This document shows, one piece after another, positions 1-64,000 of a DNA stretch of 64,000 bases. The notes under the pieces were generated by a model that saw nothing but the letters and a program-made list of their open reading frames with translations, was not told the origin of the DNA and did not search any database. The translations under genes were made by a program, and so were the position numbers. Origin of the DNA: a virus. Position 1 is the stretch's first letter, and each line of letters opens with the position of its first letter. Where the stretch lies: positions 1 through 64,000 of IMG/VR virus record IMGVR_UViG_3300027782_000079. The stretch is one strand, 5' to 3'.

Positions 1-6
1 ATTTTC

Positions 7-330
7 TTGCCGAAAGTTATTTCGGCAGCGACTGCTGAGAACACATCCAGTGTAGCATTGCAACTTCCCGGACGGAACAAGTTCGTGGTGCAAGTCGTGG
101 CATCGAGTGGAACGCCTACGCTGGGAGTAAAGTTGCAAGGATCGCTTATCGGAGACGTTTCAGAAGCCCATGGTTCGGCGAATTGGATCACAATCGGATC
201 ACAAATTACAACGGTTTCCATTACTTCACTATCAGACAACAGTCCCTATGTGTTGTATAGGGTTGTGACCAGTGCCGCTGTCGGTAGTTCGGCAAGCATC
301 ACCGTGCATTTTGCTGCAATTCAAGAATAA
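7..330 (+). CDS. Small beta-rich virion protein, possibly 5'-truncated
   Basis: A 107-residue product read from a TTG. The frame stays open to the first base of the window, so the true start may lie outside it. The sequence is rich in Val, Ser, Thr and Ala, has no charged clusters and no transmembrane segment, and alternates like a beta-sandwich, ending in ITVHFAAIQE. Small proteins of this look often sit between capsid and sheath genes in phages, as decoration or neck-associated proteins. That placement fits here because the sheath gene follows two genes later. This is inferred from composition and position only; no diagnostic motif is visible. Confidence 0.5.
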   Translation: MPKVISAATAENTSSVALQLPGRNKFVVQVVASSGTPTLGVKLQGSLIGDVSEAHGSANWITIGSQITTVSITSLSDNSPYVLYRVVTSAAVGSSASITVHFAAIQE

Positions 331-345
331 CACAGGGAGAAAAAA

Positions 346-699
346 ATGCCGCCAAGAGCATCCGTCCAGAAGACTGTCGAAGAAGTGACCCCCGAAGTGA
401 CGCCCGAAGTGACCCCCGAAGTGACCCCCGAAGTAGTTGCGGAAGCAGTTGCTGAGGCTGTGCCGGAAATAATTCCAGAGCCTGTCACTGTGCAAGTTTC
501 GGCAGAGCCCTCAAATCCATTTTTTGTTCAGCACGTGGAGGAAGCTCCCGTTTTCTTGGAAAAATGGGCATCATTAAAAGGAGGCATTTCCGCCGAGGTG
601 CTTGGAACCTTTGTTTTCATTGCCCGCCAACAGAACTGGATTGTCGATACCCCTTCAGGATGGCAAAACAAACTTTCAAGCTGGATTGACAACAATTAA
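346..699 (+). CDS. Hypothetical protein with EVTP repeats
   Basis: 117 residues, ATG start behind AGGGAG, 15 bases after the preceding stop. Residues 13-28 are four tandem EVTP units, followed by an acidic Val/Ala/Glu stretch that is probably unstructured. The C-terminal half (from about residue 60) looks folded, with Trp and aromatic residues (FLEKW, NWIVD, SGWQNKLSSWIDNN). The family is not recognised. Its position between a putative decoration protein and the tail sheath suggests a head-tail or virion component with a flexible acidic arm, but this is positional inference. Confidence 0.55.
   Translation: MPPRASVQKTVEEVTPEVTPEVTPEVTPEVVAEAVAEAVPEIIPEPVTVQVSAEPSNPFFVQHVEEAPVFLEKWASLKGGISAEVLGTFVFIARQQNWIVDTPSGWQNKLSSWIDNN
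382..429 (+). repeat. 4 x 12-bp tandem repeat (EVTP units)
   Basis: Four direct 12-base units with one or no differences encode Glu-Val-Thr-Pro in frame. The unit length keeps the reading frame, so copy number could change by slippage without breaking the gene. Confidence 0.9.
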
Positions 700-763
700 T
701 AATGCGAAAATAGCATCAAATGGTTTGATAATTATACAACATCGACACAAGGAGTAAACATCC

Positions 764-3496
764 ATGCCAGTAGGATTTCGCGGTGCAGTTCTCTCAGCCC
801 CCGGTGTGGCTGCATATATCGATGACAGTCAGGCAACGTCTGCTGCATCAGTTACTACCAGAAGCGTGACAGTCGTCGGTGTTGCAGAGCGTGGCATTCC
901 GAATGTGGCGGTTGCGATCAGCAATGCCTCAACTGCCCGCGCTATCTACGGAACCGGATCAACGGCAACTCCTCTTGTTGACGGAATCATTCGCGCACTG
1001 AATGCTGGTGCTGGATTGGTTTATGGAATCCGGACTGGACGAGCAAAGCCCTTTGCTACTTCGTTGATGAAAGACGGTGTAGAGGGCATCTCTGTTGTGA
1101 CGAACGAGTACGGAAAGTTCGCCAAGTCTTGGTACCTGACTGTTGGTGCTTCAACCAATACCATTACACAAAATAGCGCGTCAAGGGGTAAGAAGGTGTC
1201 AATTACCCTTGACAACGGAACGACCTATTCGGTAGACAACATTGGCAAGAGCCTTATAAACATTATTGGAACAACCGCACTTGCAGGACGCTGTGAAGTA
1301 ACTGCAGACAAGATTAATCTACAAAGATCAGCAAATGAAACTGCATCGTTCACAATTACATCCACACAGACATTTCTAGCAGGCGGCGGAACAGGATGTA
1401 CAATCAGTCTAGCAGCCTCAGCGACAACAGTTACTGGTGGAGCCACCCTTGGAACTGGAGCTGGAGGAACTGGATACGCAGTTGGCGACGTTCTAAGTGT
1501 GGGCAGTGGTGGTGGCTCAATCACGGTTACTGGTACAAACGGCCTAACGGGCGCAATTACAACGTTTACCCCGGGAAATGGCGGATCCTACACTGCATCC
1601 GCAGCTAACTTGACAACTGGTGTTCTCTCTGGGGGAATTTCTTCTCCTGTGCAGGTAATTACAGTATCGGCAACTGGAGGAACCTACAGCGGAACAGTCA
1701 ATGGCACGCTACAGGGCGCTCTTGGTGTTGGCCAATACGTTGTTGGAACCGGAATTCCTGCGCTAACAACAATAACTGGCATTAATACTGGAACAAGCAA
1801 GGTCACAGTCACCGGCTCGGGCGGCGCTGGAACATACATTGTCAGTAACACCTTTAGTGGCACCTCTATTGCTGCGAAAGCGTATCCTTCGGCTACGGAC
1901 TTCACTACATATGGATACAATTTTTCCGATTATACCCGACTTGAGACTCTGATCAATGCCATCAACGCTAGCGGAATCTTTGTGGCGCAATTGGCTAGTG
2001 GTGCAAGTCTTGGCGCCTACACGTCTACCATCGATCAAGTTGTAGCACCAGCAGATGCATTTGCGTCCAACGTGGGCGGCTCGTCTGGCACGCCATTCGT
2101 GCTCACAGCCAATGTCAACGCAATGGTTGATGCGATCAACAACGACAATGTGCTTGGCTCTGTGCTTACAGCTACGTTCAAACGAAATGTTTCTGATATT
2201 CCCAACGGAACGTATCTTTTCCAGTATTATATTCCCGCCGTTGTCACTGGATCCATTGCTGGATCGACATTGACTGTTGCCGCAACTTCGTCCGGCAGTC
2301 TTGCAATCGGAAACATTATTTCGGGACAAGGAATCATTCCGGGAACAACCATTACCTCTGGAAGTGGGTCGTCATGGGGGCTTAGCACGTCGCAAGACGC
2401 CAGTGTTACTGCATCGATTACTGCACAGGTTCTGACGGTAACAGCGGTCGGATCGGGAACGCTTCGTATTGGACACACACTTTCCAACAGCGGCTCGACG
2501 GTCACGAGTGGAACGATCATCACGGGATTTGGAACCGGCTCTGGGGGAATTGGCACATATATCCTCAACAATTCGCAAACTGTATCCAGCGGCACAATCA
2601 CTGCCTCTGTCGCAAGCACCACGATCACCGCTACCGGCACGGCTGGAACAATTGCGGATTATGATCCTGCAGTTATTGCATCCGATTGGACCAATGCGTT
2701 TACTGTGGCTCAGAATATTGATTCCTACTTGGTCGTTCCAATGACGGATTCCAGCACCTATCACGCAACGGCGCTCGCGCATGTCAATGCGATGTCAATG
2801 CCAAAGGGAAACAGCGAACGACTGGCGATTCTTGGCGGATCGCTTGGAGAGACGGCTAGCGCAGCGAAAGCTCGGGCTGCGGGTCTTAATGACAAACGCG
2901 CTGTACTGGTCTGGCCGGGAATTCGGGATTATGACGTGTATGGAAACATTCAAGTACTTCCTCCATATTATTTTGCTGCACAATTGGCGGGAATTCTTTC
3001 TTTCCAGAATGATCCTTCAACTCCTTTGACGAACAAGATCATCAACATCAATGGCATTGAAACCATTTCTTCTCCTGCGACCATTGACGATCTGGTTAAT
3101 AACGGAGTATTTACATTCAGAAATGATCCTGCAAGAGGATTTGTAGTTGTTCAATCTTTGACAACATGGACGGGAGATCTGAAGTTTGCTCGCAGGGAAA
3201 TCAGCACAGTTCGCGCTGCTGATGCAACCATGAAGCTGGTTCGCGAAAGAATTTCCCAGTTTGTTGGCTTAAAGAATACAATGCAATTGAAGAGTGAGAT
3301 TCTCAGGTCTGCAATTTCAGGATTGGAAGAGGCAAAGAACTCAGGATACATTGTTGATGATCCTACAAATCCTTCTTTGTATCCTGCATATACCGGAGTA
3401 AATGTACGTGCAGTGGGAGATTCAATATACGTTGATTTCAACATTTCTCCAGCCAAACCAGCCAACTACATTTTGATTACCGCTTACGTTTCCTAA
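764..3496 (+). CDS. Tail sheath protein with large inserted beta modules
   Basis: Contractile tail sheath subunit, 910 residues, against a usual 400-600 or so. The N-terminal region (VGVAERG, then IYGTGS and [13 protein letters not shown]) and the C-terminal 280 residues are sheath-like. The C-terminal part has the ordered set seen in sheaths: a VLVWPG strand, ASIDDL-like and GVFTFRND segments, [23 protein letters not shown] and the final [19 protein letters not shown], which pairs neighbouring subunits. Two Gly/Ser/Thr-rich insertions interrupt the core, at about residues 207-372 (one module A and one module B) and 491-630 (two module B copies). The ATG follows AAGGAG. The tail tube gene is next, the normal order. 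The family call is strong; the insertions are the odd part and probably face outwards. Confidence 0.9.
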
Positions 3497-3521
3497 AAGG
3501 TAGAAAAAGGAGTATTTGACA

Positions 3522-4202
3522 ATGGCCGATTTAAGCAATAGCAGAGTACTTGTAGGCGGAAAAGTTTTAATCAAAATGGACGGAAGAACCGTTGGGTTTG
3601 CAAATGAGGCCGACTGCACTGACAATTATGGCATGCAGCCCATTCACGTTCTTGGGCAGTTGCAAGCGATTGAGTACGTGCCTACAGTGGCGCAACATTC
3701 AATTAGCATGAGTGTCATGGTGTTGCGAGACACCAGCCTTATTGATGCAAATCTGGAGCCTAACGGAGCAGGAAATTTTGGTTTCCTTTCTTCGGCTGAA
3801 AATACGCTTGGTTCTTCATTGGCAAATACATCGAAGAACATGGGATCCGCAACAGAGGCGCAACTAAAAGCCTCTACAAAAGGCTCCACTGGACCGGCGG
3901 GAGCGCTACGAGTTCTTCACGGCAAGACTTTTGATATTCAAATTGTTCAACAATACATGGAAAACAATCTTCCTGTATCAACTCCACTTGTTACCTATAA
4001 AAATTGCTATTTCAACAGTGGGACCGTTCGGGTGGGCGCAAACGCCATTGTTGTTCATCAATGTCAGTTTGTAGCACTTGATAGAGATGGCAACTTGAGC
4101 AACGGAACAGGAGGCGAGGGAGGAACTGCTCCTGATAAGGCGATTCCTACTCCTGTTGTGACAACGTCAGCGTCTGGCAGTGGCAGCAATACGACACGCT
4201 AG
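3522..4202 (+). CDS. Tail tube protein
   Basis: 226 residues. The ATG at 3522 sits 9 bases after AGGAG; a TTG at 3516 in the same frame is only 3 bases from it and is less likely. It lies 25 bases after the sheath stop, the standard sheath-tube order of contractile tails. The start (SNSRVLVGGKVLIKMDGRTVGFANEADCTDNYG) and the later beta-rich region (NCYFNSGTVRVGANAIVVHQCQFVALD) look like the beta-barrel tube fold of T4 gp19-like proteins. The last 30 residues are Gly/Thr/Ser-rich and probably disordered. The family is assigned from position and general beta pattern, not from a signature. Confidence 0.75.
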   Translation: MADLSNSRVLVGGKVLIKMDGRTVGFANEADCTDNYGMQPIHVLGQLQAIEYVPTVAQHSISMSVMVLRDTSLIDANLEPNGAGNFGFLSSAENTLGSSLANTSKNMGSATEAQLKASTKGSTGPAGALRVLHGKTFDIQIVQQYMENNLPVSTPLVTYKNCYFNSGTVRVGANAIVVHQCQFVALDRDGNLSNGTGGEGGTAPDKAIPTPVVTTSASGSGSNTTR

Positions 4203-4260
4203 TACATCCTTGTAATCGATACGTCTTTCTTGTCATTGGTAGAATAGCCGAAACAATTAT

Positions 4261-4294
4261 GAATGACTGTATGGTATGATCCATATAGTCATTC
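4261..4294 (+). promoter_or_regulatory. 14-bp dyad around a -10-like hexamer
   Basis: Arms 4261-4274 and 4281-4294 are complementary with one mismatch that becomes a G-U pair in RNA. The 6-base loop is TATGAT, preceded by TGG, which makes an extended -10 look-alike. No good -35 lies upstream. It sits between the tail tube and chaperone genes, with the chaperone ribosome binding site just downstream. It could be a weak terminator or attenuator (the following T-run is only four bases), an RNA processing hairpin, or an operator over a promoter. Confidence 0.5.
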
Positions 4295-4315
4295 ATCTTT
4301 TGCAAGGAGAAATAC

Positions 4316-4762
4316 ATGCCCCCCAAACCTGATAACGAGACCATTGCAGACACAAACAGCACGGAGTCCATTCAAGAACTTGTAGATCTCGCGAAAGCAA
4401 CGAATCGCCCGAAGTTTACACAAGACACAAAAGCGTATGACCCCAATAAACCGCTCGAAATTGACGGACCTGCTGGAAGAATCGGCGTAGTGCGTGGACA
4501 CATGAACTTGCAGCGTCTTGCTGGCAAAGCTGTCGCAACATCATTGCAGGGATTGAACGTTGATAACCGGACCTATGAAATGACATGGATGTCTGTCATG
4601 CTGCAGTTTGTCACGCAAGCTCCGGGATATCTGCCTGTGTATTGCAACGGCAATATCGATACGTTTATTGAGAACATCTACGAATTTGAAGACCTTCAGT
4701 ACTATTATCGCGAATGGGAAAACTGGAGAAATTCCTTTCGGGCCTCAAGAGCAGCAGTATAG
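4316..4762 (+). CDS. Tail assembly chaperone, short (zero-frame) product
   Basis: 148 residues, ATG 7 bases after AAGGAG. It lies between the tail tube and tape measure genes, where tail phages keep the gpG/gpGT-type assembly chaperones. The N-terminal 50 residues are polar and probably disordered; the rest is mixed helix (VRGHMNLQRLAGKAV, TWMSVMLQFVTQAPGYLP, EFEDLQYYYREWENW). A second open frame overlaps the 3' end and continues to 5321, the classic layout for a frameshifted long form. The short form should be the main product. No residue signature proves the family; the call rests on position, overlap and the slip site described separately. Confidence 0.75.
   Translation: MPPKPDNETIADTNSTESIQELVDLAKATNRPKFTQDTKAYDPNKPLEIDGPAGRIGVVRGHMNLQRLAGKAVATSLQGLNVDNRTYEMTWMSVMLQFVTQAPGYLPVYCNGNIDTFIENIYEFEDLQYYYREWENWRNSFRASRAAV
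4736..4742 (+). promoter_or_regulatory. Probable +1 programmed frameshift site (TTT CGG G)
   Basis: In the zero frame the codons are TCC TTT CGG GCC. Moving +1, the Phe tRNA slips from TTT (4736-4738) to TTC (4737-4739), still a fully cognate codon, and the next codon becomes GGG at 4740. The displaced A-site codon is CGG, expected to be slow in an A/T-leaning phage. The shift joins ...WRNSF to GPQEQQYREYLQ... and gives a fused product of about 334 residues. A -1 shift leads to the wrong frame; a -2 shift is possible in frame terms but no good -2 heptamer was found. An assembly indel is the alternative. Confidence 0.6.
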
Positions 4763-5321
4763 GGAATATTTGCAAGAACGCGCCTTGCGCGAACTCTACT
4801 CTTCCGAAATAATGGAGTGGTATAGAGTTCAGTATAATATTCCTCTTCCTGTTTTTTACAAAACTCCAGTAGAGGAAGATGTCGCGCACATAGATTTTTA
4901 TCGCAGGCAATACTGGAACGAAGTGCGTTGGGGCATACGAAATTGGGGAGACGATTCCCTCGATCTCAAAATGGCGCCCTTTACATACTTCCAGCCATAT
5001 GGAGGCGTATTGCCTCCTCCAAATGGTTTCGGTATTGAAACCGAGTATACGGTCAAGAATGAAAAATATCAGTTTACCAAAGATGCTTCAGAAGACATCA
5101 AGCCCGTAGAGTCTGTTCCCTATGAATATGACAAAGAGTATACTGTAAAGAGTAATTCAAACATTCCAATGCATGTTACCGAAGCTACCAGACAGCTCGA
5201 ATCAAGCAGGGTAGAAAGCACAACTACTTCATATGGTATTAATAATGAAGAGTACTGGGAAATGATAGATAAACTGCAAAATGATGATTCTTTGTGGGAT
5301 ACGATTGAAACATTAGAGTAA
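4740..5321 (+). CDS. Tail assembly chaperone, frameshift extension
   Basis: The frame from 4740 adds 193 residues to the first 141 of the short chaperone. It has no convincing start of its own; the frame opens upstream only through a TTG without a ribosome binding site. The extension begins as a Gln/Glu-rich helix (GPQEQQYREYLQERALREL), continues with aromatic-rich YSSEIMEWYRVQYNIPLPVFY and FYRRQYWNEVRWGIRNWGDD, and ends acidic and helical. By analogy with lambda gpGT, the long form would bind the tape measure protein while the shared N-terminal part recruits tube subunits. Its stop overlaps the tape measure ribosome binding site, so the two are probably translationally coupled. Confidence 0.65.
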   Translation, partial: GPQEQQYREYLQERALRELYSSEIMEWYRVQYNIPLPVFYKTPVEEDVAHIDFYRRQYWNEVRWGIRNWGDDSLDLKMAPFTYFQPYGGVLPPPNGFGIETEYTVKNEKYQFTKDASEDIKPVESVPYEYDKEYTVKSNSNIPMHVTEATRQLESSRVESTTTSYGINNEEYWEMIDKLQNDDSLWDTIETLE

Positions 5322-5333
5322 GGAAAAGTTGGT

Positions 5334-8300
5334 ATGGCGCCCGGACCTTCAAAAGGAGACATAGAACGACGAATTGGCCCACTCCCGTCAAGAGGCGATC
5401 CTGCTCTTTTGACAGCCTTAGGTAAACTCTCCGGAACTATTGATAAGCTTTCTGTTGCCGTTGCCGCATCGGGCAAATTAGCAACCGGCACTGGCCCTGC
5501 AGCGAATACGGGAGGAGTAAGCCCCCCCACTCCGCCCAACAGTGGAGGGGGAGCCTCAACACTCCCCACTGGGTCTCAGGGAGCAGGGGGAGCCTCAACA
5601 CTCCCCACTGGGCCTCAGGGAGCAGGGGGAGCCTCAACACCCCCCACTGGGCCTCAGGGAGCAGGGGGAGCTCCACCACTCCCCACTGGGCCTCAGGCGG
5701 CAAGCGGAGCTCCATACCTTCCTCCTCCATTCCAAGAGCCAAAAAAGGTCAAAGGTCCGGGATTATTCAGCCTTGTCAAAGCTGGCGCAAGCGCATTATC
5801 TGGTGCGGTCATTTCAAACATGGGCGCTGCAAGTGCTGAGGATTACCAGATTGGGCAACTGTCGCGACGAACACTTGATTCGTCCATGGGCATTCAGAAT
5901 TACCGTGACCGGTTGCGTCAATCCGCAATTGGAACCGGAGCTTCATTTGAGGAAGCGTTTCAATATTCAAAAACATCAACACGGTTCAAGGGATCGTTAA
6001 ACACAAGACAAGCTCAGGATCAGGCCGACAGCAGCTTGCAAAGCGCATTCGGGCTTGGAGCAGACCGCGGCGTGTATCAAGGAACTGTTGAAGCATTGGG
6101 TCGAGCCGGTGCAATCGGTGGTGGAGGGCAAGCCGCTGGCTTTGCGGGAGGAGATCAAAAAGCATTTGCGCAAACCATAGCGGAAACATTGGCAAAGGGC
6201 AAGTTGTTTGATCGCTTGGATGAAGTCATGGCTAGCATGTCGGAATTGACTCAGACAATTTCTTCTCGCGGCGGGCTTGTTGATCCTCAGAAACTTGGGG
6301 ATGCCATGGCCAAGGTGAACAAGGACATGCTCGGGAGTGTTGGTACCGATCCTCGTGCTCGCTCCATTCAGGAACGCGCACCACAGCTCATGGCCGGTTT
6401 GGACAAGCTGATGTCTGGAATGGGCAAGGACACACTAGGAATGGCGGTTTATTCTCAACAAAATCCGCAAGCAGGTGGTTTCGGCATCAAGAGCATGGTT
6501 GATTATCGCAGATCCATGGAAGGTGGAGATATTGAAGCCAAGGCTAAAATTTACTCTGGCGCTTTCAAAACCATGGGCGGTGACATAAATAAACTGGATT
6601 CAAACAGATCCATGATTGCCTCAAACATGTTAGCCAACAAGTACGGAATGTCGTATGACACCATGCAGGATATGTTAAAAGTTTCAAAAGCAATCACAAG
6701 TCCGAAAGGAAAAGACAATATAGCAGAGTTGAAATCAGAAGATAATCTGAGTCGGGTCTCATCAGATTACAAGTCGATCATGGCCAGAACAGACAAGGGA
6801 TCAGAAGGGACCATGCAGCTTGCCACGCGGCTCGGAGCAGCCGAAAGTGCATCAGAGATAAAAGACGCTCTCAATACAACAATCAAGGCCGCCGGTGAAA
6901 AAACGCAAACGCGAGGAGGACAAGAAACACTTTCAAAATTACAAGATGTCATGAAAAATGGCACCGATGTTGAAGACATGCGCAAACAGGCGCTATCTGC
7001 ACTTGCAAGCAAAAATGGTGAATTGAATTTAGGTGGAAACAGACTGGAGAATCCGCAAGTTGCGATGACGGATTTGACGGGTGCAATCAAGGATTTGTCT
7101 TCGCGAATGGCAGAAGTTCTTGCTCCCTCAATGGACAGGCTCAGCGAATCATTCAGGGCTGCAGCGGGAACAAATCCGACAGCTGTGAGAAACAATCCGC
7201 AAAACATGGAAGATAACACTAGCAGATATGCACGCAATGCTGCTGTTGGACTCGGTACGCTTGTGGCTTCCGGACTTGGCGCGGGTGCAGTGGGAATGAC
7301 AATGAATTCTTACAAAAGAATACGAAATTTCATGGGGGCGGGTGTCGAGGCAGCAGCAGACGCGGCTGCTGGTGGTCCCGGATCATCCGGTCCCGGACTA
7401 GGTTCTCGCTTGATGGGCAATTTATCAAGATTTGCTTCTAGTGGTGCAGGTCAGGTAATTGGAAAAGGATTGGCTTTTGGAGGAATTGCTGCAGGTGCAT
7501 ATTCGGCATATCACGACGTATCCGGAATGATGAGTGACGACAAACAAACACAAAAGCATTCCTTTGGAAGGACTCTGGCTGGTCTCGCAGGAGGAGCTCT
7601 TGCCGTTGGAGGCCTTGCTGCAGCCACAGGAGGTGTCGGCTTATTGGGCAGCGCAGGCGCGGCTGGACTAGGATATTCTGCCGGAAGTAATCTCTATGAT
7701 TGGGTCACTGGTGGCGGAGAGGGCGAAAAAGGCGGCAGAGCAGGCGGTGGAGGCGGTAGTGCCGACATTTCGTTGGCCAATGTCACAACCATGCGCGTCA
7801 CTACACTGATTGTCGAAGGTACGATTCAGGGCAATCTTGGCCCTAGCGGCAAGCCCGGTGGCGGTGGTGGCGGTGGTGGCGGTGGTGGCGGTGGTGGCGG
7901 CGGTGGCGGTGGAGGCAACGTATCTAATCCGCAAATTATCAACTACACACCGGACGATAACGTAGGCGACGCAATTCGCGACAGTCGCGCCGACCAGAGA
8001 ATGGCTGATGCCGTCAAGATTGTTGCACAGACAGGAACTGGAAATGGCCGCACCACAACGCCCAAACCCAGTGCGCGTGCAGGGTCCGGAGGCGGAAGTT
8101 TCAAGGGACCGGGCAGCGGCACAGTTGGCCCTGCAGGCGACGTTGGAGCGGATTGGGACGCAATTTCCAAAATTACTTATCAGAGCGAAAGTGGCGGAGA
8201 TGCAGGGCGCGTGTCTGACGGCAAAGATGATCCGGGTGGCCCAAGCTACGGATTGGTTCAATGGACTTCCTTGAACAACGGACAACAAATGCGTACTGGA

Positions 8301-9725
8301 GAAAGCAATGTTGAAAGAATGCTGCAAAACGCCAAGACTAGTGATGGCACAAGTTACGCGGACAAACATTTCAAGGGAATGGCAGTCAACAGTGCGGAGT
8401 TCAAGAAAAAATTTCAAGAGTTAGGAAAAACTGATGCGCGATTCAAGGACGAACAAGCACGACTCGCAAAAGCAGGATATCTAGATCCAATCCTCGATAC
8501 GTATCGCAAAGAATTTGGTGTATCTGGAAACGCGTTGAAAGGAATCTTGTTTTCCACGGCAGTGCAACACGGACAAGGCGGCACAAACACTATTATCAAG
8601 GGTGCGTTTGCGGGAATGGACGCTGATGCAATTGGAAAACTTTCTGATGAAGAAAAAATTAACAAAATTTCAGACTACAAGGTCAGCGATGAACATCTAA
8701 ATAGAAATTTTCATACCCAAGCGTTGCGAGATTCGCAAAGAATAAGATTTAACCGTGAACGAAAAGAAGCTCTTGAAATGGCGGCAGCAGATCGACAAAG
8801 AAAAGCAGACAAAGATACTGCTGATGGCAGCAAGGGCTTACCAGTTATTTACGGAAAGCAGGAGCAAGGCGAAAGAGGACAATATTTTGTAAACGGGAAA
8901 GCTGTTGATATTGACACATCAAGAGGAGCCAGTGCCGATAACCGTCGAGCAGGCGCGGGATATATGATCTCTGGAGCTACCGGATTTCAATCAGGGTCAA
9001 CTCGAAAAATGGGCGAAAAAGGCGTCACCATTACCGGACTGCAAGGCAGCAGCAACTTTGAGGAAAAAATTGGCATTGGTTCTGGAAAAGGCGGAACCAT
9101 TCGAAGTGCCGGAGAAGAGGATGTCGAGGGCGGTGGCAAAAGAAGCTTTATTGATTATGAAGATGATAAGGGAACAGTGTTTCATTATGGCGGAGTTGAG
9201 CTTAGTGATGAATGGAAAAAGGCTCTCGCTGACGCCAAGGACTCAGAAGGAGTAAAAGTTGGAGAAGGCAAAGTCCTTGGAAAACTTTCTGATGAAACAA
9301 AGGGATTTACTGCAAACGCTTTTCGCAGAAAAAGTGGCGTGACCTCTACAGCCAGTTGGGGCGGTCGCGTAGCTAACGGTAGTTATAGCATACGTGATGC
9401 CAATCAATTGTGGGATGAAGTTAGTGCTTCTGATGCGATTACTGACAGCAGCCGCGTAGGACAAGGAGCAGCACCAGTGACAGGAAGTGCGCCAGTGACA
9501 GGGACGGGCAGCGCAACAGGGGCAGACGGCGCAACAGGGGCAAACGGCGCAACAGGGGCAAACGGTACGGCAGGCGGTACGGCACCAAGATCGGCAGGAG
9601 GAGCTGCTGCCGACAAGCTTGACATCACTATTCGCTTGGAACAAGATGCCAATGGACAGATATTCGGAAAAGTGTCGAATGGTGGTGGCGCACGAGTTGT
9701 TGTCGGAAACGGCGGTCAGATATGA
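5334..9725 (+). CDS. Tape measure protein with embedded wall-hydrolase domains
   Basis: 1463 residues, ATG after AAGGA, directly behind the chaperone pair. Residues 1-140 are disordered with four 13-residue Gly/Pro/Gln repeats. About 150-640 are helical, with the low-complexity helix pattern of tape measures. About 640-790 are hydrophobic Gly/Ala-rich, likely membrane-inserting at DNA injection. A poly-Gly run begins at about 842. From about 935 a lysozyme-like domain begins: a Glu in SESGGDAG is followed by DPGGPSYGLVQW, as in phage wall-lysing domains. About 1180-1340 (VFHYGGVEL...VKVGEGKVLGKL) weakly resembles an M23 barrel lacking the HxH zinc motif. Residues about 1390-1412 are collagen-like Gly-X-Y. 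The length would suit a tail of roughly 200 nm if most of the protein were helical (inference). Confidence 0.85.
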   Translation: MAPGPSKGDIERRIGPLPSRGDPALLTALGKLSGTIDKLSVAVAASGKLATGTGPAANTGGVSPPTPPNSGGGASTLPTGSQGAGGASTLPTGPQGAGGASTPPTGPQGAGGAPPLPTGPQAASGAPYLPPPFQEPKKVKGPGLFSLVKAGASALSGAVISNMGAASAEDYQIGQLSRRTLDSSMGIQNYRDRLRQSAIGTGASFEEAFQYSKTSTRFKGSLNTRQAQDQADSSLQSAFGLGADRGVYQGTVEALGRAGAIGGGGQAAGFAGGDQKAFAQTIAETLAKGKLFDRLDEVMASMSELTQTISSRGGLVDPQKLGDAMAKVNKDMLGSVGTDPRARSIQERAPQLMAGLDKLMSGMGKDTLGMAVYSQQNPQAGGFGIKSMVDYRRSMEGGDIEAKAKIYSGAFKTMGGDINKLDSNRSMIASNMLANKYGMSYDTMQDMLKVSKAITSPKGKDNIAELKSEDNLSRVSSDYKSIMARTDKGSEGTMQLATRLGAAESASEIKDALNTTIKAAGEKTQTRGGQETLSKLQDVMKNGTDVEDMRKQALSALASKNGELNLGGNRLENPQVAMTDLTGAIKDLSSRMAEVLAPSMDRLSESFRAAAGTNPTAVRNNPQNMEDNTSRYARNAAVGLGTLVASGLGAGAVGMTMNSYKRIRNFMGAGVEAAADAAAGGPGSSGPGLGSRLMGNLSRFASSGAGQVIGKGLAFGGIAAGAYSAYHDVSGMMSDDKQTQKHSFGRTLAGLAGGALAVGGLAAATGGVGLLGSAGAAGLGYSAGSNLYDWVTGGGEGEKGGRAGGGGGSADISLANVTTMRVTTLIVEGTIQGNLGPSGKPGGGGGGGGGGGGGGGGGGGGNVSNPQIINYTPDDNVGDAIRDSRADQRMADAVKIVAQTGTGNGRTTTPKPSARAGSGGGSFKGPGSGTVGPAGDVGADWDAISKITYQSESGGDAGRVSDGKDDPGGPSYGLVQWTSLNNGQQMRTGESNVERMLQNAKTSDGTSYADKHFKGMAVNSAEFKKKFQELGKTDARFKDEQARLAKAGYLDPILDTYRKEFGVSGNALKGILFSTAVQHGQGGTNTIIKGAFAGMDADAIGKLSDEEKINKISDYKVSDEHLNRNFHTQALRDSQRIRFNRERKEALEMAAADRQRKADKDTADGSKGLPVIYGKQEQGERGQYFVNGKAVDIDTSRGASADNRRAGAGYMISGATGFQSGSTRKMGEKGVTITGLQGSSNFEEKIGIGSGKGGTIRSAGEEDVEGGGKRSFIDYEDDKGTVFHYGGVELSDEWKKALADAKDSEGVKVGEGKVLGKLSDETKGFTANAFRRKSGVTSTASWGGRVANGSYSIRDANQLWDEVSASDAITDSSRVGQGAAPVTGSAPVTGTGSATGADGATGANGATGANGTAGGTAPRSAGGAAADKLDITIRLEQDANGQIFGKVSNGGGARVVVGNGGQI
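5547..5702 (+). repeat. 4 x 39-bp tandem repeat in the tape measure gene
   Basis: Four in-frame units (5547-5585, 5586-5624, 5625-5663, 5664-5702) encode GGASTLPTGSQGA-like peptides. Copies 1-3 are nearly identical in DNA; copy 4 has diverged. The multiple-of-three unit allows length change without frameshift. Confidence 0.9.
7858..7915 (+). repeat. Poly-glycine tract of GGT/GGC codons
   Basis: About 19-20 consecutive glycines encoded by a GGTGGTGGC-type repeat form a flexible hinge between the membrane-active and hydrolase parts of the tape measure protein. The tract is a likely replication-slippage and assembly-error hot spot. Confidence 0.9.
9511..9570 (+). repeat. Collagen-like GAT/GAN codon repeat
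   Basis: An 18-base unit with minor differences repeats about three times, encoding Gly-Ala-Thr-Gly-Ala-Asn. This gives uninterrupted Gly-X-Y triplets near the C-terminus of the tape measure protein. Collagen-like triplets are frequent in phage tail proteins, where they can form trimeric stalks; tape measures are often trimeric, so this may be a trimerisation element. Confidence 0.7.
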
Positions 9726-11260
9726 GCATCAACTTGAACAAGGCGTATGAAGGCAGAATAGGCACATTTCGCCATCAGATCATTGCCGGAGGAATTGACA
9801 TCAGCGATATGGTCATTAGCGGCAGAACCTCAAAATCCATCGCAAATGCTTGCGGTTCGTTTTCCCTCATGTTGCGACCACTGCTCAAAGAAAATCGAAT
9901 GGTTGCCCTTCCTATCGGCATGCACGAGTATTGCGAAATACGTTTGGATAGAAATAGGAATGAATCGGGTGGAATCACGTCCTCAAGCCGTCCCACTATT
10001 GTCATGCGAGGACTGGTTGAGACCATTGAGGTGCAAGAATCTGTTTCGCAAGGATTTTCTGGTGCTCCCACAAGAATGCACACCATCACAGGAGCGGACT
10101 TGACCAAGATCATTGAAAGGAAACAATTGTTTATTCCGCCCGATCTTACCGAAAAAGCCATTGCAATTTATGGACAAATTTTTGCTTTATTTGACAAAGT
10201 GAATAGCGCAGAGAAGACTGAATCGGACGTTATTCTTCCATTGTCGGAATGGGCAGATGTATTCATTACCAGTGTATACAAAGACGAATATATAAAGATT
10301 GCCAATCTTTCCGGCATACAAAATTACTCTATCAAATCAAATATCAATCTACCCATGCAATCAGGACGACAAAAATTCCGCGTTCTTTCTACGCCGATTA
10401 TCAACTCATTTACTGGATCCTATTGGGATTTAATTGAGTATTATTGCAAGAAGCCATTTATTGAAATGTTTATGCAAGACAATGAATCAGAATCAGTCAT
10501 CAATGTACGATGGACTCCGTATAAGAATGGATACGGCAATTATCCCTTGCAATCAAGATCCGGTAATGATCCTTGGATTTCCAAAGCTCCTGATGAATGT
10601 CATATATCATTATCCAATATTATTGAGAAACAAGTACGACTTTCGGAAACAGATCGCAACACGTATTTTTATTGTCAATTAAGCGGAGTAGTCATGGGGT
10701 CAGAAGAAGCCGTCACTGCAATTCCAGACGATGTTCCACAAGGAACCGCCGGAGTCATTACCAATCCTTATTATGACGAAGGAGGCATTGCACGATTTGG
10801 TTTTCGCCCATTTATTGCGGAAATTCCTTGGATGGGATATCTGCAATCCAGCGCGACAGAGGATCGGGAAGGCGCTGAAATTCAAGAAATATTGCCGGAT
10901 GTAAATGCTTGGGCAGTGGAAACACTTTCATTTACCGATGCATTGTACTCAGGCTACCTTACAATACCCGGAAACCCATTGGTGAAAATTGGTCAATATC
11001 TTACAATAGAAGAGACAGGTGAACAATATTACATTGAAAGCGTAGAGCATACATGGCAAGTGTATCCTTCTCCAAGTTACTTGACAAAGATTGGCGTCAC
11101 GAGAGGCGTGATTCCTGAAAAATGGAAAATGAAACAATCGGAATTCAAAGATAGATCGGTTTGGGGCAATTACAATCCTGATCTTGGATTTTTAACCACC
11201 AAAACGGCTTCTGGCGTTGAAACACTCAATAAAATAAAATTTGAAACAGAAAATTTGTAA
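9722..11260 (+). CDS. Baseplate hub protein (gpD/gp27-like)
   Basis: 512 residues, start overlapping the tape measure stop as ATGA, so translation is coupled. Features matching hub proteins: an early beta-domain with DISDMVISGRTSKSIANACGSFSLML, where hub proteins describe how the tail axis is capped, a central GSYWDLIEYYCKKPFIEMFM segment typical of hub wedge domains, and a C-terminal part (LYSGYLTIPGNPLVKIGQYLTIEETGEQYYIESVEHTWQ) like the conserved end of late-control-gene-D proteins. The next gene encodes a spike-like protein, the usual partner. It should form the trimeric ring between tube and spike. Family by pattern and context; no catalytic role expected. Confidence 0.7.
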   Translation: MSINLNKAYEGRIGTFRHQIIAGGIDISDMVISGRTSKSIANACGSFSLMLRPLLKENRMVALPIGMHEYCEIRLDRNRNESGGITSSSRPTIVMRGLVETIEVQESVSQGFSGAPTRMHTITGADLTKIIERKQLFIPPDLTEKAIAIYGQIFALFDKVNSAEKTESDVILPLSEWADVFITSVYKDEYIKIANLSGIQNYSIKSNINLPMQSGRQKFRVLSTPIINSFTGSYWDLIEYYCKKPFIEMFMQDNESESVINVRWTPYKNGYGNYPLQSRSGNDPWISKAPDECHISLSNIIEKQVRLSETDRNTYFYCQLSGVVMGSEEAVTAIPDDVPQGTAGVITNPYYDEGGIARFGFRPFIAEIPWMGYLQSSATEDREGAEIQEILPDVNAWAVETLSFTDALYSGYLTIPGNPLVKIGQYLTIEETGEQYYIESVEHTWQVYPSPSYLTKIGVTRGVIPEKWKMKQSEFKDRSVWGNYNPDLGFLTTKTASGVETLNKIKFETENL

Positions 11261-11262
11261 CA

Positions 11263-12009
11263 ATGAGAACAACGAGTTCGCTTTACGGATCAGCCGGAAT
11301 GAGACCCAAAAGAGATGGAGAAGTAAGTCCTTTTGCAAAAATTCCGGGATCCATTTACGCTCGGATTACCTACGTCAATTGGGAACAACGTACTATCAAC
11401 TGCATCGGAATGGCCAATCAGAAGAGTGCCGGTCCATGGAATAATGTTCCGGTACTGTCCACCATGGCAACACAGTCCGAAGGATTGCATTGGTTGCCGA
11501 CAATTACTGAAGTCGATGTCGAATATCCACAACAAGCCGCGGAATTCAGTGGAGTGCTTGACGCATTGGCAGTCATAGATTTCATTGGAGGAGACCCGCT
11601 ACGCCCAATATGCATGGGCTTTGTTTCCGCTGGGCCAAATGAATTCTCATTTGATGAACCCGGTACTCGTATTGACCGACATGCCAGTAATGTTTATAGC
11701 AGGCTTGCACACAACGGAACCTATGAATTTTCTTTTCCGGATGGCACGTTCCTGAAAATTGCGCCCGCTTCTGAAGGATATGGCTTGACAGACCTTGACG
11801 CAAAAAACACGAAACACGCAGGCGCAAGACCTTGGAATATTCCAACAGATGAACCAAGAATTATTTCATTTTCTCATCCATCAGGAACGTCAATCACTAT
11901 TGATCAAAATGGATCAATCAGCATTGTTTCTGCAACATCAATCAGCATAACAAGTAAATCCGGAAGCATATCACTCAATACTCCGTCAGAAAGTTTTTCG
12001 GTAGGATAA
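11263..12009 (+). CDS. Baseplate spike protein (gpV/gp45-like)
   Basis: 248 residues, ATG two bases after the hub stop with no separate ribosome binding site, so probably translationally coupled. The central region looks like the OB-fold of phage spikes (VNWEQRTINCIGMANQ; VLSTMATQSEGLHWLPTITEVDVEY). From about residue 165 it changes to short repeating beta strands (FSFPDGTFLKI, ISFSHPSGTSITIDQNGSISIVS, ISITSKSGSISL), the beginning of a triple beta-helix needle. It should sit at the tip of the tube and pierce the host envelope. No lysozyme domain is fused, fitting the presence of such a domain in the tape measure. Good fit by pattern and position. Confidence 0.75.
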   Translation: MRTTSSLYGSAGMRPKRDGEVSPFAKIPGSIYARITYVNWEQRTINCIGMANQKSAGPWNNVPVLSTMATQSEGLHWLPTITEVDVEYPQQAAEFSGVLDALAVIDFIGGDPLRPICMGFVSAGPNEFSFDEPGTRIDRHASNVYSRLAHNGTYEFSFPDGTFLKIAPASEGYGLTDLDAKNTKHAGARPWNIPTDEPRIISFSHPSGTSITIDQNGSISIVSATSISITSKSGSISLNTPSESFSVG

Positions 12010-12013
12010 TAGC

Positions 12014-14623
12014 ATGCCTATTAATACTACCTCCCTGATTATTGGAACAAATCTGAAATTTGCTACCGTGAGCACACAAAATGCTCCGGGAGATAATCTT
12101 GTTTCAATATACGCTAAATCAGATGGAAAAATGTATTCCAGATATGGATCGTCGGGTGAAGAGACAATCATCGGGGGAAACGCATCGTTGACCATTGGTA
12201 CCGGATTGTTGTCCAGTTCTGGTTCTGCGTACAACAGCGTAGGTGCGACAACCATTTCACTGGCAAACACCGCGGTTACTGCCGGAACGTATTCCAATGC
12301 AACGCTTGTCATTGACGCGCAGGGAAGAATAACCAGCGCAACAGCAAGCACTGCAGGAACTTTTACTACTGGTTCGTTTACCGATGACATTACTATTCAT
12401 GGCGTAACCGTAGGCACTGGGGGTAATGCTACAAGCGGTACTACTCTTGGTGTTTCTGCCGGAAAATATACCGGCATAAATAATACTGCTATTGGGTACA
12501 GATCGCAAGCATTAGCAACTAGTTCCGGAATTAGAAATACTTCTGTTGGAGCAGATACACTTCAAACAGGCGATCCTACTTATGATAATGTTGCTATTGG
12601 ATACGGCGCATTAAACCAATATGGTGGTTCGTATACTACTGGTGTTGGATCGTATGCGTTATATTCAAGTGATTTTAATGCATCATATAATACAGGTCTT
12701 GGATACTCTGCGCTTTCTGCATCAAAAGGCACAGCAAACACCGGCATAGGATCTCAATCTCTTAAAAATATTATTGCAGGAACAAACAGCACAGCGGTAG
12801 GGGCAAACGCACTCTACACCGTTATTTCCGGAGGAACAAATACTGCAGTTGGTTCGAGTGCTTTATATACAACTACGGGATCAGGTAATGTTGCTCTAGG
12901 ATATTTTGCGGGAAAATATGAAACTGGAAGCAATGCATTCTATATAGATAATCAAAACCGCACGGATACTGCGGGAGATAAATCAAAAGCACTGTTGTAT
13001 GGAACATTCAATGCTACGGCCTCAAACCAAACGCTTGCAATCAATGCAGGAACAGTGACCACTATTGGCAACGTCGGCATTGGGACCACTACTCCAGCAA
13101 CGACACTGGAAATAGCCGGAACTAGTTATGCTGGATTGCAAATGAAACGACGAACTGATGATAATGAAATATCAACAGGTTTGTATTTTGATTCTGTGGC
13201 TGTTTATGGTTTAGGAACATTATCTGGCACAACGCTTTCAGTTGGCTCTTTGTCAACATCAAGTACGCTTTCTGTTGGGCAAACAATTACTTGGGCCGGT
13301 ATCACTTCAACTGTAACTATTCTAGAACAACTTACTGGCACAACAGGGCGGCAAGGAACGTATTTCGTAAATAATTCTTCCAGTTTATCAGTATCTAACG
13401 TAACTGCATTTACAGCAATTACTACAAGCGGCAATAATTATACTATTCGAGGCTCTAATGGCGGATTGGATTTTCGTAGTGGATCTGCAGTTAATGTTGC
13501 AGTAGGAACATCAAGAGTTTATTTTTCTTCTGCTGGCAACGTCGGTATTGGAACTATTGCTCCCGATGCAACTCTTGACGTTCGCGGGAAAGCTGCTTTT
13601 TCAGAAATTAGTTCATATTCTGATACGGGAGGTCAGGCACACAGAGCAATTGGTCGCTACGGAGATGATTTTTCTTGGGCACCGCTTGTTTTCCCGTATA
13701 CACCTCGTTACGTCACACTTCCCGAAAGCTACCTTGGTGGCATGGCATATCAGCCATCTAACATCACATTATATGGAAATGATAAAGGAGATAATAGCGC
13801 TAGTGCATTTAATCCAACAACAGGATTAGTGAGCGGAACAAAATACACTATTACCTTTGTGGGAAATACAGCATGGTTTGATATTGGAGCATCGGTCTCT
13901 ACAGTTGGACATATTTTTACATATAACGGATCAACTGTGTATCCTGCTACTGGAAACACTGGTTTATGTAAATTGTCGCCATCATTAAGTGCAAGAATAA
14001 CTATTTTAAATCCATCAGGAAACGTCGGCATTGGGACCACGAGTCCAGATGTAAATTATGGACTAACGGTACAATCCCCTATTTTATCACGTGCCGCAAA
14101 TGCAGCCGTAGCCACTGCAAGTACAGCAGGACATTCATATTTTACCAACGCAACAGTAACAGGATATAACTCATATTATAGTTGGAGATACAATGGAAAC
14201 GACAAGTGGAACCTGTGGTGTGCTAGTGGTTCGACTTTATACCTAACTGACGCTGATGGAGATAACGGCGTATATATGAGCCAGAACCAAACTGCATGGA
14301 GTGCCAATTCTGACTCTCGGATCAAAGACGTAAAGGAACCTATTGCCAACGCTCTTGACAAGGTGAATCAACTTACCGGCGTCAAGTTCACGTGGAAACG
14401 AGATGCGGACAACCCTGATGCCAAGACTCGGGTGGGCTTGATTGCACAGGATGTACTAGTCGTCCTTCCAGAAGCGGTGGATAATGACACTCCAGACCTC
14501 ATCACTGACGAGGAGACAGGAAAAGTCTCAGGAGGACTCGGCGTAAGGTACACCGAACTTGTCCCCTTGTTAGTGAATGCCATCAAGGAACTGGCGCAGC
14601 GGGTGGAGGCTTTGGAAGCATGA
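12014..14623 (+). CDS. Tail fibre with C-terminal S74 self-cleaving chaperone domain
   Basis: 869 residues, ATG after TAGGA. Residues about 150-320 are YadA-head-like repeats (NTAIGYRSQAL, NVAIGYGALNQ, GVGSYALYSS, NTAVGSSALY), common in trimeric fibres. Three copies of a NVGIGTTTP-like element mark domain borders, and a module B lies at about 400-470. The last 110 residues are a peptidase S74 intramolecular chaperone: SDSRIKDVKEPI, TGVKFTWKRD, RVGLIAQDVLVVLPEAV, GVRYTELVPLLVNAIKEL. In the family this domain trimerises the fibre and then cuts itself off at a Ser just before the SDSRIKD motif. The C-terminal domain is a confident call; the receptor is unknown. Confidence 0.9.
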   Translation: MPINTTSLIIGTNLKFATVSTQNAPGDNLVSIYAKSDGKMYSRYGSSGEETIIGGNASLTIGTGLLSSSGSAYNSVGATTISLANTAVTAGTYSNATLVIDAQGRITSATASTAGTFTTGSFTDDITIHGVTVGTGGNATSGTTLGVSAGKYTGINNTAIGYRSQALATSSGIRNTSVGADTLQTGDPTYDNVAIGYGALNQYGGSYTTGVGSYALYSSDFNASYNTGLGYSALSASKGTANTGIGSQSLKNIIAGTNSTAVGANALYTVISGGTNTAVGSSALYTTTGSGNVALGYFAGKYETGSNAFYIDNQNRTDTAGDKSKALLYGTFNATASNQTLAINAGTVTTIGNVGIGTTTPATTLEIAGTSYAGLQMKRRTDDNEISTGLYFDSVAVYGLGTLSGTTLSVGSLSTSSTLSVGQTITWAGITSTVTILEQLTGTTGRQGTYFVNNSSSLSVSNVTAFTAITTSGNNYTIRGSNGGLDFRSGSAVNVAVGTSRVYFSSAGNVGIGTIAPDATLDVRGKAAFSEISSYSDTGGQAHRAIGRYGDDFSWAPLVFPYTPRYVTLPESYLGGMAYQPSNITLYGNDKGDNSASAFNPTTGLVSGTKYTITFVGNTAWFDIGASVSTVGHIFTYNGSTVYPATGNTGLCKLSPSLSARITILNPSGNVGIGTTSPDVNYGLTVQSPILSRAANAAVATASTAGHSYFTNATVTGYNSYYSWRYNGNDKWNLWCASGSTLYLTDADGDNGVYMSQNQTAWSANSDSRIKDVKEPIANALDKVNQLTGVKFTWKRDADNPDAKTRVGLIAQDVLVVLPEAVDNDTPDLITDEETGKVSGGLGVRYTELVPLLVNAIKELAQRVEALEA

Positions 14624-14784
14624 GCAACTTTCGTGTAAAAACCGTTCTGACTATGAGGCATTGATAGCATCTAGTCCTGCTTCTGTTGCTTCTCAGCAAA
14701 CGTAATTTTCGCCTTATCTCTAGCGTCAAGGTTGTATTTTTTTATATAATATGATCTACTTTCATATAACTACAAGGAGTAATG
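14624..14784 (+). other. Intergenic gap with a TATAAT-like box
   Basis: A 161-base gap, one of the longest in the tail region. It holds an AT-rich run with TATAAT at 14745-14750 but no matching -35 and no extended -10, and no terminator-grade hairpin. The ribosome binding site AAGGAG is at 14774-14779. A promoter for the following baseplate genes is possible but weakly supported. Confidence 0.3.
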
Positions 14785-16044
14785 ATGGCTCTTCCTGCAA
14801 ATCCTGCAACCACTTTCAAAAAACCGAACATTGTAGACACTCGATCTTCTGCTTTTGTGACTCTTGCATACAAGAACACGCAAGACGGTACTGATAACAC
14901 GTATACTTTTTATGTGCCTCCTCAGGAAATTGAAATAAACACTCCTTCAAGAGTCACGGTATATCAGAACATTAGCGGAAATACGTTTGTTGACAATTTG
15001 GGCGCAGGAACGACCATGATTAGCTTTCAAGGAACCACCGGATTCATGTACGGAAAAGGCGGTTTGTCCATGAGCAATCGTGGTGCTGGACACTTATCCT
15101 ATCAATTATTAAAATATATTTGCCAACTCTATCACGAAGCGTGCAAAAAAGGTCAAACCGCATTTGCAAATTTGACATTGAACATCTCAATGCCGGACGC
15201 TCCAGAGTTTGGACAATGGAAAGTGACCATAAAAGATTTTATTATCAAAAGAAGTGTTACAGAACCGCTTCTGTTCAGGTATCAGATTAATTTCATTTGC
15301 TTGAGCGAAGATACTTTTTCCGCCACATATCAAACACCAGCTCCAACAAATGTTGGCATCAATGGCTCCACTCTTGTCATTGATGCAAACGCTGCAAAAA
15401 CAGCAGCGGAACAAGCAAGCGCACAAAAACTTGTTGTCTATAGAGTGCCTGAAAAAATTGAAACAATAACATTGCTTTCAGAAATAAAGTCATTTTTTAA
15501 AGGTACAGTGTCTAAAATTGATAACACTACTGGAATTATTATTAATGATATCACTAAAGATATTTACAGAGTATCAGAAAATGCTACACCTTTATCTGCA
15601 TCAGTAAATGACGTTATTCTCACTATGTTTTATGATGCACAAATGGAAATAACTTTTCAAAAAACAGGAATGACTTCTGAGTATCATGATGCGTTTAAAA
15701 GGCAAGCAACAAAAATTAATGCCGAAAATGGCAAAGATGTAATAAGAATAAAAACCATTACTACTGGTTCTACATTGCAACTCATTACGGGAGGCACAAT
15801 CAACAAAGAAGGACTGGTGTATGCTGCAACGGTGGGCACTCAATTGGGAACAGCAGACAACCCACGAACATTAACAACAATTGCGGATAGGTATATTACA
15901 CAGTCACAGTTGAATGCCACTGGCAATGGCAATTCAAGTAAAGTTGAATACTTAAAAAAATATAATAAACATATAACTTCTTCAGACACTGCTGAGCTTC
16001 CAGAAAAGACAGAAATTTACTATCCTAGAATTGCTGAAGAATAA
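14785..16044 (+). CDS. Probable baseplate/tail protein, family not recognised
   Basis: 419 residues. AAGGAG at 14774-14779 gives 5-base spacing to the ATG at 14785, better than the 2 bases to the overlapping ATG at 14782. The N-terminal 180 residues read as a beta-rich domain (NTYTFYVPPQEIEINTPSRVTVYQNISGNTFVDNLG, then TTMISFQGTTGFMYG) of the kind found in phage tail or baseplate proteins that lie beside LysM proteins. About residues 195-215 are Ala-rich helical. The C-terminal part has many Lys and Thr residues and no motif I recognise. It is followed 12 bases later by another unknown and then by the LysM-gp25-like gene, so a wedge role is the best guess. Confidence 0.5.
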   Translation: MALPANPATTFKKPNIVDTRSSAFVTLAYKNTQDGTDNTYTFYVPPQEIEINTPSRVTVYQNISGNTFVDNLGAGTTMISFQGTTGFMYGKGGLSMSNRGAGHLSYQLLKYICQLYHEACKKGQTAFANLTLNISMPDAPEFGQWKVTIKDFIIKRSVTEPLLFRYQINFICLSEDTFSATYQTPAPTNVGINGSTLVIDANAAKTAAEQASAQKLVVYRVPEKIETITLLSEIKSFFKGTVSKIDNTTGIIINDITKDIYRVSENATPLSASVNDVILTMFYDAQMEITFQKTGMTSEYHDAFKRQATKINAENGKDVIRIKTITTGSTLQLITGGTINKEGLVYAATVGTQLGTADNPRTLTTIADRYITQSQLNATGNGNSSKVEYLKKYNKHITSSDTAELPEKTEIYYPRIAEE

Positions 16045-16056
16045 AGGATTTTTAAC

Positions 16057-16611
16057 ATGGCAGTTGAAGTTTATTACTCAAATCAAGGCGTAACACAAAA
16101 CATCAATAAATACGAAATACCTGAAAATGCAAAATATGCAAGATTGCCACAAGAAGTCATCAACGTTCAAGCAAAATATCACTCGATTGCATTTTTGATG
16201 CAATTTGTCAATGCTTGCTGGAAGTGTAGCATGTACTTTCCGCAATCAACACGGTTTTACGTTGCGCGTCTTTGCAGATCTGCAAAAAAAGCTGTTTCTT
16301 CTTTTCGCGCGGATCTTGATTCAAACGCGCCCTTGTTGTCAAACGTATATCTGGCAGAAATTGAAGTAATCATTGCAGACTTGGAATGGTATATGCTTAC
16401 ATCACAACAATACGCGACATATATCAGCGAAATTGATGGTGGAATTACTTTGTCTTCTAACACAATTGGATTAAACGCATTGGAACAATTTGAACAGTGG
16501 GATGTCACACAGAACATCATTTCTTATAACAATTACGCAGCGCCATTTGTTGTAGACAAAAAATTGTACGAGCTTATTTCCGGAACAAATTTTTCTTATC
16601 CTCAAAGGTAA
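16057..16611 (+). CDS. Hypothetical protein in baseplate operon
   Basis: 184 residues, ATG behind AAAGGA, 12 bases after the preceding gene. The sequence is helical in the middle (IAFLMQFVNACWKCSMYF, RLCRSAKKAVSSFRADLDSN, AEIEVIIADLEWYML) with no membrane-length hydrophobic stretch and no metal motif; the Cys residues are too few and scattered. The family is not recognised. It lies between two probable baseplate genes with short gaps, so it is most likely a small wedge or assembly component. Confidence 0.5.
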   Translation: MAVEVYYSNQGVTQNINKYEIPENAKYARLPQEVINVQAKYHSIAFLMQFVNACWKCSMYFPQSTRFYVARLCRSAKKAVSSFRADLDSNAPLLSNVYLAEIEVIIADLEWYMLTSQQYATYISEIDGGITLSSNTIGLNALEQFEQWDVTQNIISYNNYAAPFVVDKKLYELISGTNFSYPQR

Positions 16612-16619
16612 TGTAAATA

Positions 16620-18020
16620 ATGGCTACGTACAAAAAATACACCATAAAGCAAAACGACACATTAGAGCTTATTGCTCAGCAACAATTGGGGCGATTGAGC
16701 GAATGGCCATCGATTGTTTCCTTGAATCGTCTGCGCACGCCTTTTATTTCAATCGATCCATACGATCAAATGGGAACAGTGCGGGCACAAGGAACACTTT
16801 CTGCATCAAATTTTATATCAATCAATGACTATTCCGTGAATATTTTGTCAGATGTCACATCAGGAACCATTCCTTCAGTAGTGTTGTCTCCACAAGCTGT
16901 TTTTTCAATCAAAAGATATGGAGATCAAGGCGCGGTTATTTTTGAAAAATTTTTTATAAAATCCTATTATCCAAACAATACGCAATCAATTTCGACTGAT
17001 GGATATACTACCGTCACCATTCCTGCTGGCACAATCGTGTTTGACGTTCCGTCAATTAGTCCTCCATCCTCCTCTGCTTTTAACGTGGGAATGCTCTCGT
17101 TAATTCCAAACTCTTTATTTACAACTGTGAGAAATTATCACGTCCGTTTTACGTATTGTTCTGGACCTTCAAGTGCGAGCATTACTGGAGAAACGCTTGC
17201 ATCACCAAACACCATCAACGGCGATAGCGGAGCAACAGTTCCCTACACAGTGCCAGCTGGATTCCAAATGCAAATTTCTTCGCCGACAACTTGGCCAACC
17301 GGCACTGTCGCCGTGAGAGTCTATATATCGACTGCTTCTGGTTCAGAGTCCTTGCAAAGTACATTTACCAGTGTCAATGACACCTATCAAGAACAACTAT
17401 CGCTATCCTCTTCAAGCGTCTATGTTCCAATTTCAAATACATCCAAAATTGGATTTACGCATTCGTATCCAGCAGGTACCATGTATGGCATTCATGAAAA
17501 TCCGTTTGCACTTACCACGCAAGTATTAAAACCCGGTGACACCCTTTTGTTGCCAATTTTGGCAGAAGGATCTTCCGAGTTAATTTTTAACAATGCAGAC
17601 GCAAATCAATTCATGAACATGCTAGGCACCGATATACTGCTTGATAAAAACGGAATTGTTTCTTTTAACGGATATGCAGAATCAGACCTCACAACAGTGA
17701 CGGGCATTGCCAATGTTCGTCAAGCAATTTACTCAAGACTGACAACCGCCGTCAATCAATTGAGAACTCAACCAACGTATGGCAATTATGTCATTGACTT
17801 TACAGGAGAAAAATATCTCATTTCTTTTGTCAGTAGAGCAAAAGCGGCATTGCTTCTTACTCTTTACAACGAAACAAGAATATACAAAGTGAACGACCTC
17901 AGTATGTATTTTGATGCGCAACTTTCCTCACTGATCATTGACAATCTTTTTATTCAGGTTTCTTCGGGGTCGTCGGATTCAACGCAGATCAATTTTTCGC
18001 CAATTGCTTTGCCCATTTAA
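16620..18020 (+). CDS. LysM-containing baseplate protein with gp25-like C-terminus
   Basis: 466 residues. Residues 1-55 are a LysM domain (KYTIKQNDTLELIAQQQLGRLSEWPSIVSLN), which in phage baseplates takes the role of T4 gp53 in clamping the wedge. The middle is beta-rich and Ser/Thr-rich (about 60-300). The C-terminal 150 residues (GTDILLDKNGIVSFN, TVTGIANVRQAIYSRLTTAVNQL, YGNYVID) match the pattern of gp25-like wedge proteins, which carry a VxGxxNVxQAIxxRLxT helix. The two functions are usually on separate genes, so this looks like a fusion. The baseplate J gene follows, the expected neighbour of gp25. Confidence 0.75.
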   Translation: MATYKKYTIKQNDTLELIAQQQLGRLSEWPSIVSLNRLRTPFISIDPYDQMGTVRAQGTLSASNFISINDYSVNILSDVTSGTIPSVVLSPQAVFSIKRYGDQGAVIFEKFFIKSYYPNNTQSISTDGYTTVTIPAGTIVFDVPSISPPSSSAFNVGMLSLIPNSLFTTVRNYHVRFTYCSGPSSASITGETLASPNTINGDSGATVPYTVPAGFQMQISSPTTWPTGTVAVRVYISTASGSESLQSTFTSVNDTYQEQLSLSSSSVYVPISNTSKIGFTHSYPAGTMYGIHENPFALTTQVLKPGDTLLLPILAEGSSELIFNNADANQFMNMLGTDILLDKNGIVSFNGYAESDLTTVTGIANVRQAIYSRLTTAVNQLRTQPTYGNYVIDFTGEKYLISFVSRAKAALLLTLYNETRIYKVNDLSMYFDAQLSSLIIDNLFIQVSSGSSDSTQINFSPIALPI

Positions 18021-18027
18021 ACCAAGC

Positions 18028-18061
18028 GTGACTCAGAAAAGGAATTTGGTATATTACAAAC
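18028..18061 (+). promoter_or_regulatory. Extended -10 promoter, probably for a leaderless mRNA
   Basis: GTGACT (18028-18033), a 16-base spacer and TATATT (18050-18055) with an upstream TGG extended -10 element. The ATG at 18062 lies 6 bases after the -10, exactly where transcription should begin. The only Shine-Dalgarno-like bases (AAGGA near 18040) are about 19 bases from the ATG, too far to serve it. Confidence 0.5.
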
Positions 18062-21000
18062 ATGGTAGAAAATATTTCTTTTAAACTAAAAAGACAAGAA
18101 GATATTGCCGCGTCAATGGCCGCGTACCTTGCTGGCCACACAACGCTTGTCAATGACTTTAGTCAAGGATCGATCATTCGTTCGATCATTGAGTCGGTTG
18201 CACAGGAAATATTTCGTCAGAATGTTTCTTTTGCCCAAGGCGTTGTGGAATCAGTGCGCAATTCAGTCAAACAAGCGTTTGGACTTCCATTGCAAGAAGC
18301 AACAAAAGCGTATGGAAAATATACGTTTTATCGAAAAAAACTTTCTGCGCCTTCTGGATTATCCACTACATTCTCTTCATCTTCCATTACATTTACTGGA
18401 GCAATCGCTGGAAACACACTCACCGTCAGTGGGTCAGTTCCGACCGGAAAGTTGTTGATCGGTCATCATATATCAGGAGCAGCAGACGGCACGCAGATCA
18501 TTGCGTATGGATCTGGATCAACCGGAGGTCTTGGAACATATACGGTAAGCGGACCAACACAAACTGTTAATGCAACAACAATGTCTGCTTACGGAAAATT
18601 TTCCTCAACACCCACCATGACTCTTGGCAACATTGCATCAACAGGAGGGTATTTACCTCCAAGCGCATATTACTGGAGTGTGACCGGAGTGTTCAAGCAT
18701 GGAGCGCTTTCAGGGAGCGGAGCCACATTCAGCCTTGCTTCCGGAGCGACCACCGTTACGACGGCAGCAACCATTGCGAGCGCAGGCGCAGGCTACACGG
18801 TGGGAGATGTTCTTATCATTGGCGGATCTACGGGAAAAATACGGGTCGAAACGGTCACTTTTTCTGGAGCAATCACTTCTTTTTCGGTTACTAGTGCAGG
18901 AAACAGTTATGCATCTGGAGCAACCGGACTTGTTGCCACGTATTCCTTATATGCGTCTCCATACAACTTTGTCGAATCACCTGCAAGCACACCAGTCAGT
19001 GCAACGCTCTCTGGTGGTTCCACTCAACAAGTGACTCTGTCTTGGACCGCAGTTCCCAACGCAATAGGATATAAAGTTTATCGAGCAGATAATCAACAGA
19101 TGTTCAATTCGATATATTATTATGTTACCGGAACAACATCATTTACAGACACCGGAGTGGTTGCCACTGCTGCGCAGTTGAATGGAACAATTTCGGCAAA
19201 CACCTCTGTTTTGACAGTAGGAACATACACGGGAACAAGCAACATAACAACCAATCAAAGACTTTATGCTTCAGGCTCCCTTATTGGAACAATTACGCAA
19301 TTTGGTTTTTCAGCTTTTCCCAAAGACACTCCGTACAGTGGCACCAGTACAATTTGTCCTTCTGCTGTAATGACCGGAGTGGGAGTAACTGGCACATACA
19401 ATATCAGCGATTACACTGCAAACGCCACAAGCAGCATTGTTCTTTATCCCGCTTATGGAAAATGGCCAACAGCTCAGATGTCTTGGGGAGTAACGGCTGT
19501 TAACATCACCAACGGTGTTGAATCCGAAACGCTTGGCGCGAGTGTTCGCACTGGACTTTCGGGATCAATTGCAAATTTCAATTGGTATCCGGTAAATGCA
19601 GGCGATGGTGCGTCTGCGCCAACAGCGTACAATGTGTATCGCGCTGAAACCAACTTGTCGTTGTCTTCGCCTTCTTCCATTTCTATTACTGCATCCAGTG
19701 GTGGATCAATACTTTATGAATCTTCAAGCTTTACTGGAACTATTAGCGGAACTACCTTGACTGTTTCTGGAGTCACCGGATACATTACTGCCGGACAGAT
19801 CATATCCGGAGGAGTTGTTTCTGGAACCAAGATTATCAAAGCTCTTTCTGCCACAACGTACGAAATAAATATTGCTCAAAGTGTTTCTTCTACATCAATG
19901 AGTGGTTCATTACGATATTATTGGAGTGTATCAACATTGACCAATTCCGGAGAAAGTGTTGGCTCTTCTCCGCAAACGTTTAATCAATCAAATGTTTTTT
20001 CGCAATCAAACCGCACCGCATTTATTTCTTGGCAGTCTGTTTCCTCCGCCACAGGATACAGGGTGTATAGAAGCACCACAAGCGACATGAGTGAAAATCT
20101 TTGTTTTTATGACACAATTTATAATTATTTTTACGACAATGGAGGTTTTAGCATAACGACAAATACCTATATTTCTTACAAATCAACTGGGCGGTGGACA
20201 ATACCATTTTTTGTCGGCAAAGTGACCTCATCTCTCAATGCAAATTCATGGCAAATTTTTGATCCCAGTATTATCTACTCATCAAGATTTTGGCCAACTC
20301 AATCCAATGCTTTTGCTGTTCAAGGGTCAATACTCATACCTGCTGGTGTTCAACTGAACGTACCGGGAACTTCAAAATACTACACCGTTTCTTCAGCATT
20401 TACCATTAGCGCATTCTCTGATTCTGGATCAACAACGGTGCAGGCATCTTCAAGTGGAAGTCTTGGAAACACTCCAGCCAACACCGTTACAAGCATTGTT
20501 TCTTCCATCTATGGAATTGCCAGTGGCACTAATCCAAGTGCTTTTGTAACCGGATATGATACCGAAACGGAAGAAGACTGGCGTGTAAGATTTGGAAAAG
20601 TTTTGCAAGATTTGGCCAAAGGAACAAGTTATGCTCTTGAGACTGGCGCACAAAATGCACGCCTTTATGATGACAATGGAGTTGTATACGAAGAAGTTGT
20701 AAAATCCTTGGCTTATGAACCTTCAAATCAGGTTGTAGATCTTTATATCCACAACAATGTCGATACAGGATGCAGCGCAGAGCTCATTGCATATTGTCAA
20801 AAAATCATCAATGGTTTTATTGATGATCAAGGAATAAAGCATGCTGGCTACAAGCCCGCAGGAATTCCAGTAACGGTAAAAAAATCGACGGTGCAAACAC
20901 AAAATGTTTTTGTGTCAGTCACTCCAAACTCAGGATATTCACTAGATTTGGTTTCTTCTCCAATAACATTGGCCATACAAACATATTTTTCAAGTCTTGA

Positions 21001-21499
21001 CATTAGTGACGGTTTTGATCTTCCTGTTATTACTTCAGTTACTGTAGTATCTGCAGGATCTATTTCGTATCAGTATCAATTGATCGCTGTTGATGCAAAC
21101 GGAAATCGCTCATATCCTTCTTCGGTATTTTACGTTGCGTCATGCTCAGCGCAAATCAATAACATTGTATCTTTCACTCCAGTTGCGTCAATGGCAAGTT
21201 ACGAATTGCTTCGATGGGAAAACACCAGTTGGGGACTTGTGGCAACCATCACCAAGCCCTCAGGAGGCTGGCTTCCTCCGCAAACATACTCTGACACAAC
21301 AACATCTTTGCTTCCTTATTTTTCTTCGTTGCCAATCCGTAAAATCCTTCAGAAATCTACACTATCGCAAAAAATCATGGAAACGCCGGGAGTTGCTTCG
21401 GTGATTGTTTCTCTTCCTAACGTTTCGGGAACAGAGCAGACTGTAGTTGTTCCACCTGTTGGGTACATTCTTGTTCCCGGAACAATCACTCTGAGATAA
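18062..21499 (+). CDS. Baseplate J-like wedge protein with large insertions
   Basis: 1145 residues, against about 300-400 for ordinary gpJ/gp47-like proteins. The N-terminal core (residues 1-105: MAAYLAGHTTLVNDFSQGSIIRSIIESVAQEI) and the C-terminal core from about 829 (TETEEDWRVRFGKVLQDLAKGTSYALETGAQ, then VDLYIHNN and GYKPAGIPVTV) are J-like. About 110-790 is an insertion of two module B, one module A and several fibronectin-III-like domains (SWTAVPNAIGYKVYR, SWQSVSSATGYRVYR). A further Ig-like domain interrupts the C-terminal core just before SKIMETPGV-type residues (about 1010-1100). It should form the inner wedge ring. The start is discussed with the promoter entry upstream; no ribosome binding site fits. 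Confidence 0.85.
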   Translation: MVENISFKLKRQEDIAASMAAYLAGHTTLVNDFSQGSIIRSIIESVAQEIFRQNVSFAQGVVESVRNSVKQAFGLPLQEATKAYGKYTFYRKKLSAPSGLSTTFSSSSITFTGAIAGNTLTVSGSVPTGKLLIGHHISGAADGTQIIAYGSGSTGGLGTYTVSGPTQTVNATTMSAYGKFSSTPTMTLGNIASTGGYLPPSAYYWSVTGVFKHGALSGSGATFSLASGATTVTTAATIASAGAGYTVGDVLIIGGSTGKIRVETVTFSGAITSFSVTSAGNSYASGATGLVATYSLYASPYNFVESPASTPVSATLSGGSTQQVTLSWTAVPNAIGYKVYRADNQQMFNSIYYYVTGTTSFTDTGVVATAAQLNGTISANTSVLTVGTYTGTSNITTNQRLYASGSLIGTITQFGFSAFPKDTPYSGTSTICPSAVMTGVGVTGTYNISDYTANATSSIVLYPAYGKWPTAQMSWGVTAVNITNGVESETLGASVRTGLSGSIANFNWYPVNAGDGASAPTAYNVYRAETNLSLSSPSSISITASSGGSILYESSSFTGTISGTTLTVSGVTGYITAGQIISGGVVSGTKIIKALSATTYEINIAQSVSSTSMSGSLRYYWSVSTLTNSGESVGSSPQTFNQSNVFSQSNRTAFISWQSVSSATGYRVYRSTTSDMSENLCFYDTIYNYFYDNGGFSITTNTYISYKSTGRWTIPFFVGKVTSSLNANSWQIFDPSIIYSSRFWPTQSNAFAVQGSILIPAGVQLNVPGTSKYYTVSSAFTISAFSDSGSTTVQASSSGSLGNTPANTVTSIVSSIYGIASGTNPSAFVTGYDTETEEDWRVRFGKVLQDLAKGTSYALETGAQNARLYDDNGVVYEEVVKSLAYEPSNQVVDLYIHNNVDTGCSAELIAYCQKIINGFIDDQGIKHAGYKPAGIPVTVKKSTVQTQNVFVSVTPNSGYSLDLVSSPITLAIQTYFSSLDISDGFDLPVITSVTVVSAGSISYQYQLIAVDANGNRSYPSSVFYVASCSAQINNIVSFTPVASMASYELLRWENTSWGLVATITKPSGGWLPPQTYSDTTTSLLPYFSSLPIRKILQKSTLSQKIMETPGVASVIVSLPNVSGTEQTVVVPPVGYILVPGTITLR

Positions 21500-21502
21500 G
21501 AG

Positions 21503-24421
21503 ATGTCACTTCCATCAATACTTCCACCGCAACAGACTGTTTTGCAAAGATTATTTGCAGAAATGCCACAGTCTTTTTCCAAAGATCCAGTTTCTACTCC
21601 TGCATTAAATTTTTTTATTAATCCATTGCTGCCAAACAGTTTTTCTTCTTCTGATTACGTCACTATTGTCATTGCTGATGCATTGATGACAATAAGCTCT
21701 TCGGTATCTTATGTGCAATCAGAGACAATTGATCTTAATGTTTTTACCATTTATAATCTTGTAAATTATTTCAATGCAAAATATTATCAATATGGAATTA
21801 TTGCCTCCCTGCCGTTGGGATTATATCCTGATGACGGATTGTTCAAGGCAACTGCTCTTGTCGAAGGAGTCTATGACATCGGAACAACGATTTCAACCAT
21901 TGATCGTTTCACTAGCCTTAATTATGCATTGATGTCAACGTTCTCACTGCTGTTGATTGAAAATCAAAAAAACGCAAGAGCAGCATTGTCGCAAACCGAC
22001 CTTCGATTAACCACGGAGCAATGGGCTGATTTTTGGGGTCATTTGTTAAGCGTTGACCGCACCTCTATTGATATTGGCAATGATATTGTGTACAAGAAAA
22101 GAATCTTGCGCGAGGCAGTGTATCCAAAATCCAACAATGTTGCCTTATCGGATCTTGTGACTTCCATTACCGGAAGAGACTCCTCGGTTGTTGACGGAGG
22201 AAATCCCATGATTCTTGGCGGATCATCAACATCGGTGGGGGTTTTTGATTTTGCGATTCCAAACACACCAAACACAGTCACTTCTTCTACTTTTGCCTCT
22301 TTGGCGCCCTTGACCGCTTCTAACGGATCAGGATTGACCGTCGCTGTTGTAATAAATACAAGTACGGCAAGCGGATTAACGATAAATACTACGTATGCAG
22401 CAGGCACAGGATCAGGAGCAACAATTACTGCTGCTGCATCATCAATAAATTCCTCAGCAACAATTGTCAACGCAGGAACCGGATATTCAGTTGGCGATAT
22501 TCTTCTTGTTTCAACAGGGACGGGAGGGAAAATTTACGTTGCAAGTGTCAATGCTTCAGGAGGAATTGCGTCATTTACCGTTAACGCAGCTGGCTCAAAC
22601 TATTCTTCGGGGACGACGTACGCCACTACTTCCACTGGATATATTGCCGCTATTTCTTTAGGAAACTCAGGAGGAACAGGATACGTAATTGGAGATTTTG
22701 TCACTATTGGCTCAGGAATTGGAGGAACCGCAACCGCTATTGTCACATCAGTGAGTGCCGGAGTGGTTCAGTCTGGCGGATTGTCGCTTGCATACGCAGG
22801 AAGCGGATATTCTACAACCGGAACAGCAACGAACATTGCCACGACCGTGTCAGGAGGCATTATTTTCGCTTCTGTAGCATCTGGAGGAACAAGCGCTGCA
22901 TATTCAGTGGGAGATGTAATCACGATCAATGCAATGGGCGGACGAGCAATTGTCAAGAATGTTTCTTCGGGAAATCCAGCCAACATTACAAGTCCGTATA
23001 CAGGAACTACTGCAACACTTAGTGCGGCAACACTTACTGCCGGACAATACACTGGATCAATTGTTTTGACTGGAGGCACTCCTGCATGGGCATCGTCGGT
23101 AAAAAATGGAAGTGTTTTGCTTACTCCGTCTACTACTCCCACACAAGCCGTAACGGTTACTTCAATTACTCCCGGAAGCGGAGCCACGTTTCGTATTGGA
23201 ACAAATACCACAATAACAACATCTGGAACAAATAATTCAGGAATTGTAGCCTCAGGATCAGGATACACCGTTGGAGATGTATTAACAATTGGATCAGGAT
23301 TAGGAAGAATAAAAGTCTTAACTTTGACTGGAACTGGAATTGCCACGTATACAGTTGATAATGCACCGTCTTCGTCGTATCGTGCAGGAACTGGCGCAAA
23401 ATTTACTCCGGCATTTGGTTCTGGTGCAATTTTTACGGCTGCTTCGGCAGGATCTTTAGCTACCTCAGCAACAATCACAAATGCAGGAACCGGATATAGT
23501 GCAAATGACATATTAAATGTTGGATTACTTGGAGGAAGAATAGTTGTATCATCAACTGATTCAGGAAAAATTACTGGATTTTCCATACATTCTACTGGGT
23601 CTAATTATGTTTCAGGAACAAGTTATTCAACAACTTATTACACAACAACTGTTTCCATTACGTCTGGTGCAGCAATCACGGCATCTGGATCCGGATACAT
23701 GATTGGAGACATTTTGCAGATTGGATCAGGAGGAACTGGATATATTAAGGTAGAATCAATCAATACCACCGGAGGCGTTGTTGATTTTAGCGTTTTTGCT
23801 GCAGGATCTGGGTACACTGCTGGCACTGAATACACCACATCTCAGGGAACTGGTGCAAATTCTTCTGTTCTTTCATCATCATATTACAGCACTGCAGCAA
23901 TCAATGTTTCTTCACCAAGAATATGGACCGGAGGAGCAGTAACTATTTTGCAGTCTGGAATTCAAATGATACCCGGATATTGCGGAACTGGATATTCATC
24001 AACAACTTATTCTACATCCCTTGTGCAATCAAAAATTGCAGACACGACCAGATCGACTCTTACCGTTGGAGAAACACTAACTGGACGAATTGTTTCTGGT
24101 CAACTTTTGGCGGCTAGTGGACTTACGGCAAACACGTACAGGGTTTCAGAGTTTCTCACCGGATCAGGAGGTATTGGAACGTATCTCGTTTCAGGAGGAA
24201 GCACAACGTTAAACACAACAACAATTACCTTTACTTTGCCCACCGTTGGCACCCTCGATAGTGGTCAACTAGGTCCAAGCACGGGCGCTGGATCATTTAT
24301 TGTTTATCTGAAGAAAAACAGTGATGAGACAACTATTCCTCAATCTGTAACATCATTATTGACTACTGTAGTAAATAGATGGAAACCAGCAGGAATAGCA
24401 TTTGTGATACAATCGTATTAA
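21503..24421 (+). CDS. gpI-like tail protein split by beta modules
   Basis: 972 residues, three bases after the J-like stop, so coupled. Residues 1-240 look like the conserved core of the tail protein that follows J in many phages (gpI/DUF2612-like): MTISSSVSYVQSETIDLNVFTIYN, LTTEQWADFWGHLLSVDR, YKKRILREAVYPKSNNVALSDLVTSITG. The last 25 residues (VTSLLTTVVNRWKPAGIAFVIQSY) resemble that family's closing motif. Between them, about 700 residues of Gly/Ser/Thr-rich repeats are inserted, including at least six module A copies (each with a GYxVGDxL core) and one module B. The protein should bridge baseplate and fibres, with the insertion exposed. Confidence 0.7.
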   Translation: MSLPSILPPQQTVLQRLFAEMPQSFSKDPVSTPALNFFINPLLPNSFSSSDYVTIVIADALMTISSSVSYVQSETIDLNVFTIYNLVNYFNAKYYQYGIIASLPLGLYPDDGLFKATALVEGVYDIGTTISTIDRFTSLNYALMSTFSLLLIENQKNARAALSQTDLRLTTEQWADFWGHLLSVDRTSIDIGNDIVYKKRILREAVYPKSNNVALSDLVTSITGRDSSVVDGGNPMILGGSSTSVGVFDFAIPNTPNTVTSSTFASLAPLTASNGSGLTVAVVINTSTASGLTINTTYAAGTGSGATITAAASSINSSATIVNAGTGYSVGDILLVSTGTGGKIYVASVNASGGIASFTVNAAGSNYSSGTTYATTSTGYIAAISLGNSGGTGYVIGDFVTIGSGIGGTATAIVTSVSAGVVQSGGLSLAYAGSGYSTTGTATNIATTVSGGIIFASVASGGTSAAYSVGDVITINAMGGRAIVKNVSSGNPANITSPYTGTTATLSAATLTAGQYTGSIVLTGGTPAWASSVKNGSVLLTPSTTPTQAVTVTSITPGSGATFRIGTNTTITTSGTNNSGIVASGSGYTVGDVLTIGSGLGRIKVLTLTGTGIATYTVDNAPSSSYRAGTGAKFTPAFGSGAIFTAASAGSLATSATITNAGTGYSANDILNVGLLGGRIVVSSTDSGKITGFSIHSTGSNYVSGTSYSTTYYTTTVSITSGAAITASGSGYMIGDILQIGSGGTGYIKVESINTTGGVVDFSVFAAGSGYTAGTEYTTSQGTGANSSVLSSSYYSTAAINVSSPRIWTGGAVTILQSGIQMIPGYCGTGYSSTTYSTSLVQSKIADTTRSTLTVGETLTGRIVSGQLLAASGLTANTYRVSEFLTGSGGIGTYLVSGGSTTLNTTTITFTLPTVGTLDSGQLGPSTGAGSFIVYLKKNSDETTIPQSVTSLLTTVVNRWKPAGIAFVIQSY
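22736..22785 (+). repeat. Fibre module segment shared with 26132-26180
   Basis: This stretch encodes AIVTSVSAGVVQSGGLSL and is nearly identical in DNA to 26132-26180 in the next gene (AIVTSVSSGAVQSGGLSI). The DNA similarity between paralogous modules in different genes suggests fairly recent duplication or gene conversion. Confidence 0.75.
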
Positions 24422-24433
24422 TGGAGCAATAAA

Positions 24434-27400
24434 GTGAAGCCAATTAATCCGCAACTTGGTGCCTCGACATTACGGATCAGCAGAATTGCAGACTTGGATA
24501 TTGAGTCCAAATCTTGGGATTCTGTTATTTTTCAACAAGGGAAAAGCCTTCTTGATTTTGACCTTAATGTCATGCAAAGAGTATTGCGCGAAAACGTCTC
24601 GCAAATTTCTCGCACCATCTACAGTTCGGGATTTTTAACGCAATCTTCTTGCGAAATTGTTGATCTTGCCACTGGCACTGCCGGAACAGGAACAACAGTT
24701 CGACTATATGACTCACGAGTCAATTTCTTTGGCACCATTGCAAGAATTGCCAATCCCAACAACACAAGTGCGTCAGGCAGTTTGTACGTAGATATTCTAT
24801 GCTCCGATTTAACTGGAATAGCAACCGTAAATTCCCAAGCGTTTCTTTGGATTGAATTGTGGTTTCAAGAAGTGGTTCCTGCTTCAACTTCGGAAAAAAT
24901 TGATGGATCATCAACAAGCGTTGAAAACAAATCCGCTTTGGTACCCAAATACGGAGGCGAACTCAACTCTTTGATTCCCAATGAGATGTTCGATACAAAC
25001 TTTGGAGCGGAGACCACAAGAAGAGTGCAAGTTCGATGGAGAATTCGTAAAACAATTGACTACACAAATTTTACTTCTTCAGCAGTAAGCAACACAAGTT
25101 CTGTTCTAAAAGGTTTTGAAACTCCAAACGGACAGGAGTCAATCCCTACTGTATATGCTCAAGGCGGTAGGCAAACATGTTCATTTACCGGATATATCAG
25201 TAACGGTACTTCAGGACAACCGGGTAACGTGTTGACCATTTCCGCAGTTACGTCAGGTAGCTATATTCCAGTTAACAATATAATGACAATCACTGGAAAT
25301 GGAGTTACTCCTGTAACAATTACCGCGTTGATTAGCGGAACCAGTGGAGCAGCAGGATCAACATATTCTTTAAGTGGATCATCGCAAACAGCTGGAACTT
25401 CTGCTGCACAAATTCCCATTAGCGGATGGTTTACTCCAACCAAGACATTTCGAAGAGCTGATCGTCAAATTCCATCAATTGGTCCGGATTTCTATGTTGA
25501 TCGCGATACTCGTGTTTTTATTGCAGGAGACGGGACAGCAGCCGATGCGGTTGCGTTAAACACCGTTGATGGCCGTGTTTATGGAATTCCTATTGGGTTT
25601 TATTATCACAATGGAACAACCGGAGTTTTTACTAATAAACGAGATGTTATTACCACAACAAGCGGTGTCGCTATCGACAACATTCAACCGGCAATCATTG
25701 GAGACACCAATCGCGTTTCCATTGGAGGAGCACCGGGCACAAATGCATACGTGGGTGCCGTTTCTTCAAATACAAATGCATCTCTTGAACTTCAAGCGCA
25801 AGGCTCAGGAGATGTCATTATTGGAGTGAGTGGAAATACCGCCACACAATTGGTGTCAAATTATAGCGGAGCAATTGGAAGCCCGACATATTCTTGGGTT
25901 GGCGATTTGACAACAGGAATATATCGTTCTGGTGCCGGATTGATTGATTTTTCTTCTGCGGGCACCAAAGTTGCCGAACTTGGAACATCATTAGCTTCGT
26001 CATTGACTGTCAATACTACCTACTCGTCAGGAGGTGCTCTTTCCACCATTGCCGTAAATGCTGGAGGGTCTGGATATGCGGTGGGAGACATAGTCACCAT
26101 TGCGGGAGGCTCAACATCCGCTACTGCTATTGTCACATCTGTGAGTAGCGGAGCGGTTCAGTCTGGCGGACTGTCAATTGTTTCGGGAGGTAGTGGGTAT
26201 ACGGCAAGCGGATCAGGAGCAGGCATTGCCACAAGCATTGCACAAAAGTCGCTTGACTTGATCGGATATGGAAAATTCAGCAGCGGTCTTGGTGTCTCAG
26301 GATCACTGGCCCTTACCACGACTTCAGGAAAATTATCCCTTTCTGGTCTTGACGCATCCTCACTTGCCGCCTCTTCGTTGTCATTGACTACCACAGGAGC
26401 AATGAATTTCTCAATTGGCGCTGCCACCAAATGGACGCTTCCTTCCTCTGCAAGTGCGTTAACATTTGGAACATCTACTAACAGTTCTTCTCAATTACTT
26501 ACTCTTAATACATTAAATTCAAGAGTTTCAATTGTAACTACCGGATCTGGGGCAACGTTTACTACAGCGTCTGGTGTCAGCACAATCACCTCAGGAGGAT
26601 CGATTACAGCCGCGGGAACAGGATACGCTGTTGGAGATATTCTCACTGTAGAATCAGGTGCAGGAGGACGCATTTCGGTTACAGCCATCAATACTGCATC
26701 AGGTGCCATCACCGGATTTGCCGTAAACAATGCTGGATCGTCATATTCTCCCAGCACTCTTTACTCTACATCATATTATGTTTCTGTTTCGGCAAACACT
26801 TTGGCCCTTGATGCATCAGGAATCATTAAAGGATCGATATTCTCCGCAACGGGTGATCCTGCAGGAGCGGGAGCAACATTCACTACAGCATCAGGCGCAG
26901 GCGTAAGCACTATCGCTGGTTGTGCCATTGCAAATGCAGGAGCGGGATACAGCGTAGGAGACGTTCTGACTGTTGTCGGTGGTACTACTTCGGGAAAAAT
27001 TGCTGTCTCTACCATTAGTGCATCTGGAGGCATCACCGGATTTACCGTGAATACTGCTGGAGCTGGATATACTCAATCTACTACATGTACAACAACCGCT
27101 GTTGGCACAACAGCGGGAAGATATCTTGGCACAACTTCTACTGCTGGGGCTGTTCCCACTTCGGGATCATTTGTAGCTGGAGACTTTGTTCTAGACACTA
27201 CCGGATTTGTGTATGTCTACACAGGAACTGCATGGAGTTTGGCGGGAACCAATACGGGATTAACCAATTCATGGACAGCTTTGCAAACATTTTCATCTGG
27301 CGTAGATATTACCGGTGGATATGGATTGACGCTCACTGACGGAATAACTGGCTCGACCAAATTATTCGGATCAAATGGAAATCCATTTGCTGGAATGTCC

Positions 27401-29650
27401 GGAGGATTTTCCCCCGGAACATGGAAAAGCATTGCAACTGGAACGTCCGGATCAAATGCCATCGGATTAGCAGTCGACAGCTCAACAAATTACGGAATTT
27501 TGTATGCAAATCTTAACGGCAATAGAAGAGATATCGTTATTGCCCCTACCGGAATGGTGTATCTTGCTGGTGTTGCAGGAAGTTACGGATTAACCGTTGC
27601 TGATGGAACCGGCTATACATCCACTCCACTCACCAAAATTTCTATTTCTGGTAGCGCCATTGCAGCAATCAGAGCAAATGCAGATAGTGGCGGAACATTT
27701 GCTATCACCTCATCATCAACCGGAGGTGCTTCTTCAAAAATTGATTTTTCCGTCGCTGCTGCAGGATCACCCGGAAGCTCATCAGTGAATACAACGACAA
27801 CAATCTTGTCTCTTGATGGCGCAACCAACATTTCCTCATTTGGAGGAAGCATTGTTTTTTCTGGCACATCAAATATATCAACAAACCGAAGCATATCTTC
27901 TGTCAATGCTGGGACAGATGTTGGAAGCACATTTACAATTTCTGCAGGAAATTCAACAGGAAACAAAACAACATCGTTAATATTTCAAACTGCACCAGCT
28001 ACAGCAAGTGGAACCGCTGTTTCTGCCGCAGTAACCGCGTTGACCATTGCAGGTACCGGAGCGGCAACATTTGCTTCCACAATATCTGCCACATCGGCTG
28101 TTTTCAACACTACGGGATCTGAATCGCTATTGGTGGCATCGCTATCTTCTGCAGAAAAATTCCGTATTACCAATGCGGGATATGTTGGAATACTTACTTC
28201 TTCCCCGATTTTGCCTCTGGATGTTGCAGGAGGCATACGAAACGTTGGACCAACGTATCACGTACAATTAACAGCGCCTACGCCCACGGCATCGGCAGTT
28301 AGCACTGCCGGAACAGGAACAACATATTACTACAAAGTTACTGCGCATGATGCTGACGCGAATGAAACTAGTGGATCACCAGTTGCGTCAATAGCAAACG
28401 GATCTCTAGGTGGAACATACAAAAATTCCATTTATTGGTTCGCAGTTCCCGGTGCTCTAACATACAGCTTGTATCGATCAACCGATAATTTTGCCGTTGC
28501 AGCAAACTCTGTTCGCGTATTGCAAAGAACAACTTTGTATACTTCGTCAAGTCCATATACAGATGCAGGCACAGTTCAATTATCAAGCACATTGCCTCCA
28601 TCTATCAACTCCACAAGCATTGTTGGAATTGACGGAAAACTTGGAATTGGGACTGCGAGTCCGTCTTCAAAACTTGATATTGTTGCTCAAGATGCATTGC
28701 AAATTACGGGATATCAGCCATATCTTACTCTTCGAGACAATAATAACTCAAACAAGGGGTTAAGAATTCAAACTGCTTCATCTGAAGCTCTGTTTGCATT
28801 AGACAACGCTACTGCAGGAACATACGTAACTATTGGAAAACTTACATCTACTGGTCTGGATATTTTACAAAATATTTTTGCTGGAGTTGCATCACAAGAG
28901 AAAACAAGCCACAACGGCACATCGTTTGGATTTAATAAATATGTTCATACGACAGGCAACAGTGTTAACACTGCACATGGATACATGATCACTCATGCAG
29001 CAAGAGACACTACTCCGGGAAGTGATTATTTGCAGTTTGGATCATACGGAACGGACGGAGTGGCAACCAAAGCAAATGCACTGGTTATTAATGGATCAGG
29101 ACAAATTGGCATCAGAACTGTTCCTGCAGCAGATTTTCATGTGACCGGAACGGTTGCCGGATCAGTTGCTCCAAAAATCTTTCTTCCCGCTCAAGCGTTT
29201 AATTTACCATTGAGTGCGTTTCCCACTTTTTTTCAACGAGACACTAACACCACAAAATATGAATTGCAATATTCTGGCACTGCCGATCAAGTCGCACACA
29301 CGACTATTGTTGTTCCGTCAAGTTATTCTGGAGGAAATATTACAATAAAATGGTATTGGTATACGGCAACAGCAAACCAAGCTATTGTATGGCAAATCTT
29401 AGCGGCATCAGTAGGCAATGGAGGAAATCCAAATCCCTCCACAACTGCTTTAGGAACTATTGCTTCTACCACAAACACCGCAGGAATGTTGAAGCTTGAA
29501 ACGTATTCATGGACCAGCTCAAGTGGACTCAATATAAACACGGTGTCTGCTGGACAAATTCTCTATTTATCATTGAAAAGATTTTCAACTGATAGTGCTG
29601 ACACTTCTGCAGAAACAATTAATTTTCATTCAATGATTATTGAGTTTTAG
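24434..29650 (+). CDS. Giant tail fibre protein with jelly-roll-like tip
   Basis: 1738 residues, the largest product here. The GTG start is 7 bases after GGAG and 12 bases after the gpI-like stop. Residues 1-220 (DLDIESKSWDSVIFQQGKSLLDFDLNVMQRVLRENV, then IELWFQEVV and RRVQVRWRIRKTIDYTN) look like a baseplate-attachment head. Then come one module B (about 250-330), a DRDTRVFIAGDGTA stretch, several module A copies (nt 26020-26245, 26545-26780, 26862-27100), long beta-helical repeats, an Ig-like domain near residues 1290-1380 and a second GIGTASPSSKLDI element. The last 150 residues (YELQYSGTADQVAHTTIVVP, WYWYTATANQAIVWQIL) look like a jelly-roll receptor-binding tip. No S74 domain is present. 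The fibre role is confident; the receptor is unknown. Confidence 0.8.
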   Translation: MKPINPQLGASTLRISRIADLDIESKSWDSVIFQQGKSLLDFDLNVMQRVLRENVSQISRTIYSSGFLTQSSCEIVDLATGTAGTGTTVRLYDSRVNFFGTIARIANPNNTSASGSLYVDILCSDLTGIATVNSQAFLWIELWFQEVVPASTSEKIDGSSTSVENKSALVPKYGGELNSLIPNEMFDTNFGAETTRRVQVRWRIRKTIDYTNFTSSAVSNTSSVLKGFETPNGQESIPTVYAQGGRQTCSFTGYISNGTSGQPGNVLTISAVTSGSYIPVNNIMTITGNGVTPVTITALISGTSGAAGSTYSLSGSSQTAGTSAAQIPISGWFTPTKTFRRADRQIPSIGPDFYVDRDTRVFIAGDGTAADAVALNTVDGRVYGIPIGFYYHNGTTGVFTNKRDVITTTSGVAIDNIQPAIIGDTNRVSIGGAPGTNAYVGAVSSNTNASLELQAQGSGDVIIGVSGNTATQLVSNYSGAIGSPTYSWVGDLTTGIYRSGAGLIDFSSAGTKVAELGTSLASSLTVNTTYSSGGALSTIAVNAGGSGYAVGDIVTIAGGSTSATAIVTSVSSGAVQSGGLSIVSGGSGYTASGSGAGIATSIAQKSLDLIGYGKFSSGLGVSGSLALTTTSGKLSLSGLDASSLAASSLSLTTTGAMNFSIGAATKWTLPSSASALTFGTSTNSSSQLLTLNTLNSRVSIVTTGSGATFTTASGVSTITSGGSITAAGTGYAVGDILTVESGAGGRISVTAINTASGAITGFAVNNAGSSYSPSTLYSTSYYVSVSANTLALDASGIIKGSIFSATGDPAGAGATFTTASGAGVSTIAGCAIANAGAGYSVGDVLTVVGGTTSGKIAVSTISASGGITGFTVNTAGAGYTQSTTCTTTAVGTTAGRYLGTTSTAGAVPTSGSFVAGDFVLDTTGFVYVYTGTAWSLAGTNTGLTNSWTALQTFSSGVDITGGYGLTLTDGITGSTKLFGSNGNPFAGMSGGFSPGTWKSIATGTSGSNAIGLAVDSSTNYGILYANLNGNRRDIVIAPTGMVYLAGVAGSYGLTVADGTGYTSTPLTKISISGSAIAAIRANADSGGTFAITSSSTGGASSKIDFSVAAAGSPGSSSVNTTTTILSLDGATNISSFGGSIVFSGTSNISTNRSISSVNAGTDVGSTFTISAGNSTGNKTTSLIFQTAPATASGTAVSAAVTALTIAGTGAATFASTISATSAVFNTTGSESLLVASLSSAEKFRITNAGYVGILTSSPILPLDVAGGIRNVGPTYHVQLTAPTPTASAVSTAGTGTTYYYKVTAHDADANETSGSPVASIANGSLGGTYKNSIYWFAVPGALTYSLYRSTDNFAVAANSVRVLQRTTLYTSSSPYTDAGTVQLSSTLPPSINSTSIVGIDGKLGIGTASPSSKLDIVAQDALQITGYQPYLTLRDNNNSNKGLRIQTASSEALFALDNATAGTYVTIGKLTSTGLDILQNIFAGVASQEKTSHNGTSFGFNKYVHTTGNSVNTAHGYMITHAARDTTPGSDYLQFGSYGTDGVATKANALVINGSGQIGIRTVPAADFHVTGTVAGSVAPKIFLPAQAFNLPLSAFPTFFQRDTNTTKYELQYSGTADQVAHTTIVVPSSYSGGNITIKWYWYTATANQAIVWQILAASVGNGGNPNPSTTALGTIASTTNTAGMLKLETYSWTSSSGLNINTVSAGQILYLSLKRFSTDSADTSAETINFHSMIIEF
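26862..27050 (+). repeat. Module A copy, DNA-similar to 32392-32570
   Basis: Encodes GAGATFTTASG...GAGYSVGDVLTV...ASGGITGF. It shares long identical DNA runs with 32392-32570 in the propeller fibre gene: 18 bases at the start and 20 bases over GYSVGDV, one base apart around them. Similarity at the DNA level across genes points to recent copying. Confidence 0.8.
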
Positions 29651-29660
29651 GAGTAAAAAA

Positions 29661-32600
29661 ATGTCATCAGTAACATTTAATGGAACAGTGGTCAGTTATG
29701 GAACATCAACAACCGATCTTGTTGTAAGTTCGGCAAACAGTCCATTTACTGTGGCATCGACAGGAACTGCGCATTATCAAAATGTCACGGTAAATTATGG
29801 ATGTATTCTTAAAATTCCTTCAACTGCTGATTTTAGAGTAAATACTAAATTAAAAAATGATGGCACAATAATATATTCTGCCGCAGGGTCGGGAACGGCA
29901 ACTGGCACAACAGGGGATTACAATGGAGGTGCTGGCGGAGGTGGCGGAGGATATTACGCAGGTAGTGACGGTTCGCGCGGAGGAGTTGGCGGAACCAGTC
30001 CACTTGAAACCTATTTAAGTGGTACCATTACTGACTATACTGCAAAAATTCCTAACGCTAGCGGAACTGGATCTTCAGGAGCAAACGGCAACGGCGGAAC
30101 TGGACCTACCGGAGAAGGTCAATGCGGCGGGTCCACTGGTGGTGGCGGCGGAGGTGCGGGTGGGGGGTCAGTAAAAATTATTGCCAAAGTTTTTGAAAAC
30201 AACGGATTGGTTGACGCAAAAGGACTGAATGGAGGGAATGGAGGAAATCTTGCTTGCAATAGAGGTTCTGGTGGCGGCGGTGGCGGCGGCGGCGGCGGTG
30301 GATCAATCTGGGTTATTGGTGAGCAACTAACGGGATTTGGATCTTTTACTGCTGCTGCAGGATCAGGAGGCTGGGGAGGAAGTGTTTCTGGTGGAGCTGA
30401 TGGAGTTGGTGGCGGACAGGGAGGTGCGGGCGGCAATGGATACATGCGTTTTGATATTGGAACCTACACAGCATTCAGAGGAATTTTTACTCCTTCTTCT
30501 GCTGCTTCATTGAAGATAAATCCTATTCCATATGATCCACCTCCGGCATCATCTTCTAGTGGAACACCAACGTCAGTATATACGTTTGGATCAGATGCAA
30601 CAACAAGCAAAGCTATTCGCATTAATATGCTTAAATCAAATATTGACATAACTGTTCAACCATCTACATCAAATATTACACTTGACACATGTTCTTTTAC
30701 TGGAACAATAACCGGAACAACACTTACTATTTCTTCTGTTCCATATTTTACAGACACTTCTTTATATGGAGTCAATAACACTTGTCTCATTCGAGGAGGA
30801 GAAACACTTTCTGGAGCAGGAGTAATTTCCGGAACATATATTACAGCAGCAATAAATGGAACAGGAACAAATGGAGCAACATATACTGTTAGCAACAATT
30901 ACCTTACCTCAACAGGAGCTGTAACTATTACCGCAGGAGGTCCATATTTTTTTAAAAACATTTTGATTACACAGCCTTATAATTTAATAATAGGAAAAAA
31001 TCAAATTGTATATTGCAAACTATTGCAAGTAAATTATGGAGCATTTTTAGCAAATCAAGTGACAACCGGTGGACCGGGTAACGGCGGAAATGGTGAGATC
31101 TGGAATAACAATGGCAGCAACTTTGGCGGAGGCGGAGGTGCAGGGGGATATGGACAAAACGGCGGCAACGGAGGCAACCCTACTAACGGTAACGGCCTTG
31201 GAGGAACCGCATACAATTCTTTGGCCCTCAATCAAGCAAATATGTATCAAACTTCCTATACCGGAACAGGATACGGAGGATCCAATGGAGGGTCAGGAGG
31301 ATTCGGAGAAAGACACGTCAGGGAATGGTGTCGCGACGAAAATAACAGGGAATATGCATGCCGAACTGACGAGGGAAATCCGGGCGGAGGTGGATCAGGC
31401 AGGGGATTTGTCAAGATATTTGCTTGGGAAACCATATTAAATGGAACATGGAATGCAAAAGGAAGCGATGGAGGAAACGGATCATGGAGAGGAGGTGCGG
31501 GTGGCGGAGGAAGCGGAGGAGGCGTCATGCTCGTCACAGGAACTCTTACTGCTGATTCCACATACGGAAACATTGATATTCGACCCGGAGCTGGAGGCTC
31601 ACCGGGCGAGAGTGGGGGTCAAGCAGGTGGAACTGGCGGAGGAGGAAGAGCGTACATATTTGCAGCAACAAATAATATGTCTTTAGCCTCGGCTGCAAAT
31701 TTTCCGGGAAGTCCTACTAATACCATGGTTTACATGGACACAAACAATCTTGTGACAAAAACAACTGACTCTTCTCCTCCGTCTGGTGCATTTTTCATTT
31801 ACTCAACAAAAAAACCCGGATCCTCTACCGCTACCGTTGTCAATCAATCTACTTTTAGCAATATTCGATATGGAGATATAGTAAATTTTAGGCATTATCT
31901 GAATGAATATCCGTATTCGTATACCGACAAACTATATATCAACGGGGTTTTACAAAATGAACCACTTATGACCTATGTAAATAAAACGGTAACTGGCGTG
32001 TCAAATCCTTGGGCTGTTACCTGTGATCCAACTGGCCGGTTTGTGTTTGTTGCGAATTATGGGGCCTCCAATATTGTGTCCTACACAATCGATGCCAGTA
32101 CCGGAGTATTGCCCTCGGTGGGCACACCAGTGGCAGCGTCAACTCCTCAGGATATTGCCTGTGATCCAACGGGGAAATTCTTGTATGCGACAAATTATAA
32201 TGCATACACTGTTCAATCTTACACAATTCATCAAACTACCGGAGCATTGACCTTGGTGGGAACAACGGCAGCGGGGCGTCAGCCTAAAAATATTGCAAGC
32301 CATCCCACGGGAAAATTTGTGTATGTATCGAATTATAGTTCAGGCAGCGTTCAGAGGTACACAGTCAATCAAAGCACCGGAGTATTGACATCAGGAGCGG
32401 GAGCAACATTTACTATTGCATCAGGCGCAAGCACTCTCACTTCTGGGGGTACCATTACAACTGCAGGAGCCGGATACAGCGTAGGAGACGTTTTGAAGGT
32501 TGACTTGACTGCTTACCTAGGAGGAAAAATTACTGTCGCTAGCATTAACGCATCTGGAGGCATTGTTACATTCTCCGTTGTGGCCGGATCTGCCGGATCT

Positions 32601-33434
32601 GGATATGCTGCAGGATCTACGTACGGAACCACTTCCCAAGAGTGGGCAACGCTAATACCGGTAGGGGGCGAGCCTACTAGTATTGCCTGCGATCCCACGG
32701 GTAAATTTGCCTATGTGTGGAATAGTTCTGCAAGAACCATTCATGCGTACACAATTAATGCAATTACCGGAGTATTGACCTCGGTGGGAACACCAATAGA
32801 TATTAGCGCCACATTAACGGAATACCCGTCAGTTAATGATATGGTCTGTGATCCAACGGGTAGATTTTTGTATGTGGCGGCGACATACAATGTTCTGGTC
32901 TACGCGATCAATGCAAGTACCGGCGCATTAATTTTAGTGCAAACATCGGCAGCGATAAATGCCATTGGAACCTACACAGCATTAAAGAGTATTGCCTGTG
33001 ATCCAACGGGGAAGTTCGTATATGCGACGACTATTGGTCCAAGCACCGTTATGTCCTTCGCAATCAATTCTTACACCGGAGAATTGACTTCTTTGGTGCA
33101 AACAGTGACAACTCAATCGCCAAATAATAGTGATATGGCCTGTGATCCAACGGGGAAATTTGTGTATGTGATCGGTAGTGGCACTCCACAATCCGTAGAA
33201 ACTTATAGTCTTAATAATAAGAATTTTACAATTGGAGAGTATTTTGTTACTAATCCTGCTACTGAATGGGAAACAGCAGGCATGGTAATGAATTGGGGAG
33301 AAATTACCATTAATAAATTTGGACGATATTCTCTTACATTTAACGCAACCGATTATTGGGGCATCGGTGGAGATAATCCTGAGGGTCCATTTGAAGGATC
33401 GGTCATTCCCATAGCATTTCCAATATCGTTCTAA
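29661..33434 (+). CDS. Gly-rich fibre protein with a seven-bladed lactonase-like propeller
   Basis: 1257 residues from the ATG at 29661 (AGGAG at 29649-29653, 7-base spacing); an in-frame upstream start would overlap the previous gene. Residues about 90-260 and 470-650 are Gly-rich runs (GGGGGGY, GGGGGGGGGGGS) reminiscent of polyglycine-helix adhesins. A module B lies at about 345-425. Residues about 775-1185 hold seven repeats of the type (C/S)-x-P-T-G-(K/R)-F-x-Y-V, the blade signature of lactonase-type beta-propellers. A module A (nt 32392-32640) is inserted between blades 3 and 4. The last 65 residues are beta-rich. Lactonase catalytic residues could not be identified, so a binding role (host glycan or protein) is more likely than catalysis. 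Confidence 0.8.
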   Translation: MSSVTFNGTVVSYGTSTTDLVVSSANSPFTVASTGTAHYQNVTVNYGCILKIPSTADFRVNTKLKNDGTIIYSAAGSGTATGTTGDYNGGAGGGGGGYYAGSDGSRGGVGGTSPLETYLSGTITDYTAKIPNASGTGSSGANGNGGTGPTGEGQCGGSTGGGGGGAGGGSVKIIAKVFENNGLVDAKGLNGGNGGNLACNRGSGGGGGGGGGGGSIWVIGEQLTGFGSFTAAAGSGGWGGSVSGGADGVGGGQGGAGGNGYMRFDIGTYTAFRGIFTPSSAASLKINPIPYDPPPASSSSGTPTSVYTFGSDATTSKAIRINMLKSNIDITVQPSTSNITLDTCSFTGTITGTTLTISSVPYFTDTSLYGVNNTCLIRGGETLSGAGVISGTYITAAINGTGTNGATYTVSNNYLTSTGAVTITAGGPYFFKNILITQPYNLIIGKNQIVYCKLLQVNYGAFLANQVTTGGPGNGGNGEIWNNNGSNFGGGGGAGGYGQNGGNGGNPTNGNGLGGTAYNSLALNQANMYQTSYTGTGYGGSNGGSGGFGERHVREWCRDENNREYACRTDEGNPGGGGSGRGFVKIFAWETILNGTWNAKGSDGGNGSWRGGAGGGGSGGGVMLVTGTLTADSTYGNIDIRPGAGGSPGESGGQAGGTGGGGRAYIFAATNNMSLASAANFPGSPTNTMVYMDTNNLVTKTTDSSPPSGAFFIYSTKKPGSSTATVVNQSTFSNIRYGDIVNFRHYLNEYPYSYTDKLYINGVLQNEPLMTYVNKTVTGVSNPWAVTCDPTGRFVFVANYGASNIVSYTIDASTGVLPSVGTPVAASTPQDIACDPTGKFLYATNYNAYTVQSYTIHQTTGALTLVGTTAAGRQPKNIASHPTGKFVYVSNYSSGSVQRYTVNQSTGVLTSGAGATFTIASGASTLTSGGTITTAGAGYSVGDVLKVDLTAYLGGKITVASINASGGIVTFSVVAGSAGSGYAAGSTYGTTSQEWATLIPVGGEPTSIACDPTGKFAYVWNSSARTIHAYTINAITGVLTSVGTPIDISATLTEYPSVNDMVCDPTGRFLYVAATYNVLVYAINASTGALILVQTSAAINAIGTYTALKSIACDPTGKFVYATTIGPSTVMSFAINSYTGELTSLVQTVTTQSPNNSDMACDPTGKFVYVIGSGTPQSVETYSLNNKNFTIGEYFVTNPATEWETAGMVMNWGEITINKFGRYSLTFNATDYWGIGGDNPEGPFEGSVIPIAFPISF
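32392..32570 (+). repeat. Module A copy inserted in the beta-propeller
   Basis: Encodes GAGATFTIASG...GAGYSVGDVLKV...ASGGIVTF. It lies between the third and fourth propeller blades, and propeller spacing is regular on both sides. It is closely related in DNA to 26862-27050 in the upstream fibre gene. Confidence 0.8.
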
Positions 33435-33436
33435 AT

Positions 33437-33464
33437 TTGCGCCAATCAAAAAATATGCTATACT
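33437..33464 (+). promoter_or_regulatory. Extended -10 promoter (TTGCGC-N16-TGCTATACT)
   Basis: -35-like TTGCGC at 33437-33442, a 16-base spacer and TATACT at 33459-33464 preceded by TGC. It overlaps the end of the propeller fibre gene and would start transcription near 33471, upstream of the next gene's ribosome binding site. Confidence 0.6.
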
Positions 33465-33506
33465 GGAAAACAGACGACAACTCGTTGTCAAAAAGGAGAA
33501 AATTTC

Positions 33507-33884
33507 GTGGCGTCAAACAACAATATTGTAGATGCGGAGTTCAGAATGGAAGAAACCGAAGTCATTGCGTCCAATCCCGATATCGAGGGTGCGGGAGATT
33601 CGATGGATTATGACCAGTTTGTTGACACGCTGGCTGACGGCAAATATGGCGGTGAGTTGTGGGCAGATGCCGAGCGAGAAAAGATCCGCGCGCAGGCAGA
33701 GGTTCGTCTTGCAAGCAAGAGAAATAACGATCAGCGATTGAGTGCGGCAACAGAACGGCTTCGCAAGGCAGTCGATGACCAGAAGGCTATCGAGGAAGAG
33801 TTTTCTGCGTCACAGAAGTGGGGCAAGTACTACATTTCCCTTGAAGCGGTCAATGCCAAGCAAGCCGAAGCAAACACTCCGTAA
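33507..33884 (+). CDS. Hypothetical acidic helical protein
   Basis: 125 residues, GTG start 8 bases after AAGGAG. The N-terminal third is acidic and probably disordered. From about residue 60 it is one long charged helix (ADAEREKIRAQAEVRLASKRNNDQRLSAATERLRKAVDDQKAIEEEF), a likely coiled coil. No family is recognised. It has its own extended -10 promoter upstream and a strong terminator immediately downstream, so it is a single-gene transcription unit. That insulation suggests expression at a level or time different from the fibre genes. Scaffolding, anti-host or regulatory roles are all possible and cannot be separated from sequence alone. Confidence 0.55.
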   Translation: MASNNNIVDAEFRMEETEVIASNPDIEGAGDSMDYDQFVDTLADGKYGGELWADAEREKIRAQAEVRLASKRNNDQRLSAATERLRKAVDDQKAIEEEFSASQKWGKYYISLEAVNAKQAEANTP

Positions 33885-33915
33885 CTTGTAGAGTATTTGA
33901 CACTCCTCTATCTTC

Positions 33916-33944
33916 AGGCGGGCTTGAAAGAGCCCGCCTTTTTG
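33916..33944 (+). terminator. Rho-independent terminator
   Basis: AGGCGGGCT (33916-33924), a 6-base loop and AGCCCGCCT (33931-33939) form a perfect 9-bp GC-rich stem followed by a T-run to 33943. It ends the single-gene unit at 33507-33884. Confidence 0.9.
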
Positions 33945-34008
33945 TATTTTGTCTTCCTATTGGTTACGATTGATAGTGACAACGTTTTACGTTGCAGAAG
34001 GATCATGT

Positions 34009-35073
34009 ATGGCAGCCAACACTATCGGAACAACTCCCAAAAACAGACTGAGCGAGATTCCTCATCCTTCAGTTGACGGCTTTCCTTTTGAAACCGAAGA
34101 GGATCACATCATGGCGAGAATTCCTTTCAATCCCGAAGGAAAAGTGCGCTTTGAGGATGTCTTTCGAGTTGCAAAAGAATTGCAATTACTCAAAGGTCAA
34201 TCCACCTATCGATCAGAGCGTGCATATCTTGATTTGCGTCACGCTGACGGACCTGTCGCCATGGTGTATTCATCAGATTGGCATTTGGGGTCTCTTGGAT
34301 GCGATTATGATGCCATGCAACGTGATCTGGATTTTGTTCTTCGTACTCCCAATATTGGATTGGCAACCGTTGGCGACCTAAAAGATAATTTTGCGTCTTT
34401 CAAGAATGTTTCGGCCGTTCACGGTCAGGCATTTGCTGGAGATCTTCAGAATCTTGTCCTTGAAGACATCGCAACCAGACTTGTTGATGCCAACAAGCTA
34501 TGGATCATTACATGGGACAATCATTCCACTGAATTTGACGAAAAAGTCATTGGATACGAAGCCGCCAATTATATTTGGCGTAATGGAGTTCGACAAAAGA
34601 AGACTATTGCGCTTGAAGGCGAAGGATATGTAGAACTTCACATTGGTGAAACGTTCTATTCCCATTTGATTATTCATCAATCACGGTTCAATAACTCCAT
34701 GCACAAACTGCACGGAAACAAGAAGTTGTATCAAGTGCGCTTTCCGGCGCACGTCATCGCTACCGGACACACACACTCGCCTGATTTTGAGCAATATACG
34801 CACTATGAGCTTGCGGAATCGCTTGGATACGGTTTTGGCGGCAGGTCATATCTTGTCAAAACCGGTACGTACAAGACCAAGGATACGTACAGTCAAAGGT
34901 ATTTTGGACAGCCCTCCATCGGCACTCCAACTATCGTGTATTTTCCAATGCCAGAAAACATGAGAAAACATATCTGTTTTCCAACCGCCGAAGATGCTGT
35001 CAGGTACATGAGGGGTCCGGAATTCCTGCATGATTATTCCGAAAAAATGAGAAAGACTACATTTGCCACGTAG
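34009..35073 (+). CDS. Calcineurin-like metallophosphoesterase
   Basis: 354 residues, ATG at 34009 6 bases after AAGGA; an upstream TTG in frame lacks a ribosome binding site. Metallophosphoesterase motifs in order: SSDWHLG (DxH, about residue 88), a VGDLKDN segment (GD), TWDNHSTEF (normally GNHE/D; Gly is replaced by Asp here), IIHQS and ATGHTHSPDF (GHTH). This is a two-metal phosphatase or nuclease fold. Related phage proteins include lambda PP-like phosphatases and Mre11/SbcD-type nucleases. The substrate cannot be told from sequence. It stands alone after a terminator, with the holin gene 32 bases downstream, so it may be the first gene of the lysis-region transcript. Confidence 0.8.
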   Translation: MAANTIGTTPKNRLSEIPHPSVDGFPFETEEDHIMARIPFNPEGKVRFEDVFRVAKELQLLKGQSTYRSERAYLDLRHADGPVAMVYSSDWHLGSLGCDYDAMQRDLDFVLRTPNIGLATVGDLKDNFASFKNVSAVHGQAFAGDLQNLVLEDIATRLVDANKLWIITWDNHSTEFDEKVIGYEAANYIWRNGVRQKKTIALEGEGYVELHIGETFYSHLIIHQSRFNNSMHKLHGNKKLYQVRFPAHVIATGHTHSPDFEQYTHYELAESLGYGFGGRSYLVKTGTYKTKDTYSQRYFGQPSIGTPTIVYFPMPENMRKHICFPTAEDAVRYMRGPEFLHDYSEKMRKTTFAT

Positions 35074-35080
35074 ACTTTGA

Positions 35081-35108
35081 CATACTTTCCATACAGGAGG
35101 AAAGTATG
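35081..35108 (+). promoter_or_regulatory. Perfect hairpin sequestering the holin start codon
   Basis: CATACTTTCC (35081-35090) and GGAAAGTATG (35099-35108) are perfectly complementary over 10 bp with an 8-base loop. The downstream arm contains the holin ATG (35106-35108) and the last bases of its AGGAGG ribosome binding site (35095-35100); the rest of the site is in the loop. In mRNA the fold would block initiation, a plausible lysis-timing device. Confidence 0.65.
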
Positions 35109-35525
35109 ATAAAATTATTTTCTTTGTTTGTTCAGGGGAGCATGGGGTTTGGAATGTTTACCCCTGAACAACAACAACTTGTGTCTATGATTATTGATGA
35201 TGTTTTGTCATTGGTGCTTTCATTCGCTGTTGGCGCTACTGGCATATCATTGCCGATTTTGATAACATCGTTGTATAAAAAAATAGAAATATCCAAAATA
35301 AAAGATCAATGGTTAATATTGACAATGTCTTCTGATTATTCAGTGCAAGCGGCTGAACAGACAATCAACAAGGGGGACAATACTTTAAAATTTGATTATG
35401 CAGAAAAAACCCTTGCGCATATTGCAAAAAATCACGGAATCAAATTTGCAGATCATCAAATAATTCGTCTTTTAGTCGAATCTTCTCTTTCAAGACTGAA
35501 ACAACAAAAATCTGAATCAGAGTAA
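35106..35525 (+). CDS. Holin, LL-H family (first copy)
   Basis: 139 residues, ATG behind AGGAGG. One hydrophobic segment (about residues 27-55, VLSLVLSFAVGATGISLPILITSL) is followed by a charged cytoplasmic helix region with the family pattern SVQAAEQTINKGDNTLKFDYAEKTLAHIAKNHGI and a final IIRLLVESSLSRLKQQ. This matches the LL-H-type holin layout: one membrane helix plus a conserved xxAAEQxxxxGxxKxxYA block. It would gather in the inner membrane and let the endolysin reach the wall. A second, divergent copy follows 228 bases later, so one may be holin and the other antiholin or partner. Translation is probably limited by the hairpin over its start. Confidence 0.8.
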   Translation: MIKLFSLFVQGSMGFGMFTPEQQQLVSMIIDDVLSLVLSFAVGATGISLPILITSLYKKIEISKIKDQWLILTMSSDYSVQAAEQTINKGDNTLKFDYAEKTLAHIAKNHGIKFADHQIIRLLVESSLSRLKQQKSESE

Positions 35526-35535
35526 GGAGGTGATG

Positions 35536-35757
35536 ATGTCTTCCGCAGATTGCAAGGATATTTTGATTTTTTTTAACGATCAAGAAAAATCAAATCTTGA
35601 ATCTTTAAAAAACAAATGGACAACATATCGCATACAACATGAATCTGGATGGTTGTTTGAACCCGATGAAACAATGATGAAAAAATTTGCTTATCAAAAA
35701 TACCTTATTGAAAAAGGTTTGAGAAGCGATAATATTGAAAAGGACAAAAATTTATGA
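35536..35757 (+). CDS. Small hypothetical protein between two holins
   Basis: 73 residues. The ATG at 35536 is 5 bases after AAGGAGG, the best spacing among GTG/ATG/ATG candidates at 35530-35536. The product is Lys/Glu-rich and helical with no membrane segment, so it is not a holin itself (ILIFFNDQEKSNLESLKNKW, KKFAYQKYLIEKGL). Its stop overlaps the start of the second holin as ATGA, so the two are translationally coupled. A regulator of lysis or a holin-binding antiholin is possible from its position only; nothing in the sequence shows a function. Confidence 0.55.
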   Translation: MSSADCKDILIFFNDQEKSNLESLKNKWTTYRIQHESGWLFEPDETMMKKFAYQKYLIEKGLRSDNIEKDKNL

Positions 35758-36197
35758 TTTCTGACGCATTTACTCATCTTTTGCCTCATTTAATTGAGTT
35801 TTTAGCAATTGTTGTTACTTGCATCGTTGGATTTATTGTAAAAATTATTCACGAAAATTTAAATGCAGCCAAGAACAATCATCAATTTTTTCTTTTGGCT
35901 CAATATGCAGATATTGCGGTCAAGGCAGCAGAACAAAGCGTAAAAAATGGAAATGGCGCAGAAAAAATGACATATGCGTCCAGTTTTTTGGCAAACATTG
36001 CAAAAAATCATGGACTTGGATCCATTTCAGAACCAATGATTCGCACTCTTCTTGAAGCAGCAGTTTTTGCAGTTAAATCTGATGCTGCAGGCAAATTACC
36101 TGTAATTGTCGCTTCGGATGCTTCTTCCGAAAAATCATCGATAAAAAATTCTTTATCATCTTTTACCGGAACACGCCGAAGAGTAGATTTAATATAA
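35754..36197 (+). CDS. Holin, LL-H family (second copy)
   Basis: 147 residues, start overlapping the preceding stop by 4 bases. A single membrane helix (residues about 12-33, LIEFLAIVVTCIVGFIVKII) precedes the same soluble block as the upstream holin (AVKAAEQSVKNGNGAEKMTYASSFLANIAKNHGLG and MIRTLLEAAVFAVK), so the two are paralogues by tandem duplication. The two sequences differ throughout, so the duplication is old. A basic, Ser-rich C-terminal tail (SSFTGTRRRVDLI) is unique to this copy. It probably works with, or against, the first holin in timing membrane permeabilisation. Confidence 0.8.
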   Translation: MISDAFTHLLPHLIEFLAIVVTCIVGFIVKIIHENLNAAKNNHQFFLLAQYADIAVKAAEQSVKNGNGAEKMTYASSFLANIAKNHGLGSISEPMIRTLLEAAVFAVKSDAAGKLPVIVASDASSEKSSIKNSLSSFTGTRRRVDLI

Positions 36198-36224
36198 TGC
36201 ATCTATTTATGAAAGGATTGAAAA

Positions 36225-36983
36225 ATGTACCCATTGCGTGACGCAAAAGACAATAACCCAACCATGGGCGGCTATGATTTTGGAGAGTGGAGCACATACT
36301 CAAATCAGTATCATCCCGGAATCGATTTTAATGCAGGAAATGGAGGTGATGGAGATTTAGGAATGCCATTGGTTGCAGTATGCAAAATGGCGCTTCGAGC
36401 AAATGAATCAACCGCACGAGGATACGGAAATCATCAATGGTGGGAAGTTCTGGAAGGGCCGCATTTTGGATCTTGGCTTCATTACTGTCATGCAAATAAT
36501 TTTGTTTGGAACAGTAACGACATTGATCAAGTAGTAAATCGTGGTGATGTAATTGGCGAGTGTGGCAAAAGCGGAAATCAGCAGTTTGCGCATTTGCATT
36601 TTGAAGTCAAAAAAGACAAACCACAGAACTGGGGTTACTGGGGTGGAGGGCTAACCAAAGATCAAATGCTTGCAACATATACAAGTCCACTTGATTTTTG
36701 CAAGGATTATGATAATTATGTTCCTGATGATGAAAGTAAAGGAGATTACGATATGTTGAGTGATGCAGAAAAATCTTTGATCAATACCGTTCGAGAATTA
36801 CAATTTATTGGAAATGCCGAATCGGTCATTCGATTGATGGCAGGACTTAATGCTAACGAAACAAGCGTTGAGGGCTGGATCAATGAAATTGGTGCTCTGA
36901 AAAGTCAACTTGCGCCAGTAAAGGAAGAATCCTCAGATCATGCGGGAGACCATCCCGAGGAAGCGGTAGTTGGCGGACAATAG
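36225..36983 (+). CDS. M23-family endolysin (LytM-like peptidase)
   Basis: 252 residues, ATG behind AAAGGA. The zinc peptidase motifs are present: HPGIDF (His30 and Asp34) and HLHFEV (near residue 124), with a further HYCH near 87. The domain covers about residues 20-165 and resembles lysostaphin/LytM peptidases that cut peptidoglycan cross-bridges. Residues 180-252 form helices (DAEKSLINTVRELQFIG, ESVIRLMAGLNA) that may bind the wall or the tail end. There is no signal peptide, so export needs the holins just upstream. Good family call; the bond cut is unknown. Confidence 0.85.
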   Translation: MYPLRDAKDNNPTMGGYDFGEWSTYSNQYHPGIDFNAGNGGDGDLGMPLVAVCKMALRANESTARGYGNHQWWEVLEGPHFGSWLHYCHANNFVWNSNDIDQVVNRGDVIGECGKSGNQQFAHLHFEVKKDKPQNWGYWGGGLTKDQMLATYTSPLDFCKDYDNYVPDDESKGDYDMLSDAEKSLINTVRELQFIGNAESVIRLMAGLNANETSVEGWINEIGALKSQLAPVKEESSDHAGDHPEEAVVGGQ

Positions 36984-37551
36984 TTATACCAAGCACAATC
37001 AAATTGCCCGCAGTCACAGGATTCATCGCAATCCTGAACGATTGCGGGCATTGTTGCATTTGAAACCTTCTCAATCTCATGAAGAAAGTCAAATGCTTCG
37101 TTTTGGTCTTTGCTCTGTGCCAAATTGTCACGCTTTTGGAACAGAATTACATCCTTTAGATCTGCATCATATCATTCCTAGATCTCAATCAATAGAGAGA
37201 ATACATGATCACAACAATCATTTGTATCTTTGCGGCGATTTTTTTCCCAATAATCATCACAAAGCTCTTCATGGAGAAGCAACAAAAGGGAAAAACGATT
37301 GGATTGCCTTGGGAATCTTTGGAGATTGGGCTGCCGAAGAGCCGTGCGAAGATCCGGCCAATTCCGGCCCTGTCTGGCCAAGTCTGCTACACTTGGCGCA
37401 AATGGATCGAATTGCTGCTGTTTTGCTGAAATCAAATATTGATTATGCTTTAGACTATGCAATAAAGAAAAACGTATTACTTCCCGGATCTACGGTATCA
37501 TCGGAAGATATTCTGTATATACAGAAATATATACAAGATTTATCGTTATAA
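36970..37551 (+). CDS. HNH endonuclease-like protein
   Basis: 193 residues. A TTG start is supported by GAGGAA 8 bases upstream, and the gene overlaps the endolysin end by 14 bases in another frame. Residues 45-105 carry the HNH pattern: LDLHHIIPRSQS (His-His), NNHLYLC (Asn and following Cys) and NNHHKALHG (final His); CSVPNC and YLCGDF supply possible zinc-holding cysteines. HNH proteins in phages range from homing endonucleases to packaging-associated nickases. It is not next to the terminase and there is no sign that it interrupts a gene, so a free-standing homing role is possible but unproven. The C-terminal half (about 110-193) is of unknown function. Confidence 0.65.
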   Translation: MADNSYTKHNQIARSHRIHRNPERLRALLHLKPSQSHEESQMLRFGLCSVPNCHAFGTELHPLDLHHIIPRSQSIERIHDHNNHLYLCGDFFPNNHHKALHGEATKGKNDWIALGIFGDWAAEEPCEDPANSGPVWPSLLHLAQMDRIAAVLLKSNIDYALDYAIKKNVLLPGSTVSSEDILYIQKYIQDLSL

Positions 37552-37581
37552 CAAATCTATCGTATATTATCCCAAATTAAG

Positions 37582-37589
37582 TATAAATA
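37582..37589 (+). promoter_or_regulatory. TATAAATA box, T4-late-promoter-like
   Basis: An exact TATAAATA octamer lies in a very AT-rich gap, 46 bases before the next start. It equals the T4 late promoter consensus, but one octamer in AT-rich DNA is weak evidence and no gp55-like factor gene is in this window. Confidence 0.3.
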
Positions 37590-37635
37590 TAACTATATTC
37601 GTGATATACACTTTATGTTGTAAGGATTTTTGGGA

Positions 37636-38160
37636 ATGAATAACGAAATAGATCCAGTACTGTCTTGGTTAGAAAAAGATATATCTCCGGCAATAGACGA
37701 AGCCAGTACATTGCTTTACGAATTTAGTAGACTAGAATTGCGGGATATTTCAAGAACCCATGAAATGTTGTGGAAAATCTCCACGCTAAATCATCGATTA
37801 GGTTTATTATATGCAGATGCGGTTGAACTAAAAAACGAATTTCAAACGCAATGCGACGAGTTGCATTCCAAAGTGTTTCTTATGTTGACTTCAAAGAAGT
37901 TCGACTATAAGCTCACAAGTGAGGCCGCGAAGGCAGCTGGGGAGCTGGCAACGTCAAACCTTGCTTCGCTTGCGCAACTGTATCCCGACGTGGTAGGCTC
38001 ACTGAGCATCCTGCCCGGTCAGGAGCCCAAAAGGAGGTTGAATCAACTGTCGTCAACTGTGGAGAAGTTGAAGTCGATTCAGCGAGACATGCAGGAATCG
38101 ATCAACGGCATCAAGCACCTAGCCAACAGGGATCTTCAGCACACCATTCACGGGATTTGA
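37636..38160 (+). CDS. Hypothetical helical protein
   Basis: 174 residues from the ATG at 37636 (TAAGG upstream, about 10-base spacing); an in-frame TTG two codons earlier is less likely. The sequence is helical throughout, with leucine-rich coiled-coil-like segments (LLYEFSRLELRDISRTHEMLWKISTLNHRLGLLYADAVELKNEF; LSSTVEKLKSIQRDMQESI). No motif or family is recognised. It is followed after two bases by a short gene, so they are probably co-transcribed. The function is unknown. Confidence 0.55.
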   Translation: MNNEIDPVLSWLEKDISPAIDEASTLLYEFSRLELRDISRTHEMLWKISTLNHRLGLLYADAVELKNEFQTQCDELHSKVFLMLTSKKFDYKLTSEAAKAAGELATSNLASLAQLYPDVVGSLSILPGQEPKRRLNQLSSTVEKLKSIQRDMQESINGIKHLANRDLQHTIHGI

Positions 38161-38162
38161 TC

Positions 38163-38471
38163 ATGAACGAACGAGACCAAGATCTTCGCAAAAACATAGA
38201 CCTTTTTGTTGATGAAAATTTTCCCGAAGAATCAGAGATCATTCTTTTTGATGGGCTTGAACGAGCATTTGTAGGAGTCGGACGCATTTTTACCGGTCAA
38301 TACCGGAGCGTTTACGACTACGATAAATGCATCGCGATTCTTTGTGAAGACATGACTGAAGAAGATGCTATCGAATATTTCGAATTCAACACTGTTGGGG
38401 CATACGTGGGCGAGGCAACTCCGCTCATTGTTCATCGCTTTTCTGTAGGAGAGTCTTCTGGCGCAGTGTAG
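38163..38471 (+). CDS. Conserved phage protein of unknown function
   Basis: 102 residues from the ATG at 38163, two bases after the preceding stop; a TTG two codons upstream is less likely. The second half, YDKCIAILCEDMTEEDAIEYFEFNTVGAYVGEATPLIV, is a pattern I recognise as recurring in small proteins of many unrelated phages, whose function is not known to me. It has no catalytic motif, no membrane segment and few basic residues. The N-terminus (MNERDQDLRKNIDLFVDENF) is acidic and helical. It may be a small regulator or enzyme accessory protein; the sequence does not say which. Confidence 0.6.
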   Translation: MNERDQDLRKNIDLFVDENFPEESEIILFDGLERAFVGVGRIFTGQYRSVYDYDKCIAILCEDMTEEDAIEYFEFNTVGAYVGEATPLIVHRFSVGESSGAV

Positions 38472-38695
38472 TCTGCGACCAAGGAAATGAAGGGAGCAGC
38501 AGAACAACTAGTAATCACGCAACGCAACCACGAGCAGCAACGCTTCATTCTTCCGGAATTACGACTCATTTCCCCCTCCTACAACTTTCAGTCGTTTTGT
38601 AAATATTATCCATTGTTTGATACATGCAAAACGGCTTCACAGGCCACGTTGGGTAAAACCAACAAACGGTCTTTTTTATTTAGGAGTATTGCAAA
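38472..38695 (+). other. Intergenic region, two weak dyads, no gene called
   Basis: A 224-base gap before the transglycosylase gene. A 7-bp dyad (GTTTTG/CAAAAC around 38595-38632) and a 5-bp hairpin (GTTGG/CCAAC at about 38648-38663) are visible, the second followed after a few bases by a T-run. Neither is strong. The AGGAG of the next gene is at 38682-38686. An open frame from 38487 overlapping the next gene has no coding-like features and was left out. Confidence 0.35.
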
Positions 38696-39352
38696 ATGGA
38701 TAACAGGGAGAAATACGAGCCAATTGCCCGTGAGGCAGCCCGCGCTAACAACGTTGACGAATGCGTGATCATTGGAATAATCACGCGAGAAAGCACTTGG
38801 AATCCACAGGCCAGAAACGGCACATCGATTGGAATTGCGCAGATAAATCCTGCCTTTCATGATGTCAATCCTCACGACCCAGTTGCATCTATCTGGTATT
38901 TGGCCAAACTCATGCGGTCGTATCTTGATCGATATCGAGGCAGAACTGATCTGGCGTTGGCCGCCTATAATTGGGGATCGACAAATCTGGACGAAAACCA
39001 TTGGATCATTCCAGATAGCGTGCAGTGGAATTATGTTCGTCCTGTTCTGCGAGATGCCTCCAATTGTTTCGTGACTGCTTCAGAGCCGACTCCAGAACCG
39101 ACCGCAGAGTCGACCGTGGTTTCAACTCAAGTACTTTCAACGCCGACTGCGACTCTCACTGCATTGCCAACAATCTCGCAGGGCGATCCTGTTGCTGTGG
39201 CGACTGCTCAGCCGACACCGGGAATCATTACGGTGACAGCAATGACGCAAAGTGCGGCAACGCCTACTCCGCCTGCGTTGTTTGACCCGATCTTTGCTGC
39301 ATCCCTTGTGGCATTTCTAATGGTGACAAGGCTTTCCCGAATCTGGCCTTGA
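38696..39352 (+). CDS. Lytic transglycosylase with Thr/Pro linker and C-terminal membrane anchor
   Basis: 218 residues, ATG 9 bases after AGGAG. Residues 1-122 are a soluble lytic transglycosylase fold: the catalytic Glu32 in ITRESTWNPQARNGTSIGIAQINP and the AAYNWG motif at about 89-94 cut the glycan strand between MurNAc and GlcNAc with ring closure. Residues 130-195 are a Thr/Pro/Ala-rich linker, probably surface-exposed. Residues about 197-212 (PIFAASLVAFLMVTRL) form a single membrane helix. There is no signal peptide, so topology depends on the C-terminal anchor. It is separated from the main lysis genes by about 1.7 kb. It may help DNA entry or lysis, or act as a wall-modifying protein. 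Confidence 0.75.
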   Translation: MDNREKYEPIAREAARANNVDECVIIGIITRESTWNPQARNGTSIGIAQINPAFHDVNPHDPVASIWYLAKLMRSYLDRYRGRTDLALAAYNWGSTNLDENHWIIPDSVQWNYVRPVLRDASNCFVTASEPTPEPTAESTVVSTQVLSTPTATLTALPTISQGDPVAVATAQPTPGIITVTAMTQSAATPTPPALFDPIFAASLVAFLMVTRLSRIWP

Positions 39353-39377
39353 CAGACGGGATCGATCTTGGTATATG
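39349..39377 (+). promoter_or_regulatory. Sigma70-type promoter for the replication operon
   Basis: An exact TTGACA (39349-39354), a 17-base spacer and TATATG (39372-39377) with TGG directly upstream as an extended -10. It overlaps the stop codon of the transglycosylase gene. It is the best promoter match in the window and stands before the AAA+/primase/resolvase genes, so a host-sigma-dependent early or middle role is likely. Confidence 0.75.
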
Positions 39378-39384
39378 TTTAGCG

Positions 39385-39406
39385 GCGAGGGGCAAGCGCT
39401 CCTCGC
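39385..39406 (+). promoter_or_regulatory. 5' hairpin at the predicted transcript start
   Basis: GCGAGGGGC (39385-39393) pairs with GCTCCTCGC (39398-39406) over 9 bp with one G-U and a 4-base loop. Transcription from the promoter just upstream should start near 39384, so the RNA would begin with this hairpin. It may stabilise the mRNA. There is no T-run, so it is not a terminator. Confidence 0.5.
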
Positions 39407-39433
39407 ACATTTAGCATCGAAAGGTTCAGGCTC

Positions 39434-39991
39434 ATGCCTTGCCACGATATCCTTATCGAAACTGGCATCACGCAAGCTACGTACGAACAGATTCGCGCAA
39501 CAAGTCCGATGTGGAAATATTGGATTTCTGCATTTCCCATGGCTGGCAGCGAACTTGTGTCGCCGATAGTGCGTCCTGACGGAACGCTTGCAATGCCCGC
39601 GTATTCCTATGGAATTTCCAGTGAGGAAAGCGCAGCACTTGTTGAGCGATACAAGCAGTCGTATCTTGCCACTCAGATCTTTGCCGCACTTGAAGCAGAG
39701 GGCTATGAGATGCATGCGGTTCCTTCTCCTGAGCATGAAGGAACGTGGGTTATCACCGCAAAAGATGTTGCGCGAAATGCAACCATTGGTGTAACCGTTT
39801 ATCGCACACTTGAGTTCGAAATCGATTTTCTTGACGCATTGCATGACGACAGTGTCTGGCTTGCCGGTGGAGAATTCGGGCGTGTTATCGAGCGCATTCG
39901 AAGCATGGGACTGACTGCCGAAATTGTGAAACTTGACGTGGATGACGAAAAAAAGCGTCAATTCGGTCAAAGTTCTTTTCTTCTTGCTTGA
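39434..39991 (+). CDS. Hypothetical protein, first gene after the replication promoter
   Basis: 185 residues, ATG about 10 bases after AAAGG. No known fold is recognised. The N-terminal half (residues 1-70) has HDILIETGITQATYEQIRATSPMWKYWISAFP and a conserved-looking PDGTLAMPAYSYG. The C-terminal half is alternating strand and helix, ending in a charged helix (RVIERIRSMGLTAEIVKLDVDDEKK). It precedes the AAA+ ATPase gene by 19 bases and is the first gene after the strong promoter, so it should be made early and at a similar level. A partner or substrate adaptor of the ATPase is a guess from position. Confidence 0.55.
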   Translation: MPCHDILIETGITQATYEQIRATSPMWKYWISAFPMAGSELVSPIVRPDGTLAMPAYSYGISSEESAALVERYKQSYLATQIFAALEAEGYEMHAVPSPEHEGTWVITAKDVARNATIGVTVYRTLEFEIDFLDALHDDSVWLAGGEFGRVIERIRSMGLTAEIVKLDVDDEKKRQFGQSSFLLA

Positions 39992-40010
39992 TTCTCAAAG
40001 GAGCACTCTC

Positions 40011-41924
40011 GTGTCTGAATCAATGATTGCGCCACGCCCCGAATGGGTGCGTACAGTGGTTCGCAAATATCAAACGGGCGAAGGTCATGCATTTCTTCTT
40101 TCTGGCCCCGGAATACATGATATTGACTCTTCTTCGTATTCGCTTCACGCAAATATCTATCATCTTTTTGGAAACAAAACGGTTCCCAACAAGCCAGCTC
40201 AGTTGGATTTCGACATTGTTGTTCGCTATGATCGTTTCTCTGGTTTTCGTTTTCTTGGCGGCCCGGATAAGCGGTCTGCTGATCGAGACAAATTCAAGTC
40301 GCTTGTCGAAAAAACTCAAACAGATGCGGCTGGAGTTGGTCCCGGAGGGATTCGCGGAGGAATTGGCTCGGGTATAGCATCGGCACCGAAGTCTGACATT
40401 TTAGATCGATCAAAGAGCCCTTCATTGGCCATTCCCTTGATGCATGAAGCGCTTCAACAATCTGAAGTGCGTCTGTGTGTCATTCTCGATGAGTTTCAAA
40501 GCATGTGTCCTCGTGGTGATTGGGACAAGATTGGAGAAATGTTCTCGAATTGCATTCTTGCTTGCCGTTCATGGGGACTTGACTTCGAAAACGTCGGCGG
40601 ACACGGCAAAAGGTGGAAATCAGCCGGAACTGGCCATATGATCATCGGCATAACCGATGACAAGGGCGAAGTTAGCAACGTGCTGTCGCGTGGGCGTTCA
40701 TCAAGTGGATGGATTCCCGTGAATGTCGGATTTCCTTCCTATACTGAGCGTGAGTATTACATTTCCGAAAAAGTTCTCACTCCCGCGTATACCGAACGTG
40801 TTTCGATTGATTTTGGCGACAATACTGGCCCCATGCAATATGTTCCGTGGCTCGCAGGAGCAACGGGAGGCTTGACGATTCGGGCAATCGAGGACATGCA
40901 GCTTAGTGGAGAACGTCATCGGGCATTGAATCGCGACATGGTGCAGAGAATCATCAACGAAACCATTTCCGAGCAGTTTGCCGGTCAAGGTGGATCAGAC
41001 TACCTGACTGTCATCAATCCCTCTCGTGGTCTTGCCGGATATGGCATTCCTCAGTATCTTTCAGAATATTTTTCATGGTTTCTTGAGGAGTTTCGAGAAG
41101 GCAGGTTGAGAAACAGCAACATTCTTATGGCTGGACCTCCCGGAACTGGAAAAAGCATTCTCGCTTACGCCTTGGCATATGAGCTTGGGTACAAATGCGT
41201 GCATTGGTCGCCCGCACTAACGCAAAGCAAATGGGTCGGAGACACCGAGAAGCAATTGCAACAAGTTCTCAATTGGGTTGAGGCGAATCTTCCCTGCATG
41301 ATGTTTGTTGACGAAATCGACGTTGCCATGGTTTCTCGTGATGGCGGATCGGTAGATACTTCTGGAGTAGGATCCAAAATGTTGTCAATTCTCATGCCGT
41401 GGCTGGAGCGAGACGACATCAAGGGCAAACTGCTCTTCGTTGGTGCGACAAACCGTCCTGACAACATTGACGGTGCCTTGAAGCGTCGTTTGCAGAATAT
41501 CATTCCCGTGTTGCCTCCCATGCTGCCACAAGAACGTCGTGCAGTCATTGCGAACGTGCTCTCACGAGAGCAAGGTGTCAGTTTTCCAATTGAAGATATT
41601 CCAGAGGATATTTGCGGAGAAGCGACGAGATGGTATACCCAAGCCAATCTGAGCGTGTTGGTTCAGAAGGCAACCAGTATTGCATCTCGTCTTCGCACTG
41701 ATTTTCGTTCTGATGTAACTGGATTTCTTCGTCGCGCCACAAGTCTTTACCGTGTCGACACTGCCAGAACTGAAGCCCTGTCGTATCTTGCAGTCTCTCA
41801 GTCGACCGATGACGAGTTATTGCCTCCGGGATTTCAACCCAAACAAGAACGCGAAGTCAAAAAATTGCTGCGAGAAGTTGTAGAGGATGACGAACTTGGA
41901 CCAAGCGAACGTGGAATACGCTGA
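40011..41924 (+). CDS. AAA+ ATPase with a degenerate first domain
   Basis: 637 residues from the GTG at 40011, 7 bases after AAGGAG; upstream in-frame starts lack one. Residues about 350-560 are an AAA+ domain: GPPGTGKS (about 375-382), the hhhhDE box CMMFVDEID (430-438), sensor GATNRPDNID (about 478) and KRRLQN with a likely arginine finger. Residues 1-230 look like a second, inactive AAA-like domain: a GHAFLLSGPGIHDID stretch where a P-loop should be and RLCVILDEFQSM resembling a Walker B. That arrangement resembles two-part AAA proteins (Ycf46/CDC48-like). It should remodel or load a DNA or protein complex. The next gene overlaps by 38 bases. Confidence 0.75.
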   Translation: MSESMIAPRPEWVRTVVRKYQTGEGHAFLLSGPGIHDIDSSSYSLHANIYHLFGNKTVPNKPAQLDFDIVVRYDRFSGFRFLGGPDKRSADRDKFKSLVEKTQTDAAGVGPGGIRGGIGSGIASAPKSDILDRSKSPSLAIPLMHEALQQSEVRLCVILDEFQSMCPRGDWDKIGEMFSNCILACRSWGLDFENVGGHGKRWKSAGTGHMIIGITDDKGEVSNVLSRGRSSSGWIPVNVGFPSYTEREYYISEKVLTPAYTERVSIDFGDNTGPMQYVPWLAGATGGLTIRAIEDMQLSGERHRALNRDMVQRIINETISEQFAGQGGSDYLTVINPSRGLAGYGIPQYLSEYFSWFLEEFREGRLRNSNILMAGPPGTGKSILAYALAYELGYKCVHWSPALTQSKWVGDTEKQLQQVLNWVEANLPCMMFVDEIDVAMVSRDGGSVDTSGVGSKMLSILMPWLERDDIKGKLLFVGATNRPDNIDGALKRRLQNIIPVLPPMLPQERRAVIANVLSREQGVSFPIEDIPEDICGEATRWYTQANLSVLVQKATSIASRLRTDFRSDVTGFLRRATSLYRVDTARTEALSYLAVSQSTDDELLPPGFQPKQEREVKKLLREVVEDDELGPSERGIR

Positions 41925-42243
41925 AGTTGATTACGATGAATTAATTCGTATCGACAATGAGGTGCGAAAAGAATACGACTATGATCAGTTAATTGATTTG
42001 CACTCGTTGCGTTGTATGGGAAACTTCATAGTTGTCAACGTCAATCCAGTTGATGACCCTGCTCGCATTATAGAGCACTTGTGTGCGCTTAAACGAGATC
42101 AGATTATTTCCATGATTCAATTTTGCGAAAAACGTGGCTGGGATTGGGATATCGATCCTTATTTGATGGATGTAGGCTCCAAAGAGGTTGAGTATCAATC
42201 CCTCCTAGAAGATCAGCGGTCATTTCCGATACCCGGACAGTAG
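41887..42243 (+). CDS. Hypothetical acidic protein
   Basis: 118 residues, ATG inside the end of the AAA+ gene (38-base overlap, different frame). The ribosome binding site is weak (an AGAGG ends right before the ATG), so coupling to the ATPase is likely; a GTG at 41911 is an alternative start. Asp/Glu-rich N-terminus (EYAEVDYDELIRIDNEVRKEYDYDQL), then a beta-helix mix (CMGNFIVVNVNPVDDPARIIEHLCALKRDQIISMIQFCEKRGWDWDIDPYLM). No family is recognised. Its place between the ATPase and a long helical protein suggests a small accessory subunit. Confidence 0.5.
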   Translation: MTNLDQANVEYAEVDYDELIRIDNEVRKEYDYDQLIDLHSLRCMGNFIVVNVNPVDDPARIIEHLCALKRDQIISMIQFCEKRGWDWDIDPYLMDVGSKEVEYQSLLEDQRSFPIPGQ

Positions 42244-42249
42244 GAAAAA

Positions 42250-43743
42250 ATGAACATGAACGATCAGCAGATCAAGGAAATCGATGCCAACGACATTGCG
42301 CTCGATCAAATGTCGAATATTATCGGTACAGGCGTTTTGGCCACAGTTCGAATAACTGCCGCTCGATTCGGTTTTTCAATCAAGCTTGATGATCTTGGAT
42401 TGATTCCCACCAGAAAAAATCGCGCAAATCGCACTCGTTTTGCAATAGCGAGCATGTTGGGTTCTTCGCAGCGTGCGAGTTTGCTTCCAAAACATCATCT
42501 TTGGATCAATCAAGAAGGAAGTGGTCGCCTTGTTCAATTGCAGACTCCCGAAACAACGGAGCGTCGAATTCGCGCATTGTTTCCTACGAAATACGCAAAA
42601 AACAGAACAAAAAACATTGACTCTTCTTCCACAATGCTTGCCATTCCCGTAAACGGAATGACATTTATTCCGTTGAGATCTTGGAAACAATGGAACAAGG
42701 AATATGCTCAGGCCAAACAAGATCATTTGCAATCAGCAAAAAACCTTGTTAACAATTATGATCGTCTTAAGAAAGAGTCATTACGTCATTATACGTTAAT
42801 TGCCATTGATATCTATAATAGAATTCTAACCACATCTCCAGACACGTTGCAGAGGTATGACTATCGAGCACGTGAAATGGTGACGATTACTCCACTTGCT
42901 TGGACAAGGCAATGGAAATCCGCAGTGCTTCGTGCATGGCCAACCAAGCAACAAATTCTTGACGCCTACACTGTGGAAGCAAAATTTTTCTGGGCACCCG
43001 TTGCGCAAGAGAATATTCCGCAATATATTGGAGAAAATGCGCAGAATTATCTTGCAGCTGCCGAAACAGAAGCCATTTCTCAAGTTTGGGATCACCAACA
43101 GGCGACCAAGCGAGTATTTGAGGAAATCAAAAGTCATGTTTCCGCAACGCAACGATCTCAGTCACACGAACTTGCCGTTTCTTACGTTCAGACCATTCTT
43201 GAGCGCACCGAAAAAGTTTTTGGTGGATTTTTGACTTTTTTGGAAACCGAAAAGCGATCAGCATCAACGAAACAGCTCAATTCAGTGCTGAAAGTTGCTG
43301 AAATGATTCAATCATTGGGATCTGGCGTGTCGGGATTGTCTGGAATTGTGCAACAAGCAAAGCAAATTGAACAATTCATCGAAGATGCCAAGAATTCGAC
43401 TTCGCAAAACGAAAAATCTTCTTTGAAGAAATCAAAATCCGACCATGTTGCGAGCGAACTCCCAGAAATAATCACGCAAGCTCTCGAAACCATTCGTCAA
43501 GAAGCAGAAGCGATGATTGGCAATGAAGCTAGGCGCTCGATCATTCCTGCATCAGATGAATTTGTCACTGATTTTTCGGAGACAGGCATTGTTGGCCTAT
43601 CCACGGCCAATCGCTCTCGCCTGATCATTGATGAAGACAGTCCCGAATTTCATTCCGAATTTCTTTTGGATGAATCGTCAGCCGTCCTTGTCGAAAATGA
43701 CGACAGCGAGGGTGACATGACATCTTCTCGTCGCATCGGCTAA
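42250..43743 (+). CDS. Hypothetical long helical protein in the replication operon
   Basis: 497 residues, ATG 5 bases after AGGA; the second ATG two codons later is also possible. Mostly alpha-helical with an arginine-rich N-terminal part (about 30-120), aromatic-rich WTRQWKSAVLRAWP and FFWAPV segments in the middle, then a charged helical stretch and a disordered Ser/Glu-rich tail (NSTSQNEKSSLKKSKSDH) before a short acidic end. Such layout occurs in loader or scaffold proteins, but no specific family can be named. It follows the AAA+ gene set and precedes the primase-helicase. Confidence 0.5.
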   Translation: MNMNDQQIKEIDANDIALDQMSNIIGTGVLATVRITAARFGFSIKLDDLGLIPTRKNRANRTRFAIASMLGSSQRASLLPKHHLWINQEGSGRLVQLQTPETTERRIRALFPTKYAKNRTKNIDSSSTMLAIPVNGMTFIPLRSWKQWNKEYAQAKQDHLQSAKNLVNNYDRLKKESLRHYTLIAIDIYNRILTTSPDTLQRYDYRAREMVTITPLAWTRQWKSAVLRAWPTKQQILDAYTVEAKFFWAPVAQENIPQYIGENAQNYLAAAETEAISQVWDHQQATKRVFEEIKSHVSATQRSQSHELAVSYVQTILERTEKVFGGFLTFLETEKRSASTKQLNSVLKVAEMIQSLGSGVSGLSGIVQQAKQIEQFIEDAKNSTSQNEKSSLKKSKSDHVASELPEIITQALETIRQEAEAMIGNEARRSIIPASDEFVTDFSETGIVGLSTANRSRLIIDEDSPEFHSEFLLDESSAVLVENDDSEGDMTSSRRIG

Positions 43744-43800
43744 AATGTGGAGGGCCACACGCCTCCTCTCGGTAAAACAGGAAGCTCTGTCTTCCTCCAG
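43744..43800 (+). promoter_or_regulatory. Two short hairpins before the primase-helicase start
   Basis: GGAGG (43749-43753) can pair with CCTCC (43762-43766), and AGGAAG (43779-43784) with CTTCCT (43791-43796) around a 6-base loop. Neither has a T-run. They may shape translation of the next gene, whose in-frame ATG at 43815 has the better ribosome binding site (GGAAAG). Confidence 0.35.
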
Positions 43801-43802
43801 TC

Positions 43803-45947
43803 ATGGAAAGTCTTATGGATACCGAAAAACCGGACACATTAGCAGTGCTGTTTTCTTATCTGGACAGAGGGTGGAACATTTTCCCCGTTGAGCCAAACGG
43901 CAAACGTCCCGTTGTGGTCTCCCAAGGCAGGGATCAGGATGGATCAACCTTTGATATCCGGCTAAAATGGAACACATACCAGTACAACCGTGTTGATAAG
44001 GATCAAGTCAGGGAATGGTTTGAAAAGCACGACGACTGCAACTGGGCGGTGGTTTGCGGAAAGATCAGCAACCTTGTTGTTCTTGATGTAGATGGCGAAA
44101 TTGGCATTGAGTCTCTCGAAAAACATCATCCTGAGATACAAAGCATCAAGACATTCATGCAGGCTAGTCCTCATGGAATTCACATGTTTTTTACTCATCC
44201 CGGAAATGATGTAAAAAGTTTTCCGATCTTGACAAAAGTGGATGTCAAGGGAGATGGAGGGTACATTGTTGTCGCTCCGTCGAAAATTGACGAAGAGTCG
44301 TATCAAGTATTGATTGATACCGAGCTACGCGAATGTCCGGGATGGATTGCCCGTGGAGAATCAATCAAGGAAGACAGTCCATCGGCTGCGTCTTCCGAAT
44401 CCACGGGAGATCGCAGACCTCAATGGGTCAGGCAACTTCTTGATAATGGATCTCCAGAAGGCAGACGCAGTGATGATGCATCACGCCTTGTCGGATATTT
44501 CTGGAATCGCAATATCAGTCCGGATATTATCGAAACCATCATCACTCCATGGGCGAATCGGTGCAAACCGCCGTTTGACATGCGAGAGTTGAAGACCGTT
44601 ATTCGGAGCATCTGTTCCTATCAGCAAACAGCAAAGCATCTCGGCATCGTCGCTCCTCCAGTAATGACCTCAACTGGAACTGGAACCAAGTATTCGTGGC
44701 ACACGCTCAAGATAGATATCGTTGTGTCGAAGCTGATGGATACTGAACGGTATGGTCTCGTTGGAGAACTGGATGTGCGGACAAATGGCATTCCTTCAGT
44801 ACGGCATTTCCTGTACGGCCCTGTTGATGTTTCGTTCAAAAGCAGCAGGGATCTCGCCAGTCTGGTAACTGAGATGGAAAAGCTGATGTCCGGTCCTCCG
44901 TGGCGTCAGATGATCAATGATATTGCGCGATTGAGCATTGGTCAGTTCACCAAAGGCACTCCATGGATGCTTTTGCGTGAAGCTCCTCGTGCACAGCAAC
45001 AAGGGTTTGCACATAGGCCGCTACTTCTTGCCAAGGAACCGACATTATGGTTTTCGGCAGGTGGAGGGCTAAAGTCCTATCTTGCCTTGACGCTTGCGGT
45101 CATGATGGAAACAGGCATAGACCTTGGTATCGGGCCAGCACTTGTGAGAAACCACGTTGCGTATCTTGACTGGGAATGGGATGTTGGCCAGCACGCCCGA
45201 CGACTTGACACTATCATCAGTCCTGCTGATCAGGAGCGATTGGGCGCAAATATCATCTATCGAAATTGCGGTGGCCGACCACTGCGCAAGCAGATTGATG
45301 AGATCAAGCGCATGGTCGCAGAAGAGGGCATTACCTATATCATCATTGACAGCGCATCTCCCGCCTGTGGCCGCGCTAGCGATAATGATGAGATTGTCGG
45401 CTTCTTTCAGGCCATTTCCCAGCTCGGTGTTGGATCGTTGATTCTTGCTCACATCACCAAAGCCGACCGCTCCTCACAGGACGATGTCGCAACGGCATTT
45501 GGTGGCGTGCAGTGGGAAAATCAGGCACGAAGCACTTGGCATCTTCGCAAGATTCAAGAAGAAGGCTCAACAACAGCAGATGTTGTGTTGACACATCACA
45601 AGATAAATGCCGGAAACATGAATCGTCCCTTTGCCCTGCGATTCTTTTTTCCGGGAGAATCTGATCCTGATGGAGTCGTGCAGATACAGGGAATAAGCCC
45701 TGAAGACCTTCCTTCAGAGACGCTTAAGGAGGGTGGCGTTTCGTTCAGGGATCGTGTCAAATTTGCCTTGAAGAACCGCCCGATGCATGCAGAGGAATTG
45801 GCTGAGGCTCTTGGTGTGTACAACATTGCCTCTCTTGTTGCAACATTGCGGTCCATGGAGCAGAGCGTTCTTATCAAGGTTGTCAAAAAAGTTGATGGAG
45901 AACCATTGGAGTATTGGTCTCTGAAATCTCCGCGACTGGCGGAATAG
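43803..45947 (+). CDS. Primase-polymerase/helicase fusion protein
   Basis: 714 residues as drawn. ATG 43815 with GGAAAG upstream is a good alternative that removes four residues. Residues about 15-130 form an archaeo-eukaryotic primase-polymerase domain: a YLDRGWNIFPVEPNGKRP start, the metal-binding acidic pair in VVLDVDGE (Asp95, Asp97) and the ASPHGIH motif. Residues about 205-290 resemble a primase C-terminal region. From about 415 there is a RecA-like ATPase with a Walker A variant (SAGGGLKS) and a Walker B strand YIIIDSASPA, then HITK and sensor-like segments. The C-terminal 60 residues look like a winged helix (MHAEELAEALGVYNIASLVATLRSM). It probably both primes and unwinds DNA at the fork, beside the AAA+ ATPase. 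Confidence 0.8.
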   Translation: MESLMDTEKPDTLAVLFSYLDRGWNIFPVEPNGKRPVVVSQGRDQDGSTFDIRLKWNTYQYNRVDKDQVREWFEKHDDCNWAVVCGKISNLVVLDVDGEIGIESLEKHHPEIQSIKTFMQASPHGIHMFFTHPGNDVKSFPILTKVDVKGDGGYIVVAPSKIDEESYQVLIDTELRECPGWIARGESIKEDSPSAASSESTGDRRPQWVRQLLDNGSPEGRRSDDASRLVGYFWNRNISPDIIETIITPWANRCKPPFDMRELKTVIRSICSYQQTAKHLGIVAPPVMTSTGTGTKYSWHTLKIDIVVSKLMDTERYGLVGELDVRTNGIPSVRHFLYGPVDVSFKSSRDLASLVTEMEKLMSGPPWRQMINDIARLSIGQFTKGTPWMLLREAPRAQQQGFAHRPLLLAKEPTLWFSAGGGLKSYLALTLAVMMETGIDLGIGPALVRNHVAYLDWEWDVGQHARRLDTIISPADQERLGANIIYRNCGGRPLRKQIDEIKRMVAEEGITYIIIDSASPACGRASDNDEIVGFFQAISQLGVGSLILAHITKADRSSQDDVATAFGGVQWENQARSTWHLRKIQEEGSTTADVVLTHHKINAGNMNRPFALRFFFPGESDPDGVVQIQGISPEDLPSETLKEGGVSFRDRVKFALKNRPMHAEELAEALGVYNIASLVATLRSMEQSVLIKVVKKVDGEPLEYWSLKSPRLAE

Positions 45948-45951
45948 CCGT

Positions 45952-46389
45952 ATGGCATTCGACGCATTTGAAGTCATGCGCAATCGGGTATCAAAAGTGC
46001 CTTCTCCAACGCCTGTTGGGGAAGGGCGCCTTGACATTACTCCAGATAACGCAGTCATGTTGATGGATCGTTTTCTCTGCCTCATCATTGCCAGCGGCTA
46101 TCAGAAAAAATCCGGTCAATCAGTCACTCATTTGCACGAGCCAGCAAGCAAGCAAGCGATTGCTGACGCAAAACGTGCTGCCTTGATGATTTCGCAATGG
46201 GAAAAAAAGGGAATATTTGCCAAACGAACTTTCAACATTGATACGTGGCGGGAATGTGTTGCATTTATTTCCACTGATCAATTACAATCATTCTGCGAGT
46301 CTCCGCTGATGCACCCATCAGTGTTGTGGAGGATTATTCTTGCAGAAAAAACCGTGGATGCCCAAGCGCACCAAATCGTCAACTCCTGA
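45952..46389 (+). CDS. Hypothetical protein between primase-helicase and resolvase
   Basis: 145 residues, ATG 5 bases after the previous stop. The N-terminal 30 residues contain a Pro-rich turn; the remainder is helical (ITPDNAVMLMDRFLCLIIASGYQKKSG, ADAKRAALMISQWEKKG, RECVAFISTDQLQSFCES). The hydrophobic stretch near 40 is too short for a sure membrane helix. The last 50 bases overlap the resolvase gene. No family is recognised. Its location suggests a small DNA metabolism protein. Confidence 0.5.
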   Translation: MAFDAFEVMRNRVSKVPSPTPVGEGRLDITPDNAVMLMDRFLCLIIASGYQKKSGQSVTHLHEPASKQAIADAKRAALMISQWEKKGIFAKRTFNIDTWRECVAFISTDQLQSFCESPLMHPSVLWRIILAEKTVDAQAHQIVNS

Positions 46390-47023
46390 CATCGCACTTC
46401 CTTCAATAGGAAACAAGGATTGGGCTTCGATCAAGAGAATACTTTTCATTGACGAAAGTCTCAATGATAGTGGAGCTGCACTATTTGTTGACGGAAAGTA
46501 CGTAGAGCAAAAAAATGAAAATAATATTGATATTGGTTTTGCTCTTACTCTTCCGGCTCACGCGCCAAAAACGATCAAGCTCGTGAAATATCACGATTGG
46601 GTGACCGGATTGATTCATGCGTTGTCTCCTGATCTTGTAGTTGGCGAAAGCCATCCATTTGCACGAGGCAACGCGGGAACTAGCATTGCCACACTTGAGA
46701 CCATGGCCGGGATTCGATACATCACCATGCTTCTTGCTTCGATCAAGAAGATTCCATACGCAGATTTCTCTGCAAGTTCCGTCAAGTTGGTGATGTGCGG
46801 TGGTTCGACCGCTTCAAAAGAAATGGTACAATTGGTATTGACTGGATGTGGATACAAGCTTCCGGAATACGACAAAAAACCGGGGGTAATCAATGGCAAC
46901 GTATGTGATGCCATTGCCATCGGTGAAGTAATTTGCCGAATGCAAAAACAGGAGATATTGCGTCGTGAGTACATTCAAAGCGTTGGGGAAGGTCGACCAC
47001 AGACTCGTACACGCCGAAAATAA
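46340..47023 (+). CDS. RuvC-like Holliday junction resolvase
   Basis: 227 residues. The TTG start is 6 bases after GGAGGA and overlaps the previous gene by 50 bases. RuvC-like RNase H fold with four acidic motifs in order: ILFIDESLNDSGAAL (first Asp), LVVGESHPFARGN (Glu), a LVMCGGSTASKEMVQ helix region and GNVCDAIAIGEVI (last Asp). In the family these hold two magnesium ions and cut four-way junctions symmetrically. Phage RuvC-like enzymes resolve replication and recombination branches before packaging. It lies beside the primase-helicase and a cluster of unknown small proteins, consistent with that role. The motif set is complete, so the fold call is firm; junction specificity is inferred. 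Confidence 0.75.
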   Translation: MQKKPWMPKRTKSSTPDIALPSIGNKDWASIKRILFIDESLNDSGAALFVDGKYVEQKNENNIDIGFALTLPAHAPKTIKLVKYHDWVTGLIHALSPDLVVGESHPFARGNAGTSIATLETMAGIRYITMLLASIKKIPYADFSASSVKLVMCGGSTASKEMVQLVLTGCGYKLPEYDKKPGVINGNVCDAIAIGEVICRMQKQEILRREYIQSVGEGRPQTRTRRK

Positions 47024-47042
47024 TCATGAGGAGACATTTGAC

Positions 47043-47504
47043 ATGTCCACTGACTCTTTCCGAATCAGTTACCGGTCACATTTGCCAAGCACAGCAATTT
47101 TTACCGCAGAGTTTCGTGAGCCTCAGACAATGGCTGAATGCCAAGACCGTCTTTTTGAGTTACGTCAAGACATTCACAAAATTCGTCAACAGTTGAATGA
47201 TCGCCAGAGGCAAGAAAAGATGGACATCAACGAGGACGAATACCGGCGTTGGCGACACAAGGCTATTCATGCTCGCAACACCAAGATCATGCAACAGCAG
47301 AGTCTTTCTTCTTGGCTCGAATCACAGCGTGTTCGACGGGCGGTTGACGCTTTGAATGGTCAGAATCCAGTGGCGGTTCTTGGAAAGCTCGTGGACATCA
47401 TCAATGATGTTCGTCAACGCCACCGCATTTCTCTTACTGCTGATGAGATAAACATTGTATCATTGGCAGACAATATCGTAAACAATGAGCCTTCTGGGAG
47501 ATAA
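47043..47504 (+). CDS. Hypothetical protein with coiled-coil segment
   Basis: 153 residues from the ATG at 47043, 8 bases after GAGGAG, clearly the best start; an upstream GTG in frame overlaps the resolvase gene and lacks a ribosome binding site. The N-terminal 30 residues are beta-like. Residues about 40-110 are a long charged helix (MAECQDRLFELRQDIHKIRQQLNDRQRQEKMDINEDEYRRWRHKAIHARN), probably a coiled coil. The C-terminal part is helical. No family is recognised. It may be a structural or recombination accessory protein in the replication operon. Confidence 0.55.
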   Translation: MSTDSFRISYRSHLPSTAIFTAEFREPQTMAECQDRLFELRQDIHKIRQQLNDRQRQEKMDINEDEYRRWRHKAIHARNTKIMQQQSLSSWLESQRVRRAVDALNGQNPVAVLGKLVDIINDVRQRHRISLTADEINIVSLADNIVNNEPSGR

Positions 47505-47509
47505 TTCGC

Positions 47510-47929
47510 ATGTCAACCGGCCGCAAGCGTCAATGGGAAGATGTTTTTCCTCATACTTTTTCCAATACCGAAAAAATTGTCATGATTCGTTTGCCCTTGG
47601 GTGTTGCTCGCAAACTTGACGGCGCACACATTGACGCAGAAAAAATGATTGCTGAGGCGATTGAACGCGGATTTGCCAAAAAGGAAATCATGCCTGCATA
47701 TAACTGGAGATATCATCCTGTTCATTGCAAGCTTTCCGGATCAACATACGCTACGTTGGCATCAGAATTCAACGATGCGGATTCTTCACTTATCGGACAA
47801 TTTGCCGGTTTGTTGATTGCAAAATTGATGGATATCTTTGTGCCCCCTATTTCTGGTTGGGTGGCAAACGCTTCGGATAACAAGGAAATGCGTGAAATCG
47901 AAGCCATGTTTAGGAGCGCAATGCGATGA
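47510..47929 (+). CDS. Hypothetical protein
   Basis: 139 residues, ATG 9 bases after GGGAG. The sequence has FSNTEKIVMIRLPLGVARKLDGAHIDAEKMIAEAI (strand then helix), an aromatic stretch PAYNWRYHPVHCKL and GQFAGLLIAKLMDIFVPPISGW, hydrophobic but probably not a membrane helix. No known motif. Its stop overlaps the next start by 4 bases (ATGA), so the two are translationally coupled, and both sit in the replication/recombination operon. Confidence 0.5.
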   Translation: MSTGRKRQWEDVFPHTFSNTEKIVMIRLPLGVARKLDGAHIDAEKMIAEAIERGFAKKEIMPAYNWRYHPVHCKLSGSTYATLASEFNDADSSLIGQFAGLLIAKLMDIFVPPISGWVANASDNKEMREIEAMFRSAMR

Positions 47930-48456
47930 GTATTGAAATTATTGACGATCAGCCAACAAAGATCATCACCATTTACGACACCATGCCGCCACATCCCACA
48001 GTGGCGGCCGCACCGGCCATATGGACCGATCCCGGAGATGAATGGCTTTTTCGTCGCACGACCAATCTGCTGATTCCCAAGATCGTTGATGGCATTTCCT
48101 CCACAGACCCGAAGATCAGGTACGTTATCTGCGCTGTTCGCCGATCAAAAAAAATTGGAATGCCTGATACGTATCAGGCAATTGACATGGTCATGTGGCA
48201 AGAAGTGGAATCAATAAATGACGACAAAAAAACTGCAACAGTGAATAGCATATTGTGCTTTGGTCCGTCCAGAGTCAACAGCGTTCCTGAGATGAATAAA
48301 ACCGTCAATGCAATTATGATTGCTTTTGAACAGGTTTACAAAGATCCCAGATGGATTAGTCAATACGAAATGGGCGGTATTGGCGATGAGTCTGATTTGA
48401 TAGAGCCGAATTTAGAAGATAGCAACGAAGAAGAGAGTTCTGATGTCAAACCTTAG
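47926..48456 (+). CDS. Hypothetical protein with acidic C-terminal tail
   Basis: 176 residues, coupled to the upstream gene by ATGA. Residues about 60-125 look like alternating strands (YVICAVRRSKKIG, ATVNSILCFGPSRVNSVPEM). The C-terminal 20 residues are strongly acidic (GDESDLIEPNLEDSNEEESSD), reminiscent of the tails of phage single-stranded DNA-binding proteins that recruit partners. An OB-fold cannot be shown by eye, so this is a resemblance only. The alternative is a nonspecific acidic protein. Confidence 0.5.
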   Translation: MSIEIIDDQPTKIITIYDTMPPHPTVAAAPAIWTDPGDEWLFRRTTNLLIPKIVDGISSTDPKIRYVICAVRRSKKIGMPDTYQAIDMVMWQEVESINDDKKTATVNSILCFGPSRVNSVPEMNKTVNAIMIAFEQVYKDPRWISQYEMGGIGDESDLIEPNLEDSNEEESSDVKP

Positions 48457-48769
48457 CATGAGAGCTTTTGAGGAAGCCCAGCGACGAAAGCTCTACATGG
48501 ATCGCAAAGGTATTCATGCAATTGCCAACATTCAACGAGATATTTTAATTGCCCAAAAGAACTTGGCCATGATGGCCGAATACCTATGGTCAATCAGCGG
48601 CAAGGATGTTTCGGGCAATTTTTCTGTGTACAATCCAAAAGATTACGATGTAAACAAATTTTTAAGCTTGGCTGGCTTGCAAATTTTGCAAATTTCTGGA
48701 TCTTTAGGCATTGATTTTGTATCATTGTTGAAGCACGAAGTAGAAAAACAGGAGTTAACAATACTATAA
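48443..48769 (+). CDS. Hypothetical helical protein
   Basis: 108 residues, ATG inside the end of the previous gene (14-base overlap), with AAGAGAG about 7 bases upstream. Helical, with a charged N-terminal part (MRAFEEAQRRKLYMDRKGIHAIANIQRDILIAQKNLAMMAEYLW) and a mixed C-terminal half. No motif or family is recognised. Its stop TAA shares bases with the ATG of the small cysteine-rich gene that follows, so the two are coupled. Confidence 0.5.
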   Translation: MSNLSMRAFEEAQRRKLYMDRKGIHAIANIQRDILIAQKNLAMMAEYLWSISGKDVSGNFSVYNPKDYDVNKFLSLAGLQILQISGSLGIDFVSLLKHEVEKQELTIL

Positions 48770-48927
48770 TGGCAAATAAAGACAAATACAAGACAAGAGA
48801 GGAAAAATATTATTGCGTAGAATGCGAAAATTTTTTTATTTTACATAAATCCTCAAAACATCAGGAAACAATCAGGAAAAGATGCAAAATTTGCAAGAAA
48901 GATTGCGAATTTGCTCCATACGAGTGA
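48769..48927 (+). CDS. 52-residue cysteine-rich protein, zinc-ribbon-like
   Basis: The ATG overlaps the preceding stop as TAATG, the normal sign of coupled translation; AGGAG lies 14 bases upstream. The product has YYCVECENFF, then after about 20 residues RCKICKKDCEF. CxxC plus CxxCxxxC gives a four- or five-cysteine set suited to one zinc ion. It is Lys-rich (about a quarter) and so could bind DNA or RNA. Very short phage zinc-ribbon proteins often act as transcription or replication accessories. The assignment rests on Cys spacing and coupling. Confidence 0.55.
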   Translation: MANKDKYKTREEKYYCVECENFFILHKSSKHQETIRKRCKICKKDCEFAPYE

Positions 48928-48930
48928 TAC

Positions 48931-49194
48931 GTGAAAGAAATGGAAAAAAATCCTAATTGGTGCATACTCACAAATAAAACAGATGACACAAAAGAATGGT
49001 GGGACACTGCAAGAAAAATCTATTCGGTTTTTCCTGACTCTGTTCCGGAAGTTATTCATTATCTTCTTGACAATTCTTGGAATGAATCCGAGGTCATGGC
49101 TACATCACGAGATGTAAGAGAAGTTCAATCATGGGCAACAGGTATTGCTGGATGGAAAAACCAAGACAGTCCTTTGCAATTCAAAAAAGTGTAA
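48931..49194 (+). CDS. Hypothetical small protein
   Basis: 87 residues from the GTG at 48931; an ATG at 48940 in the same frame is equally possible, and neither has a strong ribosome binding site, so the start is uncertain. Trp-rich (NWCILTN, EWWDTARKIY, SWATGIAGWKN), with a helix in the middle (FPDSVPEVIHYLLDNSWNESEVMA). No family is recognised. It lies between the zinc-ribbon-like gene and the large multidomain gene, with gaps of 3 and 9 bases. Confidence 0.45.
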   Translation: MKEMEKNPNWCILTNKTDDTKEWWDTARKIYSVFPDSVPEVIHYLLDNSWNESEVMATSRDVREVQSWATGIAGWKNQDSPLQFKKV

Positions 49195-49203
49195 TATTTA
49201 TGT

Positions 49204-52083
49204 ATGAAACCACAGTCAAGAGTCACAAGAAGAGAAGAGTTTGACGACAGTCTTCGAAAATACGCACAGCAATCGTCCGCATCTGCTGGATCAACCGTGC
49301 CGGAAGTTCCCAAGGTTGGTGCACCTGTCGGAGCGGCGGCAGAAGTGCAACCCAAAAAAATTACCATAGCTCCGGCGCCAATCAATCAGATACCAAAAGC
49401 TCCGAAGCCACCTCAAATGCCTATTGGCACAACAGCTTCTTCCAATGTTGATCGAGGCGCACCCAAGTCTCCAAAATCTTCGACTACTGCGCAAGATCTG
49501 CGACTTTCCATGTTGCGTTTGATGCTTATGGAAAAACTTTTCAAGTCTTTGTTCAAGGCTCGCGGGGAACAGTCGCGCAATCAAGGACTGAAACGTCATC
49601 CATCAATAGCCCAAACGTTTGACTCGCTTCCCATTGACAGACTCGTAACACGGGGGCCAAGGGTGTATAGAAGCACCGCAAAGGAGGATGGACATCACGG
49701 GGTTTTTGGTGAGAACAGGGGAGTGTATATCCAAGTTGCACCATCGAATGACCGTGGTGAAATTCACGAAGGAGTAGGTCCAAGGTATCCATATATTGAC
49801 TATTTGCAATTACGGCCGAAAGCAAAGGTTGGCCCTGAGCATGTTCAAGCATTCTTTGATGCGCTGCATCGTCAAGGATACGATGGAGATACCATGCACT
49901 TCTATGCGATGGACGACGATGACGACCGGACTGATGCGAATGGACTTAACAGGCGGGAACGACTTTTCCGTCCGATAGCAGCTCAATGGAAGAAGTTTGT
50001 TGCGGCGCAGCAGGGCAAACCGGCAGAATCGGCAGAACCGACAGCGCCGACAACACCGACAGCACCGGCAGCACCGGCAGCACCGGCCGTGAGCAAATCC
50101 TACAAGACTCCCGCATGGCAACGCGCAGAGGGACAGAATCCCAAGGGTGGTCTCAACGCCAAGGGAAGGGCCTCTGCGAAGACTGAGGGCCACAACCTGA
50201 AGCCTCCGGTCAAGTCTGGTGATAACCCACGCCGAGCGTCGTTTCTCGCGCGTATGGGCAATTCTCCGGGACCGGAGCATGACGAGCACGGCAAGCCTAC
50301 CAGACTGCTTCTGGCGCTTCAGGCATGGGGTGCATCAAGCAAGGCTGATGCGCGGAAAAAGGCAAAAGCAATAAGCAAAAGATTGCAACGCAAAAAAGTG
50401 GGAAAAGCACTAGTATTTCGCACATCGGGCTATGATGATTTGCTCAAAGGGCGTGGAGCAGAAGCAAGAAGTAATCCATCTTCGTATGGTATTGAAGCAG
50501 GACACTCCATTCATGACCCATCTATGCTGGGATTGAAAGCAACGCATGATTCGCTTGAAAAATTTAGTTCATTGCTTGAAGATCGTCCACCAAAACCTTT
50601 TTTTGGACGCTTTATAAATGCTGGTGAAAACGCACATATGGGATATTTCGGACCGCAAGGAATGATTTCATTAACAGCAAGTCCAACTGAGTATGACACT
50701 GATCCTGACTCGCCAACAAAAATGAAATCAAAGGATATGCTGACTCCCGGTGCGCCAGTTGCTCATCCCAAAATACTGTATCTCAGAATAGCTCATGACG
50801 CACCGGAACCTGTCACCGATAAACACGAGCAAGAAATATTTCATGGATTATGGGATGCCGGATATCGAGGGCGTAACATGACGTATATGACTTATCCCGA
50901 TGTGCAATCGACTGCTTCTCAATACGCCGGTCTGCGTGCCGCACGCGGACAGCCTCCAAGGCCCATCACTGCGCAACGTGATCGTTTGTTCGGTTTAAGG
51001 AAAAAGAGATGGGCAAGTTTTGTTGATGACAAAAATTCCGAACAAAACGCGAAATCAATGCGGTCGACGACAAATGCGCAACCTGACGTGTTGAGAAAAG
51101 GAAGCCAAGTTGCTCCAGTAGCTGCAAAAACATTGATGACCGGATCAGAAGAAAAAGCAGCCAATAGTTTAGTCAGGGATGCAAGTGGAAGGCCCACCAT
51201 AAAGGGCATTTCCGTTCAAGACATCAGCCATGTTGCAAGAGTGCACGGCAATGTTGGAAAACTTTTTGAAGCTGGAATCTTGGCGCCGATTCCCACTCAT
51301 CATGCTACAGCTTTGGATGGCCAAGGGAATATTGTTCAAGATCATTCTGTAGACAATCAGCAAACAATTGCGAAAGTGCATGGAACAACTGAAGTAACTC
51401 CAGATCCATTGGCACACCTCGGCGTTGTTCATGCAGGAATGGTAACTACTGGTGGCAGGCCCTTCGTGTTGGTAAGGCATGTAGAGCCCAATGGCGAAGT
51501 TCATCATCTTCCTTTTTATCAAAGCACAGGGGGAGGAGACAAAGCAGAAACCACAAATGGCGCTTGGTATTACACTCCGGGTTTTCGAAACATGTCAAAT
51601 GATCTTGGGCGTGGATGGATTGGAAAAAAGAACGGAAAAGACATGCTGGAAACAAGTGAAATACCCGTAATAAAATATTACAAAGGAATTCTTGACACTC
51701 ATTTGGGCAATGTTCTTGGAATAGGAAACTCTATTCCAAAAATGTTTGACGGAGTTAGCGAGTACACGCCGATTGAAGGAAGAGTCAAAGGCGGATCATT
51801 GCCAACCATGACTTCATCAGAAAGAATTGATCCCATGATGGAGTATCCTGACGAACAATATACAGATCCGAAAAGCCTTGGCAGAACCATGTCTGCCATC
51901 ACGCAAATGAGCTCAGTTGCTCCCAGCATCAAAGCGTTGACTAAAAAAGGCAAGGGAGGCATGAGTTGGCTTCTGCAACACATGGGAGATCAATTAAAAG
52001 GTGCTCATCCGTCGTTATTGCCATATTGGGAAGCCCAAAAAGAACATTTGGCGACATTGCGTCCACCTTCATCAGAAAAATAA
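49204..52083 (+). CDS. Large multidomain protein of unknown function (polyvalent-like)
   Basis: 959 residues; ATG at 49204 without a clear ribosome binding site. Layout: a Pro/Ala-rich disordered part to about residue 100; a domain at about 145-270 (RVYRSTAKEDG...YIQVAP...YPYIDYLQLR...ERLFRPIAAQWKKFV); an Ala/Pro/Thr linker; a compact motif at about 298-390 (YKTPAWQRAEGQNPKGGLNAKGR...RRASFLARM) that I recall as a stand-alone small phage family; a second copy of the first type at about 400-620 (ALVFRTSGYDD...ILYLRI...RPITAQRDRLFGLRKKRWASF); and a beta-rich part from about 660 to 860. The paired domains, each with a leading hydrophobic-Arg-Ser/Thr strand, might be ADP-ribosyltransferase-like. 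Such proteins near packaging genes are sometimes virion-borne effectors. Confidence 0.5.
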   Translation: MKPQSRVTRREEFDDSLRKYAQQSSASAGSTVPEVPKVGAPVGAAAEVQPKKITIAPAPINQIPKAPKPPQMPIGTTASSNVDRGAPKSPKSSTTAQDLRLSMLRLMLMEKLFKSLFKARGEQSRNQGLKRHPSIAQTFDSLPIDRLVTRGPRVYRSTAKEDGHHGVFGENRGVYIQVAPSNDRGEIHEGVGPRYPYIDYLQLRPKAKVGPEHVQAFFDALHRQGYDGDTMHFYAMDDDDDRTDANGLNRRERLFRPIAAQWKKFVAAQQGKPAESAEPTAPTTPTAPAAPAAPAVSKSYKTPAWQRAEGQNPKGGLNAKGRASAKTEGHNLKPPVKSGDNPRRASFLARMGNSPGPEHDEHGKPTRLLLALQAWGASSKADARKKAKAISKRLQRKKVGKALVFRTSGYDDLLKGRGAEARSNPSSYGIEAGHSIHDPSMLGLKATHDSLEKFSSLLEDRPPKPFFGRFINAGENAHMGYFGPQGMISLTASPTEYDTDPDSPTKMKSKDMLTPGAPVAHPKILYLRIAHDAPEPVTDKHEQEIFHGLWDAGYRGRNMTYMTYPDVQSTASQYAGLRAARGQPPRPITAQRDRLFGLRKKRWASFVDDKNSEQNAKSMRSTTNAQPDVLRKGSQVAPVAAKTLMTGSEEKAANSLVRDASGRPTIKGISVQDISHVARVHGNVGKLFEAGILAPIPTHHATALDGQGNIVQDHSVDNQQTIAKVHGTTEVTPDPLAHLGVVHAGMVTTGGRPFVLVRHVEPNGEVHHLPFYQSTGGGDKAETTNGAWYYTPGFRNMSNDLGRGWIGKKNGKDMLETSEIPVIKYYKGILDTHLGNVLGIGNSIPKMFDGVSEYTPIEGRVKGGSLPTMTSSERIDPMMEYPDEQYTDPKSLGRTMSAITQMSSVAPSIKALTKKGKGGMSWLLQHMGDQLKGAHPSLLPYWEAQKEHLATLRPPSSEK

Positions 52084-52098
52084 ACGCAGGAGTCAGTC

Positions 52099-52593
52099 AT
52101 GTCGCACAGGCCACAGCAAAACGAACGCCACTCGCTCAGACTTTCGTTGGAAGAAGAACAACAGGGAATTGATGTTCCATTCATGAAATTGGCTCTTCCC
52201 GAATTAAAATGGAAAAACTGGTATGTCAATCCAGAAAAAGATTTAACATCAGTCATTCATTATGAAAAAATTGGATTCATTGATATTGCATCAAGAGATC
52301 CGGGAGAACTTTGCTTGTACATTATTGCAGTTCCTGTGACATTTGGCATTAATCGTGACATCATAAAAGAATATAAGATAAAAATTGACGTATTGAGCAT
52401 AGACATACAAGGATCAGTAGTCAAAAAACCGGGAATAATAACAAGTGACACAAAAGAATATGATTCATTTTCTTTTACACACGACACATTTGCAGAAGCC
52501 AAACAAGAAGTGGAACGATTTGCATTGATGTGGCTTACCGATCATCGAAAAGTTGTCAAATTGATCAATAATTCGATTGTATTTAGCAACTAA
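52099..52593 (+). CDS. Hypothetical protein before the terminase genes
   Basis: 164 residues, ATG 6 bases after AGGAG, 15 bases after the large multidomain gene. The first 25 residues are polar. Then come alternating strands (VIHYEKIGFIDIASRDPGELCLYIIAVPVTFGINRDII, YKIKIDVLSIDI) and a terminal helix. No family is recognised. A Rho-independent terminator just downstream ends this transcript before the terminase genes, so it probably belongs with the upstream unit. Confidence 0.5.
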   Translation: MSHRPQQNERHSLRLSLEEEQQGIDVPFMKLALPELKWKNWYVNPEKDLTSVIHYEKIGFIDIASRDPGELCLYIIAVPVTFGINRDIIKEYKIKIDVLSIDIQGSVVKKPGIITSDTKEYDSFSFTHDTFAEAKQEVERFALMWLTDHRKVVKLINNSIVFSN

Positions 52594-52603
52594 CGTACAT
52601 AGC

Positions 52604-52632
52604 AAGCCACTGGCTACTCAGTGGCTTTTTTG
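52604..52632 (+). terminator. Rho-independent terminator before terminase genes
   Basis: AAGCCACTG (52604-52612), a 6-base loop and CAGTGGCTT (52619-52627) form a perfect 9-bp stem, followed by TTTTTT (52626-52631). It isolates the terminase/portal unit from upstream transcription and runs directly into that unit's -10 element. Confidence 0.9.
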
Positions 52633-52645
52633 TTATACTTTATTC
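52631..52645 (+). promoter_or_regulatory. Extended -10 promoter for a probably leaderless mRNA
   Basis: TGT followed by TATACT (52634-52639) makes an extended -10. No -35 of quality is present. The next ATG (52646) is 6 bases downstream, the expected transcription start, and no Shine-Dalgarno sequence lies before it. The spacing equals that at 18055-18062. Confidence 0.5.
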
Positions 52646-53731
52646 ATGAACGATAAAGACATTATTCCGCAAAATCCATTGGAAAATATTGCCGAGATTG
52701 TCAGGAAACAATTCAGGGAACAAGCCATGAATAACATGGCGTCTGATCGTCCTGCGCGAAAATCTGTGCCGACGGAAATAGAAATTCCTTCGCTTCCTCG
52801 TGATGATCGCATGCAAAGCAAGCGCAGAGTCAGAAACGAAATTGAAAAAACCATCAGCAAATACGACATGGCCGGATCTTCTGAGGGCTCTGTTGCGGCT
52901 CCTCAAGAAGATGAGATGCAGAATGAGTCGGACCTTGAAAACGAAGGAACCATTTACGCCGACATGCCTGACGGCACTCCGGGAGAATCACCCTTGTCGC
53001 CGGAAGAGGCTGCATTGCAATTGGCGCTTGCTGTCCGAAAAGGGCACGAAAAAGGCAAGCCAGATATTGATTGGCACTTGGTAAAATCATTATATATTTT
53101 TGGAGGATGGACTTATGAGAGAATTGCTAATGAGTGCAACATTGCTTTTTCTCTTGTGCGGCTTAACGGCAGAAAAGGTCGATGGCCAGAAGCTAGAGAA
53201 GCTTATCGAGCAGAACAAGCACAAAAAATCCAAGAACGATTGGCGCTTGAGGAAGATCGGTTACGAGATTGGCAGATTATTAAACGTCGCCAAGCGGGTA
53301 TCGATGGTCTTAATTGGGTCGTCAAAGCGCTTTCGAATTTACGCGACGATGCCAGTCCGGAATCCATAGCAAAACTTGCCGGTCTGGTGGACCGCATGCT
53401 GTCTTCAGTAACTGGATTGTCTCCGGTTGAAGGAGTTCCCGGAGCGGTCAATGTTTCTGTGCAAAACAATAATGTTTCCAATGCGCCTGCTTTTCCTCCC
53501 AACTCTCCGCAAGCTCGATTGGCGGCGGTGTGGGAAAAGAAAACAGGTGAAAACGAAATGGAACATACGCGCAGATTGGCGTTGACAATTCGCGATCTTT
53601 ACATGGAATGTGATCGGGCGGGATTATACGACGACATGAAGCGCGATCCTGACAATCAACGTCAACTCAAGTTGATCAATCGACTTGGCATTTCGGAAGA
53701 AGAAATGCCACTCGTTATTTTGGAGCAATAA
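52646..53731 (+). CDS. Terminase small subunit (putative)
   Basis: 361 residues from the ATG at 52646; an in-frame upstream ATG would put the start inside the previous gene and before the terminator. The central WHLVKSLYIFGGWTYERIANECNIAFSLVRLNGRKGRWPEAREAYR is a helix-turn-helix of the type that terminase small subunits use to hold pac or cos DNA. It is followed by a helical oligomerisation region and a C-terminal part with Gly/Pro loops. The N-terminal 100 residues are charged and disordered. The large subunit starts at the base after its stop. The length is more than the usual 150-250, because of the extended N-terminal arm. Confidence 0.75.
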   Translation: MNDKDIIPQNPLENIAEIVRKQFREQAMNNMASDRPARKSVPTEIEIPSLPRDDRMQSKRRVRNEIEKTISKYDMAGSSEGSVAAPQEDEMQNESDLENEGTIYADMPDGTPGESPLSPEEAALQLALAVRKGHEKGKPDIDWHLVKSLYIFGGWTYERIANECNIAFSLVRLNGRKGRWPEAREAYRAEQAQKIQERLALEEDRLRDWQIIKRRQAGIDGLNWVVKALSNLRDDASPESIAKLAGLVDRMLSSVTGLSPVEGVPGAVNVSVQNNNVSNAPAFPPNSPQARLAAVWEKKTGENEMEHTRRLALTIRDLYMECDRAGLYDDMKRDPDNQRQLKLINRLGISEEEMPLVILEQ

Positions 53732-55414
53732 ATGGTCGTTAACACGCCAGAATCGCCTATGGCGGCCATTCCTGCACCGGTCATGATGGAGGACGGACTG
53801 CGCAAATGGCGCATCTCCAAAACGATCAATGATCCATTTGAGTTTGGAAGAATATATTTTCCAAAATATTGGTTTCAGAAATCTCCTGATTTTCACAAGG
53901 AAATCATGGATCTTGCAACACACAAGAATCCAGAAGAGTGGAAAGGCAAAAGAAATCTCAATACACTTGTTTTGGCCGCTCCGAGAAATCATAGCAAGTC
54001 AACATTGATCACATTCTTGTATGTCATTTGGTCGCTTGTAACTCAACGCAAATTTTTCACGGTGATCATTTCAGATATTGCAAGAATCTCTGTTGGTCAC
54101 ACTCGCAATATCAAGGAAGAGTTTGAAAGCAACGATAAACTCTGCAATGATTGGGGAATTATTCTAGGAAGAGATTGGGATCAGCTTGCCGGTGCGTCCA
54201 GAGGAGAAAAAGAGAAATGGACAGACGAAGAATTTGTCATCGGTTTTCGGAAGTGGAACGTAAAGGAGAATTGCTGGAGCAACGAGCTTGACGACCGCGC
54301 AAAAATTCTTGCTCGCATGGCGAACAATCCGCTCCGTGGGCTTCGGTTCGGTTTTCGCCGACCCGATCTCGTCATTGCCGATGATTTGGAGAATGACGAG
54401 CTTGTTGATACGGCAGTTCAACGAGAGAAACTTGCGCAATGGTGGGATTCGGCGGTGGAACCAATGATTGAGCCTCCTCCTGTGGGGCAGATCATTCTTG
54501 TGGGAACCGTGCTGCATTACGGATCATTATTGAACCAGATGCTTAATCGTCCGGATCTTTATGTGACAAGAAGATATCAAGCAGTTGTTTCAAAAGATGA
54601 CGAATTTGGAAACAAGCTGCAACAACCTCTTTGGCCAGAAAGATTTTCCTTGGAACGTCTTGCCTCCATCAAGGCAAAAAACACCTTGGCGTTTCAAAAG
54701 GAATACATGAATGATCCGCGTGACGACAATACGCGCACATTTCGCAATTCTTGGATTCAATGGTATGACGCAAATGATCTTGGATTTCGTCCGCAAACAG
54801 AAAAATGGTATTTTCGCGGCAAACCGTTGACATTTTTTACGGGAGTCGATTGGAGTGTTGGCAAAGACGATCAATCTGACTTTTTTTCATTGGTAATGGC
54901 AGGAAAAACAGCTGATAACGATATTATTATATTTGATTGTGTCAATGAAAAAATGGATGTTGCCAATCAAGTAAACAGAGTTATACAACAAAATAGAATA
55001 TATAAGATACAAATGAATGGCATTGAGGGCAATGGATTTCAACATGTATTAATTCAACAAGTGTTACGAAGATCAATGATAAAAATACGTGAAATCAAAC
55101 ACACATCAAAGAAGAAAAAACAAGTCAGAATCGAGGGAATGGCTCCCTTGTTTGAACAATCAAAAATATATATCAGAAAATGTTTGCAGCATGAAATTGT
55201 CAACGATACATTAACCAAAGAACCAGACTATCAGCAAGGATTTGCGTTTGACGAGTCTCGATCAGTGGTCATTTATCCAGAATTTCTTGAATTGTATGAA
55301 CAATTAATGACGTATCCAAGATCACCAAACGATGACATTCTTGACGCTTTGGAAATGTGTCTGGAAACTGCGCAAATCGGACGCAGAGTGTTTGACGAGA
55401 TGTTCCTTATCTAG
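53732..55414 (+). CDS. Terminase large subunit
   Basis: 560 residues, ATG immediately after the small subunit stop. ATPase: Walker A variant APRNHSKST (residues 83-91) with a preceding adenine-binding region, the Walker B-like LVIADDLEND (213-222) and a VGTVLHYGS motif. Nuclease: an RNase H-like domain with the first acidic residue in FTGVDWSVGKDD (Asp373), a middle segment MNGIEGNGFQ and the last acidic residues in NDDILDALE (about 535). The enzyme cuts concatemeric DNA and pumps it through the portal encoded downstream. Catalytic residues look intact. The family is secure; the packaging mode (headful or cos) cannot be read from sequence. Confidence 0.95.
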   Translation: MVVNTPESPMAAIPAPVMMEDGLRKWRISKTINDPFEFGRIYFPKYWFQKSPDFHKEIMDLATHKNPEEWKGKRNLNTLVLAAPRNHSKSTLITFLYVIWSLVTQRKFFTVIISDIARISVGHTRNIKEEFESNDKLCNDWGIILGRDWDQLAGASRGEKEKWTDEEFVIGFRKWNVKENCWSNELDDRAKILARMANNPLRGLRFGFRRPDLVIADDLENDELVDTAVQREKLAQWWDSAVEPMIEPPPVGQIILVGTVLHYGSLLNQMLNRPDLYVTRRYQAVVSKDDEFGNKLQQPLWPERFSLERLASIKAKNTLAFQKEYMNDPRDDNTRTFRNSWIQWYDANDLGFRPQTEKWYFRGKPLTFFTGVDWSVGKDDQSDFFSLVMAGKTADNDIIIFDCVNEKMDVANQVNRVIQQNRIYKIQMNGIEGNGFQHVLIQQVLRRSMIKIREIKHTSKKKKQVRIEGMAPLFEQSKIYIRKCLQHEIVNDTLTKEPDYQQGFAFDESRSVVIYPEFLELYEQLMTYPRSPNDDILDALEMCLETAQIGRRVFDEMFLI

Positions 55415-55485
55415 AAAAGACAAGATAATCAATTATTTTTGAATTCGGTATCATTATTGCAATTGCGCAGAAAAAAGAGGACAGT

Positions 55486-57342
55486 ATGATCGTTGACTCG
55501 AACGGAATGCCGATCAATCCAAACCGAAAAGACCTTGATCCAAAGGAAGTATATAGTCCTGAAAACATGGAACGCATGCGCGAGAACGAACAGCGCAGAA
55601 GAGGACAATGGTTTTCCAATTATGGTCCAACGGTCACAAATATTGGATCAATTTCCGGAACGCTCAAGAAACCTCTTGACACTCCTCCCTTCATGATGTT
55701 ACGACAGGTTGCTCGGGAATCACTGATTGATCGGGCAATTCTTTCTCGTCGCTCCGAAGACATCAAGTCATTATCCAGACGAGTTGTGGTTGCAGGCAAG
55801 CAAAAAGGCTGGCGAGTTGTTCACAAGAAATTTGATGATCCAAATTTTGATTCCAGTACGCGCGAGATTCATCGTCGATGCAGGGAAATGGAAGCCTTGC
55901 TTGAATCTCCAATGAAAACATATCACAAGACATTCAGGGATTTTCTTTCTGTTTCTGTTCAGGAAGAACTCATTCTTGACAGAAAAGCAATGATTTTGCG
56001 CAAGGACAATCGTGGCAGACCGATTGATTATTACCTATTGCCCGGAGATACCATTCTTCCTGTGCTCTATGTGATCATGCCGTGGATGGCCAAACGAGGA
56101 ATCAGTAACGAGCGTGTTGCTCGAATGATTCTTTCCGAAGAGTACAGTCAGAAAGCTGGAATATCCATCGACATCACTGATGCTGCGTATGTGCAGGAGG
56201 TAGATGGTCAAGTTGTTGGTGCATGGAAAGATGACGAAATTGACGTTGAGTGGACAAATCCCTCTGGCGAATTGAATCGTTGGGGATTTGGCACAAGTGT
56301 TCTTGAGCAATCCTTGCAAGCAACAGGCATGCTGCTGAACATGATCAATTTCAACAAGGACATGTTCAAACCCGGATTTCCGAACAGAATGTTGATTGTC
56401 AGTGGAGACTATTCTGCCGAAGGCTTGAGTTCCTTTGAGCGCCAGATTCTTGGCCAAGGTGGAGCGGGGTCTCCCAGATCAAAGATGCCGGTTCTTCCCG
56501 GACCTGCAGACATGCGTGCTCAGGTTCTTGACTTGACCAATACGCCGAATGACATGCAATTTGAGCAATTTTTTCGAATGATGTCTGCAATCAAGTGCTC
56601 ATTCTTTGGCATGCATCCTTCACGGCTCAACTTGAGTGATCGTGGTCCTGAAGGGTTTATCATGGGATCAGGATCGGCAACAGGAGAAGTTTCCCAAAGT
56701 GTCAATGAAGAAGGACTGTACTCCATTCTGGAGAGCATTTCGGATTGGCTTACTCGAACACTGATTCATCCTTATTATGAAGATTTGACGCTCATTTTTG
56801 ATGGCATTTACGAGGAAAGCGAAGCTGCTGTTCTTCAAAGCCTGCAGATTGAGTCGTCATGGAGCACAAAGAATGAAATTCGCGCACGACGCAATTTGCG
56901 TCCGCTTGGCGAACTTGAAGGAGGAGATGTCATCAATGACGGCATCTGGCTGCAGTGGGTCAATCTCAAGCAACAACAGGCTCAACAGCAACAGGCCCAG
57001 CAACAATACGAACAAGGAGATTTTGGGCAAGGACAACCCGGACAACCCGGACAGCAAGGTGCTCCACAACAGGGCGGAGATGCCCAGCAAGCTGCGATGA
57101 TGCAGCAAATGGCCGCTGCACAGCAGCAGCAGGGGACTCCACAGGGCGGAGATGCTCAACAAGCTGCAATGATGCAGCAAATGGCCGCTGCACAGCAGCA
57201 GCAGGCAATGATGGAACAAGCTGCCGCACAACAGCAGCAAGCTGCTCCTCAGCAAGCCGAAGAGCCTCCAAATCCGCGACGATCAACCGGAAATGTTGTT
57301 CGTCAGCAAGTTGACGAAGCACTACGATCAGCAGGACAATAG
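55486..57342 (+). CDS. Portal protein
   Basis: 618 residues, ATG 5 bases after AAGAGG. It follows the terminase gene at 71 bases and has the portal pattern: DTPPFMMLRQVARESLIDRAIL (crown and wing entry), a SVSVQEELILDRKAMILRKDNRG strand set (clip), GPADMRAQVLDLTNTPNDMQFEQFFRMMSAIKCSFFGMHPSRLNLSD (long helix and loop), then the GSGSATGEVSQ loop. The 12-subunit ring would form the tail vertex of the head. The C-terminal 110 residues are Gln/Ala-rich with two 20-residue repeats, unusual for portals, and probably hang free. Good match by context and pattern. Confidence 0.85.
   Translation: MIVDSNGMPINPNRKDLDPKEVYSPENMERMRENEQRRRGQWFSNYGPTVTNIGSISGTLKKPLDTPPFMMLRQVARESLIDRAILSRRSEDIKSLSRRVVVAGKQKGWRVVHKKFDDPNFDSSTREIHRRCREMEALLESPMKTYHKTFRDFLSVSVQEELILDRKAMILRKDNRGRPIDYYLLPGDTILPVLYVIMPWMAKRGISNERVARMILSEEYSQKAGISIDITDAAYVQEVDGQVVGAWKDDEIDVEWTNPSGELNRWGFGTSVLEQSLQATGMLLNMINFNKDMFKPGFPNRMLIVSGDYSAEGLSSFERQILGQGGAGSPRSKMPVLPGPADMRAQVLDLTNTPNDMQFEQFFRMMSAIKCSFFGMHPSRLNLSDRGPEGFIMGSGSATGEVSQSVNEEGLYSILESISDWLTRTLIHPYYEDLTLIFDGIYEESEAAVLQSLQIESSWSTKNEIRARRNLRPLGELEGGDVINDGIWLQWVNLKQQQAQQQQAQQQYEQGDFGQGQPGQPGQQGAPQQGGDAQQAAMMQQMAAAQQQQGTPQGGDAQQAAMMQQMAAAQQQQAMMEQAAAQQQQAAPQQAEEPPNPRRSTGNVVRQQVDEALRSAGQ
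57073..57204 (+). repeat. Two 60-bp repeats (72-bp period) in the portal tail
   Basis: Copies at 57073-57132 and 57145-57204 differ at a few third positions and encode GGDAQQAAMMQQMAAAQQQQ. The strong DNA similarity suggests a recent in-frame duplication. Confidence 0.85.
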
Positions 57343-57346
57343 CCTG

Positions 57347-57390
57347 ACGTAAAAACCCCCTCTTGCGTGTACAAGAGGGGGTTTTTACGT
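57347..57390. terminator. Perfect 19-bp bidirectional terminator
   Basis: Arms 57347-57365 and 57372-57390 are fully complementary with a 6-base loop, GC-rich in the middle and with A and T runs at the edges, so T-runs occur on both strands. It lies exactly between convergent genes (portal, + ; DNA polymerase, -) and should end transcription from both sides. Confidence 0.95.
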
Positions 57391-57396
57391 ATATGG

Positions 57397-60300
57397 TTAG
57401 ATTTGCACGTCAATCTGCCCTGTGGAAGACAGAATTCGAAGGATTTCAGGGTCGCAAGGCGACTTTCTGTCCTGAAATGTGGTCCAAAGACGAAAAATGC
57501 GGGAAGGAACCGACTCAAGACTCAAATTCCACTCCCGAACAGGGTAATTTGGCTCGTTTACCCGCTGAATCGAGGCAATTTTCATGTCAATCGCTGCAAA
57601 ATCGTCCGCAATGACGGAATATTTGCCATTTCGCTCTCTAATGGTGCCTTTTACCAATACATTGGTCTCGGTAATGGCAAAATCTTGGACTTTTTCGAAC
57701 AATCTGGCAAAAATGACCACATCGACCTTGTCAACATAGTCCTCAATGACCAAAAAAGCCATTTGCTTGCCGTTTTTTTGCCTGTGATAGCGTACACTGG
57801 TGACCGTTCCCCCGATAACACACTCCTCATCGGGACAATTTGCAATGTCTCCGGCAGTATGTGTGCAGTGCTCTTCCAGAAATGACCGAATCTCATCGAG
57901 TGGATGTTCAGAAAGATACATTCCAAGTGACTCCATCTCGGCATCAAGCCGCTGCTTCTTGGTATATGGCAATACAGAGGGCAAATCGGGCATGCTCACC
58001 AAATCGTTGGCTTCAAACAACTCCATTTGTCCAATGCTTCGCCGCTGTGACAATGATTTGACTGCGGAAACCTGCTCGCCCATGGCGGTGATCAATTGAA
58101 ACCGCTCTCCGAACTCATCAAACGCTCCCGCATGAATAAGATTTCCAATGGTCCTCTGATTCATTGATCCTAGATCACAATTGCTAAGAAATGCATAAAA
58201 AGAATGAAAAATTCCCTTTTCCAAGCGAGTGAAAACGATATTCCGGCATGCAGATGCGCCGACACCGGAAACAGCATTCAACCCGAATACAATCGTATCA
58301 ACTCCGTCAACTTCGGCGATGCTGAATCCCTCACGTGATATGTTCACGGAAGGAGAAAGAACAGGTATGCCCATTCGTTTGCACTCGGCAACCGCTTCTG
58401 ACACCTTGTCCTTGTTTCCTGCTTCGTGCGTCAGAACGGCCGTGAGATATTCGATGGAATAATTTGCCTTGAGAAATGCGGTGATGTATGAAACATATCC
58501 ATAGCAAAAAGCGTGTGCGCGATTGAATCCATATCCGGCAAATGGAGCAATCTGCTCCCAGATCTGATCCACCGTTTCGGGATCATATCCGCGTTCGATG
58601 CTTTTGGATACGAATTTCTGACGCTGCTCCTCAATGACGGAGAGCATCTTCTTGCCCATTCCCTTGCGAAGAACATCGACCTCTCCCCACGTGAATCCTG
58701 CGATCTTTCTCGCAATCAGCAGCACTTGATCCTGATACGTTACGACTCCATATGTTTCCTCCAGAATCGAACGCAAATCCTCATGAAGGTAAGTCGTTTT
58801 GCGATTACCATTCTTCGCCATTGCAAAGACGGGAATATATTCCATGGGACCGGGGCGATACAATGCGACAATCGCGGGAAGGTCAGTGATGCGATTTGGC
58901 TGCACCTGACGCAACACGCCTCGCATTCCCGGAGATTCTACCTGAAAGACGGCTGTGGTATGCCCAGCGGAAAGCATTTCATACGTACGGCTTGCTGACG
59001 GAATCTCGATATCGGTTGGAAGCTCGTTATACAGCTTCTCTCCGCTTTCTCCATACAGATCCACTCCATGACGCTTGCGAATGAGCTGGCACGCCTCCTT
59101 GATGATGGACAAGTTGGCGAGACCTAGAAAGTCGAATTTTGACAAACCGAGACTTTCAATGATTCCTGTCTCATTATTGTTGTCATACTGTGTGACAAAC
59201 GTACCGGTAAATTTCTTGGATGACTTTTCGGGAGGCAACTGAATGGGCACTACGTCCACAAGATCAGTCTCGGTGATGAGCAATCCTGCAGCGTGTGTAC
59301 CAAATCCTCGTGTTAATCCCTCAAGCTCCTTTGCGAGAACGAATACGTCCGCAAGCTCAGAATTGTCTCGTAAGAACTGCTTGATACGGGGATCACGCTC
59401 CATGTTGGCAAGCTGCACATCGCCCTTGTCTGGAAAGAGCGCCGTAAACGCATTGCTGGTCGAGAAATCAATGCTCATGACACGTGCCGCGTCCTTGACG
59501 GCAGCACGCGCTCCAAGCGTCTGAAACGTACCGACATGGGCGACGCGGTTTGCGCCATATTTTTCCGTTACGTACTTGATGACATCATCACGACGGTCGT
59601 CGGCAAAGTCCATGTCGATGTCCGGCATGCCTTTTCGTTCGCCATGAAGAAATCGCTCGAACATGATGTCGTACTTGACCGGATCAATATCGCAGATGCC
59701 AAGCACATACACGCACAAGCTTCCTGCAACAGAGCCTCTGGGAACAGCCATGACTCCCTGAAGTCGTGCAAATCGGACATAATCCTGCACAATCAGAAAA
59801 TAAAGCGCATATCCAGTTTGCTCAATGACCGAAAGTTCGTAATTGACCCGTTCCTGATGAGCAGGAGAAATTGATCCATATCTCCATCGCAATCCATCAT
59901 CGACCTGCTGGCGAAGCCACGAAATGGGCGTGTGTCCGGCTGGAACTTCGAACTGGGGAAGCATGACCTTGGAAAAATCAAGTTTGAGATTGCATTGCTC
60001 TGCAACCCATTCGGTATTACGTACCGCTTCCTCACGACCAGAGAAGTCGCGTAGCATTTCCGCCTCAGAGCGCAAGTAATACGCACCATACGGAGTGATC
60101 TTGAATCGCGAAGGATCGTCAAGCGTCGATCCTGTCTGAATGGCGAGCATGGCATCATGCGACCGCGCATCCTCTGGACGCGCATAATGACTGTCACAGG
60201 CAGCAACTGTGCGAATGCCAAGCTCTTCGGCAATTCCGAAAAGAACAGGATTCAATACTGCTTGTTTTTCATGTCCGTGATTATGTACTTCTATTGCGTA

Positions 60301-60807
60301 CCTCTCCCCGAAAACATCCCGATATTCGGCAGCGATTCTTCTGGCTTTTTGACGGTCTCCTGCCAGAATCGTGTCGGAGAGAAGACCAGACATGCAGCCA
60401 GATAACGCAAAGATTCCGGCGGAATGTTCGACAATGCGAGGAAAATCAATGCGTGGCTTATAGTAGAAACCTTCGACATGGGCTTTGCTCGTTAATTTCA
60501 AAAGATTCTTGTATCCGACTTCGCTCGTTGCAAGCAATGTCAGATGATTGCTACTTCCCGCTCTGTCAAGCGATGGATCCTTGCGAAACATGGATTCCCG
60601 CGCAACATACGCCTCAACGCCGATGATCGGCTTGATTCCAGCCGTATTGGCTGCACGATAGAACTCAATTGCCCCATGCATGACGCCATGATCAGTCAGC
60701 GCAACGGATTTCTGCCCCAATTCACGCACACGGTCGATGATTTCACTGATGCGTGATCTGCCATCGAGAATGGAATAATGGCTGTGATTGTGCAGTTGGA
60801 CCACCAT
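57397..60807 (-). CDS. dnaE: DnaE-type DNA polymerase III alpha subunit
   Basis: 1136 residues, close to the bacterial enzyme (about 1160). It has a PHP domain (LHNHSHYSILDG, residues 5-16), a polymerase palm with the catalytic PDIDMDF (Asp398, Asp400), the GSVAGSL motif just before it and the third aspartate in KFDFLGL near residue 555, fingers and thumb (VFQVESPGMRGVLRQV, YRPGPMEYIP, GFNRAHAFCYG), and a C-terminal OB-fold with VIGGTVTSVRYHRQKNGKQMAFLVIEDY. No beta-clamp or proofreading subunit is seen nearby. The ATG has no clear ribosome binding site; the upstream gene ends 8 bases before it. All main motifs are intact, so it is probably functional and replaces the host polymerase. Phages with a whole DnaE are less common than those with a PolA- or B-family enzyme. 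Confidence 0.95.
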   Translation of the reverse strand: MVVQLHNHSHYSILDGRSRISEIIDRVRELGQKSVALTDHGVMHGAIEFYRAANTAGIKPIIGVEAYVARESMFRKDPSLDRAGSSNHLTLLATSEVGYKNLLKLTSKAHVEGFYYKPRIDFPRIVEHSAGIFALSGCMSGLLSDTILAGDRQKARRIAAEYRDVFGERYAIEVHNHGHEKQAVLNPVLFGIAEELGIRTVAACDSHYARPEDARSHDAMLAIQTGSTLDDPSRFKITPYGAYYLRSEAEMLRDFSGREEAVRNTEWVAEQCNLKLDFSKVMLPQFEVPAGHTPISWLRQQVDDGLRWRYGSISPAHQERVNYELSVIEQTGYALYFLIVQDYVRFARLQGVMAVPRGSVAGSLCVYVLGICDIDPVKYDIMFERFLHGERKGMPDIDMDFADDRRDDVIKYVTEKYGANRVAHVGTFQTLGARAAVKDAARVMSIDFSTSNAFTALFPDKGDVQLANMERDPRIKQFLRDNSELADVFVLAKELEGLTRGFGTHAAGLLITETDLVDVVPIQLPPEKSSKKFTGTFVTQYDNNNETGIIESLGLSKFDFLGLANLSIIKEACQLIRKRHGVDLYGESGEKLYNELPTDIEIPSASRTYEMLSAGHTTAVFQVESPGMRGVLRQVQPNRITDLPAIVALYRPGPMEYIPVFAMAKNGNRKTTYLHEDLRSILEETYGVVTYQDQVLLIARKIAGFTWGEVDVLRKGMGKKMLSVIEEQRQKFVSKSIERGYDPETVDQIWEQIAPFAGYGFNRAHAFCYGYVSYITAFLKANYSIEYLTAVLTHEAGNKDKVSEAVAECKRMGIPVLSPSVNISREGFSIAEVDGVDTIVFGLNAVSGVGASACRNIVFTRLEKGIFHSFYAFLSNCDLGSMNQRTIGNLIHAGAFDEFGERFQLITAMGEQVSAVKSLSQRRSIGQMELFEANDLVSMPDLPSVLPYTKKQRLDAEMESLGMYLSEHPLDEIRSFLEEHCTHTAGDIANCPDEECVIGGTVTSVRYHRQKNGKQMAFLVIEDYVDKVDVVIFARLFEKVQDFAITETNVLVKGTIRERNGKYSVIADDFAAIDMKIASIQRVNEPNYPVREWNLSLESVPSRIFRLWTTFQDRKSPCDPEILRILSSTGQIDVQI

Positions 60808-60815
60808 GCCTGATA

Positions 60816-61376
60816 CTACCAGTCTTCGCTGGGTAGTTGCCGGATTGGGCGCAGATTTTCAATGGAGATGTTTCGGCTGTCGGTGAAGAAGCGCATTCCA
60901 TTTGGCTCCACTGATCCGGCGGCACGGAATTCGCCTTTTTCCTTGAGATCTTCTGCCGTGGCATATCCGACAACCCACGCAGTATGAAATCGCATGATAT
61001 CAACCGAATCCTTTGGCGAATTCTTGTGCTGAAGACTGAGAAAAACATACAAGTCAGGATGCTGGACAGCCATGTTGTATAACGCGACCGAGCATTCGTC
61101 AGTGGAACGTGGCGACACTGCACGATCCTTTGATTTTACTTCGGTCCATTTTCCATTGACTTCAAGATCATGACTGGTGCGATACACTGTCTTGACGGGC
61201 ATGCCCATCTTTTTCAAGAGCAATTCAGTCACGACTTCGCCAATGCAGCCAACCTGATTGGCTTGAAATCCGCGATGTGAACGCTTGTAGATGGGTAACA
61301 ATTGTGCGCGACGGGAGGATTCCTCAAGAATTCTTTCACTAAGGGGAATGCGCAGAAATTGCTTAAATTCCGCCAA
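60816..61376 (-). CDS. PD-(D/E)XK nuclease-like protein
   Basis: 186 residues. The TTG start is 11 bases after AAGGAG, and the start overlaps the end of the preceding gene by 14 bases. A central segment carries the nuclease core: a helix with Glu (GCIGEVVTELLLKKMG), then HDLEVNG and KWTEVKSKDR, a D-x(n)-E-x-K arrangement. Proteins of this fold process recombination intermediates, degrade host DNA, or serve as restriction-like enzymes. The gene is 8 bases from the polymerase start and on the same strand, so a replication or repair role is plausible. The substrate is unknown. Confidence 0.7.
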   Translation of the reverse strand: MAEFKQFLRIPLSERILEESSRRAQLLPIYKRSHRGFQANQVGCIGEVVTELLLKKMGMPVKTVYRTSHDLEVNGKWTEVKSKDRAVSPRSTDECSVALYNMAVQHPDLYVFLSLQHKNSPKDSVDIMRFHTAWVVGYATAEDLKEKGEFRAAGSVEPNGMRFFTDSRNISIENLRPIRQLPSEDW

Positions 61377-61713
61377 GGTTGTTTTTGCTCCTTGCCAAAT
61401 TGAACTCCATCAATAACTGGAGCTTGCGTTCTGTTTCGTATCTCATGATGTCCAGAATGAGGTTTGCAAGCAATTGCGCTTGCGAATTCCAATCAAACCT
61501 GTCAAAATACTCGGACATCATTCGGTAGTTCTCGATCATCTGACAACGAGAAACATGAATGAAATGTGCACCTTCATGATCGTCGCAATCACAATCCTTT
61601 GGAAGATCAAGCCCAAAGAGTCGAATGGACTCGGATGATTCACGCAACATGGCGTGCAGAAGACGCTGCGGCGTTGGATTGACCGGCAAATCAACCAGAA
61701 ATTCGTCGACCAT
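61363..61713 (-). CDS. Hypothetical helical protein
   Basis: 116 residues from the ATG at 61713; GGAG about 10 bases upstream supports it over an in-frame upstream start that would overlap the reductase gene by 155 bases. Its start still overlaps the reductase end by 23 bases. It has a LHAMLRESSESIRLFGLDLPKDCDCDDHEGAHFIHVSRCQMIENYRM segment, where CDCDDHEGAHF could bind a metal, and a long C-terminal helix. No family is recognised. It lies between the reductase and nuclease genes, in one transcript. Confidence 0.55.
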   Translation of the reverse strand: MVDEFLVDLPVNPTPQRLLHAMLRESSESIRLFGLDLPKDCDCDDHEGAHFIHVSRCQMIENYRMMSEYFDRFDWNSQAQLLANLILDIMRYETERKLQLLMEFNLARSKNNLGGI

Positions 61714-62230
61714 AGATCGTATGTCTCCATTTGACCCAGTCCTTGCCGGTCCAGACATCATCATTGACGGGCTTTTCTCGGGACTCCACGAATTGGGGAA
61801 CAAAATCCCGTAGAACCTGTTCGGAGGAAAACGGAAATAACGCATCGCCCTCTACCTGATGATCAATGACGGTCATGTACAATGACCCACACCACGGCAT
61901 CATTGTGCCATAGATCTCGGTTCCTCCGCAAACGAAAAGTTTTTCAGGTGCAACGAGGAATCTGGTTACGACATCGCGGAAATCATGAGAGACTTCCACG
62001 CCGTCATGTTGCCATGCGCGATTCTTGGTCAAGACGATGGTCTTTCGCCCCTTGAGCGGACGCGCGGGAAGACTTTCAAACGTCTTTCGTCCCATGACCA
62101 GCCAATGTCCCTCAGTATGTTTCCGAAACCACTTGAGATCTTCCGGCAAATGCCAAGGAATGGAGCCATTCCGGCCGATGACGTACTGGCCATCGGCGGA
62201 ATTTGCGCAAGCGACAATTGCACTAATCAA
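61691..62230 (-). CDS. Dihydrofolate reductase
   Basis: 179 residues. The TTG start is 6-7 bases after AGGA. DHFR motifs in order: ISAIVACANSADGQYVIGRNGSIPWHLPEDLKWF (substrate loop), WLVMGRKTFESLP (cofactor binding), LKGRKTIVLTKN, FVCGGTEIYGTMMPW (the GG(x)IY motif) and YMTVIDHQVEGDALFP. The enzyme regenerates tetrahydrofolate with NADPH, supporting dTMP synthesis. No thymidylate synthase gene is in the window. The position beside the polymerase gene fits nucleotide supply for replication. Confidence 0.9.
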   Translation of the reverse strand: MISAIVACANSADGQYVIGRNGSIPWHLPEDLKWFRKHTEGHWLVMGRKTFESLPARPLKGRKTIVLTKNRAWQHDGVEVSHDFRDVVTRFLVAPEKLFVCGGTEIYGTMMPWCGSLYMTVIDHQVEGDALFPFSSEQVLRDFVPQFVESREKPVNDDVWTGKDWVKWRHTIYGRRISG

Positions 62231-62241
62231 TGTTCTTCCTG

Positions 62242-62667
62242 TCAGTGCGACGTTGGAGGGGCTCCACTGGTGCTGACCCGCTTGTGGTCAAGCGCGGCAA
62301 AATCCTTGTGCTTGGTGCCTCCGTCATAGGCCCACGCATATCCTCCCTTGACCAATTGATCATTGATTGACTCTGTTTCTCCATTGATAAATAATGTTCC
62401 CAAAATTCTGCCGTATTTTTCGGATGAATCGGGTTTTTCGGTGCGAATAACAATGTTTTTCGCAGACTCAAGACGATGCTTGAGCCATTCCTTGGATTCA
62501 AGTCCATACTTTTTCTCATGCAGATCCGTCGTGCGACTTTCCGGCGTGTCGATGCCCTTCAAGCGTACCCGACTGGTGAATGACACGTCAAATCCGAGAT
62601 CGATCTGCACATCGATGGTGTCTCCATCAATAACATCGAGAAGCCTTGAAACACGATATTCGTACAT
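62242..62667 (-). CDS. Thermonuclease-like (SNase) protein
   Basis: 141 residues, ATG 8 bases after AAGGA. Staphylococcal-nuclease motifs: VIDGDTIDVQI (calcium-binding Asp), RVRLKGIDTPES (catalytic Arg and Asp), a helix with the catalytic Glu region and EKYGRILGTLFING (second Arg). No signal peptide is present, unlike the secreted bacterial enzyme, so it acts in the cytoplasm, for example on host DNA or replication intermediates. It lies in the same minus-strand operon as the reductase and polymerase genes. Good fold match; the role is inferred. Confidence 0.8.
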   Translation of the reverse strand: MYEYRVSRLLDVIDGDTIDVQIDLGFDVSFTSRVRLKGIDTPESRTTDLHEKKYGLESKEWLKHRLESAKNIVIRTEKPDSSEKYGRILGTLFINGETESINDQLVKGGYAWAYDGGTKHKDFAALDHKRVSTSGAPPTSH

Positions 62668-62683
62668 GATCTATTCCTTTTTC

Positions 62684-63727
62684 TTACGAAGTTCTTCTTT
62701 TTGCTTGCGGCTCGCTTGATTCGTGCGCATCTTCCATCATTTGCGCCATCTCCGCGTCTGTAGGTTCCCCTTCGTCTGGTGATGAAGCAGGAGATTCCTT
62801 TTCCTTTTCTTGGAGTTCTGATGGCTTTTGCTTGCGTTGCTTGGGAATGGGCTTGCCTTCAACAACGGCGTTGCGGGTTGCCAAGACGTGATTGGATCCG
62901 GACGCCGGTGCCATCGAGGACGGCATCCATTCAACAACGGTATTGCGGGTTGCGAAGACGTGATTGGGGTTGAGCAAACGCTTGCTCAACGCGTTCATGA
63001 TCTCAGAATCATTCTGAAAATTGTAAATCTCTACCAGAGACATTTCAGAAAGGGATTTTTTCGCACCATGATTGCGGGCTCGTGACGCAAGAATGGCATC
63101 AGCAGCTTTTTGGCTGACGCCTTCCTTGGCGGCTATGTTTCGTGATTGAACATCAAAGCTTGGGTATTCCTTCTTACGATTTTTTTTTTCTGATTTGGAG
63201 AATTGCGATGCAACGTCTGCACGTTCCTGATTCTGCAATTTTCGGATCTTACTCTTCAATTCGCTGCTGTGCTGGTCATAGTCATGATCGCTGCGACGAA
63301 CGCTCTTGGGAACACCGGGAGATTCATGATCGTCTTCGATGCGACGACGTTCCTTGCGCTCGTTTCGCTTGATGATGTCCATTTCCTTCTTTGAATAACG
63401 GGCCATGCGATCAAGTGTTTCCTGCTTGCTTTCACTTCCGGCATTTCGGCGAGCTTCCTTCTTCTGCTTCTGCCGGATTCTGCGGAATTCCCTTTCCGTC
63501 TCTTCTTCATGCTCATCAATGTCATGCTCGTATTCACCGACAAACGCTGGCACACCATCCTTGGTATGATCCTGATGAATGCGTTTTTCCTCGTCGTTTT
63601 CCTCGTCTTCAATCGTATTCACCATCTTGTTGGTGTACTGATCCATGGTTTCCCATGGATCAGATTTTTGCAATCGGGAAAAAGGAAACGGAGAAGAAAA
63701 AGACTTGTGCATGTTGTCCCTGTTCAT
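62684..63727 (-). CDS. Highly charged hypothetical protein with repeats
   Basis: 347 residues, ATG 7 bases after GGAAGG. The sequence is dominated by Glu, Lys, Arg and Asp (EDEENDEEKRIHQDH, EREFRRIRQKQKKEARRN, RKERRRIEDDHE) and is probably a mix of coiled coil and disorder. At about 255-292 two near-identical peptides, NHVFATRNTVVE and NHVLATRNAVVE, occur 24 residues apart. No catalytic motif is visible. Charged proteins of this type in phages may be internal head proteins or nucleic acid condensers, but there is no direct evidence. It shares the transcript of the replication genes. Confidence 0.5.
   Translation of the reverse strand: MNRDNMHKSFSSPFPFSRLQKSDPWETMDQYTNKMVNTIEDEENDEEKRIHQDHTKDGVPAFVGEYEHDIDEHEEETEREFRRIRQKQKKEARRNAGSESKQETLDRMARYSKKEMDIIKRNERKERRRIEDDHESPGVPKSVRRSDHDYDQHSSELKSKIRKLQNQERADVASQFSKSEKKNRKKEYPSFDVQSRNIAAKEGVSQKAADAILASRARNHGAKKSLSEMSLVEIYNFQNDSEIMNALSKRLLNPNHVFATRNTVVEWMPSSMAPASGSNHVLATRNAVVEGKPIPKQRKQKPSELQEKEKESPASSPDEGEPTDAEMAQMMEDAHESSEPQAKRRTS
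62858..62967 (-). repeat. Two 38-bp direct repeats (72-bp period)
   Basis: Copies at 62858-62895 and 62930-62967 match at 35 of 38 positions. They encode the N-terminal and C-terminal NHV(F/L)ATRN(T/A)VVE peptides of the charged protein. The conserved period suggests in-frame duplication. Confidence 0.85.
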
Positions 63728-63766
63728 GAAAATGCCTTCCAGTCATGTGATGTTTTTTGTGAATGA

Positions 63767-63991
63767 TTAGCGAGGATCATTATCCCGAAGCAACGCGTTC
63801 TTGATGGCTCGTGATTTCATCAGCTCATCACCGTTTCCTGCATCAGCGCGATAGGAACGAAACGGAAATGGTCCTGACTTTTGCATGGAATTTTCTGGCA
63901 TGCTGGCCGACAAGGCGTCTTTTCGTGCGCGTCGAATCGCCAACTGATCGGCAATGTCCTTCGCGCCCTCCTGTCTTTTTCCAGACCGCAC
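63767..63991 (-). CDS. Hypothetical basic protein, may be 5'-truncated
   Basis: 74 residues from a GTG, but the frame continues open to the window edge, so the true start may be outside it. Arg/Lys-rich with Ser and Asn, helical at the start (GAKDIADQLAIRRARKDALSASM), then a MQKSGPFPFRSYRADAGNGDELMKSRAIKNALLRD stretch. No family is recognised. It lies 39 bases upstream of the charged protein gene on the same strand, so it belongs to the same transcript. Confidence 0.45.
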   Translation of the reverse strand: MRSGKRQEGAKDIADQLAIRRARKDALSASMPENSMQKSGPFPFRSYRADAGNGDELMKSRAIKNALLRDNDPR

Positions 63992-64000
63992 GCGACGGTT

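Follow-up and report, generated by a model that had tools for sequence, protein, structure and literature searches.

Two recurrent beta-domain modules in six virion genes of a contractile-tailed phage, one a possible distant relative of T4 gp18 domain I

Two families of small beta-rich domains, module A and module B, recur in six exterior virion genes of a contractile-tailed phage, module A in five (sheath, J, gpI-like, giant fibre and propeller fibre) and module B in these and the S74 fibre. The evidence tips modestly towards reading them as removable, outward-facing add-on domains that recombination inserts, copies and removes and that probably serve weak multivalent adhesion. The window analysed is bases 1-64000 of the 68,776-base virus record IMGVR_UViG_3300027782_000079. 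Its contractile-tail cluster encodes a sheath, a tube, a tape measure with a lysozyme-like domain, a hub, a spike, an S74 fibre, a sheath initiator with LysM, a baseplate J protein, a gpI-like protein, a giant fibre and a fibre with a lactonase-type propeller. The carriers are as follows, the gpI-like protein being named by gene position because it has no convincing family match.

764..3496, + strand: contractile tail sheath, carrier gene (PF04984, phrog_279)
12014..14623, + strand: S74-chaperone fibre, carrier gene (PF13884)
18062..21499, + strand: baseplate J-like protein, carrier gene (PF04865)
21503..24421, + strand: gpI-like baseplate protein, carrier gene (972 aa versus 403 aa in relative G2)
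24434..29650, + strand: giant fibre, carrier gene
29640..33434, + strand: fibre with lactonase-type beta-propeller, carrier gene (PF10282)

A profile search of the whole 68,776-base record found no copy of either module outside these six exterior genes, and the tube, tape measure, hub and spike are free of both. Surface decoration, one of the purposes suggested in a sequence-only reading of the same DNA, is supported by this confinement to exterior parts. Other features of the region were seen in passing. The tape measure-like protein (5334-9725) contains a long stretch of glycines, and its C-terminal domain is of the VgrG3 type (PF21277); the propeller fibre contains glycine-rich stretches (29922-31650); and, read by eye, a metallophosphoesterase-like protein with DWHLG, GD and GHTH-like motifs lies in the tail region at 33949-35073. 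A bifunctional primase/polymerase (PF09250) with AAA_25 occupies 43803-45947.

The census was built on leave-one-gene-out profile HMMs, in which the model was rebuilt without the copies of the gene under test and searched against that gene and 200 local shuffles of it. Nine module A copies scored 31-63 bits against a shuffle maximum of about 6, and eight module B copies scored 12.8-31 bits against a maximum of about 4-7. Weaker A scores were obtained at 26054 (11.5 bits), 22889 (10.6 bits, a half copy) and 22661 (5.2 bits), the copies at 26054 and 22661 constituting one subtype. Searches of the whole record with profiles A3 (47 sequences) and A4 (76 sequences) returned 11 A and eight B copies: the A copies lie at E<1e-9 with the broad 47-sequence profile, and the B copies, the same eight, at E<=2.1e-9. 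The copies are listed below with the evidence for each.

1382..1621, + strand: module A, tail sheath (44.6 bits with the broad profile; 31.2 bits leave-one-gene-out)
1670..1879, + strand: possible module B, tail sheath, weak (0.8 bits leave-one-gene-out; 14.2 with the broad profile; absent from the whole-record hits)
2237..2410, + strand: module B, tail sheath (whole-record profile; empty site in relative G2)
2399..2605, + strand: module B, tail sheath, in tandem with the 2237..2410 copy (71.1 bits; leave-one-gene-out)
13208..13408, + strand: module B, S74-chaperone fibre (leave-one-gene-out and whole-record profile)
18389..18589, + strand: module B, baseplate J (whole-record profile; shares its site with relative G3)
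18704..18940, + strand: module A, baseplate J (leave-one-gene-out and whole-record profile)
19727..19906, + strand: module B, J, interrupting a stretch that otherwise aligns (site occupied in G3, empty in G2)
22400..22636, + strand: module A copy 1, gpI-like protein (leave-one-gene-out and whole-record profile)
22613..22846, + strand: module A copy 2 (subtype), gpI-like protein (34.5 bits; near copy at 26056-26232)
22889..23023, + strand: partial module A, gpI-like protein (10.6 bits leave-one-gene-out, half of the model)
23162..23407, + strand: module A copy 3, gpI-like protein (leave-one-gene-out and whole-record profile)
23414..23641, + strand: module A copy 4, gpI-like protein (leave-one-gene-out and whole-record profile)
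23636..23848, + strand: module A copy 5, gpI-like protein (leave-one-gene-out and whole-record profile)
24035..24232, + strand: module B, gpI-like protein (leave-one-gene-out and whole-record profile)
25181..25405, + strand: module B, giant fibre (whole-record profile; site occupied in G3, empty in G2)
25982..26218, + strand: module A (subtype), giant fibre (whole-record profile)
26537..26776, + strand: module A, giant fibre (whole-record profile; structure predicted)
26849..27103, + strand: module A, giant fibre (whole-record profile; DNA closest to the propeller copy)
30693..30926, + strand: module B, propeller fibre (leave-one-gene-out and whole-record profile)
32388..32636, + strand: module A, among the beta-propeller blade repeats (whole-record profile; blade-repeat spacing 138, 138, 390, 159, 150, 144)

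The leave-one-gene-out scores confirm the earlier proposal of two modules across six virion genes, with most copies well above locally shuffled proteins. Its positions for about ten A copies were good, the number being 11 by the broad profile; the stretch given as one copy at 23419-23850 is module A in two tandem copies, and that at 22664-22970 is one copy and part of the half copy. Eight of its nine B copies are firm. The ninth, placed at 1654-1880, is not independently significant, and module B at 1670-1879 is plausible by eye only because of its 0.8-bit leave-one-out score. A degenerate B-like stretch in J (19175-19444) likewise scores below significance, at 2.0 bits leave-one-out. That the likeness of the copies merely reflects richness in G, T and S has a nearly negligible probability. 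The modules are indeed G/T/S/A-rich, but local shuffles of the same proteins fall far below the observed scores, so that chance or composition is rejected as the source of the repeats, and the profile of A does not match that of B (hhalign probability 0.4%) though both families are G/T/S-rich. A single family comprising A and B was rejected on this lack of a mutual match.

AlphaFold2 models, computed from alignments of window and IMG/VR copies, bear out the beta-rich character proposed for the isolated modules: both are confident all-beta domains, A with a pLDDT of 93.9, six strands and no helix and B with a pLDDT of 93.8. A resemblance of module A to domain I of the T4 sheath protein gp18 goes beyond the earlier reading. 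When the A profile was searched against all PDB sequences, only tail sheath proteins matched at E<0.1, namely T4 gp18 and close relatives over approximately residues 92-155 (E 5.6e-6 to 3.7e-5) and another sheath (5e-4); single copies of the modules had no match among PDB sequences. Comparison by hhalign with a family alignment of gp18 domain I, the stretch being taken from ten T4-like phages, gave a probability of 95.4% (E 1.8e-8, 48 columns), the controls being B against gp18 domain I (0.1%) and the comparison of A with B given above. The top five matches of a gp18-domain-I HMM among 818 six-frame window frames were all A copies, the top one scoring 13.8 bits where shuffles reached 6.1 and the fifth (6.0) lying within the shuffle range. 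A Foldseek search of predicted viral proteins with the A model placed the tail sheath of phage phiM9 on top (TM 0.84, rmsd 1.7, 32% identity); uncharacterised, J-tip, baseplate, neck and structural proteins ranked next. With the same model, Foldseek missed gp18 in the PDB and yielded nothing usable; the case for kinship with gp18 therefore consists of the sequence profiles and the predicted phiM9 sheath.

In T4, the sheath domain that protrudes and is exposed to solvent is gp18 domain I (residues 98-188; PMC3004832). Like module A, this domain (PF22639; PDB 3fo8, 3foa, 3j2m) is a beta-domain within a sheath protein, outermost in T4, and the two share the profile match of about 48 columns, including a G-x-x-Y-x-V-G-D core, which spans about half of the T4 domain. 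Unlike it, module A is a free module spread over five genes, and one protein can carry as many as five copies. Module A also scores 14.7-16.6 bits against PF22639, below the Pfam gathering score of 27, its model lacks a helix, and its insertion point in the sheath, as read by eye, follows the domain II entry segment instead of preceding it as T4 domain I does. These profile matches suggest a distant kinship between module A and this outermost T4 sheath domain. A further idea, offered tentatively and at less than even confidence, is that the T4 domain is a fixed instance of a roaming family of virion domains, and that phages dress their sheath, baseplate, neck, head and fibres in shared, exchangeable add-ons whose number and mix they tune as a virion-wide adhesion coat. 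Elsewhere, carriers of module A belong to structural, neck, baseplate J, head decoration, sheath and fibre families, and some other viruses encode large structural proteins with tandem arrays of several A units.

Module B has no PDB relative by profile search and no model in Pfam or NCBIfam. Its best PDB fold match by Foldseek is a 124-residue protein of Arthrobacter phage Bridgette (entry 8eci; probability 0.98, TM 0.65), which differs from B in giving an E-value of 0.13, 23% identity and no sequence-profile match, and the likeness may be one of fold only. The profiles of PHROG 21413 and 38233 contain module B and match most carriers; unlike the module, each clusters whole proteins, one PHROG being of unknown function and the other annotated as tail fibre. 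In IMG/VR, module B was found by a single DNA pattern because an alignment-based scan lacked conserved columns; the set is therefore biased towards canonical copies, and the figures refer to the matches listed. Carriers outside this phage include minor head, capsid, head decoration, adaptor, neck, sheath, baseplate wedge and fibre proteins, and a scan of bacterial genomes found 41 loci in Proteobacteria, Bacteroidota and others. To judge from these sequence matches, module B is a common domain, as yet without a name, of unrelated virion proteins in many phages and prophages. The motifs of the modules are kept across very distant phages, and some module carriers also bear CBM_5_12 or lectin-like domains. 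When single modules were searched by tblastn in named phages, nothing matched, an outcome probably due to masking of the modules by the low-complexity filter. Phage Ig-like domains are similarly accessory beta-domains of unrelated virion proteins and are exchanged between phages (PMC9230969, PMC10684548); unlike them, A and B match no Ig family in Pfam or NCBIfam, and no Ig-like fold appears among the PDB fold matches listed for either module.

Gain and loss of modules affect the same sites across related phages. Relatives that keep the cluster are the pairs G1/G2 (62% identity in the sheath core) and G3/G4 (64%), and by profile counts this phage has 11 A and eight B copies, G3/G4 one A and ten B, and G1/G2 two of each. 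Divergent A-like repeats in the sheath and gpI of G3 are visible by eye at sub-threshold level. Near residue 556 of J and near residue 250 of the giant fibre, a module B is present here and in G3 and the site is empty in G2, and in the sheath initiator a B is present in G3 and absent here and in G2. These occupied and empty sites lie in otherwise colinear proteins. The first gene of the window (1-330) is truncated at the record start; its G3 homologue (reverse strand, 286 aa) has two B copies upstream of the shared part. A search of IMG/VR with the J C-terminus found no relatives.

The largest difference concerns gpI, which has 972 residues here versus 403 in G2, the module array making up the difference (approximately 526-670 extra residues here) and modules accounting for 46% of gene length. 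This array of five A and one B, together with the three A copies of the giant fibre, is what would be expected if the modules merely extended stalks or fibres so that their tips reach further. The single copies in the beta-propeller, J and the sheath, however, lengthen no stalk, which makes spacing an improbable explanation. In the propeller fibre the blade spacing rises from 138 to 390 where module A sits, then returns to about 150.

The two modules have different histories: module A has been amplified inside the lineage, and module B shows no sign of amplification. Nearest neighbours were used in place of maximum-likelihood trees because the modules are only 45-70 residues long. At the amino acid level the nearest neighbour of 10 of the 11 A copies is another A of the same genome, in eight cases from a different gene. 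None of nine B copies has a nearest neighbour in its own genome, each being closest to other phages, in a sample drawn by motif that may favour outside neighbours. The giant-fibre A at 26862-27081 and the propeller A at 32392-32620 share 73% DNA identity over 233 columns, with stretches at 85-90%. From the same-genome neighbours and this cross-gene DNA similarity it follows that A has been copied between genes within the lineage; together with the occupied and empty sites in relatives, they uphold the earlier suggestion of shuffling between genes. In Sphingopyxis flava, three fibre genes on three contigs have unrelated beginnings and share a 1.07-kb end cassette with module B (approximately 5689-6757; 88-92% DNA identity), and the same kind of exchange thus occurs elsewhere. 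A DNA mobile element or shared border sequence was considered and rejected: the borders hold only what the coded motif requires, with the exception of a short ACATGT preceding two B copies. Codon choice and GC of the modules are like those of the carrier genes.

In most pairs of A and of B copies dN is below dS, and the module sequence has therefore been under constraint. If loops simply tolerated the domains, which then spread by recombination without benefit, gain and loss among relatives would be expected, and the closest and most recent A pair does have dN close to dS (0.32/0.34). Such neutral cargo is nevertheless very improbable, given that dN lies well below dS in older pairs (0.38/1.23 and 0.44/2.45) and that the motifs persist in very distant phages.

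The favoured explanation is that the modules are small, self-contained beta-domains that would be inserted in frame at tolerated positions of exterior virion proteins, with recombination gaining, copying and losing them while the core of the carrier remains undisturbed. Their outward exposure we infer from the carriers, the T4 domain and the tolerance of the carrier protein. As removable surface modules they may, in the manner proposed for Ig-like domains, engage cell-surface or environmental glycans through many weak, multivalent contacts. A role in adhesion or stability has been put forward for extra domains of sheath proteins (PMC9230969), and phage tail proteins are described in general as exchanging domains (PMC10684548). 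Weak multivalent adhesion is favoured because the modules sit on a wide range of exterior parts and differ in number from one relative to another, a pattern that suits an add-on more than a fixed contact in assembly. The modules display no obvious conserved aromatic surface for binding. Counting against the add-on reading are the PDB Foldseek search without gp18, the half-domain gp18 match, the differing position in the sheath and the dN/dS of the closest A pair; the exterior rule is itself strained by a few B carriers that match head maturation protease families.

Cementing is a serious rival, though an unlikely one. The modules would then steady the virion through contacts between neighbouring subunits of sheath, baseplate and fibres and bind nothing outside. 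Head decoration proteins, which are often cementing, are among the carriers. Stabilisation is one of the roles proposed for extra sheath domains, with domain II contacts in phage 812 cited (PMC9230969). The number and sites of the modules nevertheless vary strongly among lineages with well-conserved cores, which is hard to reconcile with a fixed assembly interface, and the fibre copies sit away from the packed sheath.

If the add-on explanation is true, it would provide an evolutionary setting for a well-known yet functionally obscure part of the T4 tail. The two profile families now defined can annotate many anonymous virion proteins, and the relatives, in which a given site may be filled or empty, serve as natural controls for the role of the modules.
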